A stretch of 64,000 nt of DNA from Dipteronia dyeriana (taxonomy: Eukaryota; Streptophyta; Magnoliopsida; Sapindales; Sapindaceae). Both the position numbers and the translations under genes were made by a program. Within the stretch, counting starts at the first letter, position 1; every line of letters begins with the position of its first letter. This document shows positions 1-64,000 of the stretch, piece by piece. Under the pieces are notes generated by a model that was given only the letters and a program-made list of their open reading frames with translations, had not been told where the DNA came from and ran no database searches. Location of the stretch: positions 26,049,598-26,113,597 of the forward strand of contig CM065297.1 of the NCBI GenBank assembly GCA_032871835.1, read 5' to 3'.

Positions 1-436
1 CTCCATGGAAGTCAAGAAGATATTTGGTGTTTTTATTTTTGTTTTTTTATTTGTTAAGATGAATTTGTTTTATTTACCATTAAATATAGTGATGTGGTAT
101 TTTTTCCTTTTTTTTACTTAGTGATGTGGCATTTTTTCATCGGACAATGTGACTGTTTTAGTAACACTTAAAGGTAATTTAGATCTTTCGAAATCTTTAA
201 CCCGTCAACTATTAACTTTGACAGCCTAAGGTTAGTCAAAGGTACTTCATTATAATTTTAGCAAAAGTACAGTGCACTTTCAACAAAAATGTGGAGGCAC
301 TTCATTGCAATTTTCCCAAGCTTAAATAATGGCCATCATTACTTGTACCACCAAAATAATAATAAAGAGAGAGAAAAAGATAATTAAAGCTCTTCATCTT
401 AGAGAGAAAGGGAAAGGAAACTAAATTAAACTTTAC

Positions 437-821
437 CCAAGTAATCAGTCAAGACGCGGCCACTGGAGAAACGGTCGGCTGGTTTACCGGGAAATGTGTT
501 TCCATTAGGTTCTTTCCAGGAACCGCCAAATGATCTTCCAATATTTCCTGTATCAGCATATGAATCTCCAAATACGAACAGTTTTGATGGCTTGAAATCT
601 AACAAATGACTATGTTTATGGTGGTGGTGGTGGTGAGCCGAGCCCACCACTTGTTGGTTACCTGTACACACAAATTAAGATTGTTAGCCACCCAAAAACA
701 TTGAATGCTGCAGGGGAGAGTTTGATTAATGGAGGGTTGGCGAAATCATGAATGAATTACCCGAAAGAAGGGAGAGAAGAGAGAAGTAGAACAAGGAGGA
801 GAGTAGTTTTCTTGGTTCCAT
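437..821 (-). CDS. GDSL esterase/lipase, first two exons (gene continues off the left edge)
   Basis: Exon 1 (821-761) starts at the ATG at 821 and encodes a signal peptide beginning MEPRKLLSSLFYFSLLSLLS, then a GT donor at 760. Exon 2 (661-437) follows an AG acceptor and ends at a GTAAAG donor (436-431). The joined frame is open through both junctions. Exon 2 carries GDSL block I (KLFVFGDSYADTGN, with the nucleophile Ser) and the family continuation SWKEPNGNTFPGKPADRFSSGR. The family comprises secreted Ser hydrolases acting on lipids or esters; the Arabidopsis At5g03610 type is the closest I recall. An unusual natural HHHHHHKHSH stretch lies between the signal peptide and block I. Exons with the Asn, Gly and catalytic Asp-His blocks are not in the window. 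The intact frame, TATA box and splice sites suggest a live gene, but truncation cannot be excluded. Confidence 0.8.
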
Positions 822-933
822 AACAAGATATCAGGGAGAGAACAAGGCAACGACGATAGCTTTTGCGGTGACAGAGAGAGAGAGAGTTAGATATTTTAGA
901 ACTTAGAAGACAATTTGCCAACCTACACGTACG

Positions 934-944
934 CTTTTATATAG
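934..944 (-). promoter_or_regulatory. TATA box of the GDSL lipase gene
   Basis: On the minus strand CTATATAAAAG lies about 115 bp upstream of the ATG at 821. A CT-dinucleotide run (881-893) lies between them, a common plant 5' leader element. Placement and sequence fit a core promoter. Confidence 0.6.
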
Positions 945-2227
945 TAGATATGATTATGGGACTTATAATTATAGCAGGGAAAATTACACTGTAGCATCCA
1001 TAAGCTGACTTTGACTAACACAATATTATCATGTCTAAAATGCTTTACTTTACAAAAAAAAAAAAAAAAAAGGTGTAAAATGCCATAAAAAAGTATTCAA
1101 TATTCAGCATACAATAAAAATATTTTTATACCAAAAAAAAAAACAATCAAAGAGAATTTTTGTTTCTTTAATTTTTTTTTTGACATTTATCGAAAAGTGA
1201 AGATGTGATTATCCTTTGCATGCACCACACCACACCACAACCATAAGGATTCACACAAACCTTCCGTAATGGAAGAGACTCGAACGAGTCCCCTTCATAC
1301 CCGACCGTGGGGAGGAGGAGGTTCATGCAAGCCTCCCCTTCATTAAAAGTCTCATATTTTATTTTCTATATATATATATTTTAATTTTATATGTTATTAT
1401 GCATGAAAGGAACATCATTCCACTAGTAATTTTAAGCAAATTCCAACGAGGAGTGATTTGAGTAAATAAATCCAAATCACTTCCTCTATCAGCTAGACTA
1501 TAGTTTATATTCATACGGGGTATATATTTTATATACCTAGTAAGGAGATTATTAAAACTAAATACAAATCACAAAAAATAAGGGCACAATACTGGAAGCT
1601 AAAATTAATTGTTTTGGAGAAGAAATCGCGATCCTTAAAATTGATGGGGTTTTGTACTAGAATAAGTGGTTGACTCAATTTTATTTTCTTAATAGGAATT
1701 CAGCAAGGGGTGATGATCAGATGATCTTCTATAGCTGAGCTGACCGCTAGCTATGACAATTGTCAACCACTCAACCAAGGCGTCTTATATTGAATTTGAG
1801 GGACTGGCTACTGTACGCAGGAAAAAGGCTAGGTATGATACCAATCCCTTTACAAATCAAACAAAACCGTTGGATCGAGTAAAATCTTATCAAACGGTTG
1901 ATAATTGATAAAAGATTAAGAGAGAGGGTTTACCCCCTACTTGTTTCACCGGTTACTCCTCCTTATTCTCACTTTTTTATAAAAGAAGGAGATGAGCGCT
2001 CCTTTCGATCTGCTTCTGGAATCCGCGTATGGAGCTAAATCTCCTCTGCAAGCAATTTTTTGAATGTCTTTTTCTTTTTTCAGGAACATAATCAAGAAGA
2101 TTTTGATCGATAAAGGTGTGTTTGTATCTCAAAATTTTCCATATTATTGTGTTTTTTTTTTCTAATTTTGGAATTGTTGGATAATCGATGAAGATGATAT
2201 GAATTTTTGATCAAAGATCTGGCACTT
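945..2227. other. Intergenic stretch, no gene recognised
   Basis: AT-rich sequence with poly-A runs near 1050-1070 and 1125-1142 and a short TA run at 1369-1380. No protein family was recognised on either strand. The last few hundred bases may be the degraded promoter and leader of the WNK pseudogene. Confidence 0.5.
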
Positions 2228-3800
2228 CATCGCTCTGATTACTCTGAGTTTGTTGAAGTTGATCCAACTGGAAAAATTGGCAGAGTACATATACATCTCT
2301 CTATCTCTTGTTTTTAGTTAAAAGTTATGATTTTTAATATTGATTTTTGTGTTTAATTTTTGTTGCAGTACAATGAAATCCTTGGCAAAGGAGCTTCAAA
2401 GTCAGCGTACGAATCCAAATCCTGATTTTTTTTTCTTCATTTATTTAGATACCCATTTGAGATTTGTCTGATGTTTATACATTTCCGGTTCTTTTGGATC
2501 GATTTGTGTAATTGTGCATAGCTAAATGAGATTGTTTTACAAAATTTGATCTTTGTTGTGTGTTTAAATGAGTTTTAACAAATGGGTAGTTGGATTGATT
2601 TGTGAGGTTTGTTTGTGTTTGTGTTTGGTGAGAGCAATTACAAAGCATTTGATGAGTTTGAAGGGATTCAAGTTGCCTAGAACCAAGTCAAACTTTCTGA
2701 TTTCTTGCAAAGTCTTGAAGAGCTCGAGAGGCTCTACTGTGAAATCTATCCCATCAAGACATTGAAGGACAATAACATTATGAAGTTCTACACTTCTTGG
2801 GATGATACTAGTAATAGGAACATCAACTTTGTCACTAAAATGTTCACTTCTGGACTTGGAGACAGTAAGATTTTGTCAAAATTCTATCAAAACTATATGA
2901 TTTCACTTTTTGGGTCATTTGATCAGTTTGCTGATTTGCTTTTGTAGCATTTGATAGGTATAGGCTGAGGCAGAAGAACATCAGAGCAATGAAGCATTGG
3001 TGTAGGCAGTTCTTGAGAGGACTTCTCTATCTCCATAGCCATGACCTTCCTTTGATCACAAAAATCTCAATTGTGACAATATTTTTGTCAATGGAAACCA
3101 AGGAGAAGTGAAGATTGGGGATCTAGGTCTTGCTGCAATCCTTAAAAAATCACTTGCTGCTCATTGTGTTAGTATGTTTGACTTACTCAAATCTATGGAA
3201 TCTGATTTTACCATAACATATTAGTACTTGGATTATATTTTCCCAATAGAAAATTTTGGAATATTTGGTGGGTTTAATTGGATGGAGAATTTATGTATAT
3301 ATTGATGGTGTTTTTATTTCTTCAGGAACACCAGAATTTACGGCTCCAGAAGTGTATGATGAAGCATATAATGAGCTAACTGACATTTATTCCTTTGGGA
3401 TGTGCACTTTGGAGATGGTGACCTTTGATTATCCATATAGTGAATGCACTCATCCTACTCAGATTTACAAGAAAGTTATATATGTAAGAGCACTCTTTAC
3501 TTTAGTCTATCGATACGTTTTGTAACATTAGATGAAAAGACTAGATTTCATTGACATGTTTCGTTAACTTCAGGGTAAAAACCAGATGCATTGTACAAAG
3601 TGAAAGATCCAGAGGTGTGGCAGTTTGTTGAGAAATGCTTGGCTATTGTGTCTCTTAGGTTTTCTAGTAAGAACTTGTTAAATGATCATTTATTATAGAT
3701 CAAGGATGCTTAGTCCGAGTTGAGGCCACTAGATTATTAGGAATTCAATGGCATGAGTCCCCTCATTAGGCAACCTTATCTTGAATGGTGGATTTTTTGG
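2228..3800 (+). pseudogene. WNK-type serine/threonine kinase pseudogene (intron-containing)
   Basis: Pieces match the plant WNK kinase in order: DYSEFVEVDPTGKIGR (to 2285, GT donor), YNEILGKGASK (from 2369 after TTGCAG), FDEFEGIQVA-stop-NQVKL (about 2643), [15 protein letters not shown] and [20 protein letters not shown] (2715-2850), [20 protein letters not shown] (2985-3045), [14 protein letters not shown] (3110-3145), [20 protein letters not shown] (3327-3390), and a tail with SPLIRQPYLEWW (to about 3800). Introns are kept, so this is a decayed gene copy, not a retrocopy. Defects: the Trp codon before NQVKL is TAG; one base is lost at the HRD catalytic loop and its Asp is replaced; another base is lost at about 3578; a stop follows near 3700. 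Kinase activity is not possible. Functional WNKs regulate ion transport, flowering and clock outputs. Confidence 0.85.
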
Positions 3801-3880
3801 AGATTGTTAATTTGTGGATTTTTTTGGGATTATTGATTTGGGATTTTCTTTTGGAATTGATTGAAATATGTCATGGTTTT

Positions 3881-4098
3881 AGTCTCCGGAAGCATATTAA
3901 GAAGATGGAGGTTAGCAAGCATAGCAAATACTCTGTGAATCTTGCATGAAGTACACAGTAAAAAGGAAGGTTGTGGACATTTGAGGATGCAAGGACTGTG
4001 GGAAAGTTAAAGCAGGCGGTGCCTACACTTTGAACATTGCTAGTGTTGTGACAGTGAGAAGCACAATCCGTAGTTTGAGTGAGAAAACTGAAAGCTAA
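3881..4098 (+). pseudogene. RPL37A: Ribosomal protein eL43 (RPL37A) pseudogene, 5'-truncated
   Basis: Reads SLRKHIKKMEVSKHSKY, then, after a one-base deletion near 3929, CESCMKYTVKRKVVDI, a TGA where the family has Trp, and [17 protein letters not shown] ... [16 protein letters not shown] followed by TAA at 4096. This matches the C-terminal two thirds of the about 92-residue large-subunit zinc-finger protein eL43, with the four zinc-binding Cys still recognisable. The N terminus (usual start MTKRTKKAG) is missing. Frameshift and stop make it non-functional. Continuous coding with no intron fits a truncated retrocopy, but a 5'-deleted genomic copy is possible. It lies about 80 bp after the WNK pseudogene, in the same orientation. 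Confidence 0.85.
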
Positions 4099-5071
4099 GC
4101 CTACTGTTGGCTCGGGATATTTTCTTCGATGATCAAATCTTTTAAAATCAGTTTTGATGTTGATGAGTTTGTGTTTCTTGAGATTTCTTTATGTAGAAAC
4201 TCTTGGTTAGGTGATATAAACTTTTGGCTTTAGCTACTATGATATTTAATTTGCAATTTTATGTTGAACTTGATTACTTTGTTGGATTTAATCAAGTTGT
4301 GATTTTCTAGAAAAAAAATTGAAAAAAGGAGAAGATGTGAATTATTGAATTAGATTTGTGGTTTTTGTTTTTTAGAATGATTTGTGATTTTGTTTGAAAT
4401 TGATTTTTTCAGGGAAAATTATAAAATAACTCATTGATTTTTGATCAAATGTCAAATCAAACCCTCTAATTTGAACAATCAGGAAAAAACCCTATCATGA
4501 GATGATTATTAATAATCTTTAATATATTAATGGTAAATTGAACAAATACCCTTTTTTTAGGTCAGTTTTTTTTTTTCAGAACCGATCATTTTTTATATAT
4601 AAATTACTTATTGAAATTTACATACTAAAATGATTCATTTTGTTATGTGTGTGTGCATTGTTTTTTTTATAGCTACTTGGAGATCTATTGTTACCCTTAC
4701 TATATTTGACTATAGAATAAATTATACCAAACTCCTCTGAGGTTTGCGCTTTTATATTAGGAAACAACTTTATTGTTAATTAACAATCACCTCTCATGCT
4801 GTTAGGATTTGACTGTTAAATTTTATAGTTGACAATTAAAAAATAATAAAAGACAGAAATACACTTTATTCATCAAAAATCTAAAATAACTAATTACACT
4901 AAACTCTGCTGAGGTTTTCTATTTTACATACAGAAACAACTTTACTGATAAATGACACTCACCTCCTTTATTGTTAGTTAAAGTTGGTCAAATTAAATCG
5001 TAAAGCATTTTTACTATCAAAACTAAAGATATTTTAGTCATTTGAAGCATTTTAAATATATTAATTTTTTT

Positions 5072-5101
<30 letters not shown>
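4099..5101. other. AT-rich intergenic DNA with a diverged direct repeat, ending in a TA microsatellite
   Basis: Two related stretches of about 100 bp (about 4725-4815 and 4890-4985) share the order 'taccaaactcctctgagg', 'gaaacaactttact', 'tcacctc', 'tgttag'. This is the look of a dispersed plant repeat in two copies. A (TA)n tract at 5076-5101 is the insertion target of the following LTR. No coding potential seen. Confidence 0.5.
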
Positions 5102-5105
<4 letters not shown>

Positions 5106-6310
5106 AATAGTAAAATTTGGCTAGGGGTTAAAGAGAAATTTTCCACTCTCCTAGCCTGAATCAAAACCCAAATTTGACATTCATGAGACCCCGGGCGGAC
5201 CATAAAACTACCCCGTAGAAGCAAAGAAGGATCGCTGGGCTTCAGAATTATCAGGGATGAATCTAGGCACGACCAGGTCGAGCCCCTATGCTAACACTGG
5301 AATCCGGGCTTCTCGAGGCCACCTACCCAGGAACCTCAGTTCCTGGAGTCGGGCTCTAAAACCATCCTGTGAAAGCAAGGAAGGATCGCCGAGCTCAAGA
5401 AGCACTCGAAGTGAAGCCCGACAAGCAAAGCAAGCTTCCTCTAGGTTAAGGCTTCAAGAGGTCAAACTTAACTCGTAGCCTAAATTAGAAGCCCACCAAT
5501 CTCTCTAGAAGCCCGCTATCCCCTCCACGATACGAGTTGAAAGAGGGCCTCTAAGTAGATCAGATCCATGCTACCTCTTAGGAAAGACTACAGAGACATC
5601 TCAAGCTCTAAATGGTCGAGAAAAGTCCATCCCAAGCTACTGAGAACAGAACCGAAGCATGGGTCTACCTCACTCTAATAGAAAACGAGCAGTTAGCTCG
5701 ATGGCCTCTATGAAGAATCATGCAGTGAGTACATACAAGATCGTATCTATGATATAACCAACATTAATTCCGCGTACGTGTAAGTTAAGAGTTTGATTCC
5801 AAAAAGAAAACAAACTTATCTTCGTCAAAGATATCATCGAATCCGTTATCAATTCGAAGTCAACAACTTTCAAATAACGAATCCCGCCCGAAAAGGAGGG
5901 AACAGATTCATGGGATCGTGGCGGGATATTTATGAGTTAAAACCTATTTGGACCGGATATAAATAAGGCCAAGCAGAGACGAAAGAGAAGGAGAAATAGA
6001 GTGAAAAAAAGAGAGATTACATCAGGCCTAATTTTTGTGATTAGAACACGGCCATCATTGTATCTACTATTCGACAAGCACGAAGTTGCCACCTTTCTAT
6101 GTCCTAGAGAGATTGTGAGTGTGTACGAAAGGTTTCTGTATACCACGAGTGATTAATAATAAAGCTCCCATTTGCTATTATCATTCAAACATTCATTTCT
6201 ATCTAAGCAGGTCAGGTATCAAAGGTACCGACCCCGGCCACCACCTCCGTGGTAGTGGTCTTGAGGGTGTTAGTTGGAATTTCTCACCTTGAGCGAATTT
6301 CCCGTTAACA
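5102..6310 (+). mobile_element. Solo LTR (about 1.2 kb) in a TA microsatellite
   Basis: Begins TGTTAATAG and ends CCCGTTAACA, giving TG...CA ends with a short TGTTAA/TTAACA inverted repeat. Base composition is much richer in GC than the flanks. A TATA-like GGATATAAATAAGG (about 5954) and an AATAAA (about 6158) about 200 bp apart on the plus strand fit U3-R of an LTR. TA repeats flank both sides, so an exact 5-bp TSD cannot be read. No gag, pol or second LTR is present, hence solo LTR. The length fits a gypsy LTR but the family is unproven. Confidence 0.65.
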
Positions 6311-7078
6311 TATATATATATATTTAAATGGAGATTTTTTAAAGGTATTTCAAATTGAAGATTAAGTGAAAAAAATTGTTTTTAAAGTTAAGATTTTTTT
6401 TTTGGAAAGAAAAATAAGATTAATTAAAAATTAAGAATTTAAAAAAGAACGGAATTTTTCATTAAAAAAGCAGACTATCCAATCTAATTTAAAAGAAAAT
6501 CAAATTTAAAAAGAATTAAAAAAATCTTAATGCTTTAACAGTCCGTAGTTTCACCAATAACACAAATCACAATATCTTCCTAATTTGTTCGATCTCCTAC
6601 ATGAGAGATTAAGCCAGATTTCTTCCCAAAATGGAGACAGTTCGCCAATTCCATCAACAACACAAATCACAATCTCTTTCTAATATGATGCAATTTGTTC
6701 AATTTAAAAGGAAAACAGTACAAAATCTATTTATATATAAGAAAAAAATTAAAAGAAATAGAATTAATTTTTTTAAGTTTTTAATAAATAGAAAAAAAAT
6801 TTAAAAACATATTAGGTAGGAATTGTAAGTTTGCGACCGTGTGTAAAAGGGCAAACCTTATGGAAGTTTGGTATAATTTATTCTATTAATTCATTAAAAT
6901 TTATTTTTTAGATGTTTTGAAGTTTATTATTACTTATTTAAATTAATAATTGATTCTTTAAATTATTATTGTAAAGTTTATATCGATTTGTAAGTGGAAA
7001 TTATTAATATAAAATATTTAATTTACAATTTGAGAAAAAATTACTAATTTTGAATGCAAGAATTAAATACCGACAAAA
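6311..7078. other. AT-rich flank of the foldback element
   Basis: No gene recognised. A direct repeat of about 35 bp occurs twice (about 6553 and 6656; shared 'acacaaatcacaat' and 'cttyctaat'). The rest is simple AT-rich sequence. Confidence 0.4.
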
Positions 7079-7119
7079 CATTACAGGGAATTAGGATTTT
7101 TTTTATTCATCTTCAATGC

Positions 7120-7127
<8 letters not shown>

Positions 7128-7185
<58 letters not shown>
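7128..7185. repeat. (TA)n microsatellite
   Basis: Near-perfect TA dinucleotide run in the outer part of the left arm. The matching point of the right arm (about 52008-52020) has only a short TA run, so this tract has expanded since the arms diverged. Confidence 0.9.
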
Positions 7186-7190
<5 letters not shown>

Positions 7191-7249
7191 AAAAATAGAA
7201 ACAAAACAAAAAGAGAGGAATAGATTAATTTATATTAATACAATTTATT

Positions 7250-7663
7250 ATGCTAAAGTGGTTTCAATCATCTTTGAAGTTGTTCCTCGGAAATACTTTG
7301 TCATTCACTTCAATGTTAAAGTAGTTTCTAATAAGGTCAAAGTTGATTGGTTTCCAGAAACAACTACAACGTTGACTAGAACGTTAAAGTAGTTTCCATC
7401 AACGTTGAAGTTCTTTCAAACAAGTAACTGTTCAGTGAACAAATTTGACGTTGATTTCAACGTTAAAGTGGTTTCCATAACGTAAAACCAACGTCGAGTA
7501 GTTTCCATAACGTAAAAGTTGTTCCTTTTGTTAAAGTTGAATGGTTCCCAGAAAAAATTGCAACGTTGGTTAGAACGTTAAAGTGATTTCCATCAACGTT
7601 AAAGTTGTTTCAAACGAGTAATTGTTCCCATGAACTATTTTGACATTCATAGCAACGTTAAAG
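7250..7663 (+). repeat. Satellite array, left arm, segment 1
   Basis: Imperfect tandem copies of an about 165 bp unit built from related motifs of the form AACGTTAAAGTGGTTTCC, AACGTTGAAGTTGTTTC and TAACGTAAAAGTTGTTCC. Interrupted at 7663 by the CACTA insertion. Confidence 0.85.
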
Positions 7664-10068
7664 CACTGTAAGAAAATTGAATTTTCTTGACAGTTAGTCC
7701 TTGATAGTTTTTAAAAACTATCGAATAATATTAATTTTTTGACTGTTCTTAAAAATTATGAAGTTCTATTGATAGTTTTTTTCAAAAGCTATCAAGATTA
7801 GTTGACTGTTTTTTAAAACTGTCAATATTTCTCAAATTTTAAATTCCCTCTATTATTTTCAAATATATCAATTCCCATAAAAATTAAAAGAACAATTTGA
7901 TAATTTAAATATTTATACCAGTACCACCATCCTATTTGCTTAAAAATTGATTAAGGTTGGTTCCAGACCTCTTTCTTCATATATTTATCATTTACTGTGA
8001 TCTTTGTTTTTTGACCATCGAATCCGGTTATTTTCAGGTGAGAATCTTACAATATTTTAAGTTTTTTTCTTCTTTATTTATCTATATAGATTACTAATCC
8101 TAACTCTTCTTAAAGTTTGTAAATCTAAACTCCAAAATCAACTACATATGTGTGATTTGCACAAGGTTTTGGCCAATTCTTTTTTTTTTTCAATTAAATG
8201 TTTTTGTTGAAGATTCCATTTAAGGAGATCAAATATATATTTTGATGTTTGTGCTTTTTTTAACTGATATTTGTTGTTCATATTTTTTTTTGGGTTAATT
8301 TGTACGCTTATCTGTTGACTTATAAGGTACTTCTTTTTTTTTCCTTATATGTGTTGTATCTGACTATTGTATGTTACATGTTTGTAAAAATTATTAAGCG
8401 AACTAACAATGTCCGCGTTTTGTTCTTTGTTAAAAACAATTTTCCCTAAATAAACTCAATTCTTAAGTGAACTAATATTGTTTGTACTTTTTTTTTTCTT
8501 TCAGAAAATGATTTTGTAGGGAGATTCCATTTAAGAAGATTAAATATGTATTTTGATATATTTTTTTAACTATATTTGTGTTTGATATATATATATATAT
8601 ATATTGTAGAAAAATTTGTGAGCTTATTTGTTGGCTTACAAGGTGCTTCCTTTTTTTCATTTTCCTTTTCTAGTTGTATTGTATCTTCCTATTGTTTGTT
8701 ACATATTTGTAAAAATTCCTATGTGAACTAACATTGTATTTGTTCTTTGTTAATTATTTTTTCTATGTTAGCTAACATTGTAGTATGTTTGTTTTTTTGT
8801 TAATTTTTGTTAAAAAAATCTAGTACAAAGCATGAAACTTGCATTTACATGAATACTCAATTTGGAGATTAATTTTTTACTCTTTTTTTTTTCAAGAAAA
8901 TACTTTTGTAGGATGATTTCATTTAAGGAGATTATATATATGATATTTGTTTTTTTTTTGTTAACTATAATTGTTGTTGATATTTCTTTTTTATTTCTTT
9001 TGTAGAAAACTTTGTGAACTTATCTGTTGGCTTATAAGGTGCTTCATTTTTTTTTCTTTCCATTTTTCCTTTTCTATTTATTTGTGATGCATCTTACTAT
9101 TGTATTTTACAAGTCTGTAAAATTTTCTAAGTTAACAAACATTGTATGTGTTATTGTTCTTTGTTAATTTTTTTTTCTAAGTAAACTAACATAGTACATA
9201 GTATATATAAAACTTGCATTTACATTAATACTCAACTTGGACTACATTAAAATTCTAACCTATTTTTTTCTTTTTCATCTTCTTGTCTTATCTTGTCTTG
9301 TCAAGAAACTCCTTTCGTGACGTTTCCATTAAAAGAAATTAAGTATACATTTCATTTAGTGTTTGATTTTATTTTATTTTTTGCTGGGAAATGGTTGTGA
9401 GCTTATCTTTCGGCTTAAAAGATGCTACTTTTACTCTTATTTTTTTTTTCTATTTGTGTTATATTTTATTATCGTATGCTAAATGTTTAGGTAATAAATT
9501 TATAAAGGGATTACTATGTTATATAGTAGTTGACTTAAAATAATTTTTCTTAATTTTATACAAGTCGGCTAGAATGTAAAATTTACGAGAGTTGAATGGA
9601 GAGATTGAAACTACTATATTACGAACTTGTCAACTCTTTAGCATGATGATCTTGTGAAATCAATTTAGATTTGTACAATGACCTCAAGAATGATGGTTTA
9701 AGATAGTTTTTTTTACTGTAGTTTGATATTGGATTATTGATTCTCGTAATGAAATTTTATAGTGTTGGATTTTAAATAAGCTTTTGATGATGTGTATATG
9801 ATTTATATTATAAATTTTGTTTATTTGATTTTTTGTAAGGTATTAATTATATATAGAAAATTTTAAAAAGAATCTTGACAAAATTTATTTTGTATTGTTG
9901 ACAGTTTTCAATTGTCAAAACTTAATGATAGTTTTTAACTATGAAGAAGTCTCGACAGTTTAAAACTGTCAAAAGGTGCTTGACAATTTTTTCACTGTCA
10001 ATATCTTTATTGACACAGCCTTCATTGACAGTTTTTAATTGTCAATAAAATTCATTTTTCTTGTAGTG
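7664..10068. mobile_element. Non-autonomous CACTA (En/Spm) DNA transposon
   Basis: Left end CACTGTAAGAAAATTGAATT; right end, reverse complemented, CACTACAAGAAAAATGAATT. These are the CACTA-family terminal inverted repeats. The 3-bp direct repeat AAG flanks it (7661-7663 and 10069-10071), the family's TSD length. Removing 2405 bp plus one AAG restores the satellite unit (GTTAAAG|CAGTTTCC). Subterminal regions are packed with GACAGTTTTTAA/TTGTCAA motifs in both orientations, as expected for transposase-binding repeats. No transposase-like ORF exists inside, so mobility would need a helper elsewhere. Confidence 0.9.
8200..9440 (+). repeat. Internal four-copy repeat of the CACTA element
   Basis: Four diverged copies, about 300-400 bp apart (starting about 8205, 8510, 8900, 9305), each with a 'agattccatttaaggagat' block, then 'gtgagcttatctgttggctt', then 'aaggtgcttc' and a TTTTCCTTTTC tract. 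Copies near 8510, 8900 and 9000 also share 'ttttgtag', a splice-acceptor-like string. No coding sequence was recognised. Confidence 0.7.
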
Positions 10069-12150
10069 AAGCAGTTTCCATAACGTAAAAGTTATTCCCC
10101 TTGTTAAGGTTGAGTGGTTCCTGGGAACAACTTCAACATTGGTTAGAATGTTAAAGTGGTTTCTATCAACGTTGAAGTTATTTCAAACGAGTAATCGTTG
10201 CCGAAAATGATTTTGACGTTGATTGGAACGTTAAAGTAGTTTCTACAACGTAAAAGTTGTTCCCATTGTTAAAGATGAGTGGTTATCGGGAACAACTCCA
10301 ATGTTTGTTATAATGTTAAAGTGGTTTCCATCAACGTTGGAGTTGTTTCAAAAAAGAAATTGTTTCCGTTAACGATTTTGACGTTGATTGGAGTGTAGAA
10401 GTTGTTTCCATAATGTAAAAGTTATTCCTGTTTTTAAAGATGAGTGGTTTCTGGGAACAACTCCAACGTTGGTCAAAACTTTAGAGTGGTTTCTATGAAC
10501 GTTGAAATTGTTTCAAATGAGTAATCGTTCCCGAGAACTATTTTGACGTTGATTGGAATGCTAAAGCTGTTTCCATAATGTAAAAGTTATTCTCGTTGTT
10601 AAAGTTGAGTGGTTCCCAAGAACCACTCCAACGTTGGTTAGAACGTTAAAGTGATTTCCACAAACGTTAGAGTTGTTTCAAATGAATAATCGTTCCCGAG
10701 AATGACTTTGATGTTGATTGGAAAGTTAAAGTTGTTCCCATAACGTAAAAGTTGTTCCCGTTGTTAAAGTTGGGTGGATCACGGGAACAACTCCAACGTT
10801 GGTTAGAACGTTAAAGTGGTTTCCATCAACGTTGAAGTTGTTTCAAACGAGTAATCGTTACCGGGAACGATTTTGACGTTGATTGGAACGTTAAAGCAGT
10901 TTCCACAACGTAAAAGTTGTTCCAATTGTTAAAGATGAGTGGTTCTCGGGAACAACTCCAATGTTTGTTAGAATGTTAAAGTGGTTTCCATCAACGTTGG
11001 AGTTGTTTCAAAAGAGTAATTGTTCCCGTGAACGATTTTGACGTTGATTGGAGTGTTGAAGTGGTTTCCATAATGTAAAAGTTGTTCATGTTGTTAAAGA
11101 TGAGTGGTTCCTGGGAACAACTCCAATGTTGGTTAAAACTTTAGAGTGGTTTCTATGAACGTTGAAATTGTTTCAAACGAGTAATTGTTCCCGAGAACTA
11201 TTTTGACTTTGATTGGAACGTTAAAGCTTTTTCCATAACGTAAAAGTTGTTCTCGTTGTTAAAGTTGAGTCGTTCCCGAGAACAACTTTAACGTTGGTTA
11301 GAACGTTAAAGTGGTTTCCATCAACATTGAAGTTGTTTCAAATGAATAATCGTTCCCGAGAATGACTTTGATGTTGATTGGAAAGTTAAAGTTTTTTGTA
11401 TAACGTAAAAGTTGTTCCTGTTGTTAAAGTTGGGTGGATCACAGGAACGACTCCAACGTTGGTTAGAACATTAAAGTGGTTAGAACGTTAAAGTGGTTTC
11501 CATCAACGTTGAAGTTGTTTAAAACGAGTAATCGTTCCCGGGAACAATTTGACGTTGAGTGGAATAATAAAGTGGTTTCCGTTATGTAAAAGTTTTCCCC
11601 GTTGTTAAAGTTTTTCCCGTTGTTAAAGTTGAGTGGTTCCCGAAAACAACTCCAACGTTGGTTAAAACGTTAAAGTTGTTTCTATCAACGTTAAAGTTGT
11701 TTCCATAACATAAAAGTTGCTCTAATTGTTAATGATGATTGGTTCCCGGAAATAACTCCAACGTTGGTTTGAATTTTAAAGTGGATTCCATCAACGTTGG
11801 TTTGAATTTTAAAGTGGTTTCCATCAACGTTGGTTTGAATTTTAAAGTGGTTTCCATCAACGTTGAAGTTGTTTCAAACAAGTAATCATTCTCAGGAACA
11901 ATTTTGATGTTGATTGGAATGTTAAAGTGGTTTTCATAATGTAAAAGTTGTTCCCTTTGTTAAAGCTTAGAGGTTTCCTCGAATGACTCTAACATTGGTT
12001 AGAACGTTATAGTGGTTTGCATCAATGCTAAATTTGTTTCAATTGAGTAATTGTTCTCCGGAATGATTGTTATAGTGGTTTTCGTAATGTAAAAGTTGTC
12101 CCCTTTGTTAAAGCTTAGAGGTTTCCTCGAATAACTCCAACGTTGGTTAG
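10069..12150 (+). repeat. Satellite array, left arm, segment 2 (with higher-order structure)
   Basis: About 12 copies of the about 165 bp unit; the anchor 'cgtaaaagttgttcc' recurs near 10083, 10241, 10400, 10578, 10743, 10909, 11072, 11240 and 11404. The block 10241-10908 is repeated as 10909-11575 (four units, about 668 bp), so there is a second-level period. Shorter local expansions occur at 11760-11870. Interrupted at 12150 by the copia element. Confidence 0.85.
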
Positions 12151-13744
12151 TGTAAAGTCCTCATTTATTGATTGGCTTATTTCGTGAACAAACCACATAT
12201 TGGGGTTTTATGTAAGGGTAGCTTAGGCTCTCAAGACCTCATGAGAAAAAGCACCAAAGGTAAAATTCTTATGCTTACTTGCTTTGAAGAGATAGTTGCA
12301 CACACTCACAAATTCATGCATAACTCTTATTTATATATGTTATGTGTTTATACTTGTGTGTATTCATGATTGAATAACTCTTCTTGATTTATTTGCATCT
12401 TGTGATTAAAGTACCATGTCCTGTTAGGCATTAGTATATGATGCATCTTCATCACTCTAGTACTTGTTGAAAATGTGTGTTTTAGTGTGGAGAAAGTAGG
12501 TTATGCGCTGGTGGTGCACTACTCGACTAGCGCAGCCTCACCGGCGTAACATTCCAATGGATCGTCGCTTGCCGTGAACCACTGAGTTGTGCCACTTCGT
12601 CCAGGCAATATTGGGAAAGTAGGTTGTGTGCTACTCGACTAGCGCAGCCTTACCAGCGTAACATATCAGTGGATCGTCGCTTGTCATGCGCCACTGAGCT
12701 GCGCCACTCCACCAACGCCTATTGAAAATTTAGGTTGTGCGCTGGTGGTGCACTGCTCGACTAGCGCCACTCTCCAGCGCACATAGCGGGAGCTGGAACA
12801 TTTTTTTCAAAACGATCTCACTTTGGTTAAAACTTATATATATATATATAACTCTTTGTATTCAGATCGTGCAAGAGTTCAGAATATCATATATTTTCTT
12901 TAGAACATATTTCAAAAGGAAAAATCTTGTAAGAACTCATCTTTAAACACTCAAAGCATTTCCTTGTGCATAAAAACATCATCTTGCATCATCTATGGTC
13001 ATTTAGAGTGCCTCAATGGATAGTCTTGCATCATCACATCTTGTTTGGTAAGTTTCTCACTATCTTCTTACAAGTCAAGTGTTTTTCTTGCTAAGCCATC
13101 TCTTTTATCATTTGTATGCTCTTAGAATATATTCTAGATACAAAATAGAGATTGTTGTAATGACATGATTGAGTGTTGTATTGTGATAGCTTCATAGGAT
13201 TGTTTGATCTATGTTTGGCTAAGCTTTATGAACATGTCATTTAGCTCTTGATATCTGGGATTGCATCAATTGTCATCTCTTTATCCTAGATAAGCATATA
13301 AGGTTCCTCAGCCTTGTTTGTTCTTTGAATATCATCATATATTCACATAAGCCATTTTATCTCTTCATTGAGAAGTAAGACTTGTGTTGCTTCCGGGATT
13401 AGGTAGCTTAAATCACAAGCAAGATGGACTAGGTTCACTTATACCGGGATTAGGTGGTGGTGGTGGATTATAATTCGGGATTAGGATATAATTCCTTTGT
13501 CATTAGTGGATTCGAGGTTCGAGTGTGGCGCACTTAACAGCCCGTGGTTTTTCCCATTTGGAGGGTTTCCATGTATATCTTAAGTGTCTTTACTATTTCC
13601 ACACTTATTACAGTTGTGATATTATTGTAACTAGTTTGGGGTATTTTTATCAACTTGACCGTTAACGAAAATTGGGTAAAATTGTTTAAAATCTATTCAT
13701 CCCCCTCTAGATTGTTCTTAAACACACCATAATTAATTGTTTCA
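12151..13744 (+). repeat. 5' LTR of the Sirevirus-like element
   Basis: Starts TGTAAAGTCCTCATTTATTG and ends ATTAATTGTTTCA. A TATA-like run lies at 12833-12851. The U3 part (about 12480-12795) holds three imperfect copies of a GC-rich unit of about 110 bp containing 'tactcgactagcgcagcc'. It differs from the 3' LTR by many substitutions and small indels, so insertion is not recent. Confidence 0.92.
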
Positions 13745-13745
13745 A

Positions 13746-13760
13746 TTGGTATCCTAGCAG
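13746..13760 (+). other. Primer-binding site of the copia element
   Basis: TTGGTATCCTAGCAG directly after the 5' LTR resembles the TTGGTATCAGAGC complement of the initiator Met-tRNA 3' end used by most copia elements, with a few changes. Confidence 0.7.
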
Positions 13761-13869
13761 GTTACTAGACATACATAGGTGATCCTTGCTCATTTTGGTG
13801 TGTGTTGCATTTGTGTGTTTCTGTTGATCAATGATACACTTGCATTCATATCATTCATTCATAAACACA

Positions 13870-15493
13870 ATGAGTTGAAACGATGGCAACAAGGGAGCTT
13901 CTAGCACTAGACCTCAACTTCTCACCGGGTTGAATTATGCCTATTGGAAAGGCAAGATGGAGTCGTATATTTGCAAAATTCATGATAGAGCATGGATGGT
14001 GGTTGAAGACGGCTACACTCCACCCATGATGACTCCTACGGATGGAGGAGATGATGTACTTAAGCCAAAGGCATAGTGGAGCACACAAGAGTTTGAGGCA
14101 TCAAAGTGGAATAGGAAGGCAATGCATGCCATCCTATGTGCAATGGATGAGAATCAATACAAGTTGGTTCAAAACACTATGATAGCTAAGGAGGCATGGG
14201 ATATCTTAGAAGTTGCACATGAGGGAACCGATGTGGTTAAGGAATCGAAGCTTCAAGTTCTCCAAACGCAATTTGAATTACTCAAGATGGATGAGAACGA
14301 GTGCTTCAATGACTTTGAAGTGAGGTTGATGGACATTGTGAACCAAATTCATCGACTTGGTGATTCTTATTCGGATAGGAAGATCAAGCAGAAAATTATG
14401 AGATCTCTACCCGATAGATTTGAGTCCAAAGTAACTGCTTTAGAAGAGAACAATGCTGACAAGGATATGAAGCCGAGTGAAGTGATTGTGAGGCTTGTAG
14501 CTTATGAATCTAGGAAATGTCCTAACCCTATACCACCAAAAAAGCAAAAGGATATTGCTTTGAAAGCCTCTAAAGTTGAGAAGGAGGAAAGTGATGACTC
14601 GGATGAGGAAATGGATTTGCTAATGAGGAAGTTTAAGAAATTCTACAAGTCCGAGAGGAAAGGTTTCGGATCCAAGGGTCAAGACTTGAAGAAAAAAGCT
14701 CCCTTCAAAAAGGTTGAGCCTAGGCAATAAAAGGCCGAAAAGAAAAGAGTCCAATACTATGAATGTGGTGGGATATGTCACTTTGCCCCTGAATGTGCGA
14801 ATCACAAAGTCAAGAAAAAGGGAAAAGTGATGGCCGCCACATGGAGTGAAAGTGATAACTCCAATGAAGGAGATAAGTCTTCGGATGATGGAGAACTCAT
14901 GGCTAACTTCATAGCCTTTATGTCCTCTCATAGGAGCAAAGATGCTAGTGAAGAAGAAAATGAGAGTGAAGAGGAAAACTACTCAAGTGATGATGGTTCT
15001 TCATCACAATCCACAAATGAAAATGTGGATGGGATGGATCTCAAGGACTATATGGCTAGGTTTGAGAGTTCAAGGTTAAAAAACAAGAAAGAAATTAAGA
15101 GATTAAAGGAAAAAAAACATAGAGCTCTCAACTCAAGTGGACCAACTAAATGAAGAGTTAGTGAGAACCATGAATAGTGAAGATAAGCTAAGAAAGGAAT
15201 TAGACTTATCTAAGAGGAGTGAAGAAGGGCTGAAGAAAGAGCTTGAAGATGCTAGAGAGTTGATGGCCAAGATGAACTCTAGCACTAAAAAACTTGACCA
15301 CATGTTAGATGTTGGAAAGAGGCTGAGTGACAAGAAGTGGCTTGGGTTTGAAGATGACAAGATGTTCTCTACTCCAAACAAGACCATTTTTGTAAGAAGC
15401 ATGAATCTCAATGGGTCCTCTTCTCATCAATTTCCTAGAAAGAAACTTGACCTAGGAGAGTGTTCAAGTAGTGCTCAAGTGGTGCTCAAGTGA
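13870..15493 (+). pseudogene. gag: Copia gag (UBN2-type, zinc knuckle, coiled coil), broken
   Basis: The frame starting at ATG 13870 has a stop at its third codon, then reads GASSTRPQLLTGLNYAYWKG, KWNRKAMHAILCAMDEN, EAWDILEVAHEGTDVVKESK, the nucleocapsid-forming copia gag core. Further in-frame stops follow KPKA (about 14074) and PRQ (14728). The zinc knuckle reads YYECGGICHFAPEC: the first Cys of CX2CX4HX4C is Tyr. An acidic Ser/Asp/Glu-rich linker (14830-15030) follows. A frameshift near 15130 leads into a Lys/Glu-rich coiled coil (15137-15493) ending near KKWLGFEDD. A long gag with a coiled coil is typical of Sireviruses. Gag packages the element RNA; this copy cannot encode an intact protein. 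Confidence 0.88.
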
Positions 15494-15757
15494 ACGTGGC
15501 ACCAAGAAGCCTACCTCAAGCTCATCCTACAAGGGCTCTTCAAGTTAACTTCCCTTAACCGAAAGCTAATAAAGGGAAAAAACCTATCATGCAAGCTCAA
15601 CCAAGGAAGCAATCAAGTCTTGTTCAACAACAAAGAAGGAAAGTTCCTCAACAACAATCAAGACAACCACAAAGACATGGGAAGACTCCAATGCATTCAC
15701 AAGGTTATTGATATGAACCTCACCAAGAGCAGTGAGACCTGGAAACAATATATGGTA

Positions 15758-16510
15758 GTAAGGATCATTTTCTAATTTCATATTTATAAAAGAAGAAATA
15801 AAAAAAAGGACCGCGACTCGTTACCTATAAGGAGGTAAGAGCCAACGGTATCAAGAAAGTTGTAGATGCCACACTCAAGAATAAGAAAGAAGGTGAGTGA
15901 TAAGTCAAGGTTTGAACGCCACAAGGTAGAACCTTGATAAGTTCACAAGTTCTATGAAGAACCAAAAAGAAAATTCTCTCAAATTTATTTCAATTCAAAA
16001 ATCTATTCTCAAATTACATCAAATGATCCCTTTTATGCTAAAATATCTAAGATCTAAAAGGGAATAAATATTAGGCAATTAATGCCTTATAATCATGAAA
16101 ATAAATGCAAACAAATTTAGGAAATAAATAAATACTAAACTAGCAACTATTGACTTGCTTTCTAATTGGAAAGCTAAATCTGGAAACAAACCAGCCCCTT
16201 AATTTGGGAAACAAATCAACTATTATTCTTTGAAAATTAAAAGGAAATAAATCAGCCAAAGTTGACTATTCTCCTAGCTTGTGCCACACGCCCAAGTCTT
16301 TATTATTCGTCCCAATCAATTGCCTTGATGACATTAATTGCGCCTTGGTCTTCATGTGAGCTTATCTTGGATTTCAACAATTCAAAATAAGCCCAAGTGT
16401 CTTGATTTAGGCCATTTAGTGCTTCTTTGAATCTCTTAGCTCTTGCCCTTCTTATTGGCCCAACCGAAACATGCAATGGATCATTTGATGACTTCTTGAT
16501 TCTTATCAGT
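15758..16510 (-). mobile_element. Insertion of gypsy-like tail sequence between copia gag and pol
   Basis: A 753-bp block interrupts the copia frame just before its second zinc knuckle. The direct repeat TATGGTA (15751-15757; 16511-16517) may be its target duplication. On the minus strand near 16470-16300 it reads GPIRRARAKRFKEALNGLNQ followed by DTWAYFELL, resembling the C-terminal tail of plant Ty3/gypsy polyproteins, then AT-rich non-coding sequence with TAGATCTTAG and a GAAATAAATTTG stretch like an LTR/3' UTR. No intact LTR pair was seen. It may be a truncated or retroposed gypsy fragment. Assignment is inferred from the tail motif only. Confidence 0.55.
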
Positions 16511-16525
16511 TATGGTACGATTCCT

Positions 16526-17960
16526 AACTTCATTCCTACATGTCACTTTTGTGATATTGATGGTCATATTATACCAAAATGCTTTAGATATATTAAATTA
16601 TATAGAATTGAAAGCATGATAGAGAAGAAAAAGGCTAAAGCAGTGATACATGTCATTAGGAAAAATGAAACACTTTTGCATGATCCTAGGACATTTAGAG
16701 CCCATATACCATTGACCACTAGGAAGGAAAATGTTTCACCTAGGTGGATTAGAAGAGATTAACACTTTTGCCATGTTACACAAATTGCCTTGAAAGCTCA
16801 TTCTTCTAATTTTTGGTATTTGGATAGTGGGTGCTCTAGGCATATGATTAGAGATAAGAGTTTCTTTGAGACCCTTGTGATGGAAGAGGGAGGAAATATC
16901 ACCTTTGTTGATGGATCCAAAAAGAAAGTTAAAGGAAAAGGAACTATTTCCATTCCCGGATTACCCTCATTGTCCAATGCTTTGTATGTTGATGGCCTAA
17001 AGGCAAATTTGATAAGCATTTTACATCTTAGTGATGAAGGACTTTCTATCTTGTTAAGGAAAAATGATTGCTCTATCCTATTGCCAAATGGACAAACCTT
17101 GTTAAAAGGTATGAGATCTAGTGACAATTGTTATTGTCTTGAAGCTAGAGTTGTCTCTTGCAATGTGACCAAGGATGAGCAAATTGAGTTGTTGCACGAA
17201 AGACTTAGCCACATGAACTATCAAGATTTACGAATCTTAGATAAGTTCAATGTTGTGCGAGGCCTTTCCAAGCTTGAGAAAAAGGCAACTGGTGTTTGTG
17301 GACCTTGTCAACAAGGGAAGCAAACCAAAAGCATGCACAAAAATGGCAAGTATCTCTCCACCAAGGAGCCTCTAGAGCTTCTCCATATGGATCTTATGAG
17401 TCCCATGCAAACCGAGAGCTTAGGTGGAAAAAAAATACATTTTTGTGTATGTAGATGATTTCTCTAGGTACACTTGGACTTTTTTTCTTAGAGAAAAATC
17501 TAAAACCTTTGACAAGTTTAAAATGTTTTGTACCAAAATTCAAAATGAAATGAACTCCAAGATTAAAAGCATTAAACGGATTAGGAGTGACCATGGGAAG
17601 GAGTTTGAGAATGCCCTTTTTGAAAACTACTGCAATAGTCTAGGCATTTCTCATGAGTTTCCGGCTCCTATGACACCTTAACAAAATGGAGTTGTTAAGA
17701 GGAAAAATAGGGTCCTTCAAGAGATGGCCCGTGTGATGTTGCTTAGCAACAATATCCCTAGGAACCTATGAGCCGAAACCGTCATTACGGAGTGCTATAT
17801 CGGAAATAGAGTCTTTCTAAGGCCCCACACTAGGCAAACCTCCTATGAGTTATGGAAAGGTAGAAAGCCAAATGTTAGCTATTTTCACACTTTTGGAAGC
17901 AAATGCTACATTTTGAATGACCGTGATCAACTAGGAAAATTTGATGCTAAGAGTGATTAG
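16526..17960 (+). pseudogene. pol: Copia protease and integrase region, broken
   Basis: Begins with a zinc knuckle (CHFCDIDGHIIPKC, about 16542-16585). The aspartic protease reads FWYLDSGCSRHM (from 16811; DSG active site intact) and NALYVDGLKANLISI. The GAG-pre-integrase zinc region has LLHERLSHMNYQDLRIL, VCGPCQQGKQ (17295-17325). The integrase core follows: HMDLMSPM, then after a one-base insertion in an A8 run (about 17430) FVYVDDFSRYTWTFFLREKS, RSDHGKEFEN and SYELWKGRKPNVSYFHTFG. In-frame stops: TAA at about 17679, TGA at about 17769, TAG at about 17958. Integrase catalytic Asp residues are visible, but the frame is dead. Normal function: polyprotein cleavage and insertion of cDNA into the genome. 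Confidence 0.9.
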
Positions 17961-19864
17961 GGTATCTTTATTGGCTATGCCTTGAATAGTAGAGCCTATA
18001 GAGTTTTCAATTTAAGAACTAGAACCGTCATGGAATCATCCGATGTTGTCATTGATGATACAAGGCTCAAATCTAATGACCTTGAGGTGAAGGTAGCTAT
18101 AGTTTGTGACTCTCCCTTGGAAAAGGTTATGGATACTTTTAATGTTGAAAAGACTAATCTTGATGATGATATCACACAACCTATTGATGGAATTCCTCTC
18201 TTGAACTCAAAAGAACCTGCTCCATGGGTTAGTAAACTCCATGATAAAGATGACATCATTGGAGAGGTTAATGAGGGTGTTAAGACTAGGCATCAAATGG
18301 CTAATCTAATTAGCTACACTTGCTACACTTCTCAAATAGAACCCAAGAAGGTTGATGAAGCCTTAAAGGATGAATTTTGGGTTCTTGCCATGCAAGAAGA
18401 GCTTAACCAATTTGAAAGAATGAGGTTTGAACTCTAGTTCCTAGGCCCAAGAACACCAATGTGATAGGCACCAAGTGGGTCTAAAGAAACAAATCCGATG
18501 AGGATGGCAACATTGTGCTGCGAAACAATGCTAGACTTGTAGCACAATGGTACTCTCAAATTGAAGGTATTGATTTTGAGGAGATAGTTGCTCTCATTGC
18601 TAGGATAGAGTCCATTAGGCTTCTTTTATCCATCTCTTGTTTCCATAAGTTCAAGTTGCATCAAATGGATGTTAAGAGTGCATTCCTCAATGGTTTCTTA
18701 CAAAAAGAGGTGTTTGTTGAGCAATCCAAAGGGTTTGTGGATCCTCACCACCCCAATCATGTCTATTGTCTCAAGAAGGCTTTATATGGTTTGAAACAAA
18801 CACCAAGGGCTTCGTATGACCGCCTCACTCAATTTATTATAGATAATGGCTACACTAGGGGTAGTGTTGACAAGACTCTATTCATCAAGAAAGACAAAGA
18901 CGAGCTCTTTATAGCTCAAATCTATGTTGATGATATAGTTTTTGGCTCCACAAATAAAACCAAAGTCCAACAATTTATTGATGTCATGTCTTATGATTTT
19001 GAAATGAGCCTTGTTGGTGAGCTAAGTTACTTTCCAGGTTTACAAATTAAGCAAATGGATGAGATTTTCATATCTCAAGCTAAATATGCCAAAAACCTAG
19101 TACAGAAATCTGGCCTTGAAAATGCCAAACATTGTGATACACCCATGAGTACCACTTTAAAGCTTAGCAAGGATGCTAGCGGTAAAAGTGTGGACCAAAC
19201 TTTGTATCGTGGCATGATTGGTAGCTTGCTCTATTTGACCGCAAGTAGGCTCGATATTTCTTTTAGTATGGGTGTGTGTGCTAGGTACCAATCAGATCTT
19301 AAGGAGTCTCATCTCTCTTCCGTTAAGAGAATCATTCACTATATGAATGAGACATCTAACTATGGGATTTGGTACTCTTTTGACACTAATGTTAGTCTTG
19401 TAGGCTTTAGTGATGCAGATTGGGCAGGATATTGTGATGATAGGAAAAGTACATCAGACGGTTGTTTTTTCCTTGGGAACAACCTCGTCTCTTGGTTTTG
19501 CAAGAAACAAAATTCAATTTTCTTGTCTACAGTTGAGGCCGAATACATAGCTGCTGGGAGTGGATGCATACAACTCCTCTGGATGAAGCAAATGCTAGTC
19601 AACTGTGGATTCAATCAAGGTAATCTTACTCTCGTTTGTGATAACATGAGTGCAATTAAAATTTCCAAGAATCCGGTTCAACATTCTAGAACTAAGCATA
19701 TTGACATCTGCCATCATTTCATTAGAGAACTAGTTGAGAATAAATGCATAGTACTTGAGCATGTAGGTACAAATGATCAACTAGCGGATCTATTTACTAA
19801 ACCCTTAGATGCTACTCGATTCAAAACTCTTAGTAGATCTATTGGGTTTTGTCTCATGGAGTGA
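17961..19864 (+). pseudogene. pol: Copia reverse transcriptase and RNase H, mostly open
   Basis: 17982-18437 encodes the integrase C-terminal linker to the start of RT. A frameshift near 18436 and a TAA at about 18481 separate it from a 449-residue open frame (18515-19864). RT motifs: LHQMDVKSAFLNGFLQKEVF, KKALYGLKQTPRAS, and the catalytic YVDDIVFGS (18926-18952). RNase H: VGFSDADWAGYCDDRKSTSD, SWFCKKQNSIFLSTVEAEYI (Glu of the active site), TKHIDICHHFIREL, ending FTKPLDATRFKTLSRSIGF. The RT catalytic Asp pair and RNase H acidic residues remain, so this half decayed least. Its sequence is close to SIRE/Maximus polyproteins as I remember them. Confidence 0.93.
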
Positions 19865-21074
19865 TATGTTTTTATATTTGACCCCATATGGGGAACTCAA
19901 GCAAAGCCAGCTATTGTATACTTGTTGCATGCAAAAATTTGGAAATGTTTATGCTCCTTTATTAATTGCTTGAGTAGCTTGGATGCACTTATATCATCTT
20001 CGATTATATTTTCTTCAATAAGTGTGAACTATGCTTTAATTACAATCCATGTTACATTTATCATCAAACATGCATTTTTGGACTAGGAGATCTACATAGG
20101 AAGTACATGTTGAATGAATTATAGTTATCTCCATGACTTGATGATTCTTAAAATAACGTGCAAATGTAAATTTAAAAAGCATGAATTAATGATTGCAACT
20201 GTTGAAATGCAAAACATTGTGTGAAAATGCTAGTGGGACTAAATTGTGTAATCAATGTCTCTACTTCTTTATTAGTTGAACATGGCTACTATCATACAGG
20301 TATCTTACCCGGAAAAATCAAATAGGGTGCAAAGTCGCTCATGCCATGTTTCGCTTATAAAGTTGGATATAGTGCTATTAAAACTTGACATCTATGAAAA
20401 CTCTATATCTTTGCTTCTCTCATGACAAATGGTGAAATTGGTTTGAATTCTATTGGAAACCTTTGTCATTTGCTTTGCCAAATACCATTGTTTTTGGACT
20501 TGAATGCAACATTTCTTGTATGCAAAGCATTTTTAATCACACATTTTCTTCAAATAAATCTCCTTGTTTCTTTCATATTAATTGAGTTGCATAAATGTGG
20601 CTTATATGATTATGCAAATATCTTGTATGCTTCTTTCTCTCTTTGCCTTGAGTGACCTGGTTGGGGACTCCTCCTTTGCCTATATCATGACAAAAAGGGG
20701 AAGTAACATATGGTTTAAGGAGGAACTTAACTTGGTAAGAGAAAGTAGTACATGTTGGGGAGATTACATTAAGGGGGAGTAATCATTTGATGGGGAGCAT
20801 TGCATTCACATACATTGCATGATGTTGTACTATTATTCTTAAATGCAAATGCTATTGTTTTATATTCTCTTGATCATCTCACATACACTTGGTTAGGAAA
20901 GTGTATTTGTTTTTGTTTTGTGTGTAGGGTTGATAGATCTTCAAGAGATTGAAGATTTGAAGTTTATTTTTGTATATCTCTTTGTAATGTAGAATATCTT
21001 CCCGGTGCTTTATTTTGTTTTGTGAGGATCAATGTGAGTGGTGGTTTTGTCATGTAATAGCCAAATGGGGAGAT
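19865..21074 (+). other. Long non-coding 3' region of the copia element, ending in the polypurine tract
   Basis: No env-like ORF or other protein was recognised in this 1.2 kb. Remnants of repeated GGGGGA/GGGGAGATT strings (about 20690-20795) resemble degenerate polypurine tracts. The functional tract AAATGGGGAGAT ends just before the 3' LTR at 21075. Some Sireviruses carry an env-like gene here; this copy does not show one. Confidence 0.7.
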
Positions 21075-22652
21075 TGTAAAGTTCTCATTTATTGATTGGC
21101 TTATTTCTTGAACAAACCACATATTGAGGTTTTATGTAAGGGTAGCTTAGGCTCTCAAGACCTCAAGAGAAGAAGCACCAGAGGTAAATTCTTGTGCTTA
21201 CTTGTTTTGAAGAGACAGTTGCACACACTCACAAATTCATGCATAACTCTTATTTATATATGTTGTGTTTATACTTGTGTGCATTCATGATTGAATAACT
21301 CTTCTTGATTTATTTGCATCTTGTGATTAAAGTACCATGTCATGTTAGGCATTAGTATAGAATGCATCTTCTTCACTCTAGTACTTGTTGAAAATGTGTG
21401 TTTGAGTTTGGAGAAAGTAGGCTGTGCGCTGGTGGTGTGCTACTCGACTAGCGCAGTCTCACCAGCGTAACATTCCAGTGGATCGTCGCTTGTCATGAGC
21501 CAAGCAATATTGAGAAAGTAGGTTGTGCGGTGGTGGTGCGCTACTCGACTAGCGTAGCCTCACCAGCGCAACATATCAGTGGATCGTGGCTTGTCATGCG
21601 CCACTGAGCTATGCCTCTCCACCAACGCCTATTGAAAATTTAGGCTATGCGCTACTCGATTAGCGCCACTCACCAGCGCACATAGCGGGAGCTGGACGTT
21701 TTTTTCAAAACGACCTCACTTTGGTTGAAACTCATATATATAATATATATATATATATAACTCTTTGTATTCAAGTCGTGCAAGAGTTCAGAATATCATA
21801 TCTTTTCCTTGGAACATATTTCAAAAGGAAAAATCTTGCAAGAACTCATCTTTAAACACTCAAAGCATTTCCTTATGCATAAAAACATCATCTTGCATCA
21901 TCTATGGTCATTTAGAGTGCATCAATGGATAGTTTTGCATCATCACATCTTGTTTGGTAAGTTTCTCACTATCTTCTTATAAGTCAAGTGTTTTTTTTGC
22001 TAAGCCATCTATTTTATCATTTTTATGCTCTTAGAATATATTCTAGATACAAAATAAAGATTGTTGTGATGACATGATTGAGTGTTGTATTGTGATAGCT
22101 TTATAGGATTGTTTGATCTATGTTTAGCTAAGCTTTATGAACATGTCATTTAGCTCTTGATATCTAGGATTGCATCAATTGCCATCTCATCATCCTAGAT
22201 AAGCATATAAGGTTCCCTAGCCTTGTTTGTTCTTTGAATATCATCATATATTCACATAGGCCATTTTATCTCTTCATTGAGAAGTAAGACTTGTGTTGCT
22301 TCCGGGATTAGGTAACTTAAATCACAAGCAAGATGAACTAGATTCACTTATACTGGGATTAGGTAGTGGTGGTGGATTGTAAACCGGGATTAGGTTGTAA
22401 TTCTTTTGCCATTAGTGGATTAGAGGTTCGAGTGTGGCGCACTTAACAGCCTGTGGTTTTTCCATTTGGAGGGTTTCCACGTATATCTTAAGTGTCTTTA
22501 CTATTTCTGCACTTATTACACTTGTGATATTATTGTAACTAGTTAGGGGTATTTTCGTTAACTTGACCATTAACGAAATTTGGGTAAAATTGTTTAAAAT
22601 CTATTCACCCGCCTCTAGATTGTTCTTAAACACACCATAATTAGTTGTTTCT
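21075..22652 (+). repeat. 3' LTR of the Sirevirus-like element
   Basis: Colinear with the 5' LTR: starts TGTAAAGTTCTCATTTATTG and ends TTAGTTGTTTCT. The final base differs from the CA end of the 5' LTR, consistent with a point mutation, because the GTTAG TSD follows directly. The GC-rich triplicated U3 block is present (21415-21690) but with deletions relative to the 5' copy. Confidence 0.92.
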
Positions 22653-23335
22653 GTTAGAATGTTAAAGTGGTTTGCATCAACGTTAAATTTGTTTCAATTG
22701 AGTAATTGTTCCCTGGAATTATTTTTACATTGATTTGAATGCTAAAGTAGTTTCCATAATGTAAAGGTTGTTCCCCTTGTTAAGGTTGAGTGGTTCCCAG
22801 AAACAACTCTAACGTTGATTAGAACGTTAGAGTGGTTTCTATCAACGTGAAGTTGTTTCAAACGAGTAATCGTTCCCGGGAATGATTTTGACAATGATTG
22901 GAACGTTAAAGTTGAGTGGTCCCTGAAAACTATTTTAATGTTGGTTAGAATATTAAAGTGGTTTCCATCAACGTTGACAAACAAGTAATCGTTTCTAGGA
23001 ACGAATTTGACGTTGATTGGAAAGTTAAAATGGTTTTCATAGTGTAAAGGTTGTTCCTTGTGTTAAAGTTGAGTGGTTCCCGGAAACAACTATAACGTTA
23101 GTTAAAACGTTAAAATGGTTTCAATCAACGTTGAAGTTGTTTCAAACGAGTAATGGTTCCCAGAAACGAGTAATCTTTCCTGAGAACAATTTTGACGTTG
23201 ATTGAAACGTTAAAGTGGTTCCTAAAATATAAAGGTAGTTCCCTTTATCGAGGTTAAGTGGTTCCCAAAACTAATTCTAACATTCGTTAAAATGTTAACT
23301 TGGTTCTCGCCAATGTTAAAGTTGTTCTCAGAAAC
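22653..23335 (+). repeat. Satellite array, left arm, segment 3
   Basis: Continuation of the about 165 bp array after the copia insertion, more diverged than segment 2, ending near GTTCTCAGAAACAATTTC. The following AT-rich sequence to 23720 matches the inverted sequence next to the right-arm array, which shows the array is part of a larger inverted unit. Confidence 0.85.
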
Positions 23336-24875
23336 AATTTCTCTATTTTTTTTATACTTTTCATTATAAATGTTTGCAATTTATTAATATTTTCCAAATA
23401 ATTACTTATTTTCACTTTTTTAAGTATGTTATTTATGATATATGTAATTTTATTGCATATTAATATAATTTTAATTATATTTTCAAATTTGCAAATTACA
23501 AATGTAATAATATTATTTATTAATATTATTCTACAAATATTTATAATTCTACATTTTAATATAATTTTATTATTTATTAACTTTATAATAATAGTTTTCA
23601 ATTTTTCTATATTTAATGTCGTTTTATTTTTCAATTAATATATAATAATAATATTTAATTTAATATATTAAAAAAATTAAATACAAAAAACCTTTTGTTA
23701 TTGATTTTTTAAGAAGAAACCGGTTGAACCGGTTGTCCCAAATCCCAAATGATGCCTAGCAATTTTTGGGGAGGTATAATAGCCAACTCTTGGGATTGGG
23801 TTTTGGTAGGGGAGGGGAAGGAAAACGACAATGTACAAGAGATTGTAAATGCTCGATGTTCGACGGTTCTCGATAGACTAGGTTTTGCTATCTATTTGTG
23901 TTCATAATAAAATTCTCTCGTGCCTTTTTAATTATTGTTGGATGAATACTATCACACCATGTTCCGTTAAATTGACTTGCGTTGACCGTATAAAAAATTA
24001 TAATACCTTAAATGTTAATTTTTTTTTAATATCTTTAAAATCTATACTTTAATATTTATATATCTGATTATCAAATTTTCAAATAAAAAAAAATCTGATT
24101 GATTTTCTATTAAAAAAAAAACTTAATTATTTTTTGTATTTGTGATCAGATTTGAATAAAGGGGGAATTGCACAAACACTCTTGAGGTTTGATAAAATTG
24201 TACGAATATGTCAGTTTTATGCATATACACACAAACTTTGAAAATTGTTGCACAAAAATCCTCTACTGTTAGATGGATCCGTTAGACAATGGTTAAAAGT
24301 GTAAAAAATCTAAAATACCATTTATTTTAATTTTAAATAAAATAAATAAATAAAAAGGTAAAAAATATTTAAGAAAATACAAATGTATCTTAAATCTAAA
24401 ACCTTAAAAAAAGTCATCTTTACAAAAAAAAAAATAGTTTTTAAAACAAGTAAATAATAATTGTTGACGGTGATTCTTGGATGGATCACACGTCGAACAG
24501 AATGTATATGAAATCATACAATTGCTAATTACAAATAGTTAAGAAAGCAAAAGAAACACGAGGATTTTACGCGGTAAAACCCTAAGAACAAGGAAATGTC
24601 CACAGTTGTCGGAAACCTGCGAGGAAAGAACTTCACTATGAATAATAGATTACACACTCAGTCTAACGTGCTCTCTAGAGTATTAATTTATCTTCAACCC
24701 TTTAATGGGTGTTATTAGGGTCTATTTATACATGCAAAGAACCCTAATTCGTGCTATACAAGTAACTGAAGTTGATGTGTTTTATTCGTTTTATTCTTCT
24801 TTCCTGCTTCGCGTTCTTCACACATTAGGTCTCCTGCCTAATTTGGACTTTGGCATTGATAAGGAAATTCGCTTC

Positions 24876-25875
24876 TGTTGACGGTGATTTTTAGATCGTA
24901 TAGGATTGATCATGCGTCTAATAGGTTTTTTTAAATTGTTGAAGATGTTATGAGAAAGATATAAAAAAGTGAAAAGCATGCACACATAAGTTTACGTGGT
25001 AAAACCCCAATGTGGGGAAACATCCACGGTTGCCGGTGACAACGAGAAGAATCCACTATGAATAGAATGATTACACACTCAATCTCTCCTTTTTGGCATA
25101 TCTATCTCCTTCTTATGTATTTTCTATGTGTTGTTCTCTATCTGTCGTTATATTTTTTTTTCGTATCCCTTTTTTGTAATGAGATTATGGGTCTATTTAT
25201 ATGTGCATAAAACCCTAATCCTTGTTACACAAATAAGGAAAGGTGATAGTGTTTAATTAGAACTGGTTACTTATTGAAGTCGTCTTTGTCTTCTTTCCTG
25301 TTTCGGATATCTTGTGTATTGAAGTAGAATCTTTGTAGGATTCTAGTTGAATAGTCCATTTAGGACTTATTTCCTAATTGGTGTGCAGTCTTCTAGAAGA
25401 GCAAATTTGTTGCTTGATTTGGACTCGTTTCATGTTTGGTGTTTATCCTTCTGGAAGCTTTGAGTTCTTTCTTGAATAGACTTCTTTGATGCTGAAGAGG
25501 AAATAAAGATATTTCCTTATTGAAGTACGATTCTAGATTTGTTGTTTAAGTAAGACAATTCCTCTTCGTAATTGAGTCATAGTTGCCTTTAATGTCTTCC
25601 ACGCGTTGTTCAACTGACCAGCTGTCTGACCCCGATTAGACTTCTTTTATCCTGATCGGATGGTTCCGACCAAGTTCTCTCTACCCAATCGACTAGTTTC
25701 CCCGACCAGGTTATTTATGCTTCGATCGGTTAGCTTCTCCGACCATCTTGAGTAATCTTAGCTAGGCCTTGAGATCATCTGTTAATTGCCTGGGTTAATC
25801 TTTCCTGATTGACTTTTATGACGTGGCATATATAATCATGCTAACTTGTCATGCTATCAAAAAATCCCTATAACA
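24876..25875 (-). repeat. 3' LTR of element B
   Basis: Plus-strand ends TGTTGACGGTG ... CCCTATAACA. The minus-strand TATA box TATAAATAGACCC lies near 25190-25202. The GGTAAAACCCC...GGGGAAACATCCACGG motif is at 24998-25029. Diverges by roughly a tenth from the other copy by eye. Confidence 0.9.
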
Positions 25876-25949
25876 ATACCCCTCAAATCCGTGAGATGAG
25901 CTCTTGACGGCTCAACGAAAGGGATTTGAATAGATGAGCTCTTCCCGAC

Positions 25950-26240
25950 CATTTTTTTGTTTCGACTAGTCGGTGTCCTGACTCTTTGCTCAGGATAATT
26001 CCCGACTATCTTGATTCGGTTAGTGTCATAGCCTTTCGCTCAAGATAATTTCCGAATCTTTTTCTTTTGGACTAGTCGGTGTCCCAGCTCTTTGCTCAGG
26101 ATAATTCCAGTCTGTCTTAATTCGGTCGGTGTCTTGGCTTTTCATCAGGATAATTTTTGACCATCTTGGTTGGGTCGGTGTCCTGGCTTTTCGCTCAAGA
26201 TAATTCCCGATTGTCTTGAATCTTCTGCCAATAGATGTTT
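25950..26240. repeat. Tandem repeat, about 50-56 bp unit, in the 3' region of element B
   Basis: Five imperfect copies of a unit containing 'gtcggtgtcctggctttt' and 'gctcaggataattcccga'. A sixth copy lies apart at about 26748-26795. The array is non-coding and close to the polypurine tract, as seen in several Tat-like elements. Confidence 0.75.
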
Positions 26241-26809
26241 TGGGAACGTTGCCCATTTTTTTCCTGTTTTTCCCATGTAAACAAGTCACCAAGGACGTCT
26301 CCCGGTTTTGTCTATTTACAAGGGTTTGGCCGAATCGTTAGTGCGATACTAACACAGCCGAACACATTTCACTAGGTTTCCCCCAATAGCTTACCCGTGT
26401 GTTTTTTCCCGGTAAAACCGACAGCTCGGAGTGGCTAGATTGCTGACAATATGCTATATATGCACCCAGTCAGTTAGGCAAGCGTGTCAGGTCTCTAACC
26501 CCCGACTTCTCATCCTCTCAGCCACCTTCACCCACCATGGCAGACATCGGCGCTACGAGTTTATCTTTGATAACAAAGATGATTACTGAAAATTATAACA
26601 CCATTCTTGGCTTATTTATTAATTGATCTGAAAATTAACAATACTAAAAATAATTAGAAAAGCTAAAAAAAAGCAAGCTAAAAATATCTTAAACAAAGAC
26701 TAAAACCAATTAAGCTATCTCTTGAAAGAGTAGATTTTTTTTAACCAGTTGGTGTCTCGGCTCTTTACTCAGGATAATTTTCGATTGTCTTTTTTTTTTC
26801 AAAGACTAA

Positions 26810-28450
26810 GTTCCGTCATCCATTAGCTTGTGTAGGGTCTTCAAAAGATAACGTTGACCGTTCCTTCGCTGCTGTCTCGACTCGAGCTTTGCTTCTTTTC
26901 CTGATTTTCCATTGTTTGATTGTCTATCCTTTTAAGAATTAAATCTTTGAGGTGACCCTCCCTGATGAGTGTCTCAATGTGGTCTCTTAATTTGTAGCGC
27001 TTTGATATGTCGTGACCACTTTCTTTGTGAAACCTGCAGTACTTTGTTGTGTCTCTTTGGGTATAGATTGACTGCCTAGGAGGATATTTGACTAGCTTCT
27101 AGTCTTTCACGATTGCCAAGATTTCCTCTTGTCTCTTGGTGAGGGGAATATAGTTAGTGTACTGACCATGGAAATTTTTGTCATCCCGATTGTTTCTACA
27201 ATTGTCGACTCGACGACCATTTTGGTTCCCGTCACCCTCCCGGTAATCACCCTTCTGGTTCTTTACATGGCCATAACTTGTTTTGGCATTCTCCATAGGG
27301 TAACCCCAATGTACATGACTACCCCTCTAAGCTAGCTCTTTTTCTCCAGCTATCGCATAACTGTCTGCCATATCCATTAGGTCGGTATACGTATCTGGGC
27401 ACTTTCTCCTCAAGTCGAAGGAAAGCCGACCCTTCTGTAGGTTATTGGTGAAGGCGGCCACTACAGCCTTATCATTGGGGTTATGGATCCCTGACACTTC
27501 CTGAGAGAACCTTTTCAGGTAATCTTTTAGTGACTCATTCTTTCCCTATTTGAGGGTGGCGAGGTAAGCTATTGACTTCCTCCTTTGTATGTTCTCCAAG
27601 AATTGTCGTGAAAAAGCCTGAGTTAACTTATGGAAATTCTCGATTGTTCCCTGAGGGAGTCTTCCAAACCACCTAGACCCTAATTCCCCGAGCATTTATG
27701 GGAATGTCAAACACGACAATGGGTCATTATAAGCGTACTGCACCATCGTACTTCAAAAATGTCTCATGTGTTCTTTTGGATCTGTGTTTGCTTTAAATTG
27801 CTCGACCTGAGGCATTCTGAATCTTTCCAGGAATTGGGTTTGGAGAATGTTGTTCATGAATGGGCTTTCAGAATCATCGTCCAGTAAATCTTTAGACCCC
27901 TAGCGACGTTTTAATGCTTCCACCTTTTGGGTTAATTTCTGTATCAGGATATCTCGCTCATCTCTTGGCTCATTATCCATTTCCGATCGCTGATGGTCGG
28001 TGTGCCCATGTTGGAATCTTAGTAGGGACTTGCCCCTTCGGGGTGGTTGGTCACTGTCATCTGATGAGCAAGATCGATCCCGCCTCTGAACACCTCACGC
28101 TTGACGCCGATCTTTGCTCCCAAGTCTGATAATTCCTTCATCTCCTCTTTTGGGTCGCTCCCCCTTTCCATGGTGGTCAGCTCTTCCTCTGCTAGACTTA
28201 CGGGGTGTGCTTGAGGTCATGTCCATTATTTGAGAACTTACCTTAGGGTCTCAGGCCACCACAGGTGTGGACAATTGATATGGCGATGTCAGATTTGTAG
28301 TTGGATGTTATATTGATTCCCTGTCTAGCGGCGTCTTCAATGACTCTCCGTAGGGACTCTTGGACCTGCTTGAATGCATCTGGAGAAATTATTGAGTGAG
28401 TGTTTGGGGAGGTTATTGTAGCTTGTCTAGTTGAAGTTGGAGTCACTGAG
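26810..28450 (-). pseudogene. gag: Gag of element B, broken
   Basis: Minus strand: ISPDAFKQVQESLRRVIEDA (28380-28320), then the retrotransposon gag core (FSRQFLENIQRRKS, SLKDYLKRFSQEVSGIHNPN, SYAIAGEKELA; about 27620-27340), KNQKGDYREGDGNQNGRR (27250-27200), NYIPLTKRQEEILAIVKD and the nucleocapsid-like CRFHKESGHDISKRYKLRDH (about 27050-26990), in which the last Cys of the knuckle is Arg. Stops occur (for example after KELA and after VKD) with frameshifts. Homologous to gag of element A at 40000-41630. No pol follows. Confidence 0.85.
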
Positions 28451-28759
28451 GGTAGGCTTCCTCCAACAATGTTGTTGTTTATCGTGTAAGGATCATTATC
28501 AGCACTTGGGGTATCAACATTATTTGGAGACTAGCTTCCATCCTTGTCGTATGCTATGTTGCTGCTTCACGAGTTCTTTTTTTTTTTTTAAGAACTCTTG
28601 TTCATGAATTCTCTCGCTTGCATATACTTTGATGTTGATAAAACAGATAATCCACCCCCTAGCATCCTTTTTTTTTAGGCTTGCTAGAGTATCTCAGTGT
28701 TTCGTCTGTTTATGTTGGTTCCTTGAAGTTGAGTACTAGCCCCACTTTCTGGCACCAGT

Positions 28760-31700
28760 TGTTGACGGTGATTTTTAGATCGTATAGTATTGATGTCATG
28801 TCTAACAGGTTTTTGTAAATTGTTGATGTTATGAGAATGATAGAAAAAAGTCAAAAGCATGCACACTTAAGTTTACATGGTAAATGTTGGAACCCCGTTC
28901 TCCGGTCACGCAACGGAACTAGGTTTTAAATTTTTTATACCGATCATAATCTGTATCTGGGACCAGTGAACTTTGGATCGTAATTATTTTTCGAAACTAA
29001 TACATACAATATGTAAACACAGGAAATTGTAATCAATAAAATCAGAAGAACATACCAACGTTTGAAGGCTCCTTCACTTTACGTTATGCTTCTGTCTGAA
29101 CCAATCTTACCAACGTTTGGAAGCTCTTTCACTTTACGATGTGCTTCTGTCTGAACCACTCGATCTTCCTCGCAATCTCCAGGGACTGATAACTGCGTGT
29201 GGGTGCGTAACGGTCTCAGGAACTTGAATGGAGAATGTAGGAAAATACTTAAAGAAACTCTTTCTTCTCAATTTGGTGTATTGATTTCGTACCCACATAA
29301 ATTGCATCTCATGCAAAACTTATATTGATAGATGTGGTTCCCTCTATTTAAAAACAATATATATCAAATATATATATTATTTCTCACGCAAGATCTTTTG
29401 TTAACAGAGAAAAGAACTTTTCTTTTTAATAAAAAATATGCCTCTGCATGACTTTTTCAAAGTCAAAACCAAAATTTTTTTTTCTTTGACTTTTCTTCTA
29501 GCGTTAATTATATATCTATATATTTTTCTTATATATATATCCTTGTTTGTATCCTATACAAACATTTATATATGTCCACACACCAATTTGCATCCAATGC
29601 AATCTCTTGTGTTATAATTGATATATATCTTTTAATTATCATTTTCAAATATATATAATATATTAAAAGTGATAATAAGTATTTTAAATTTAAACTTAAA
29701 TTCAAATACTTAGATAAATGATTTAGTAAAATAAAATAATCATATTATTTTATCTTCACCTAAATCCATATATCAATTAACACTCTCTAATTAATAGTTA
29801 ATTAATAATTAATAATTCAAAAATATCAATATAATTATTTAATTAATTTAAATATTAACATTCATTAATTAAATAATCTCATTATTCAATTAATTTCTGA
29901 ATATATACGTGTCACTTTTGTAACACAATTAATTGGACAATCCAATTAATCAACCGTGACCCTTGTTATCTAAATCGATCGGGCTAGCAAGGGGACCTAA
30001 TGGACCCACAATATTTTGAGCTCCAATAATCCTCAAAATCATTAATTAAACTCTTTAATTAATATTCCTTGATTATTAACTCCTGTGTTATTCCACTAAA
30101 AACCCGAAGCTGCACTCTCTCAACTGTAGACGCTTTTACACACACCGATACAACTCGGTGTCCATCGATATAGCTATTACATATGGTGTGATCCTCCACA
30201 GTAGTTCATAATTAGAGCTGGGTCATAATGTCCATTATACATATATCCAATAAGTACCGTTGATTCTCTAATGTACAATAAATCTTATTTTCTTACGGAA
30301 TTAAGAGAGCGCTCATATTTTCCAAGCCCCGAATCAACCCTTAAGGGAACTACCATCTACTTCTCACAAGAAGGAGTGGATTCCACTATTGTGTACAAAC
30401 CTTCCCAGCCACAAGCCAAACCGTAATCCCAACATACGTAGCATATTGATCGGGAACTGCCATCCGACCTCAACTATGGTATATCAAAGACAACGATTTA
30501 ACCTGAAGGAGTCGATAAGACACTCAGGATTAAGATCACCCATATATAGCCATCGTTAGTTGATATATATGAATCTCATCGGTAAACGGATCTTGGTGAG
30601 AGATTCATATAGATCATGGCCAGTCCTATATGATCACATCATACAAGATGCCTCTATTCTCATATCTCCATATGAATGATTCTGGATAGAAATACCGTAC
30701 ATTACGGAATGGACCGCAACTATAGATTAACCACAAATAAAGTACCCAGCTTTATTTGCTATCTATGGACTCTTTAGATTGCACGTCTCTTACTGTATCA
30801 ATCCGTATATGACACTCATATACACAGTTCATGATTACATCTGGCAATCTTGGATGTTTAATATATGCACAAGTTATAAAATAAACAACAATTACATCTT
30901 TAGGGCATAAACCCCAACAGTAAAACCCCAAGGTGGGGAAACATCCACGGTTGCCGGTGACGACGAGAAGAATCCACTACGAATAGAATGATTACACACT
31001 CAATTTCTCCGTTTTGGCGTATCTCTCTCTTTCCTGTGTATTTTCTATGTGTTGTTCTCTATCTGTCGTTATACTTTTTTTTTGTATCCCTTTTTTATAA
31101 TGAGATTATGGATCTATTTATATATGCATAGAACCCTAATCCTTGTTACATAAATATGGAAAGGTAATAGTGTTTAATTAGAACTGGTTACTTGTTGAAG
31201 TCGTCTTTATCTTCTTTCCTGTTTCGGATATCTTATGTATTGAAGTAGAATCTTCATAGGATTCTAGTTGAATAGTCCGTTTAGGAATTTTTTCCAGATC
31301 GGTGTGTACACTTCTAGAAAAGCAAATTTGTTGCTTGATTGGACTCGCTTCCTGTTTGTTGTTTATCTTTCTGGAAACTTTGAGTTCTTTCTTGAATAGA
31401 CTTCTCTGATGCTGGAGAGGAAATAAGGATATTTCTTTATTTTAGTATGATTCTAGATTCCTTGTTTAAGTAAGACAATTCCTCTTCGTATTTGAGTTGT
31501 AGTTGCCTTTAATGTCTCTCGCGCGTTGTTCAACTGACCAATTGTCTGATCCCGATTAGACTTCTTTTATCTCGATCGGATGGTCTGGACCAAGTTCTCT
31601 CGACCCGATCGGCTACTTTCCCCGACCAGTTTATTTGTACCCGATCAGTTAGTTTCTCCAACCATCTTGGGTAATCTTGACTAGGCCTTGAGATCATCTA

Positions 31701-31807
31701 TTAATTGCTTGGGTTAATTTTTCGGGTTAATTTTTCCTGGTTGACTTTTATGACGTGGCATATCTAATCATGCTGACTTGTCATGCTATCAAAAAATCCC
31801 TATAACA
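28760..31807 (-). repeat. 5' LTR of element B, split by solo LTR C
   Basis: Pieces 28760-28884 and 30925-31807 join across the GTAAA duplication to an LTR of about 1 kb. C landed inside the conserved GGTAAAACCCC motif. A TATA box (minus, TATAAATAGATCC) lies near 31111-31123. Confidence 0.9.
28885..30919 (-). mobile_element. Element C: copia-type solo LTR, 2.0 kb
   Basis: Plus-strand ends TGTTGGAACCCC ... ACCCCAACA with TSD GTAAA on both sides (28880-28884; 30920-30924). On the minus strand it begins TGTTGGGGTTTATGCCCTAA, a start I recognise from plant copia LTRs. It has no gag, pol or second LTR. A minus TTTAAATAGAGG TATA-like box lies near 29342. It holds a two-copy tandem repeat of about 55 bp (29053-29160; shared 'ccaacgtttg', 'ctttcactttacg', 'gcttctgtctgaacca'). 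Confidence 0.85.
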
Positions 31808-32539
31808 GCTTCCTTATCAAAGTGTGCTTCGAGACACCTTATTGGAGTAAGACTCAGTCTGCGTGTATTTGATAGTATCCATGTGTTGATCTGCCGATCA
31901 TTTGTTGATCATCTTTCAAAACCCTACTAAGCCTTTTTCTCCCAGACCAATGATTCAATCCTGACCGGTGGCTTTGACTCGACCATCTCGATAGCCCAGA
32001 CCGGGTGTTATGAAACCATCTTTGGTCAGCTTAGTTAGGTTCAGAAAGGTTGACTCTTGGTGATGTGGCATCTCTAACTCCACATCTCTGAGTAGTTATG
32101 TTGACTCCTCATTCTTTAGATTTTACTAATAACAATACCCCCTTAAACACACGATGTCGGATAAACAGTTGTCGCAAGTAGGGTGCGTTCGACTGCGTGT
32201 GTTTAATTCACTATATCATTTTTGACTTGTAGTCCATTAATGCCTTTTAATGCGCTAAGTTATCAACCACGTATATTTTGGCTGGTGAAATCATTGCATA
32301 TCTTTTTCAAAATTCAAATGGTGCGTGGTTTTCGGTTCTCACACACCTTCCCCCACTTTCGGCTGATGGCGCATGTCTACCTGGTGACGTCACTTGCTTG
32401 TATATATTGTCTTGAGGATTTTCACTTCTCTTTTTATGGTTTGATATTTTTCTTTAGCAAAAAACAATCTCTAACTTTCTTTTCCTTTGAGCCCCTTCTT
32501 CTTCTCTGATCTTCCATCTTTTCAAACAATTTTCAAGGT

Positions 32540-34893
32540 ATGGACCCTATTCTTTGTCATCAATATTTTGAGCTTCTTCTTTGTGCCGTTGAGGCTGGCG
32601 ATAATTAGAATATCACTAGGCTCGAGTCCATTCTCTAGGGTCATCTTCCTACTTCTTACCAACCCATTGTATTAAACGTGGATTATTCTATGGTTCACCT
32701 AGAGTTTGCTCCCTTCCCCTATGATCTTTCTAACTCTGATTCGGTTGATGTTTATGTAGATATGTCAAAACAAAGCAGCTCTAGGCAGACCATCAGAGCC
32801 TCTCCCAAGGAATCTGCACTCATAATGATCAACTTAAAGATATCTTCACAACTTCTCAAAATGAAGGAAGTACCACGGGAGCGACAAGCTTGGATGCTGA
32901 AGTTCAGCGCTGACCATCCTTGTTCGTTCTACTCGGAGATAAACGTTGTGACTAAGGTTGAGCTAGCAAAGTTTGAGGACCAATTTGATCTGACTAGTGT
33001 ACAAAAAGTGTACTGTAGTGGAGATTGGGCTGTGTGGAATCCTCCCCCCGGTGTGGTCGCCATTTTAGAAGAAGAGGAGGATTAGGAGACGGTCTATGAC
33101 CTTATCTCACAAGAACTACGGTCCAAGAGAAGAAGGAATTGGGGTACATCAAATTTGTATTCCGTCCCCCCCGAACAAATCAGTATCATAGACCAGACGC
33201 TTACTTCCAATGAGTCTTCCCAGGTTCAGGCTGTGCCACCCTCTTAACACCCTGGGAAGATTCCTATACAGTTTACCGTTAGTCATCAGATCATTTTTTC
33301 TGACTCCGAAGGTGATGATGTTGGTCCCGACAAGGGGGAGAAAGTAGCCAATAAAGATTTCCTAGATTTAACGGAGGAACAGGTTCTCCATTCTGTTTTG
33401 GAATCAGGGGAAATAGCATCTATACAGTTTCAAGGGGATTTGAGGGTTAGTGAACCTATTGGTGCTCCTTCCACTATACTTGTTGGGTCTATTCCTTTTA
33501 AGGTCGCTATTGAAAGTCAAATTCTTAAGAACGAAGGCCCTCGAGTTGTTGCATTTGTTAATCTTCTTGGGGAAGATGTTAGGATTTCGAAGACTCTAAC
33601 CACTGCTGATCGTACTATCCTCTATTCTTCTTGGAATCAGTCTGCTCTTTCTATTTTTGCCGCTTGTCTTTCTCATCTCCTTTCATCCAGCAGTTCTCAG
33701 ACCGACCCTTTTTCCATGCTTCGCTTAATGTCATCCTGGTTAGATACATTGGTGAATGGTACTTGAAGGATGTCAAAGATGCTATAGATTTTGTACGGGC
33801 CCGTATCATATTTAACAATGTCATTTTTGTAAGTTTTCCACCATTTTTGTTATTTTTCTTTAGATCCTTCTATCTATGTAATTTTCCTTTCGTTGATCCT
33901 TTGTAGGCGGTTGAGGCGTTAACTCTGGCTCTCTCTAAGAAGACTAAACAAGTTGTTGATATTTCTCAGTTGAAGCAGGCTCTCGCCGAGAATGATACGA
34001 CTTTAAATTCTTCTGCTGCCAGTGCTTTCAAGGCTAGCCAGTATGCAGAGAAGCTGAAGGCACATACAATAACTGAGATGGCCTTGAGAAAAACGCTTGT
34101 GAACATTCAGAGTAGAGCCATGACATCTGATCACTACAAGAAATGTTGAGCTAGAGAAGAAAGTTATCAAGGCTGAGCTGCGGAGTACTGAACTTGAATC
34201 AAGGGCCATCTTGGCTGAGACGACAATAAAGAAGGCTCGGGAAGAAGCTCGAACTGCCTAGGACTTTCTTACCTCAGCTTAACAGAAGATACTGGAGGCG
34301 CAACAGGCACCTGAGAAGGCTCGGCTTCAATATGAACACCTCACCAAAGACTTAGAGTAGCAACAGATCTGTATGGAAGTTATTTCCCATGAGGCCAGGT
34401 CAAACCTCGAGGTTCAAAATGTTGATCTGTACAAGAGGTCCCCTACTTTCAATGCTACGTTGCTGAGGGAGTTTGAGAGGGCCCTGGTAACTGGCAGGAT
34501 ATTCTTCAGTGCGAAGGAGAGGTCATTAAAGAGGCTCGCTTGAAGTGGGACAGGACAATATCTAAGCATCAAAGAGAGTCCCTAGAAGCGATCAAGAACC
34601 AGTGAATCAGATGGAAGGACAATTGCAAATCCATCGGAAATGATCCCCACCCTATGCATCTCGAACTCCCTTTGAAGGTATCTCTTATATCCCTCCATGT
34701 TGGTCAGGACACTGGCACTATGACCAAAGGGGTCGACGTTGGTCCTTCATCCGATGTAGATTACTCTCCCTTTGTGTCTATTGATCCTGATGAAAATATC
34801 TCATGGCCAAATTTTAGAGACTTTGGTGAAGGCCAAGATGATGATGTCCCTCCTTCTAGCTATGGGGGGCTCCTCAGTTGCTGGGAACAGTGA
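32540..34893 (+). pseudogene. Antisense ORF (aORF) of element A, with one intron, broken
   Basis: Runs opposite to gag-pol, between integrase and the 3' LTR, the place where Tat-lineage elements carry an antisense gene. ATG 32540 starts a frame that continues, with stops at about 32606 and 32636, into 32678-33085 (VHLEFAPFPYDLSNSDSVDV) and, past more stops, 33398-33766 (SVLESGEIASIQFQGDLRVS). A good intron, GTAAGT donor 33829 to TTTGTAG acceptor 33906 (78 bp), separates this from a coiled-coil half (33907-34500; SQYAEKLKAHTITEMALRKT, ELESRAILAETTIKKAREEA) and an acidic tail ending GLLSCWEQ. TATA-like TGTATATATTG lies at about 32399. Function of these ORFs is unknown. I do not recognise a catalytic domain. 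Confidence 0.7.
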
Positions 34894-35850
34894 ATGCAGC
34901 TACTGGGAATAACTAATGCCTCTGCTTTTGTAGCTATTTCATATGTATTTAATTTTGTAATATTTGACATACTATGACAATTAATGTATATCTTCCCCTT
35001 ATTACTTGTTTTCGGGATATGTTTGGTTTTTTGTGTGGTTTCTTATGCTTGCGTTTACTTATATTTTTACTGCAACCTGAGCTATGCATGCTGACCCATG
35101 CTAGGTTGATCGTTATGAGTTAGTTTAAGCAAAACCGCTTATATCTCGATCGTATAGGCTAGATAAACCACTCATCTAAGGCAATGTTGCCATATAATTA
35201 TTGCCTAATTGCCTCGCTTTTGGTGGTTAAATGCCCTTGGAGGATTGGACCATACTCTGTAATGATCTCAGGTCCACCTCGGGTACACCCCTTGTGTTTT
35301 ATCATTTGGGCTGATTTTCCTGATTGTCTTCCTGTCTATCTTTCTGTTGGGAAGTGTTCATTTATAAACCAACTGTGCGGTTTTTAAATATAAACTCCTG
35401 TCTTTTATCTGCCAACTAGGTCGTTAGGACATCTCCCAATAGGTTGTTGCTTAAGATTCGATGCGATAAGGTGTAACTTGTCTTACCAACTTTATATGCA
35501 TCTATGGTCGTATTTGCCTTACTTATAGGTAAGATTTGCGCCTTATCCAACTTTTGGCTTATCCCATCGGGTTTGTATGCCCGAAGGCTCCATATCAGTG
35601 CTTCATACGCACCAAGTTAGTTTTGGTGAGTGTGCATTGTCTTTATGACATATGCTTTTCTCCCCCTCACTAGGCTACTTAGGATCCCTTATCAGCTTTG
35701 ACCAATATCTTAAGGTATCCTGTGAACGCTTTTATGAGCAAACACTTGGTTTTGAACACTGTGTTGAATTATTTATAACAGCTTCCCCTGGGGGTTATTA
35801 TTGATTTCTCAAAAAATAAAAAACAATTAGCTAATTACAATTCAAAGTTT
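34894..35850. other. Spacer of element A between the antisense ORF and pol
   Basis: The two coding blocks converge here, so this stretch should hold both 3' ends. No further coding sequence was recognised; TTATAACAGCTTCCCCTGGGGG (about 35774) is a local palindromic patch. Base composition is like the rest of element A. Confidence 0.5.
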
Positions 35851-35859
35851 AAGTTATGG

Positions 35860-38800
35860 AAATAAAAGAAAACAGAAGTAAGAATCTCCTCAAGGGTAGA
35901 AGATCTTTAAATACTATGAATTGCATGGCCTGGGTAGCTCGGTCCCCTCAGGTCCGGAAAGACGATATGCTCATTGTCCTACTATCCCGACCACTTGGTA
36001 TGGTCCTTCCCATTTGTCAGCTAACGATCTTGCGGACTTGTCTTTTGTATTAAGTGTCACCCTCCTCAAGACTAGGTCTCCGATCTGGAATCTTCTAACC
36101 TTGACATGCGAATTGTAATTCCTTGCTACCCACTGTTGGTAGGCGACATTTCTTACCCTGGACATGTCTTTTCTTTCTTCCAACTCGTCATAGTCTTGTT
36201 TTGTCTTCTCCACATTTCCTTCGGGATCAAAGAGTTGTACCCTAGGGGTCCTATGAATTATCTCAACAGGAATCACTGCTTCCATCCCAAATGCCAACGA
36301 GTAAGTTGTTTCCCCTATTGAAGTCTTTTCTGTAGTCTGATAAGCCCATAAGATTTCGTGCAACTTATCAGCCCAGTTTTCCTTCTTTCCTTCCAGCTTC
36401 GCCTTCAGAGTATGCTTAATTATTATTTTAACCGCCTCCATTTGGCCATTGGTCTAAGAGTGAGTTGGCATGGCATAATAGTTTCTTATCCCAAAGTCTT
36501 GACATATATTTATGAAAATATCACTATCGAATTGAGTCCCGTTATCTGTGATTATAGTTTTGGGATTCCAAACTGATAGATGATATATTTCTTCATAAAA
36601 CTAGTGGTGTTAGCCTCGGTGATATATACCAGTGCTTCCGCTTCAATCCACTTTGTGAAGTAGTCAATGACCACTATGGCATGCTTCGCTCCTTCTTTAG
36701 TTGCAGCAGGCATCAGGCCAATCATATCTATTCCCCACATGGAGAACGACCATGGTGATGTCAAACTCTTCAATTGCTCGGTTGGCTTCCGAATTTCATT
36801 AGCTACTTTTTGACAACTTCCGCACTAACTTGCAACACTTTGTGCATATTTAAATAGAGGCCAATAAAAGCCCTGCCTGAGAGTCTTATGTGCCAAGCTT
36901 TTACCACCCGAGTGATTCCCACAGACTCCTCTGTGAATACTTTTTAATATTTGCCTACCTCTGATCGGGTCCACGCATTTCTGAAGGGCTTTGGAGAACC
37001 CTTTTCTGTATAGCTCTCCTTCTACTATCGAATATCTTGTGGCTTTATATCTGAGACGCTTCGCCTTAGCTATCTCCACCGGGAGCACTCAATTCTCTAA
37101 GTATTCTTTGATCGGGGTCATCTATATAGCTTGTTCCGCTTCAATCAATTCTACCTCCGACATTTCAGAATGATTTTCTCTCTCGATACTTGGCTTTTAC
37201 AGGTGGGCGATCGGGACTGTTTTTGACCATACACTGGTGGCTGATGCCAATTTTGACAGCACATCTGCTTTCTTATTTTTCTTCCTCGGGATTTGGGTGA
37301 TTCTGTATGCTTTGAACCTTTCGAGGAGTGTCTTGGTTATAGTTAAATATGCAGCCATGTTGCTGTCATTGGCTTGGTATTTATTCAGAACTTGATTGAC
37401 TACCACTTGTGAGTCACTGAATATTTCCAACTCATTTGCTCCCAGTGCTGTACACACCTTAAGACCTACCAGAAACACCTCATATTCTGCCATGTTGTTA
37501 GTGGCTTTAAAGTCAAATCTCAAGGCATATTCCACCTGGTCACCTTATGGCATAGATATAACTATGTCTGCCCTGTTGCCGTGCGTGTTTGACGATCCAT
37601 TTACATGTAGTTTCCAAGCAAACAGATCATTTTCTCTTAACATCCTGATCATTTCGCTATTCGGCTCAATGAATTCTGCAACCAGATCCTACAACTTGTC
37701 CTCTAATCACCGCTCTTGGCGAGTAGACTATGTCAAACTCACTTAGTTCCACTGCATATTGAGTCAGCCTTCCCGACACCTTGGCTTTTGATAAAATCTA
37801 TTTCAATGGACAGTCGGTATATACTTCAATTTTGTGAGCTTAAAAATATGGTCTCTGCTTTCTCATTGTTGTTACCTTGGCCAAAGCCATTTGTTCAGCT
37901 GGAGAATATCTTGTTTCCGCAAGTAACAAGGCTTTGCTGGTGTAGTATATAGGTTTCTGCATTCCCTCTTCCAATTTGACCAGTATTGACCCTGTCGCTA
38001 CATTTGTTATGGACAGATAGAGGTAGAGCACTTCACCTTCAAGAGGTTTAGATAATATCAAAGTTTTTCCCAAGTATTCCTTGATTTTTCTGAACTTTTG
38101 CTCACACTCACCATTCCATTCTACCCCATTGCGTTGCTTAATTGCTTTGAAAAAAGGGTAGGCATTTGTTCATTGATTGACTTATGAACCGACTCAGTGA
38201 CGCTAGGCAGCCTGTCAATCTTTGGATTTCCTTAAATGTCTTGGGAGACCTTATTTCTTCCAAGGCTCTTATTTTCTCTGGGTTTACTTCGATCCCTCTT
38301 TGGTAAACTTGAAATCCCAGTAACCTGCCTGATGGTACTCCGAATACTCACTTCTTTGGATTTAGCTTCATACCATATTTTCGTAGCACCTCAAACGTCT
38401 CCCTTAGGTTGGTTGGATGATCTCCGGACGTTACACTTTTGGTTACCGTATCGTCCATGTATACCTCCATATTTCTGCTTGTCTGACGAGCAAACATTTT
38501 ATTTACCTGCCTTTGGTAAGTTGCCTCGTCGTTCTTTAACCCAACGACATAACCTTATAGCAATACATTCCCTGGTTAGTTATGAATGAGGTTTTTTCCT
38601 CATCTGGTTTGAACATTCTGATATGGTTGTAACCTGAATAGGCATCCATGAAACTTAACAGTTCATGACCAACCGTTGCATCTACCAACTAGTCAATCCA
38701 AGGTAAAGAAAAGTTATCCTTCGGGCATGCTTTGTTAAGGTCAGTGAAATCCACACACATCCTCCAATGGCCATTTTTATTTTTCACCAGGACTACGTTG

Positions 38801-39000
38801 GCAAACCAGTCGGGATATTTCACCTCCCGAATGGATCCTGCCGCCAATAGCTTATCCACTTCTTCCTTGATCGTCTTGCTTCTTTCTGGGTTGAAGCACC
38901 TCGTCTTCTGGATAACTAGTTTTTGATCGGGATTCACTGCTAAGTAATGTGAAATTGTCCTTGGATCGATCCCTAACATGTCCGAGTACTCCTAAATGAA
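35860..39000 (-). pseudogene. pol: Element A reverse transcriptase, RNase H and integrase, broken
   Basis: Minus-strand order: RT (38979-38100) with YLAVNPDQKLVIQKTRCFNP, ANVVLVKNKNGHWRMCVDF, DLNKACPKDNFSLPWID, SFMDAYSGYNHIRM, EEKTSFITNQGMYCYKVM; the YVDD block is scrambled by frameshift and stops. RT connection/RNase H start (38073-37840: YLYLSITNVATGSILVKLEE, PIYYTSKALLLAETRYSPAE). Second RNase H part (37535-37197: YALRFDFKATNNMAEYEVFL), the dual RNase H layout of Tat elements. Integrase (37088-35971): H2C2 finger HRGVCGNHSGGKSLAHKTLR...CGSCQ, core WGIDMIGLMPAATKEGAKHA, VVIDYFTKWIEAEAL, C terminus WADKLHEILWAYQTTEKTSI, FQIGDLVLRRV, KWEGPYQVV. Many stops and frameshifts. Confidence 0.9.
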
Positions 39001-39309
39001 CACATCTTTGTATTCTTTTAGGATTTCGACCATCTTACTTTGATCGTGCTTCGTCAGTTGGGACCCAAGCCTAACAGTATTTTTGGGATCATTGTTGCTT
39101 ATGGCAACTTCCATGGTTGGTTCCTCAAGGCATTTGTTGCTCTATGGAGCTGCCTCTCTCAGGTATAGATTAAACCCGGTCAGGGGGTAGGCCTTTACCT
39201 CCATTGGGTCTACTTTTAGGCCTTCATCTTTTTTGATAGCATCCATTTGCATTACCACTAACTTTGCCTTTTCCCTATATATGGTGAGATTCACTTTTAT
39301 GGCCCACCT

Positions 39310-39846
39310 CTATGATCTTTTCATGATCCCCACTCCAGCTTCGGACGGAAATTTCACTATGAGCGTGTAGCTTGCAGTTATGACTTTTATTTTGTTTAGG
39401 AAGGGCCGGCCTAATAGAGCGTTATATGGCCAATTCTCAACATTTACGACCACGAAATCCAGCAATACTGTCTTCGTACAAGGAAAGCTTTCAGCTTCTA
39501 CTGGTAGTTTAATGGTTCCCAATGCCCTGACCTTGGTTCCTCCGAAACCCCTCAATGGAACCTTCAGTCTTTGGAGATCACTTATATATAGTCCGAGTTG
39601 ATCAAATGCTTTTATGCTTAAAATGTCTGCTAAGCTACCATTGTCGATCAGTATTCTTCTCACTTGCTTATGCTCGATACGAACTGACACAACAATCGCG
39701 CCGTTTGGTCTGACCTCCAACTCGTGTGCGTCCGCTTCAGTGAAAGTTATTGGTCCCCATCCTTGTTTTGCTTTCTTCTGATCGGGACCTAGATGATTCT
39801 CCTCTATACTTCTTTGGTTGTTCATGGCTTCCCTAACTTCTAACAT
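39310..39846 (-). pseudogene. pro: Element A retropepsin-like protease, active site altered
   Basis: A 178-residue open frame with GPITFTEADAHELEVRPNGA, VRRILIDNGSLADILSIKAF and NALLGRPFLNKIKV. The family active site D-[ST]-G reads DNG, a loss of the conserved Thr/Ser, so catalysis is doubtful. Normally cleaves the Gag-Pol polyprotein. Followed by the RT start at about 38979 after a degenerate linker. Confidence 0.85.
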
Positions 39847-39989
39847 CCTTTCTCGGCTACTACTTCCAGTATTGGGGCCACTAAAAATGGTGTTGATTGT
39901 CCCGCTATCCGAGTTTTTCTTTGGGGTCCTATAACTCTTATCCCGATCCCCTGTATGGATATCCTTTTGTCAATCTTCACCTCTTCTGA

Positions 39990-41640
39990 GGATGACATCA
40001 GTAAGATGACCTTCCCAGATTAGCTTCTCAATGTAACCCTGAGTTGGTAACATTTAGAGGTTTTGTGGACATTTTCCTGGTTGAACCTCCAGTACGTGGT
40101 AGTATCCCTTCTAGAGAAGCTAGACTGCCTCGGGGGATTTTTATATAAGTTTTTGTCTTCTATCACATTTTGAATTTCCTCATGCTTTTTGGCTAACGGT
40201 GTATAATTGGTATACTGGAGCCTTGAGTTCTTTCCTTTTCTATCTTTATCTCTTCGCTCGTCTTTCCCTTTTTCCCCGTTGCTCTTTTGGTCACTCTTGC
40301 AATTGTTTTTGGAACCACTTTCCTGGTTCTTTTGACTGTGACCAGGATGACCTCCATGTATAAATTCTCCCCCGTGCGTAATCTGTTCGTCTTCTGCCAT
40401 GGCGTACCCCCAAACATGATCTACCATGCTTTCATATGTGGTGGGTCCCAACTGTCTCAGCTTAAGGTTAGATGATTGTGTTGCAAGCTATTTAGGAATA
40501 CGAAAACCACCACGACATCGTTAGGGTCCTGAACCTCTTGCGAGAACCTGGTCAGGTAATGTTTTAGCTTTTTGTCATTCCTTGCCTCAAGGTAGAAAGA
40601 GCTGACATCTATTTTCTCCTCTGGATATTGTCCATAAATTGTCTGGTGAACACTTGTGTCAATCCTTCGAAACTCCTGATGGACCCTGATGATAATCCTC
40701 CGAACCACCTGGATCCCTGATCCCTTAATGTCTGAGGGAACATACGACACATGAGAGAGACGTCATAACCATACTCAGCCATGACGCTCTGGTATCTCTT
40801 GACGTGATCCTATGGATAGGTATTGGCTTTGAACTGCTCCACATACGGCATCCTGGCATCCTAAATTTCTCTGAAAAGTGAGCCCTCCTTATGGCATCTG
40901 TGAACGGGTTCCCAAGGCTCCCGACCAGGGGGTTATCTTGATTTTGATTTTTCTCCAAAGCTTCTATCCTCCTAAGAAGGACTTCGCTCTCCCATTCGGG
41001 TTTGCCATGCCTATATAACCTTTAGCACACTGTGATCCCATACGGGTCCCTTCTCCCTCTAGGAGTGTGCTTGTCATAACTTAAATTCGGCCGAGTCTTC
41101 TTACTTCGTCCATCATACCTGTCTTACTTCTCAGTATATAGTCTTGCACCATCTTACCCTATGATATCATCACGTGAGCTTGAATCCTTATGTTCCTCCA
41201 CCTTTCTATCCTAGTGGGGGCTGCTTCTTCTACGTGAAAGCCCTCTTTTGTCCCGTTTCTCTACTCTATTTCTTCCAGACTTTTGGGGATCTTCTGAAGT
41301 AGTTTCCATGATCTCTGAGCACACCTTGGGTCTTTGAGCTACCACGGGGTGTAGAGAGCTGGTAAGGCAAATTCAGGTTCATGGTTATGGTTATGCTAAT
41401 TTCCTGTCTAGCGGCATCATCAACGACTCTCCGCAAGGATTCTTGAATTTGCCTGAATGCATCTGGAGATATCACTGTAGTCAAGCCCGTGGTTGTGACA
41501 GCGTCATGTCTGCTTGATGGTGGAGTTCTTGAAGGTGGATTTGTTCCCGGTGCATTAGCATCCATAGACATTTGCCTTTCGTGAGACATCCACGTTATGC
41601 AGGGGCAAACCTCTGTTAGCACTGGAAACCATGATTTTAC
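39990..41640 (-). pseudogene. gag: Element A gag, broken
   Basis: Minus strand: TVISPDAFRQIQESLRRVVD (about 41480-41420, parallel to element B gag), PFTDAIRRAHFSEKFRMP (about 40900-40850), the gag core DVSSFYLEARNDKKLKHYLT and RFSQEVQDPNDVVVV (40600-40510), SMVDHVWGYAMAEDEQI, a Lys/Asp-rich basic segment, and the nucleocapsid-like YWRFNQENVHKTSKCYQLR (about 40090), whose first Cys is Trp. Split into several frames by indels. N-terminal part lies close to the primer site at 41706. Confidence 0.85.
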
Positions 41641-41706
41641 TTTGTATGACTAAATCTCTAGCTAATTATAACATCGAAGGTTCATGCCTCTCCTTCTAGT
41701 GCCAGT

Positions 41707-42424
41707 TGTTTACGGTGATTCTTGGATGGATCACACGTCGAACATAATGTATATGAAATCACACAATAACTAATTACGAATAGTTAAGAAAGCAAAAGAA
41801 ACTCGAGGATTTTATGTGGTAAAACCCCAAGAATGGGGAAACATCCACGGTTGCCGGAAACCAGCGAGGAAAGAACTTCACTATGAATAATGGATTACAC
41901 ACTCAGCCTCTCGTGCTCTCTAGAGTATTAATTTATCTTTAACCCTTTCATGGGTGTTATTAGGGTCTATTTATACATGCATAGAACTCTAATTCGTGCT
42001 TTACAAGTAAATGAAGTTGACGTGTTTGAGTCGTTTTATTCTTATTTCTTGTTTCGCGTTCTTCATGAAATAGGTCTCTTGCCAAATTTGGACTCTGGCA
42101 TTGATAGGGAAATTCGCTTCCTTATCAAAGTGTGCATTGAGACACCTTATTGGAGTATGACTCATTCTGCGTGTATTTGATAGTATCCACGTGTTGATCT
42201 GCCGATCATCTGCCAAAACCCGTATTCTCCCCGACCAATGATTCAATCACGACTGGAGGCTTTGACCCAACCATCTCGATAACCCTGACCGCGTGTTATG
42301 AAACCATCTTTGGTTAGCTTAGGTAGGTTCAAGAAGGTTGACTCTTGGTGTCTTGGCATCTCTAACTCCCGCATCTTTAGGTAGTTATGCTGACTCATCA
42401 TTCTTTAGATTTTACTAATAACAA
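41707..42424 (-). repeat. 5' LTR of element A
   Basis: 718 bp; plus-strand ends TGTTTACGGTG ... TTTACTAATAACA, followed by TSD ATAAT. Minus-strand TATA box (TATAAATAGACCC) near 41963-41975; the GGTAAAACCCC...GGGGAAACATCCACGG motif is at 41819-41850. Confidence 0.92.
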
Positions 42425-42805
42425 TAATTAAATTTAATATTTAAAATTTATTTAAAATCATTTTGGATTGTACAAACTTTTTTTTTGTAATTTTTGAAGA
42501 TGATTTGTTTTTCTAGGTTTCAGAGTTAAGATGCATTCATATTTTCTAAGATATTTTAAAATATTTTTTTATCTTAATTTTGATTTTTTTAGTTTATTTA
42601 AAATAAAAATATAGGGTATTTAGACTTTTTACACGTTTGACCATTGACTAACGGATTCATCTAACAGTAGGGGATGTTTGTACAATATTTTTCAAATGTT
42701 AAGGGAAGTTTGTGTGTACACGACCAAAACTGACATATCTGTACAATGTATCAAATTTCGGGGGATGTTTGTACAATTCCCCTTGAATAGATCATAATTG
42801 GATAT

Positions 42806-43490
42806 TTTTTTTGGACAAAATCCAACAAGAGGGGAAAAGCATCAAGGAAAACTTCTGGCATCCCAATTTGGTTGGCACTCCAAAAGAAAACCAATCTCAC
42901 ACTGAACCCACTCAAGAGGACAATTTTATTGAATAAAAAAGAGAAAAAAAATACAAAGTAGCGGAGGGGACAAGAGTCAGACCACCCAAAAAATCATCTA
43001 AAACGATAAAAAGGCAACGGAGATAAATCTATAAAAACAAAGGAATTACAAAAAGGTTGAGAAGTAAACTACCATGACTACTGAGTAAGGGAAAGACCGT
43101 GAGAGGCTAAACTATTCACAACCTGGTTACCTTCTCGATAGATATGGGAAACAACGATATCCATCGAAGTGAGATAAACCAAACAATACCTCCAAGAAGA
43201 AAGAAACCGCCAAGGAACATTTGGGGAGCGACAAAATAAAAGAGTGTCCATGTAAGAAGAGTCGCACCCAATCCAAAGATTATTCCAACCAAAATCAAAG
43301 GCATACTCAAGGGCCTTGATAACTATGCTTAAAAATCATGCATGATACACAAATGAGAAGCGAAACAACCCTTAACAAACCCTTTTTGATTGCAAAAAAC
43401 ACCATCACAATTGAAAAGACCCAGCGAGCCCAAAGAAGCTCCATCTGTATTAGCCTTGAGCCAACACAGATTTTAGATTTTGGATCGAGT
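42806..43490 (-). mobile_element. 5'-truncated L1-type LINE fragment (RNase H domain and 3' end)
   Basis: On the minus strand it reads WLKANTDGASLGSLGLFNCD, GVFCNQKGFVKGCFASHLC, then after a one-base shift ALEYAFDFGWNNLWIGCDSS, FCRSPNVPWRFLSSW, DIVVSHIYREGNQVVNSLAS, HGLSLTQ-stop. This is the RNase H domain at the C terminus of plant non-LTR (L1-clade) polyproteins; the acidic residues in NTDGA and CDSS are visible. A 3' UTR follows and ends in a short poly(A) (minus strand; 42806-42813), as expected for target-primed insertion with 5' truncation. Confidence 0.8.
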
Positions 43491-43665
43491 GTTTATATGG
43501 AAAAAACACATGTGAAAAATATGATGCATATAAGGATCTATCATAGATATTGTCCACCACATGAACTTTTTTTTTAAAAAGAGAGATATTATCCTAGAAA
43601 AGAAAGGAAGTGAAGATTTTCGAAAACAATAATGATGAAATAGAGATTGGTTGGTGATGAATCTC

Positions 43666-43669
<4 letters not shown>

Positions 43670-43715
<46 letters not shown>
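43670..43715. repeat. (TA)n microsatellite
   Basis: 46-bp TA run in the right arm with no counterpart tract at the matching place in the left arm. Confidence 0.9.
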
Positions 43716-43718
<3 letters not shown>

Positions 43719-43907
43719 AGTGTTTTTGAAAAACGAATAGACAAAAGATAAAAATAAATAATAAAAAAAATAAAAAAATGGAAAAGGAGACTGGTAGATC
43801 TCCATCGTCAAAGGATTTCCACCACTGGATATTTAATTGCTATGATACCTATCTTGAAAATGGTTAGTTTCATGGCAATTAACTTTTGCTACCAACTGGC
43901 AGCCAAA

Positions 43908-44244
43908 GTGCTCGTTTGAAAGAGCTTTTTAATATTCTTTTTATCATTTGGTTGTCACTCAGTAGAACATTTAGATGATTAAAAAAATCTATTTACGTAT
44001 ATATAGAGAAGCTCAAATTTTAGACTTTCACAAGTGGATCTTTTTGAGCTTTTTAAACAAAACTAAAATGTCTACTATAACTTTATCATTTAAAATAGTT
44101 TATTAATATTTTGGTAATCTTACCATTTTAAAAAACTTTTTCTAATTGACATCCAAACGACCAATATTTTCCTATTAAAAGCTCTACTTGTAAAATGTAC
44201 TTTAAAAGATCTACTTGAAGAAGCTTTTCCAAACAGAGCCAAAA
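43908..44244. mobile_element. Possible hAT-like MITE
   Basis: Left end GTGCTCGTTTGAAAGAGCTT and right end, reverse complemented, GGCTCTGTTTGGAAAAGCTT form imperfect inverted repeats around about 300 bp of AT-rich, non-coding sequence. The GTTTGGAAAAGCTT style is common in plant hAT-derived MITEs. No clean 8-bp TSD was found. Confidence 0.4.
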
Positions 44245-44394
44245 TGTATTTGGGCTTTTGGGACAACCGATTGAAACTGGTTTGTCCCCAAAACATCATT
44301 TATATTTTTTTTTGATTTTTTTAAAAATAGAAACTCAGTTATAGTTTATATATCATTAATATATTAAATTAAAATTTATTAATATAGTAATGAA

Positions 44395-46440
44395 AAGTAT
44401 AGAAAAAGAAAAGAGAATTTATTTTTGGGAACAACTTCAACATTGATGGGAACCAATTTAACATTTTAACCAATATTTTTATTGTTTCTAGCAACCACTC
44501 AACCTCAATAAAGGAAACGATTTATATATTTTTGGAACCACTTTAACGTTGAAATCAATGTCAAAATTGTTTTCGAGAACAATTACCCTTTTGAAACAAC
44601 TTCAATGTTTATGGAAACCACTCCAACATTCTAACAAATGTTGTAGTTGTTTTCGGGAACCATTCAACTTTAAAAAAGGGAACAACTTTTATGTTATGGA
44701 AACTATTTAACGTTTAAATCAACGTCAAGTTTGTTCCTGGGAATAATTACTTATTTGAAACAACTTCAATGTTGATGGAAATCACTTTATCTTTCTTTCC
44801 AACGTTAAAGTGGTTTCCGAGAACAACTCAACTAAAACAAAAGGAACAACTTTTACGTTGTTGAAACCACTTTAATATTGAAATTAATGTCAAAATTGTT
44901 TTCGGGAACAATTACCCGTTTGAAACAACTTCAACGTTGATGGAAACCACATCAACGTTCTAACCGACATTGTAGTTGTTTCCAGGAACCACTCAACTAT
45001 AATAAAAGGAACAACTTTTATGTTATGGAAACCATTTTAACGTTGAAATCAACGTAAAAATTGTTTTTGGAAACAATTACTCGTTTGAAACAATTTCAAC
45101 GTTGATGGGAACAGTTTTCACGTTCCAACCAATGTTGCAGTTGTTTTCTGGAACCACTCAACTTTGACAAAGTGAACTACTTTTACATCATGGAAACCAC
45201 TTTAACGTTGAAATCAACGTCAAATTTGTTCCTGGAACAGTTACTCATTTAAAACAACTTCAACGTTGTCTGAAACCACTTTAACGTTCTAACCAACATT
45301 TTTGTTGTTTCTGGGAACAACTCATTTTTTAAAAAGGAAACAACTTTTATTTTATGGAACCCACTTTAACGTTGAAATCAACATTAAAATTATTTCTGGG
45401 AACAGTTATCCATTTGAAACAACTTCAACGTTGATGGAAACCACTTCAACGTTGATGGAAACCACTTCAACGTTCTAACCAACGTTGTAGTTATTTTTGG
45501 GAATCACTCAACTTTAATAAAGGAAACAACTTCTACCTTATGGAAACCACTTTAACATTGAAATCAATGCCAAACTTGTTCCCATGAACAATTACTCATT
45601 TAAAACAGCTTCAACGTTGATGGAAACCATGGTTTTCGGGAACAACCCAACTTTAATAAAGGGAACAACTTTTACGTTATGGAACCCACTTTAACGTTGA
45701 AATCTACTTTAAAATTATTTTTGAGAACAATTACCCATTGGAAACAACTTCACCGTTGATGAAACCCACTTCAACGTTCTAACCAACATTGTAGTTGTTT
45801 CCGGGAACCACTAAACATTAACAAAGGGAACAACTTTTACGTTATAGAAACCACTTTAAAGTTGAAATCAACGTTAAATTTGTTCCAGAAAAAATTAATC
45901 GTTGGAAATAATTTCAACGTTCATAGAAACCATTAACGTTCTAAACAACTTTGAAGTGGTTTTTATGAACAACACAACTATAACAAAGGTATCAACTTTT
46001 ACGTTATTGAAACCACTTTAATGTTGAAATCATTGTCAAAATTAATTTCGGGAACAATTACTGTTTGAAACAACTTTAACATTGACGAAAACCACTTCAA
46101 CGTTCTAAACAACGTTATAATTATTTCTGGGAACCACTCAAATTTAACTAAGGAAACAACTTTTAAATTATGGAAACCTCTTTAATGTTGAATTCAATAT
46201 CGAATTTGTTTCCTGGAACAATTACTTATTTGAAATAACTTAAACGTTGATGTCAATCACTTTAACGTTCTAACGAACGTTGTAGTTGTTTCTGGTTTCC
46301 GAGAACTACTCAACTTTAACGAAGGGAACTACTTTTACATCATAGAAACTACTTTAACATTGAAATAACATCAAATTTGTTCTTCGAGAACAACTTTAAT
46401 GTTGATGGAAACCACTTCAACATAACAAGTTGTAGTAATA
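44395..46440 (-). repeat. Satellite array of the right arm (inverted)
   Basis: About 12 copies of the same about 165 bp unit in the opposite orientation: GGAAACCACTTTAACGTT, GAAATCAACGTCAAAATTG, GAAACAACTTCAACGTTGAT, TTTTACGTTATGGAAACC. Sequence drift between left and right copies is substantial, so the inversion is old. Confidence 0.88.
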
Positions 46441-46789
46441 TAAGTTAATATATGTGGAAATGGTCCAAAATGTCACCTTTTTTTATCCCTTGCGATGATG
46501 TCACTATATTAATAACTTATGTTTCAAAAGCACCTATTATGGTGAACTACCAAAATTGCCCTTAAAAGTTATATTTGTGCTTTCATCTTCGGTTTCAGAG
46601 AGATAAGTTTATTTTTCTCTCCAAAAAAGTAGTGTGTGTTCAAATCTATATGTAACTGATTTTTGTGATCTCCCTAATGTTTTGTCATGCTTTTACGAGT
46701 GATTTAATATGTATGCAACACATGTATGAACATTTAGTCTCCAGAATGTTCACTAGGTTTATTTTCTTACTTTCTGAGAATATAGGTCG

Positions 46790-47215
46790 AGCTTGTAGGT
46801 TTGTTATAAAAGCTCGAGGTTTTGTAAAAGCTCGGGTTTTTTTTTAAAAACTCGGTCCGAGCTTATAAGAGTGGTCCAAGATTTTATAACAGCTGCGAGC
46901 TTTTAAAAGCTCGATTCGAGCTGTTATAAAAGCTCAGAGCTATTATATAAAAGCTCGCAGCTGTTATAAAAGCTCGGACCAAGCTTTTATTTATCAGTTG
47001 TGACCTTTTATAAAAGCTCGCAACTTATATATAAACGCTCAAACCGAGCTTTTATATAACAGCTCCGAGCTTTTATAAATGCTCTAGGCTTATATAAAAA
47101 CGCTCGGATCGATTTTTTATATAGCTCGGATCGAGCTTTTATAAAACTCGGATCAGAGCTTTTATAAAAGTTCAATCCGACCTATAAAAAAACTCGGTCC
47201 TAGCTCTTGTACTAT
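46790..47215. repeat. Palindromic AGCTCG/GAGCTTTTATAAAAGCTC array in the MULE leader
   Basis: More than a dozen short copies, alternating in orientation, of a motif like GAGCTTTTATAAAAGCTCG, with TTATATAA variants, between the left terminal repeat and the transposase start. Each copy is itself a near-perfect inverted repeat. Could be transposase-binding or promoter sites. Confidence 0.75.
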
Positions 47216-48576
47216 GCTTATTCGAGATATTATTGTATTGGATCGAGATTTTATTTTGCTTTTATGAGATTTTAGTGTATTGGCTTGAGCTTGTAATTTG
47301 ATTATCCTAGTATTTTTTTTTCCGAAGGATTTTTTTTAAATCTCGACATTTGTTATTATTTTTAAGCTTTTTTATAACATTCATTTGGATTTTAATTGTT
47401 ATTTGAAATTGAATTTAGGAATTTTTATTGTTAATAATGGTTTGTGATTTTGATTTTGACAGGAGAATGAATCGGGTGAGAATAGTCATCTCTTACAACG
47501 GTCGATGAGAGCAGTTACCAGATGGAAGTCAGAGGTTTTTAGGTGCTGATAATCAAGTAATATATGTCTCAAAGAGTATGACTTACCAAGAGTTGGTGTC
47601 GATCGTGGAAACCGTTGTGAAGTATGATGTTGACAAATACAGTGCTGATCTACTGTGTATATCAATGGTTCCTGGGACTACATGTGGCACGTTTATAAGA
47701 AGCGACGATGATGTTCAGTTTATGTTGGGGGAAGATAGGGTGATCCCTCAAGTATGTGTCAGTCTAATTGAGAGGGAAACAGTAGGTGTCATTGGTGAAG
47801 AAATCCCTCCTCGTGATAATACCCAACAATTTCGATCTTCAGACGGATGCAACCAGTTGTTCACAGAAAGAAGTTGGAATAATGGTAGGGAAAACCTGTG
47901 TGGTGTTCCACAGGAAGTAGCCGACCACGGTGAATTAGTCGGTGGCCAATTCGACGATGTGTTTGGATGTCAAATTGAGATGAATGATGGGTAGTTCAAC
48001 CACTAAATATTGGGCCGACACAACAGATGGATGATGAGGAAACTTTGTATCCGGTTGATAATGTAGCTAACAATGAGGAAGAGGAAGAGGCTATTGAACT
48101 GGAAAGACGTGCAACACGTGTACAAATATTTACATGCAGTGCAGTAGATGTAGCTGAGACTTCCGATGTCCGGCCTAATTTAACTACATTTGATTCTAGT
48201 AATGTTAGAATATGGGTTATTCCAGAAGCACAATCATACTCGTTTGGTATTGGTGGAAGCAAGAACGCGGTTCAAGAAGAACATATAAGCATGATATATA
48301 AGGGGTAATTTTTTCCTACCAAAAAGGATTTGAAGAGACTCGTTGGGCATTTTACAATGCGGCAGAACTTCGAGTGGAAGGTGAAAAGGTCAAATAAGAC
48401 AACGTTACATTTGGTTTGTTTGAAGGACAACTGTACATGGAAATTAGGAGCGGTTAGGAGAGATGAAGGGACATACTTCCAAGTAAGAAGTTTTGTGAAC
48501 GAACACACATGTCCTATGGAGGAGATTCACAGCTGTCACCGATAAGCTAGTGCAGTCAAAATTGGAGAAGTGGTTG

Positions 48577-51171
48577 TGAAAATACAATCACAGTTAAATG
48601 CTCAAGGCTAACCTAGAGAGGGGAGGGGGGGGGGGGGGGGGGGGTTGAATAGGTTAGACACCTTTTTCGACTCCCTTAGAAACAAACAAAAGTTTGTCCC
48701 TCTAGATTGCTTGTATCACAATATATATACATTAATTAAAGATAATTAATCAATATATAAACACAAGTAAAGTGTTATACAAATTAGTAATTGTAACACA
48801 TACACAATCTATATTCTAGAAAGGAAGTCAACATATATAAAGAGTTCTATCAACAATACAAATATTAGAGAGATAGGGATAGAGAAAAGTTGACACAAGA
48901 TATAACGTGGTAAACCTCCGAAGAGGAAACATCCACGGGCTAGCAGCCACCGGCAAACAAAATCCACTAATAGATAAGACAAGTACAATCTCTCAAGTGA
49001 CCTTTTCACCTAGAAACTACCCTCCAATCCTACTCTAGAAGTTGCCGGCCCATGCTCAACAATCTGAGGCTTCACACCTCTTGTCAAGACTTACTTGCTC
49101 ACCTTATCCGGATCCTCACGACCCAAAGCAAGACTTCTTGCTCAACTAAGTCCTCACGACTCTAGTCAAGACTTCCTTGCTCACCTATCCGAGTTCTCCC
49201 AACTCTAGGCAAGACTTCTTGCTCAACTATCCAAGGCTTCACACCTCTAGCTAAGACTTCCTTGCTCGACAATCCAAGGCTTCACACTCTTGTGAAGACT
49301 TCTTGCTCAACACCATAGGTCTCACACCTATTGTCAAGACTTCCTTCTCACAAGGCATCTAGGTGATCATGAATGCAAAATGCAAACAAGCACGCAACAT
49401 AGAATGCTATGATCAACACATCCTATGGAAAATAATAGACATGAGCATAAATGCACAAATCACATATAGTCTAGTTTATCATGCATGAGTAGTCAATCTA
49501 GATTATGTAAGATATGATCAACATTAATCACAAACTAGATTCATGCATATATCTAAACTTGAATCACAAGATATGATCAACAAATCACAAGATCAAGTTT
49601 AAATCATAAAAACCTAAAACATGCTAAAATCATATGATAATGTCAAATAGACCTAAGCATAAGTTCTAGAGCATATTCCTAATCATAGATTCAACAAATC
49701 ACATGAATATCTCAAATGAACATAAGCACATGTATTATGTGAGAATTTCGGCCAAGAGAGCCTAATACATGTGAGGAACTATTTTTCTCAAAATCAATCA
49801 ATCAAAGATCATAAAATAGTCCTAGAATCAAAGCTAGCACAATACAATCCCAAACATGTGAAACATAGGCAAAATCAAAACCTAACTCAACATGAATGAT
49901 TTTAATTGAAACTCAATCTAGCTTTGAAAGTGTTCAAAACACAAATCAAAACACTTTAAATATACAAAAATACGTAGAAGAAGAAAACCCAAGGCAATTG
50001 ACCAAGTTTTAAAAGAAAACTTTGAGAGAAAATCAATACCTTAGTTGATTTAGGTTCAGTCCCTATTTTTGTATGATTAGACACAAAAAACAGCAGCAAA
50101 ATTAATTCAAACCTTCATAGAAAAGATAGAGGATGAATATATGAACACTCATAACTTCTAATCACTCAAATCGGAGTTCAAATGAAGAAGTTATGATATT
50201 TGGAAGGTGAAAAAATTTAGAGAGAAAATTTCTGCACACTTGTTTTAAATTTCTTCTTAGAATGAAATGTGAGAGGGAAAAATATTATAAAGAAGAGGGA
50301 TAAGAATGAAAGATGAAAAGACCAAAAATCCATTAAGTACCCAAGCATGCTTGCTTCCTGAGATGGCACGTGGGCATCTCGGGGAAGCAAGCATTCTATC
50401 CCAAGATGGCCACGCGCCATCTCGGGAAAGAGTGCTTGGATGCACTTCTTTTCCTCTCGCGCTCTCTTCGCGTTCTTCGACTGTTCTCCGGCCTATGAAC
50501 TCAGAATTTGAATCCGTTTGTGGATTACGAACCATAACTCTCACAAAGACATGGACATAAGATAATCAATCCAGAATATAATAATTCGACTCGATATACG
50601 AAGACGAAGACAATGTATGGAACATGAGTTGAAAGTGTAATATCTTTTGACTTAGAACTTGAAATCAATAGTATGAGTAACCGAAATGACCGGAACTCAA
50701 TCAAGAATGATTTAAGACTAAATCCAAGTTCAATATCCATGTTATACAAAACATATACACACACAAACACAATTCACACTAGAATGCAAACTTCATATAG
50801 ATAGTCTCCAATCATGCATATTCCAAAACATGTTATTTCCATACCAATGCATGAACATTCATCTTTAAGTGTGTGAATGTGTTATACATGGTGCACAACG
50901 ATGCAGGGACACATATAAATGAATTGTATATGCAGGAACACAAATGTATGATCTCTGTGTGTGTGCCTAAGCCTTGTAAGAGAAAGATATGTTCTTAGTA
51001 TACCTTTGTAGAACCATATTGCATCCTTTCTCTTGAAGACTTAGAACTTGCTTTGACTTGTTGTTTCTTCTTCCTTGAAGCTTGAATCATCATGAATCTA
51101 AACAAATAAATCATTACAAGTAAACATCATTTTGATATGGAATTAATTCCAACACAAACTAAAACCTAACA
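48577..51171 (-). mobile_element. Element D: Sirevirus-type solo LTR, 2.6 kb, inside the transposase gene
   Basis: Plus-strand ends TGAAAATACAATC ... AAACCTAACA with TSD GGTTG (48572-48576; 51172-51176); removal rejoins the transposase frame (KIGEVV | AHRLQQQDGR). It contains no gag or pol. It is colinear with the LTR of element E (61503-63974). It carries an about 48-bp tandem repeat (49045-49345; 'ctcacgactctagtcaagacttccttgctcaac') and a 20-G homopolymer (48625-48644). A GATGGCACGTGGGCATCTCG/GATGGCCACGCGCCATCTCG pair sits at 50362-50440 in the likely U3. Confidence 0.9.
48625..48644 (+). repeat. Poly-G homopolymer (20 bases)
   Basis: A run of 20 G after GAGGGGA near the end of LTR D. Element E has GAGAGGGAGGGGGGAGG at the matching place (about 61540-61556), so a G-rich patch is ancestral and has expanded in D. 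Length may be affected by sequencing error. Confidence 0.85.
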
Positions 51172-52057
51172 GGTTGCACATAGACTTCAACAACAAGATG
51201 GTCGACTAATGCGTCCGAAGGACATAATCGCCGACATGAAAACAATGTATGGCATTCAAATCTTGTACAGTAAGGCACATCAAGCCCTGTAATATGCGTT
51301 GTCACTGACCTATGGAACGCATGAGGAAATCTTCAAACTACTGCTTTCATTTGGCTACGTGTTAGAGCAACAAAGTCCAGGGACAATAACTGACCTACAG
51401 TACGATGAAGATGGTAGATTTCTCTATTTTTTCATGTCGTTGGGTGCCTCACTCATAGGATTTTGGAGGTGTATGCGTCCAGTTATTGCTATAGATGGTA
51501 CCCATTTAAAGGGAAGATTCAGGGGCACAATATTTGTTACAACTGCACAAGATGAGAACGAACAGGTGTATCCAATTGCTTTTTGGTACGGTGAGTTAGA
51601 AAACAACCTTTCATGGGAGTGGTTTTTGGATTGCTTGAAGGCTGTCCAAGACCATATTGATGATCTGGTTTTCATTTCCGATTGGCATGCAAGCATTGAA
51701 GCTAGGATTTCTAAAGTTTTTCCCGATGCAACCCATATGATATGTTGCTGACACTTTTCTGAAAATGTGAAGAAGCGATTTAACAGAAAGGATGTAGCAG
51801 TCATAATGGATAAAGCAGCTAGATCTTATACAGAGTTGAAATATAATCATCACAACGAAAGTGATGGCATGTGTATTTTGGTCTTCACACTTAAATGGTG
51901 CCTTTTAAACTTGATTTATTAATGTGGTGCTATTTACACTACAGCCCCCCAAAAAGATGCCATTAATTTTGTGAACCCTTAATATATTCCTAGTTTTTAT
52001 TTTTCTATAATATATATATGCATAGAATATGAATATAAAAACCTATTTCCCTCTAAT

Positions 52058-53875
52058 GATTTTTCTATATAATAATGTGATTTTTTTTTATAAATGAGGT
52101 GTGTTAATAATTTAAGAGGGTTTATAAATAAAATTTATTAAAATTACTATATAGCAACCAAATAAATCAAACTTCAACAACAACCAAATAAATCAAACTT
52201 CAATAGCAACCAAACCATGAAATGAAAATGTATCTAGACTAGGTTCCTACGTCCGGACCCCGTCATCCTTTGTCCCTCAATGCATTACCTATCCGTTTAA
52301 CAAATTATAACAAAGCCATTTTATTTTACTATTTTTAAAAATTTACAATAAAAACAAAAATAAAAACTAAAACTAATGATTGAGATCACTTACTAGTAGT
52401 TTACCCAACCAATTTTTCCAACTTTAGGTACTTCATTTATGTCAAGGTTTTGATCAGAATTGTTGGTCGTTGAGGTTGGAAAATCTTTATCAGCAACCTC
52501 GTGTTGCAAAATTCATCCATAATTTGCACCTTGTATAACATTAAAATGAAAAAAAAGGGTTAAGGTGAAATAATAGGTATTTTTTAATTAAAACAATTAA
52601 TCAGAAACAAAGTAAACCATGAACAATTTTTCAGTAAATGGTGAGGTTGAACTCAATTGATGCTCATCCACTTTGTTTAATAGAAAAACAGAGCAAAAAT
52701 ATTATTCTTTTTGTCAAAGTATTTAAAGAATATACGAATTGCAATCTCAAAGGTAAATATCTTTTCTTCGATTTATATTTTTCTTTACACAAATTTATAG
52801 TGTTATTGACTCAATGTTGAAAATCTATTTATTACCGGTTCATGTCGACCCAAGACTACTCTATCTATCTATCATGGCCTCTTATGTGCTCACTTAAAAT
52901 CTAGCAAAATCATCCAAATACAAAAATCGATTTCTCAAGCTCAATAAAATTTCATGGCTGACTGGAAAAATTAATGCACGTATCAAACTTAAAATAAAAT
53001 CCAACAACAATGAAAAGGAGAAGCAAAAACATAGTAAAAATAGAGAGACAAATGGAATAAAAATAGAGAGACAAATGGAGTAAACGGTTTTATAACATAC
53101 AAAACCATAACAAATTTATATATTTCTGGCATCCAATTTTTTACGATTGATTCAAAGAGACATAAAAATAAAAAAAATCATAAAATTTATAGAATAAAAC
53201 TAAATAAGAAAATTTTTCCAAGATTTACCTAAATTTAAGGACATTACAAAGAAATCAACAAAAGAAAATAGCTTCAATTAATCACCAAAAATCGTATACC
53301 TTTAAAACAAATCATATACCTAATTCTAAAATAAAATGGAATGAATATAACATCCAAAACCATAAAACAAAAAAAAAACAAAAAAACTTGGACACACAGA
53401 TTTTTACAACTGATTTAAAGAGACTTGAAAAATAGAAAATTAGAAACTTTAAAGAATAAAACTAAACAAGAAAAAAAACCCAGATTTACTTAAATCTAAG
53501 GACATTACAAAGAAATCAACAAAACAAAAGAGTTTCAATTAATCACCAAAAAATGTATACTTTAAATTGAATGAACGGTTTTATAACATCCAAAATGATA
53601 AAATATAAAAAAATCTTAGACATGCAATTTCTTACAACTGATTCAAAGAGACCTGAAAATAAAACTCATAAAATTTAAAGAATAAAACTAAACAAGTATA
53701 AATTTCCCACAGTTACTTAAATTTAAGGACATTACAAGGAAATAAAAAAAAGAACTTCAATTAATCATTAAAAACCATATACCGTCAAAATCATATACCT
53801 AATTCTCTAAAATAAAATTTACAATTCAAACTATTATAGTTGATCGGATTTACAATTTATTTTTGATCTTAGAGG
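52058..53875. other. AT-rich intergenic stretch with a three-copy tandem repeat
   Basis: Copies of about 240 bp between about 53085 and 53810 share 'ggttttataacatccaaaac', 'ttacaactgattcaaagaga', 'gaataaaactaaacaag', 'aaggacattacaaagaaat' and 'ttcaattaatcaccaaaaa'. The stretch before it (52058-53080) is AT-rich with no gene recognised. Confidence 0.7.
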
Positions 53876-54689
53876 TGTGCACTAACAACCTGAAAAAAAA
53901 AATGAGCGGTGGCAGGCCACGTGTTCCCTTTAGGGGACTCTCTGATGCCCAAGTTAGTAAATGTTTGATGAATAATGAGGACAGGTAAGGAATGACAAAC
54001 AGTTTTGCTCGATTACTTGAGTCGAGCTATGGGTCGATCTTGTTAGATCGGTTATGGGTAATGGATATATTGGTGAATCGACTCATTGTGGATTCGATTA
54101 GTCATTGTGGATCGAGTGTGAGTTGGGTCGATATCAGATATCGACGAGTGAAATGGATTGATGCACAAGTGTGTACTTTTTCCCGATGTGGGTAACTTAG
54201 GAGTTGGATTGATCGAGTTTTATGGTCAATTAGTTAGACCTCGATTGTGTGGAGGATCTACTATTAATGTGTAGGTGGGAGCCATAATAAATGCTGAATA
54301 TTGAAAAGATTTTGAGAGAGATAGAGCTTTCTCTAGAGTAGAAGGGGAGAATTTCAGACCATTTCTTTGAGGGAGAGTCAGGTTTATATAGTGAGGCATG
54401 AGAGCCTTCACCATTGATTCTCATTATGAGAGCATGGATCAAGGGCCATTAATTGTCCATTTTGATTCATATAAATTGGACAATCAAGGCCTCACCAGAC
54501 GTTGGGATCCATTCTATGACTGTTATGATTATGCTTTTTCATACAATAAGGACCACATGTTTGTAATGGTCGATTTCCCTGATGGGTTAGGTTTAGTATT
54601 GGGCTCATGTTGGTTCAATTGATTGGCCTTTTTAGGCATACTTTCATCTTTTGTTGATTTGTGAATCTGATCATTTTTGGACCACTACA
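53876..54689 (-). repeat. 3' LTR of element F
   Basis: Minus strand starts TGTAGTGGTCC and ends near GTTGTTAGTGCA. CTAACTTGGGCATCAGAGAG on the minus strand (53939-53958) matches a motif common near the 3' end of plant gypsy LTRs. A pyrimidine-rich TTTTATCCCTTACTCTCT (polypurine tract on the minus strand) follows at 54690. The second LTR is not in the window, so both ends are estimates. Confidence 0.65.
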
Positions 54690-55575
54690 TTTTATCCCTT
54701 ACTCTCTAGGCTCGAAGTCTTCAAATTGAAAAGTTGATGAGTCAAGTTTGAGTTTGATAGTTCATATCGAGCTTGACCTTGGATCTTATTAGATTGATCT
54801 CAGGCGTCGAGCGAGATCTTGTTGACGTTCTTTTGGTGGTGTTCGACAACTGAACTGTTAGCTATCGTCGATAGATATTTCCTTTCCCTCTTTGAGGTTT
54901 GTTAGATAGTCAATATCGAGCAAAGTGTTATTGGTTATCTATGATTTTGTCTCTCTTGGTGTAAATCTGATTGCTTTTGGTATGGAATTATCCTAGAGCT
55001 GACATGGTAAGATCATTATATAGGCATGTTTATCAGAATTTGAATTGGTGCCTTTTGAGTTTCGAGGGCATTGAAGTCTTTTCGGATGACATCATCTGAA
55101 ATGGCGTGCCCCATTATATTGGTGTGTTTTAAATATGGAGACCCTCTATTTTTTCTTCACATCCATGAAGAATTTTTTTTTTCTGCTTCAGAATCTCTCA
55201 AGCTTCCATTTAATTTTCTTCAAGCAATTTCGGTGAGTCTTCAACGGGTTTTCCAGTTTTTTCTATTGATTTACAGTAAGTTCCTTATTCCTTGCCTTTA
55301 TTTTTTGCTTTTGCTTCTTTTGAGTGCATTTGTGTGACTTTTGATAAACTCATTGCTTCTCTTTTGAAATTCTTATGCGGGTTTTAAGTTTTTCCTGGCG
55401 TTTGATCCATATTTCTGTGAATTTTGCCTGACAAATTGGTTTGTGAGATTTTAAGTAGGAAATAGAACCTTCGATTGTCATAGTAATATTGACCTAGGGT
55501 TTATTTTGGTTGCCATGTTTAGGTTTGCTTGACCCCCTAGTTATTAGAAAATGCGGTTGATTAGGTTTTAGATGG

Positions 55576-57509
55576 ATGTGGTCGCCTTTTTTAGATAGCT
55601 CTATTTCATTCGATTTTTCTTGTTCGACAATGATTAGTGCTATGTCGAGTCAAAGCGGAGGCTCGTTGAACATGTCGTTAGATAGGATGATCATTGAATA
55701 TCATGGTGACCTCAGTGGAGTTAACCTTGAAACGTTATCTTCGATTTATGATTTGGGCCATCAAGATGAGGTGACAGTTACTAGGTCCCCTAACGATTAG
55801 AGCATAGCAAGGTTGGAGTTAGCCTGCCAAAGACAATGGTGACGGGTCATTTAGAAACCCCTAGTGAGTTGAATATAGAATCGCCATCTACCTCAAAGAG
55901 TGAAGTGGGGTGGTTCTTATTTGAGACTTCTACCTCGAGGTTGTCGTATCAAGATGTAAAAAATTTAGAGTTCGAACTAGGAATCCCCGAGTTGGTGAAA
56001 CTACGGCCAACTGACCCGTTTGAACGTACTGATTGGTCGATCCGAGGCTGGACTTGCTTTTACTTTTTACCCTTCCAATTAGGCCTCTGGTTCCCTATTC
56101 CACCATTATCTCGATAGCTATTAAACTTTTTCAAGATCACTCAAAGCCAGCTGATGTCTAACGGTTGGAGGATTCTCTTATCGCTCAAGGTTCTGATCGA
56201 GAGACAAAAGCTGGAGTTCTCTTTTAGAAACCTAATGTATAAATACCACTTGAATGAGCACGATACCAACCGTGAGGTATTTGATCATGGCTTGCCATCA
56301 TCTAGGCCATATGCTCTCTGAACATACAACCACAGACCCTGACTGGAAACCAAAGTTTGTTTTTGCTTAATGGAATTTGGTTGAAGGGGTCAGGTTGACC
56401 TGGAATAACACTGGTGGGTGTTTAACCTTGTCATGTTAGCAGGAAAACGAGGTCAATCCAAGGAGTGGACGACATAAGTAAGACTCATAGGATTCTTTCT
56501 ATCAACCCAAAGGAAAGGAGTTGGAAAAAGTTATTGTAGGAAAATAGTCTTAGAAAAAGCTCTTTTGTGGAATCAGACCACCTTCGGTCATTCAGAAAGC
56601 CCCTATCCTCGTCTTAGTGATTTGACCAAGTATGCCTGGATAAGGCATGATTTCGAGATCTTGTGTGGTACTTGATTTCTCGAGCCCTTTACTAAAGTTG
56701 AGCGAGCTTTCATTGCAGTGATGATGTTGAACCTGAAGCTCATGTCCCTTGTAGAAGCTCTATAAAGGCAAATGGAAAGAATATACATAAAAAAGGTGAA
56801 AAGTTCAGTGAGTGTACCTATCTTACATGTTGTCAATCAAACCAAAAATATTAACCCTCATAAGTCTATTGTTCATGATGTCGAGAAGTCAAGGAAACAT
56901 ATTCATCCCGATAAGGGGATGAAGGTGTCGTGGTTAGATTTCCATCCAATGTCTCTACCTATTCTGATCTGGGGTCAATACTGGAGTAGGCTGATCAACA
57001 CTTGTTCCTGAGGACGAAACTCGCCTCTCAAAGATAGGGGCCCATAATCGATTAGGGATTAACTGGTGCCTTTCAGGTTTGTTTGTATGTTCTTTTGAGT
57101 TGTTTTGACTCCGAAATTTGATATTGTGTTTGATTTTTGTCTTCTTTTTCTGTAAGCCTTTCGATCTTAACTTTTCTTGAAAAAAGATGTAAGAACTCTT
57201 TCTAAGAAGGTTGTCTCTTTGTTTTCCTCGAACTCGAAGATAAAAAAAGAGGTCGAGGAAGCCAAGTCTTCTGTAGCTGAAACAAAGAAGGTTTCGAAGG
57301 AAGTGATTGATAAGCTTGTGGGGCTCGAAGATGAAGTCACTCGACTGAGGGCCTCTCTTAATTTGAGTGAAGTTAGATTGTCCCAAACTGATGAGAGGCT
57401 TACAGATGCATTAGAAAGGCTCGACAAGGATACTGATGAGGCCGTAATCCAGACCAGGGGAGCTCATGAAACACTATTTGTTAGGTTGTACCGGTTTTTA
57501 GAATCCTGA
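55576..57509 (+). pseudogene. Antisense ORF (aORF) of element F, broken
   Basis: Plus-strand frames 55576-55800 (SSQSGGSLNMSLDRMIIEYH), 55836-56117 (SRLSYQDVKNLEFELGIPEL, FLPFQLGLWFPIPPLSR), continuing past a stop with LLNFFKITQSQLMSNGWRIL. This resembles the 'putative gypsy type transposon' domain of plant aORFs (a P-F...GLR.P-hP-F...LPNGWRI pattern). A long coiled coil follows at 57177-57509 (KKEVEEAKSSVAETKKVSKE, ALERLDKDTDEAVIQ). Between them the frame is lost by stops and indels. Same place and polarity as the aORF of element A, but it retains a more recognisable N-terminal domain. Function is unknown. Confidence 0.75.
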
Positions 57510-58800
57510 CAAGGACGTCGAAGTATGGGATCGATGGAAGGAGCTAAAGGCCATCGATGAAGATGATAAATATGAATACAATAAAGAGGGGGCAATCACC
57601 TAATTAGAGAAGGAAGCAGTCATGAGTAACTCTTGAGATTACTTGAGAGAAGCTCGTCATGAACAAGAACAACAAGATGGTTGAAATTTCTCTCTCAGTT
57701 TTTTTTTAAAAACTTATATTGATCAAAGGGGTGGAAGATTTATTGCTCCCTTTGATTTGTAATATATATGGATATTTTGAATATTTATTTTTCTATCTTT
57801 TGAAATGCACAGGTAGAACATTATCCCTTTGCCTTTTAATTTAGAATGGACAAAAATAGAGCTTGAGGATCGAGCAAAACTTTGTTTAATCGATTCGTGA
57901 CTTAGACTTTATTGATTTATGAACAATTTTACAACGCTTGTGATTCATCATAGAGTATTGACAACTAAAAATCGAATCAATTGTAAGTGGCTCGACATGG
58001 AGCATTTTAATTACAAGTAAAAGATCTTGTGCCTATTTATTGTATAAATGCCCAATTTTAATTTTGGATGAATCATACTTCGAGAGCTATATCCCCCCAG
58101 TGCATGTTTGCTCAATGTTTTTGAGAAGACTTGAACTTGAATCTTTGAGTCTCGAAGTCATTGAATGTTAGATTATTCTCGTGATTTGACCTGCATTGAG
58201 ATTATTGAGAAATTTTGAGAAATTCCAACACAACGCGATGTCTATATTGCTCGTGAGCAATTTGTAATTGACAACCTTCATTCGTGAGGATTATTATTAT
58301 TTATGTGGAGCTCAGATAACACTCAATTGCCCTTTGTTTATCATCATCGCTCTTGACAACATTTGTTAGTTTTGATTCAATTGAATTCTGTCGAATAAAA
58401 GAGTGGAGAATCAAAAATAGTACCTCTTAATGTGCACCGCGTTCTAGGTGTTGTTTATGTCTCGTCAGTATTAGGCTTGAAGGTTGTAAGCTTCATGCCT
58501 AATCACTTTTGTTATCCGATAAGGGCTTTCCTATGTCGAGCCAAACATTAATGTCTTTTGTATTTTGGAAAACTCTTTATAGAACATAATCACCTTCTGT
58601 GAAGCTTCGAGCTGAGCAACCCGCTATTGATACTCTGCAAGTTTGAGTAAGGACTTGTCTCTCTTTTCGTTGAGTTGATTGAGCTTGAGAGGGAATATGG
58701 AGCTATTTTGATCTTTGCCTAAATGTTCAACTCACGCTAAGGTTATGTTTTGGTCTACTGGTATGACCACCTCCGTTTCGAATGCGAGTGAGGATGGGGT
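57510..58800. other. Spacer of element F between the antisense ORF and pol
   Basis: No coding sequence recognised apart from a Lys/Glu-rich tail of the antisense ORF up to about 57690. The two genes converge on this stretch, as in element A. Confidence 0.5.
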
Positions 58801-61190
58801 AGCCCTGGTCAACGTTTGAGCTATTGTTCGATAAGACCACATGACTTATAGCAATTTATTTGCCCACAGTCTTTTTTTTTGCTTCTAGCTTCTTCTTAAG
58901 AGTCCCCATGATTGTTTTGTTTGTTAACTCGGTCTGACCATTCGATTGTGGATATCGAGGTGTTAAAATGTGGATCTTAATACCCCAATCTTCACAAAAG
59001 TCTTGGAAGTCGAAGGAGATGAATTGCGATCCATTATCAATGATGATCACTTTGGGTACGTCGAACCTGCATATGATATTTTTCTAGAATACTCTATCTC
59101 GGTGTCTTTTATGCTCTTGTATGACTCTGCCTCAGCTCACTTCGTGAAGTAATCTGTCATGGCAAGTACATAAAATTTACCTCCTATGTTTGAGGTAGGT
59201 AGCTTCCCGATTATGTCCATCCCACACTTCATGAAAGGCTAAGAAGACACTATTGAGCTAAGCTTTTCTGGAGGTAGATGAGATATCTATGCATGTCACT
59301 GACAGTTTTCACACTTTTTTACAAATTCGATCGTGTCAGTTATTATGGTTGGAAAACATTAGCCTGCTGTTATTGCTCTATGAACTAAACTCCTCTAACC
59401 GGAGTGGTTCTCGCATTTACCGGTATGTAGCTCGACTAACAATGATTTAACCTCCGAAGGTTTTACACACAATAGATAGGGACTTGCAAAAGAGCATTTA
59501 TATAGTTTACCCTGATTGTGCAAAGTTTGGCTGCTTTGGCTCGAATTCTCCTTACTCCATTTCTGTCCATCGAAAGCTTGTCATGCTAGAGGTATTCGAT
59601 GATCGGGATCATCCGGTCGGGATTAGTGTCGATTGTTGATACTTCCATTGATGATCTATTTTTCCAGACTGCTAGCCATTTTAGGTAAACCATTAGGATC
59701 AACTTACTTGTAGTTTCTTGGAATGTCAAGCCGAGGTTGGCCAAGGAGTCTACTCGAATGTTTTCTACTCAAGGAAATTGTTCAATTTTGAACTCCTCGA
59801 AGTTTGATTTTATTTCTTGAGCAAGTTCGAGATAGATAGTTATCTTAGGGTCCTTTTCCTCCATCGATCCCTGCATCTATCACATGATTAACTATGAATC
59901 GCTACTAACCTTGATTCTTTTTATAGCTAAGCTCCTAGCCAGGATAAGTCTTGTGATAAGAGCCTCGTAATCGAATTTGTTATTGGTTGCTTTAAAGCCG
60001 TAACTTATAACTTGTTCGACGACCACTCCTTCTGGGATCCAAGGACAAGTCCAAGTCTACTTCCCCTGATATTGCTTGAGTCATCGACTGATAAAGTCCA
60101 TGTTCCTGGGGTTGAGTTATTGATCATGTTTATCGTTTCCTTCTCAACTTGTTAGGGGAAAAATCATTTACAAAGTCAGTCAATACATGGGCATTGATTG
60201 CAGTTCTTTGTCGATAAAAGATATCATGCTCATTGAGTTCCACTGACCATTTGGTTAAGCGGCTGTACAACTCTGGTTTTTGTAGAATGTTCTTAAGAGG
60301 GTATATGGTAAGAATGACTATCGGATGACTCTAGAAGTAAGGTCGAAGCTTTTTGGCCGCTACGACAAGTGAAAGTGTTAGCTTCTCTAACTGGTAGTAT
60401 CGAGATTCTACATCAAACAACGAACAACTTACATTATAGATGGGCAATTGTTTACCTTCTTCCTCTTTTTCAAGCATTGCACTGATCGCTGCTTCTGATA
60501 TAACCAAGTAGATATTAAGTTCCTCTTTCTATCGACTAGCTTTGACAACAAAAGAGAGTCAAGTACGCTTTTAGATTTTGCAGGGCTTTCTCGCACTTTT
60601 AGGTCTACTTGAAGTCTTTGTTATTTTTCAGTTTTTTGAAGAAACCATGGCACCTCTTCGAGGATCGAGATATGAATTGGCCCAGGGCTGTTATATGTCT
60701 GGTTAGTTTTTATACATCTTTAATGCATTAGAGAGATTCGATTCCCATGAGCGATTGAATATGTTAAAGATTTGCCTCCATCCCTCTACAGGTAACAAGG
60801 TAGCCTAGGAACTTACCTGAATTCACACCAAACACACATTTAGTTGGATTTAATGTTGTACAAAGCTATGAGTGACTTCATAAGCATGTTATTAATATAG
60901 ATCTCCATTGTATTGCCGGCTTGTTTACGAACATCTTGTTTACCAACAGTAGGTACGTTGATAATACATTCTTAAGGCCAAACATCATTACCTTGTAATG
61001 TAAGTGTCGCATTACCTCGAATGATTGCCTTAGATGTTCAAGGAGCTAAACTGCTATGAGGGACTTTATCAACATGTCGTCGATATAGATTTCCATCGTA
61101 TTTCTCAGCATCTCTACGAACATCTGGTTCACCAATCGCTAGTACGTTGCATCTATATTCTTAAGGCCAAATGAAATTACCTTGTAATGT
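58800..61190 (-). pseudogene. pol: Element F integrase, RNase H and partial reverse transcriptase, broken
   Basis: Integrase core (59260-58856): CGMDIIGKLPTSNIGGKFYV, LAMTDYFTK-stop-[46 protein letters not shown]; catalytic residues of the D,D-35-E core are recognisable. RNase H remnant (about 60000-59690): NKFDYEALITRLILARSLAI, ITIYLELAQEIKSNFEEFKI. RT remnant (61190-60780): MFGLKN, NTMEIYI(D/N)(D/N)MLMKS twice, [20 protein letters not shown]. Multiple stops and shifts throughout; gag and protease are absent from the window. Confidence 0.85.
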
Positions 61191-61195
61191 GAGTG
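60885..61195 (-). repeat. Local tandem duplication of the RT catalytic region
   Basis: About 150-170 bp around the YVDD box occurs twice in tandem: 61055-61195 (NTMEIYIDDMLIKSL, Asp pair intact) and 60885-61020 (NTMEIYINNMLMKSL, Asp pair changed to Asn-Asn). Shared plus-strand strings include 'ttcttaaggccaaa' and 'attaccttgtaatgt'. Confidence 0.75.
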
Positions 61196-61502
61196 CCTCA
61201 CTTTATAATTGGCTTATTTCATTGGCAAAATCACAATTGTGATCCAATCTTGCAAAGGGTAGCCAAGGATTTGAAGAAAACCCATCATCAATGTCATTGG
61301 ACATCAAGTGGTTCAAGGAAGGCAGTTTACTTGACTCTACTCTTAATTGAATATATTTAGTTGCACACACTCATTTGCATGCATTACTACTTATTATGCA
61401 TTGAATTCTATTCTATTACATGCTATTTGTGTACCCTTGTCTTGGTGAATTTATGTCAGTCATCACACTTCACACTTGCACAACATTCATATAGGTTAGT
61501 GT
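61190..61502 (+). mobile_element. Fragment G: start of a Sirevirus-type LTR
   Basis: TCACTTTATAATTGGCTTAT, 'gggtagccaaggatttgaag' and 'agttgcacacactcatttgcatgcat' match, in order, the first about 170 bp of the copia LTR at 12151 (TCATTTATTGATTGGCTTAT, 'gggtagcttaggctctcaag', 'agttgcacacactcac'). It starts where the element F RT stops. Interrupted or ended by element E at 61503. Confidence 0.7.
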
Positions 61503-64000
61503 TGCAAATACACAGCACGGTTAATTTACCTTAAGCTAACCGAGAGGGAGGGGGGAGGTTAATAGGTTAATACACATTTTTTTCATTCCCTTGAAAAAAC
61601 ACAAGTTTGTCCCTCTAAATAGCTAGTATCACAATTTATTAATCAAGGCAAATATATATATTTCAACAAAGGATATGCCTATCCAAACAAAATGAACGTA
61701 GACAACCATTTACATGTGATAAAATTTTACTTTGTATATAGGCTTATTAAAACCAAGCCCTTTGCATATACAAAATATGATGAAATATGAATTTCAATTT
61801 CAAAGATATCAAATAGGATATTTATCAACACATATACAAATATAAGGATTGAGAAAATCAACACATAATTTTTACGTGGTAAAACCTCCGAAGAGGAAAC
61901 ATCCACATGTTGATACGACAACCACTGGTAAAACAAATTCCACTAATAAGATAAAATTACAATCTCCCAAGTGACCAATCCACCAAAAGAGCCACCCTTC
62001 TATCCTACCCAATGAAAGAAGCATCTCCTTGCTTGATTATCCGAATCACCCCGGTCCTAGTCAAGACTCCATGCTTAACTATCCGGATCACCCCGATCCT
62101 AGACAAGACTTCCACGCTTAACTACTAATCACCGTAATCCTAGTTAATTCTTTCTTGCTTATCTATCTGTATCACCTCGATCCTAGCCAAGACTTCCACG
62201 CTTTTTACAAGGACTTCTAAGTGATCATGAATGCAAAAGGTAAGCAAGTATGCAATATAGAATATGATGATCAACACATCTTGTGGGAACTAGAAATACG
62301 TATGAAAGTTAACAAATCAAATTTGTCTAGTCATTATGCATGAATAACAATTCTAGAAATTGTGAAACACCAAAACAAATTAATGTCTAGATTTATTCAT
62401 GTCACTAAACCTTGAATAATCATATACATTTAAGCACATAATCAATATTTAATATCAAACAAAAATCATGCTAGAATCACAAAATATGATCAATAAAAGT
62501 TCTAGCAAGAAATATAGAGCATGTATTCACAAAGTATTCAATAGAAACATATTAAGCTCTATGTGTACAATAAATTATGCTAATCATCAAAATAGTCAAT
62601 TAATGAGACCTATCACAAGTAGAGACTATTTCTTATTAAAATCAATTAGTCAAAGTCTAAAATAGTCATAGATAGAAAGCTAGCACAACACAAAACACAA
62701 ACATGTGAAAATATAGGCTTTAACAAAACCTAACTCAACATGTAAGATTCTAATTAAGTTCAATACAGCTTTCATAGAGTCTAAAACTCTAATCAAACTT
62801 TACACAATATGCATACACGTATTGAAGAAGAAAACCCAAGGTAGTGTATCACATTTAAGAACAAAACTCACGAAGAGATTCAATGCCTTAAGAAAAACTG
62901 TGCAGTCCTGTTTTTTTGTGTAGAGCCACCCAACAACGTGATTAAATGACCTCAAATATTCTTGGAGATGATAGAGAATTGATAGATGAATAATATCGTA
63001 TTTGAATCACTTGAATCAAAGTTCAAATGAGAAAGTTATGGTGTTTGGAAGATGAGAAAATTTGAGAGAAAATTCTGCAATGGGTTTTTCAAGTTTTTCA
63101 AGTTTTTAATATTGGAAAAGAATGAGGGGTAAAAATGTATATATAAGAGGGAAATAAAACACAAGAATCAAAAGGAAAAATCAAGAGGTGGCAGCTCTAC
63201 AGCCTATGGAGGCGCAGGGCCTCCACAGGGGCAGAAGGCATCTCTTCCCATGGAGGCCATGGACCTCTACGGGGAGAGGTGCAATGACCTCTTTTGGCCA
63301 CTTTGTCTCCCCTCACAGACCTTCGTGTTCTTCGACTGTTCTCCAGCCTCCGAACTCTGATTTTAAATCTATTTTCGAATTACAAACTGGGACTCTTTTA
63401 TGCATAAGGACGTTAATGAAAATTTCACAAAAAATATGAAATCCAAATCGAAACACAAGAATGAAAGCCATGTATGTTTAATCACGAAAAGTTTCGTAAC
63501 ATCCTACTTGGAACTTGAAACTTGATGAATGAGTAACCGAAATGATCGAAACTCAATATGGAATCAAATAAGCATAAATTCAAGTCCAATAACATACAAA
63601 TACAAACAAATAAATACACAAACACATAAGTATGTTATATACAAAATATCATTCTAACATTGTCAAATTAAATCCAATACATGTGCATACTTTAGTAAGT
63701 ATGTGTATGTGTAACATAAATTTGGCACAACGATGCAGGGACACATATGGATACAATATGTGTGTGCACCTAAGCCTTGTAAGATGATTGAGGTCTTATT
63801 ATACCTTTATTAAGCAATGTAGTCCGTTCCTCTTTGAAGACTTTAACTTTTCTTGATTTGTTGTCCAATCTTCCTTGAATCATGGTAAACCTTAAATTCT
63901 AGACAACTAATCAATACAAATGAAATGTTATTTTGATATGGAATTATGCCAACACAAAACACAAAGGCCTAACAATCTCTCACTTTGGCAAATGCCATGT
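61503..64000 (-). mobile_element. Element E: Sirevirus-type element, 3' LTR and polypurine tract, continuing off the right edge
   Basis: LTR 61503-63974 (2472 bp), plus-strand ends TGCAAATACACAGC ... GGCCTAACA; colinear with solo LTR D. Next to it lies AATCTCTCACTTTGGC, on the minus strand a polypurine tract (GTGAGAGAT) directly before TGTTAGG, as in Sireviruses. So this is the 3' LTR of a minus-strand element whose body lies beyond 64000. The LTR has a tandem repeat (62030-62205) like that of D and a minus-strand TATA-like box (TTATATATAC, about 63137-63146). The flanking AGTGT (61498-61502) should recur after its 5' LTR. Confidence 0.85.

What the first reader, a model, noticed from the sequence alone, without database searches (positions are those of the whole stretch)
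7079..52057. A 45 kb foldback element: satellite-bearing inverted arms that meet almost at a point
Homology between 7079-24461 and the inverse of 42425-52057 runs in order from outer AT-rich ends, through a tandem satellite, to within about 100 bp of the centre. Once dated insertions are removed, what remains is a hairpin of roughly 4.5 and 3.5 kb arms with almost no spacer. Foldback elements with repeat-filled arms are known, but one this large with an about 165 bp unit made of smaller AACGTT motifs is, to my knowledge, unusual and may define a new family.
Basis: partly seen in the sequence, partly recalled or inferred. Interest (0 to 1): 0.8.

Follow-up and report, generated by a model that had tools for sequence, protein, structure and literature searches.

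The report
Old satellite-armed foldback transposon, nested insertions
In a plant chromosome, a decayed hairpin-shaped, transposon-like structure with arms full of a short repeated sequence has been stretched to 45 kb by later insertions; it resembles a known kind of element, and its arms only seem to touch because a separate small transposon landed between them.

Summary
The inverted structure is real but smaller than claimed. With four later transposons set aside (exact target-site duplications), the arms are homologous at their outer ends (7062-7330 against the right arm from 52073 inward), through a ~165-bp tandem array, across the array's inner edge, and up to 23750/44248. The arrays start and stop at nearly the same unit phase in both arms, and the innermost units pair across arms while most others pair within an arm. 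So the arms are copies of one structure whose arrays then changed separately. "Arms that meet almost at a point" is not supported: 23760-24163 and 42784-44240 share no inverted homology, and the innermost homology (24161-24457 against 42782-42448) is best read as a separate Mutator-like TIR element with a 9-bp duplication matching 8 of 9. The original object was at most ~8 kb, with arms of 3.8 and 2.3 kb. Its layout (outer domain, tandem repeats, inner domain, middle) is that of foldback elements such as Tetris and Tm1. No outer target-site duplication was found, and no second copy could be sought (genome search did not complete), so mobility is inferred, not shown.

The parts
7062..7249 (+). 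left arm, outer domain, with an (AT)n run at 7120-7189
   Evidence: homologous to 52073-51988 plus the bases inside 46453; AT run
7250..7663 (+). left satellite, outer piece (~165-bp units)
   Evidence: nhmmer unit hits, first at unit position 75
7664..10068 (.). later insertion: CACTA-type element, non-coding as far as seen, TSD AAG
   Evidence: CACTGTAAGAAAA..TTTTCTTGTAGTG ends and AAG repeats printed; CACTA label from recall of end motifs
10069..12150 (+). left satellite, main piece; 4-unit (~660-bp) higher-order repeat at 10239-11481
   Evidence: two HOR copies 92.6% identical over 583 aligned bases
12151..22652 (+). later insertion: copia-type LTR retrotransposon, TSD GTTAG, LTRs 12151-13743 and 21075-22652
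   Evidence: RVT_2 2.4e-52; a joined satellite unit spans the site
22653..23327 (+). left satellite, inner piece
   Evidence: unit hits ending at unit position 110
23328..23750 (+). left arm, inner domain: AT-rich stretch then CCGGTT..CCCAAAT core
   Evidence: homologous to 44417-44248, 0 of 300 shuffles at the edge and at the core
23751..24160 (.). spacer (middle domain), left part; 52-codon open frame 23749-23904
   Evidence: no inverted homology; frame, no Pfam match above cut-off
24152..24160 (+). 9-bp duplication TTGAATAAA of the central TIR element
   Evidence: sequence printed; chance
24161..42782 (.). central Mutator-like TIR element (~300-bp TIRs 24161-24457 and 42448-42782), itself split by an LTR composite
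   Evidence: 82% identity, score 318 against shuffle maximum 87; sharp G-run ends; TSD 8 of 9
24462..42423 (.). later insertion inside the central TIR element: LTR retrotransposon composite, TSD ATAAT; a second LTR element (24999-25875 / 30920-31807 repeats) nested in its left LTR
   Evidence: no Pfam match in the three frames tried
42783..42791 (+). 9-bp duplication TTGAATAGA of the central TIR element
   Evidence: chance
42792..44247 (.). spacer, right part, with a LINE-type RNase H remnant (RVT_3, 43078-43335, minus strand) and a possible MITE (~43903-44245)
   Evidence: RVT_3 2e-6; MITE ends marginal, 3 of 300 shuffles as good
44248..44417 (-). right arm, inner domain
44418..46426 (-). right satellite, ~12 unit lengths, period 165/329
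46427..46453 (-). right arm, outer domain, inner part (46445-46453 is the MULE duplication)
46454..51978 (+). later insertion: MULE with transposase remnants, 9-bp TSD TTAATATAT
   Evidence: MULE domain 1.3e-16, MuDR DNA-binding domain 1.5e-6
51988..52073 (-). right arm, outermost domain

Best explanation
An old, non-autonomous foldback-type DNA transposon (composite, tandem-repeat-filled terminal inverted repeats) that inserted here, decayed, and was then split by a central Mutator-like TIR element, LTR retrotransposons, a CACTA element and a MULE. SHOWN: the two arms are inverted copies with the same order (outer domain, ~165-bp array, inner domain), then a non-homologous middle; array length differs between arms. 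INFERRED: it moved by cut-and-paste with a transposase supplied in trans; the array of palindromic motifs (AACGTT, GTTCCCGGGAAC) worked as a row of transposase-binding sites, as THAP sites do in Galileo; array length changed by unequal exchange, giving the 660-bp repeats on the left. The transposase superfamily is unknown; Mutator is the default guess because most foldbacks are Mutator-like.
For: Arm homology at outer end, array edge and inner core. Arrays begin at unit position 75 (left) and 69 (right) and end at 110 and 121. Innermost units L25 and R14 are each other's best match, support 0.90; 20 of 22 left and 9 of 14 right unit pieces have their best match in their own arm (3 of 39 hits under ~70 bp were dropped). 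The unit is a diverged dimer of ~82-bp halves, score 78 against a shuffle maximum of 28. Same domain order as Tetris (outer flanking domain, ~220-bp repeats, inner domain, non-coding middle; passages) and Tm1.
Against: No target-site duplication: best boundary match 6 of 9, where random AT-rich pairs in the neighbourhood mostly reach 7 of 9. No second copy seen; the genome could not be searched. No transposase in the middle. Outer-edge units do not pair cleanly across arms (L01's best match is R06).
Confidence: 0.55

Rival explanations
1. In-place inverted segmental duplication: a host segment holding outer sequence, satellite and inner sequence was copied once in inverted orientation (for example by break repair or template switching) and never moved as a unit.
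For: No target-site duplication at the outer ends; non-homologous middle and soft outer limit fit equally well; one copy only in view.
Against: Both ends of homology coincide with the outside of a tandem array, the layout expected of foldback TIRs; no host gene is carried in the arms by the frames listed.
Confidence: 0.3
2. Two separate copies of one satellite-bearing element (or of a satellite with its flanks) that landed near each other in opposite orientation.
For: Each arm has its own outer and inner domain; the middle is not homologous.
Against: Would need two independent insertions in inverted order with nothing between but the middle; I did not test duplications flanking each arm singly.
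Confidence: 0.1
3. One reading: one continuous hairpin in which the innermost 300 bp are the tips of the arms and the unmatched stretches are insertions or deletions.
For: The innermost homology diverged as much as the arms (K 0.18 against 0.14-0.21), which a shared origin would explain.
Against: The innermost homology stops sharply at G-run ends with a 9-bp repeat matching 8 of 9 at just that point, and no homology continues outside it.
Confidence: 0.05

Closest known systems
Tetris (Drosophila virilis foldback; PMC4079207, abstract and passages)
   Same: Composite TIRs: outer flanking domain, variable number of ~220-bp tandem repeats, inner domain, non-coding middle; nested satellite-like amplification of the repeat
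   Different: Insect; several copies with 8-10 bp duplications, whereas here one copy without one; unit ~165 bp, arms 3.8 and 2.3 kb against up to 1.7 kb
Tm1 Mutator/foldback (Meloidogyne; PMC3169594, passages)
   Same: TIRs with outer motif, tandem repeats of differing number at the two ends, inner motif
   Different: ~14-bp repeats, 9-bp duplications, Phantom-type transposase known
FARE (Arabidopsis foldback; paper not held; known here only from mentions)
   Same: Plant foldback with long palindromic ends, MULE-type transposase reported
Galileo (Drosophila; PMC3688188, passages)
   Same: Long TIRs with internal direct repeats that hold secondary transposase-binding sites; the model for the mechanism proposed here
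   Different: P-superfamily transposase; binding was measured there, not here
MuTAnT (Medicago MULE; PMC4486113, passages)
   Same: For the central TIR element only: G-run ends, foldback of ~150-bp TIRs, 9-bp duplication
   Different: Sequence not compared; MuTAnT targets TA microsatellites

Membership tests
foldback (composite-TIR) DNA transposon | long inverted terminal arms | tested here: met
foldback (composite-TIR) DNA transposon | tandem repeats inside both arms, variable in number | tested here: met
   about 19 and 12 unit lengths
foldback (composite-TIR) DNA transposon | outer and inner domains bracketing the repeats in both arms | tested here: met
foldback (composite-TIR) DNA transposon | target-site duplication of 8-10 bp | tested here: inconclusive
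   none found; best 6 of 9 is no better than chance, but ~15% decay and a soft boundary weaken the test
foldback (composite-TIR) DNA transposon | several dispersed copies | not tested
   The genome search did not complete; the collections scanned are viral and prokaryotic
Mutator superfamily (for the whole structure) | MULE transposase in the element or 9-bp duplication | tested here: inconclusive
   no duplication; the MULE transposase at 46454-51978 belongs to a later insertion
Mutator-like TIR element (central, 24161-42782) | TIRs with sharp ends and 9-bp duplication | tested here: met
   8 of 9, local chance 0.00084, boundary chosen after seeing it
Mutator-like TIR element (central, 24161-42782) | related MULE transposase | not testable with these tools
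   no coding middle left; no plant DNA collection

The most novel reading that the evidence does not exclude
A new plant foldback family, of Sapindaceae or near, whose TIRs carry a hierarchically built array (82-bp half unit, 165-bp unit, 330- and 660-bp higher-order repeats) of palindromic transposase-binding motifs, and which seeds satellite DNA in its host: a plant counterpart of Tetris.
Probability: 0.3. Interest if true: 0.55.

Novelty: new member of a known kind. Interest (0 to 1): 0.35.

Why it matters
If further copies exist, it would be a plant case of a transposon making satellite DNA inside its own ends, with the stages still readable in one locus: shared array edges, arm-specific interiors, and a young four-unit amplification on the left. 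It also warns that an inverted repeat which seems continuous in a nested plant region can be two unrelated hairpins, one inside the other.

Tried and rejected
Global alignment of the arms with all inserts removed drifts across the satellite because array lengths differ; replaced by local tests. Inner-arm test over the full right spacer was weak (5 of 200). A fixed ~21-bp sub-period of the unit: no lag above 0.42 identity in the consensus; a gapped half-unit comparison did find ~82-bp halves. Coding satellite: open frames of 45-76 aa only, and the protein search with six of them found no candidate. Rfam: no match in the window. Middle as captured gene: one sub-threshold Pfam match, E 0.056. LINE duplication: only weak candidates. 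Homology in the outer flanks: one 18-bp blastn match, E 0.004, not adjoining the ends. Literature: nine searches answered; none of the listed titles or abstracts describes this repeat or a Sapindaceae foldback, which says nothing about papers not held.

Full report
What was claimed. I tested the arms piece by piece, then the centre, then the ends.

Later insertions. Four blocks carry exact duplications: 7664-10068 (AAG, CACTA-type ends), 12151-22652 (GTTAG, copia: RVT_2 2.4e-52), 24462-42423 (ATAAT, an LTR composite; its three frames tried in Pfam gave nothing) and 46454-51978 (TTAATATAT, a MULE: 1.3e-16). Flanks are printed. LTR and repeat divergences (K2P) are 0.064 for the copia LTRs, 0.110 and 0.102 for the two nested LTR pairs, against 0.14-0.21 for four short arm segments, so the arms are older than these insertions if arms began identical.

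Arms. Outer end: 160 of 188 identical with the MULE set aside, 0 of 80 shifted controls as good. Array edge and core: 0 of 300 shuffles each. The wider inner test was weak, 5 of 200. Units were found with an HMM built from eight left-arm units: 25 hits left, 14 right. The first partial unit starts at position 75 left and 69 right, the last ends at 110 and 121. On 36 of the 39 pieces (22 left, 14 right; three short ones dropped), mean identity is 0.804 within left (217 pairs), 0.789 within right (87) and 0.772 between (292); 20 of 22 left and 9 of 14 right pieces match best within their arm; the innermost pieces L25 and R14 match each other best, support 0.90. Outer-edge pieces are not resolved. 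Left units 6-9 and 10-13 form a 660-bp higher-order repeat, 92.6% identical over 583 bases. C-to-T and G-to-A changes are commoner at CpG (132 of 552) than at other C or G sites (170 of 1381), as expected of methylated DNA.

Centre. Inverted homology ceases at 23750/44248. From 23760-24163 against 42784-44240 the score is at chance (106 of 200; 67 of 300 in a second form). It returns at 24161/42782 with 82% identity (score 318, shuffle maximum 87), begins with GGGGG and ends with CCCC, and is bracketed by TTGAATAAA (24152-24160) and TTGAATAGA (42783-42791). A random pair of local 9-mers matches 8 of 9 with frequency 0.00084 (0.00026 window-wide); I chose the boundary after seeing it, so the real chance is a few times higher. 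I read this as a separate Mutator-like TIR element that landed in the spacer. Against: its TIRs are as diverged (K 0.18) as the arms, which a later insertion does not predict by itself. The right spacer also holds a LINE RNase H remnant (RVT_3 2e-6) and a possible MITE whose ends are marginal (3 of 300).

Ends. No target-site duplication: the best match in a 31 by 33 grid of boundaries is 6 of 9, while random neighbouring placements mostly give 7 of 9. With ~15% decay and AT-rich flanks this is inconclusive rather than negative.

Host. The MULE transposase piece hit 120 proteins at E up to 0.001 among 135 candidates, nearly all named Dipteronia or Acer. I infer Sapindaceae or a close relative; the tools never named the organism.

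Mechanism. The order outer domain, repeat array, inner domain, middle is that of Tetris and close to Tm1. In Galileo, repeats within the TIRs hold extra transposase-binding sites. The unit here is rich in short palindromes (AACGTT four times and GTTCCCGGGAAC once in the consensus). I propose, without a test, that they were such sites. All of this is consistent with a foldback element and none of it proves that it moved.

Verdict. Real, partly misread, probably a new plant member of a known kind; original length at most about 7.9 kb (3,782 + 2,301 bp of arm, plus 410 + 1,456 bp of spacer, my sum).

Noticed in passing
46797-47168: Inside the MULE, a degenerate ~65-bp tandem repeat built of GAGCTTTTATA motifs on both strands.
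   Followed up: no
49053-49350 and 62026-62203: Two ~42-bp minisatellites with similar CTAGTCAAGACTTC motifs, near a 73% identical pair 49756-50236 / 62605-63079; perhaps one unlabelled repeat family.
   Followed up: no
53073-53337 and 53564-53818: Direct repeat of ~260 bp, 79.6% identical, in the AT-rich right flank.
   Followed up: no
24462-42423: LTR element nested within the LTR of another: repeats 24999-25875/30920-31807 inside the split LTR 24462-24875 + 31808-32137 against 41706-42426.
   Followed up: partly
7120-7189 and 43670-43715: (AT)n runs in the left outer domain and in the right spacer; the right outer domain has only a short one.
   Followed up: no
426-674 and 3250-3525: Remnants or exons of host-like genes: a frame that looks like a GDSL lipase start (by eye, no Pfam match) and a protein-kinase piece (Pkinase 3.2e-6, below cut-off).
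   Followed up: partly
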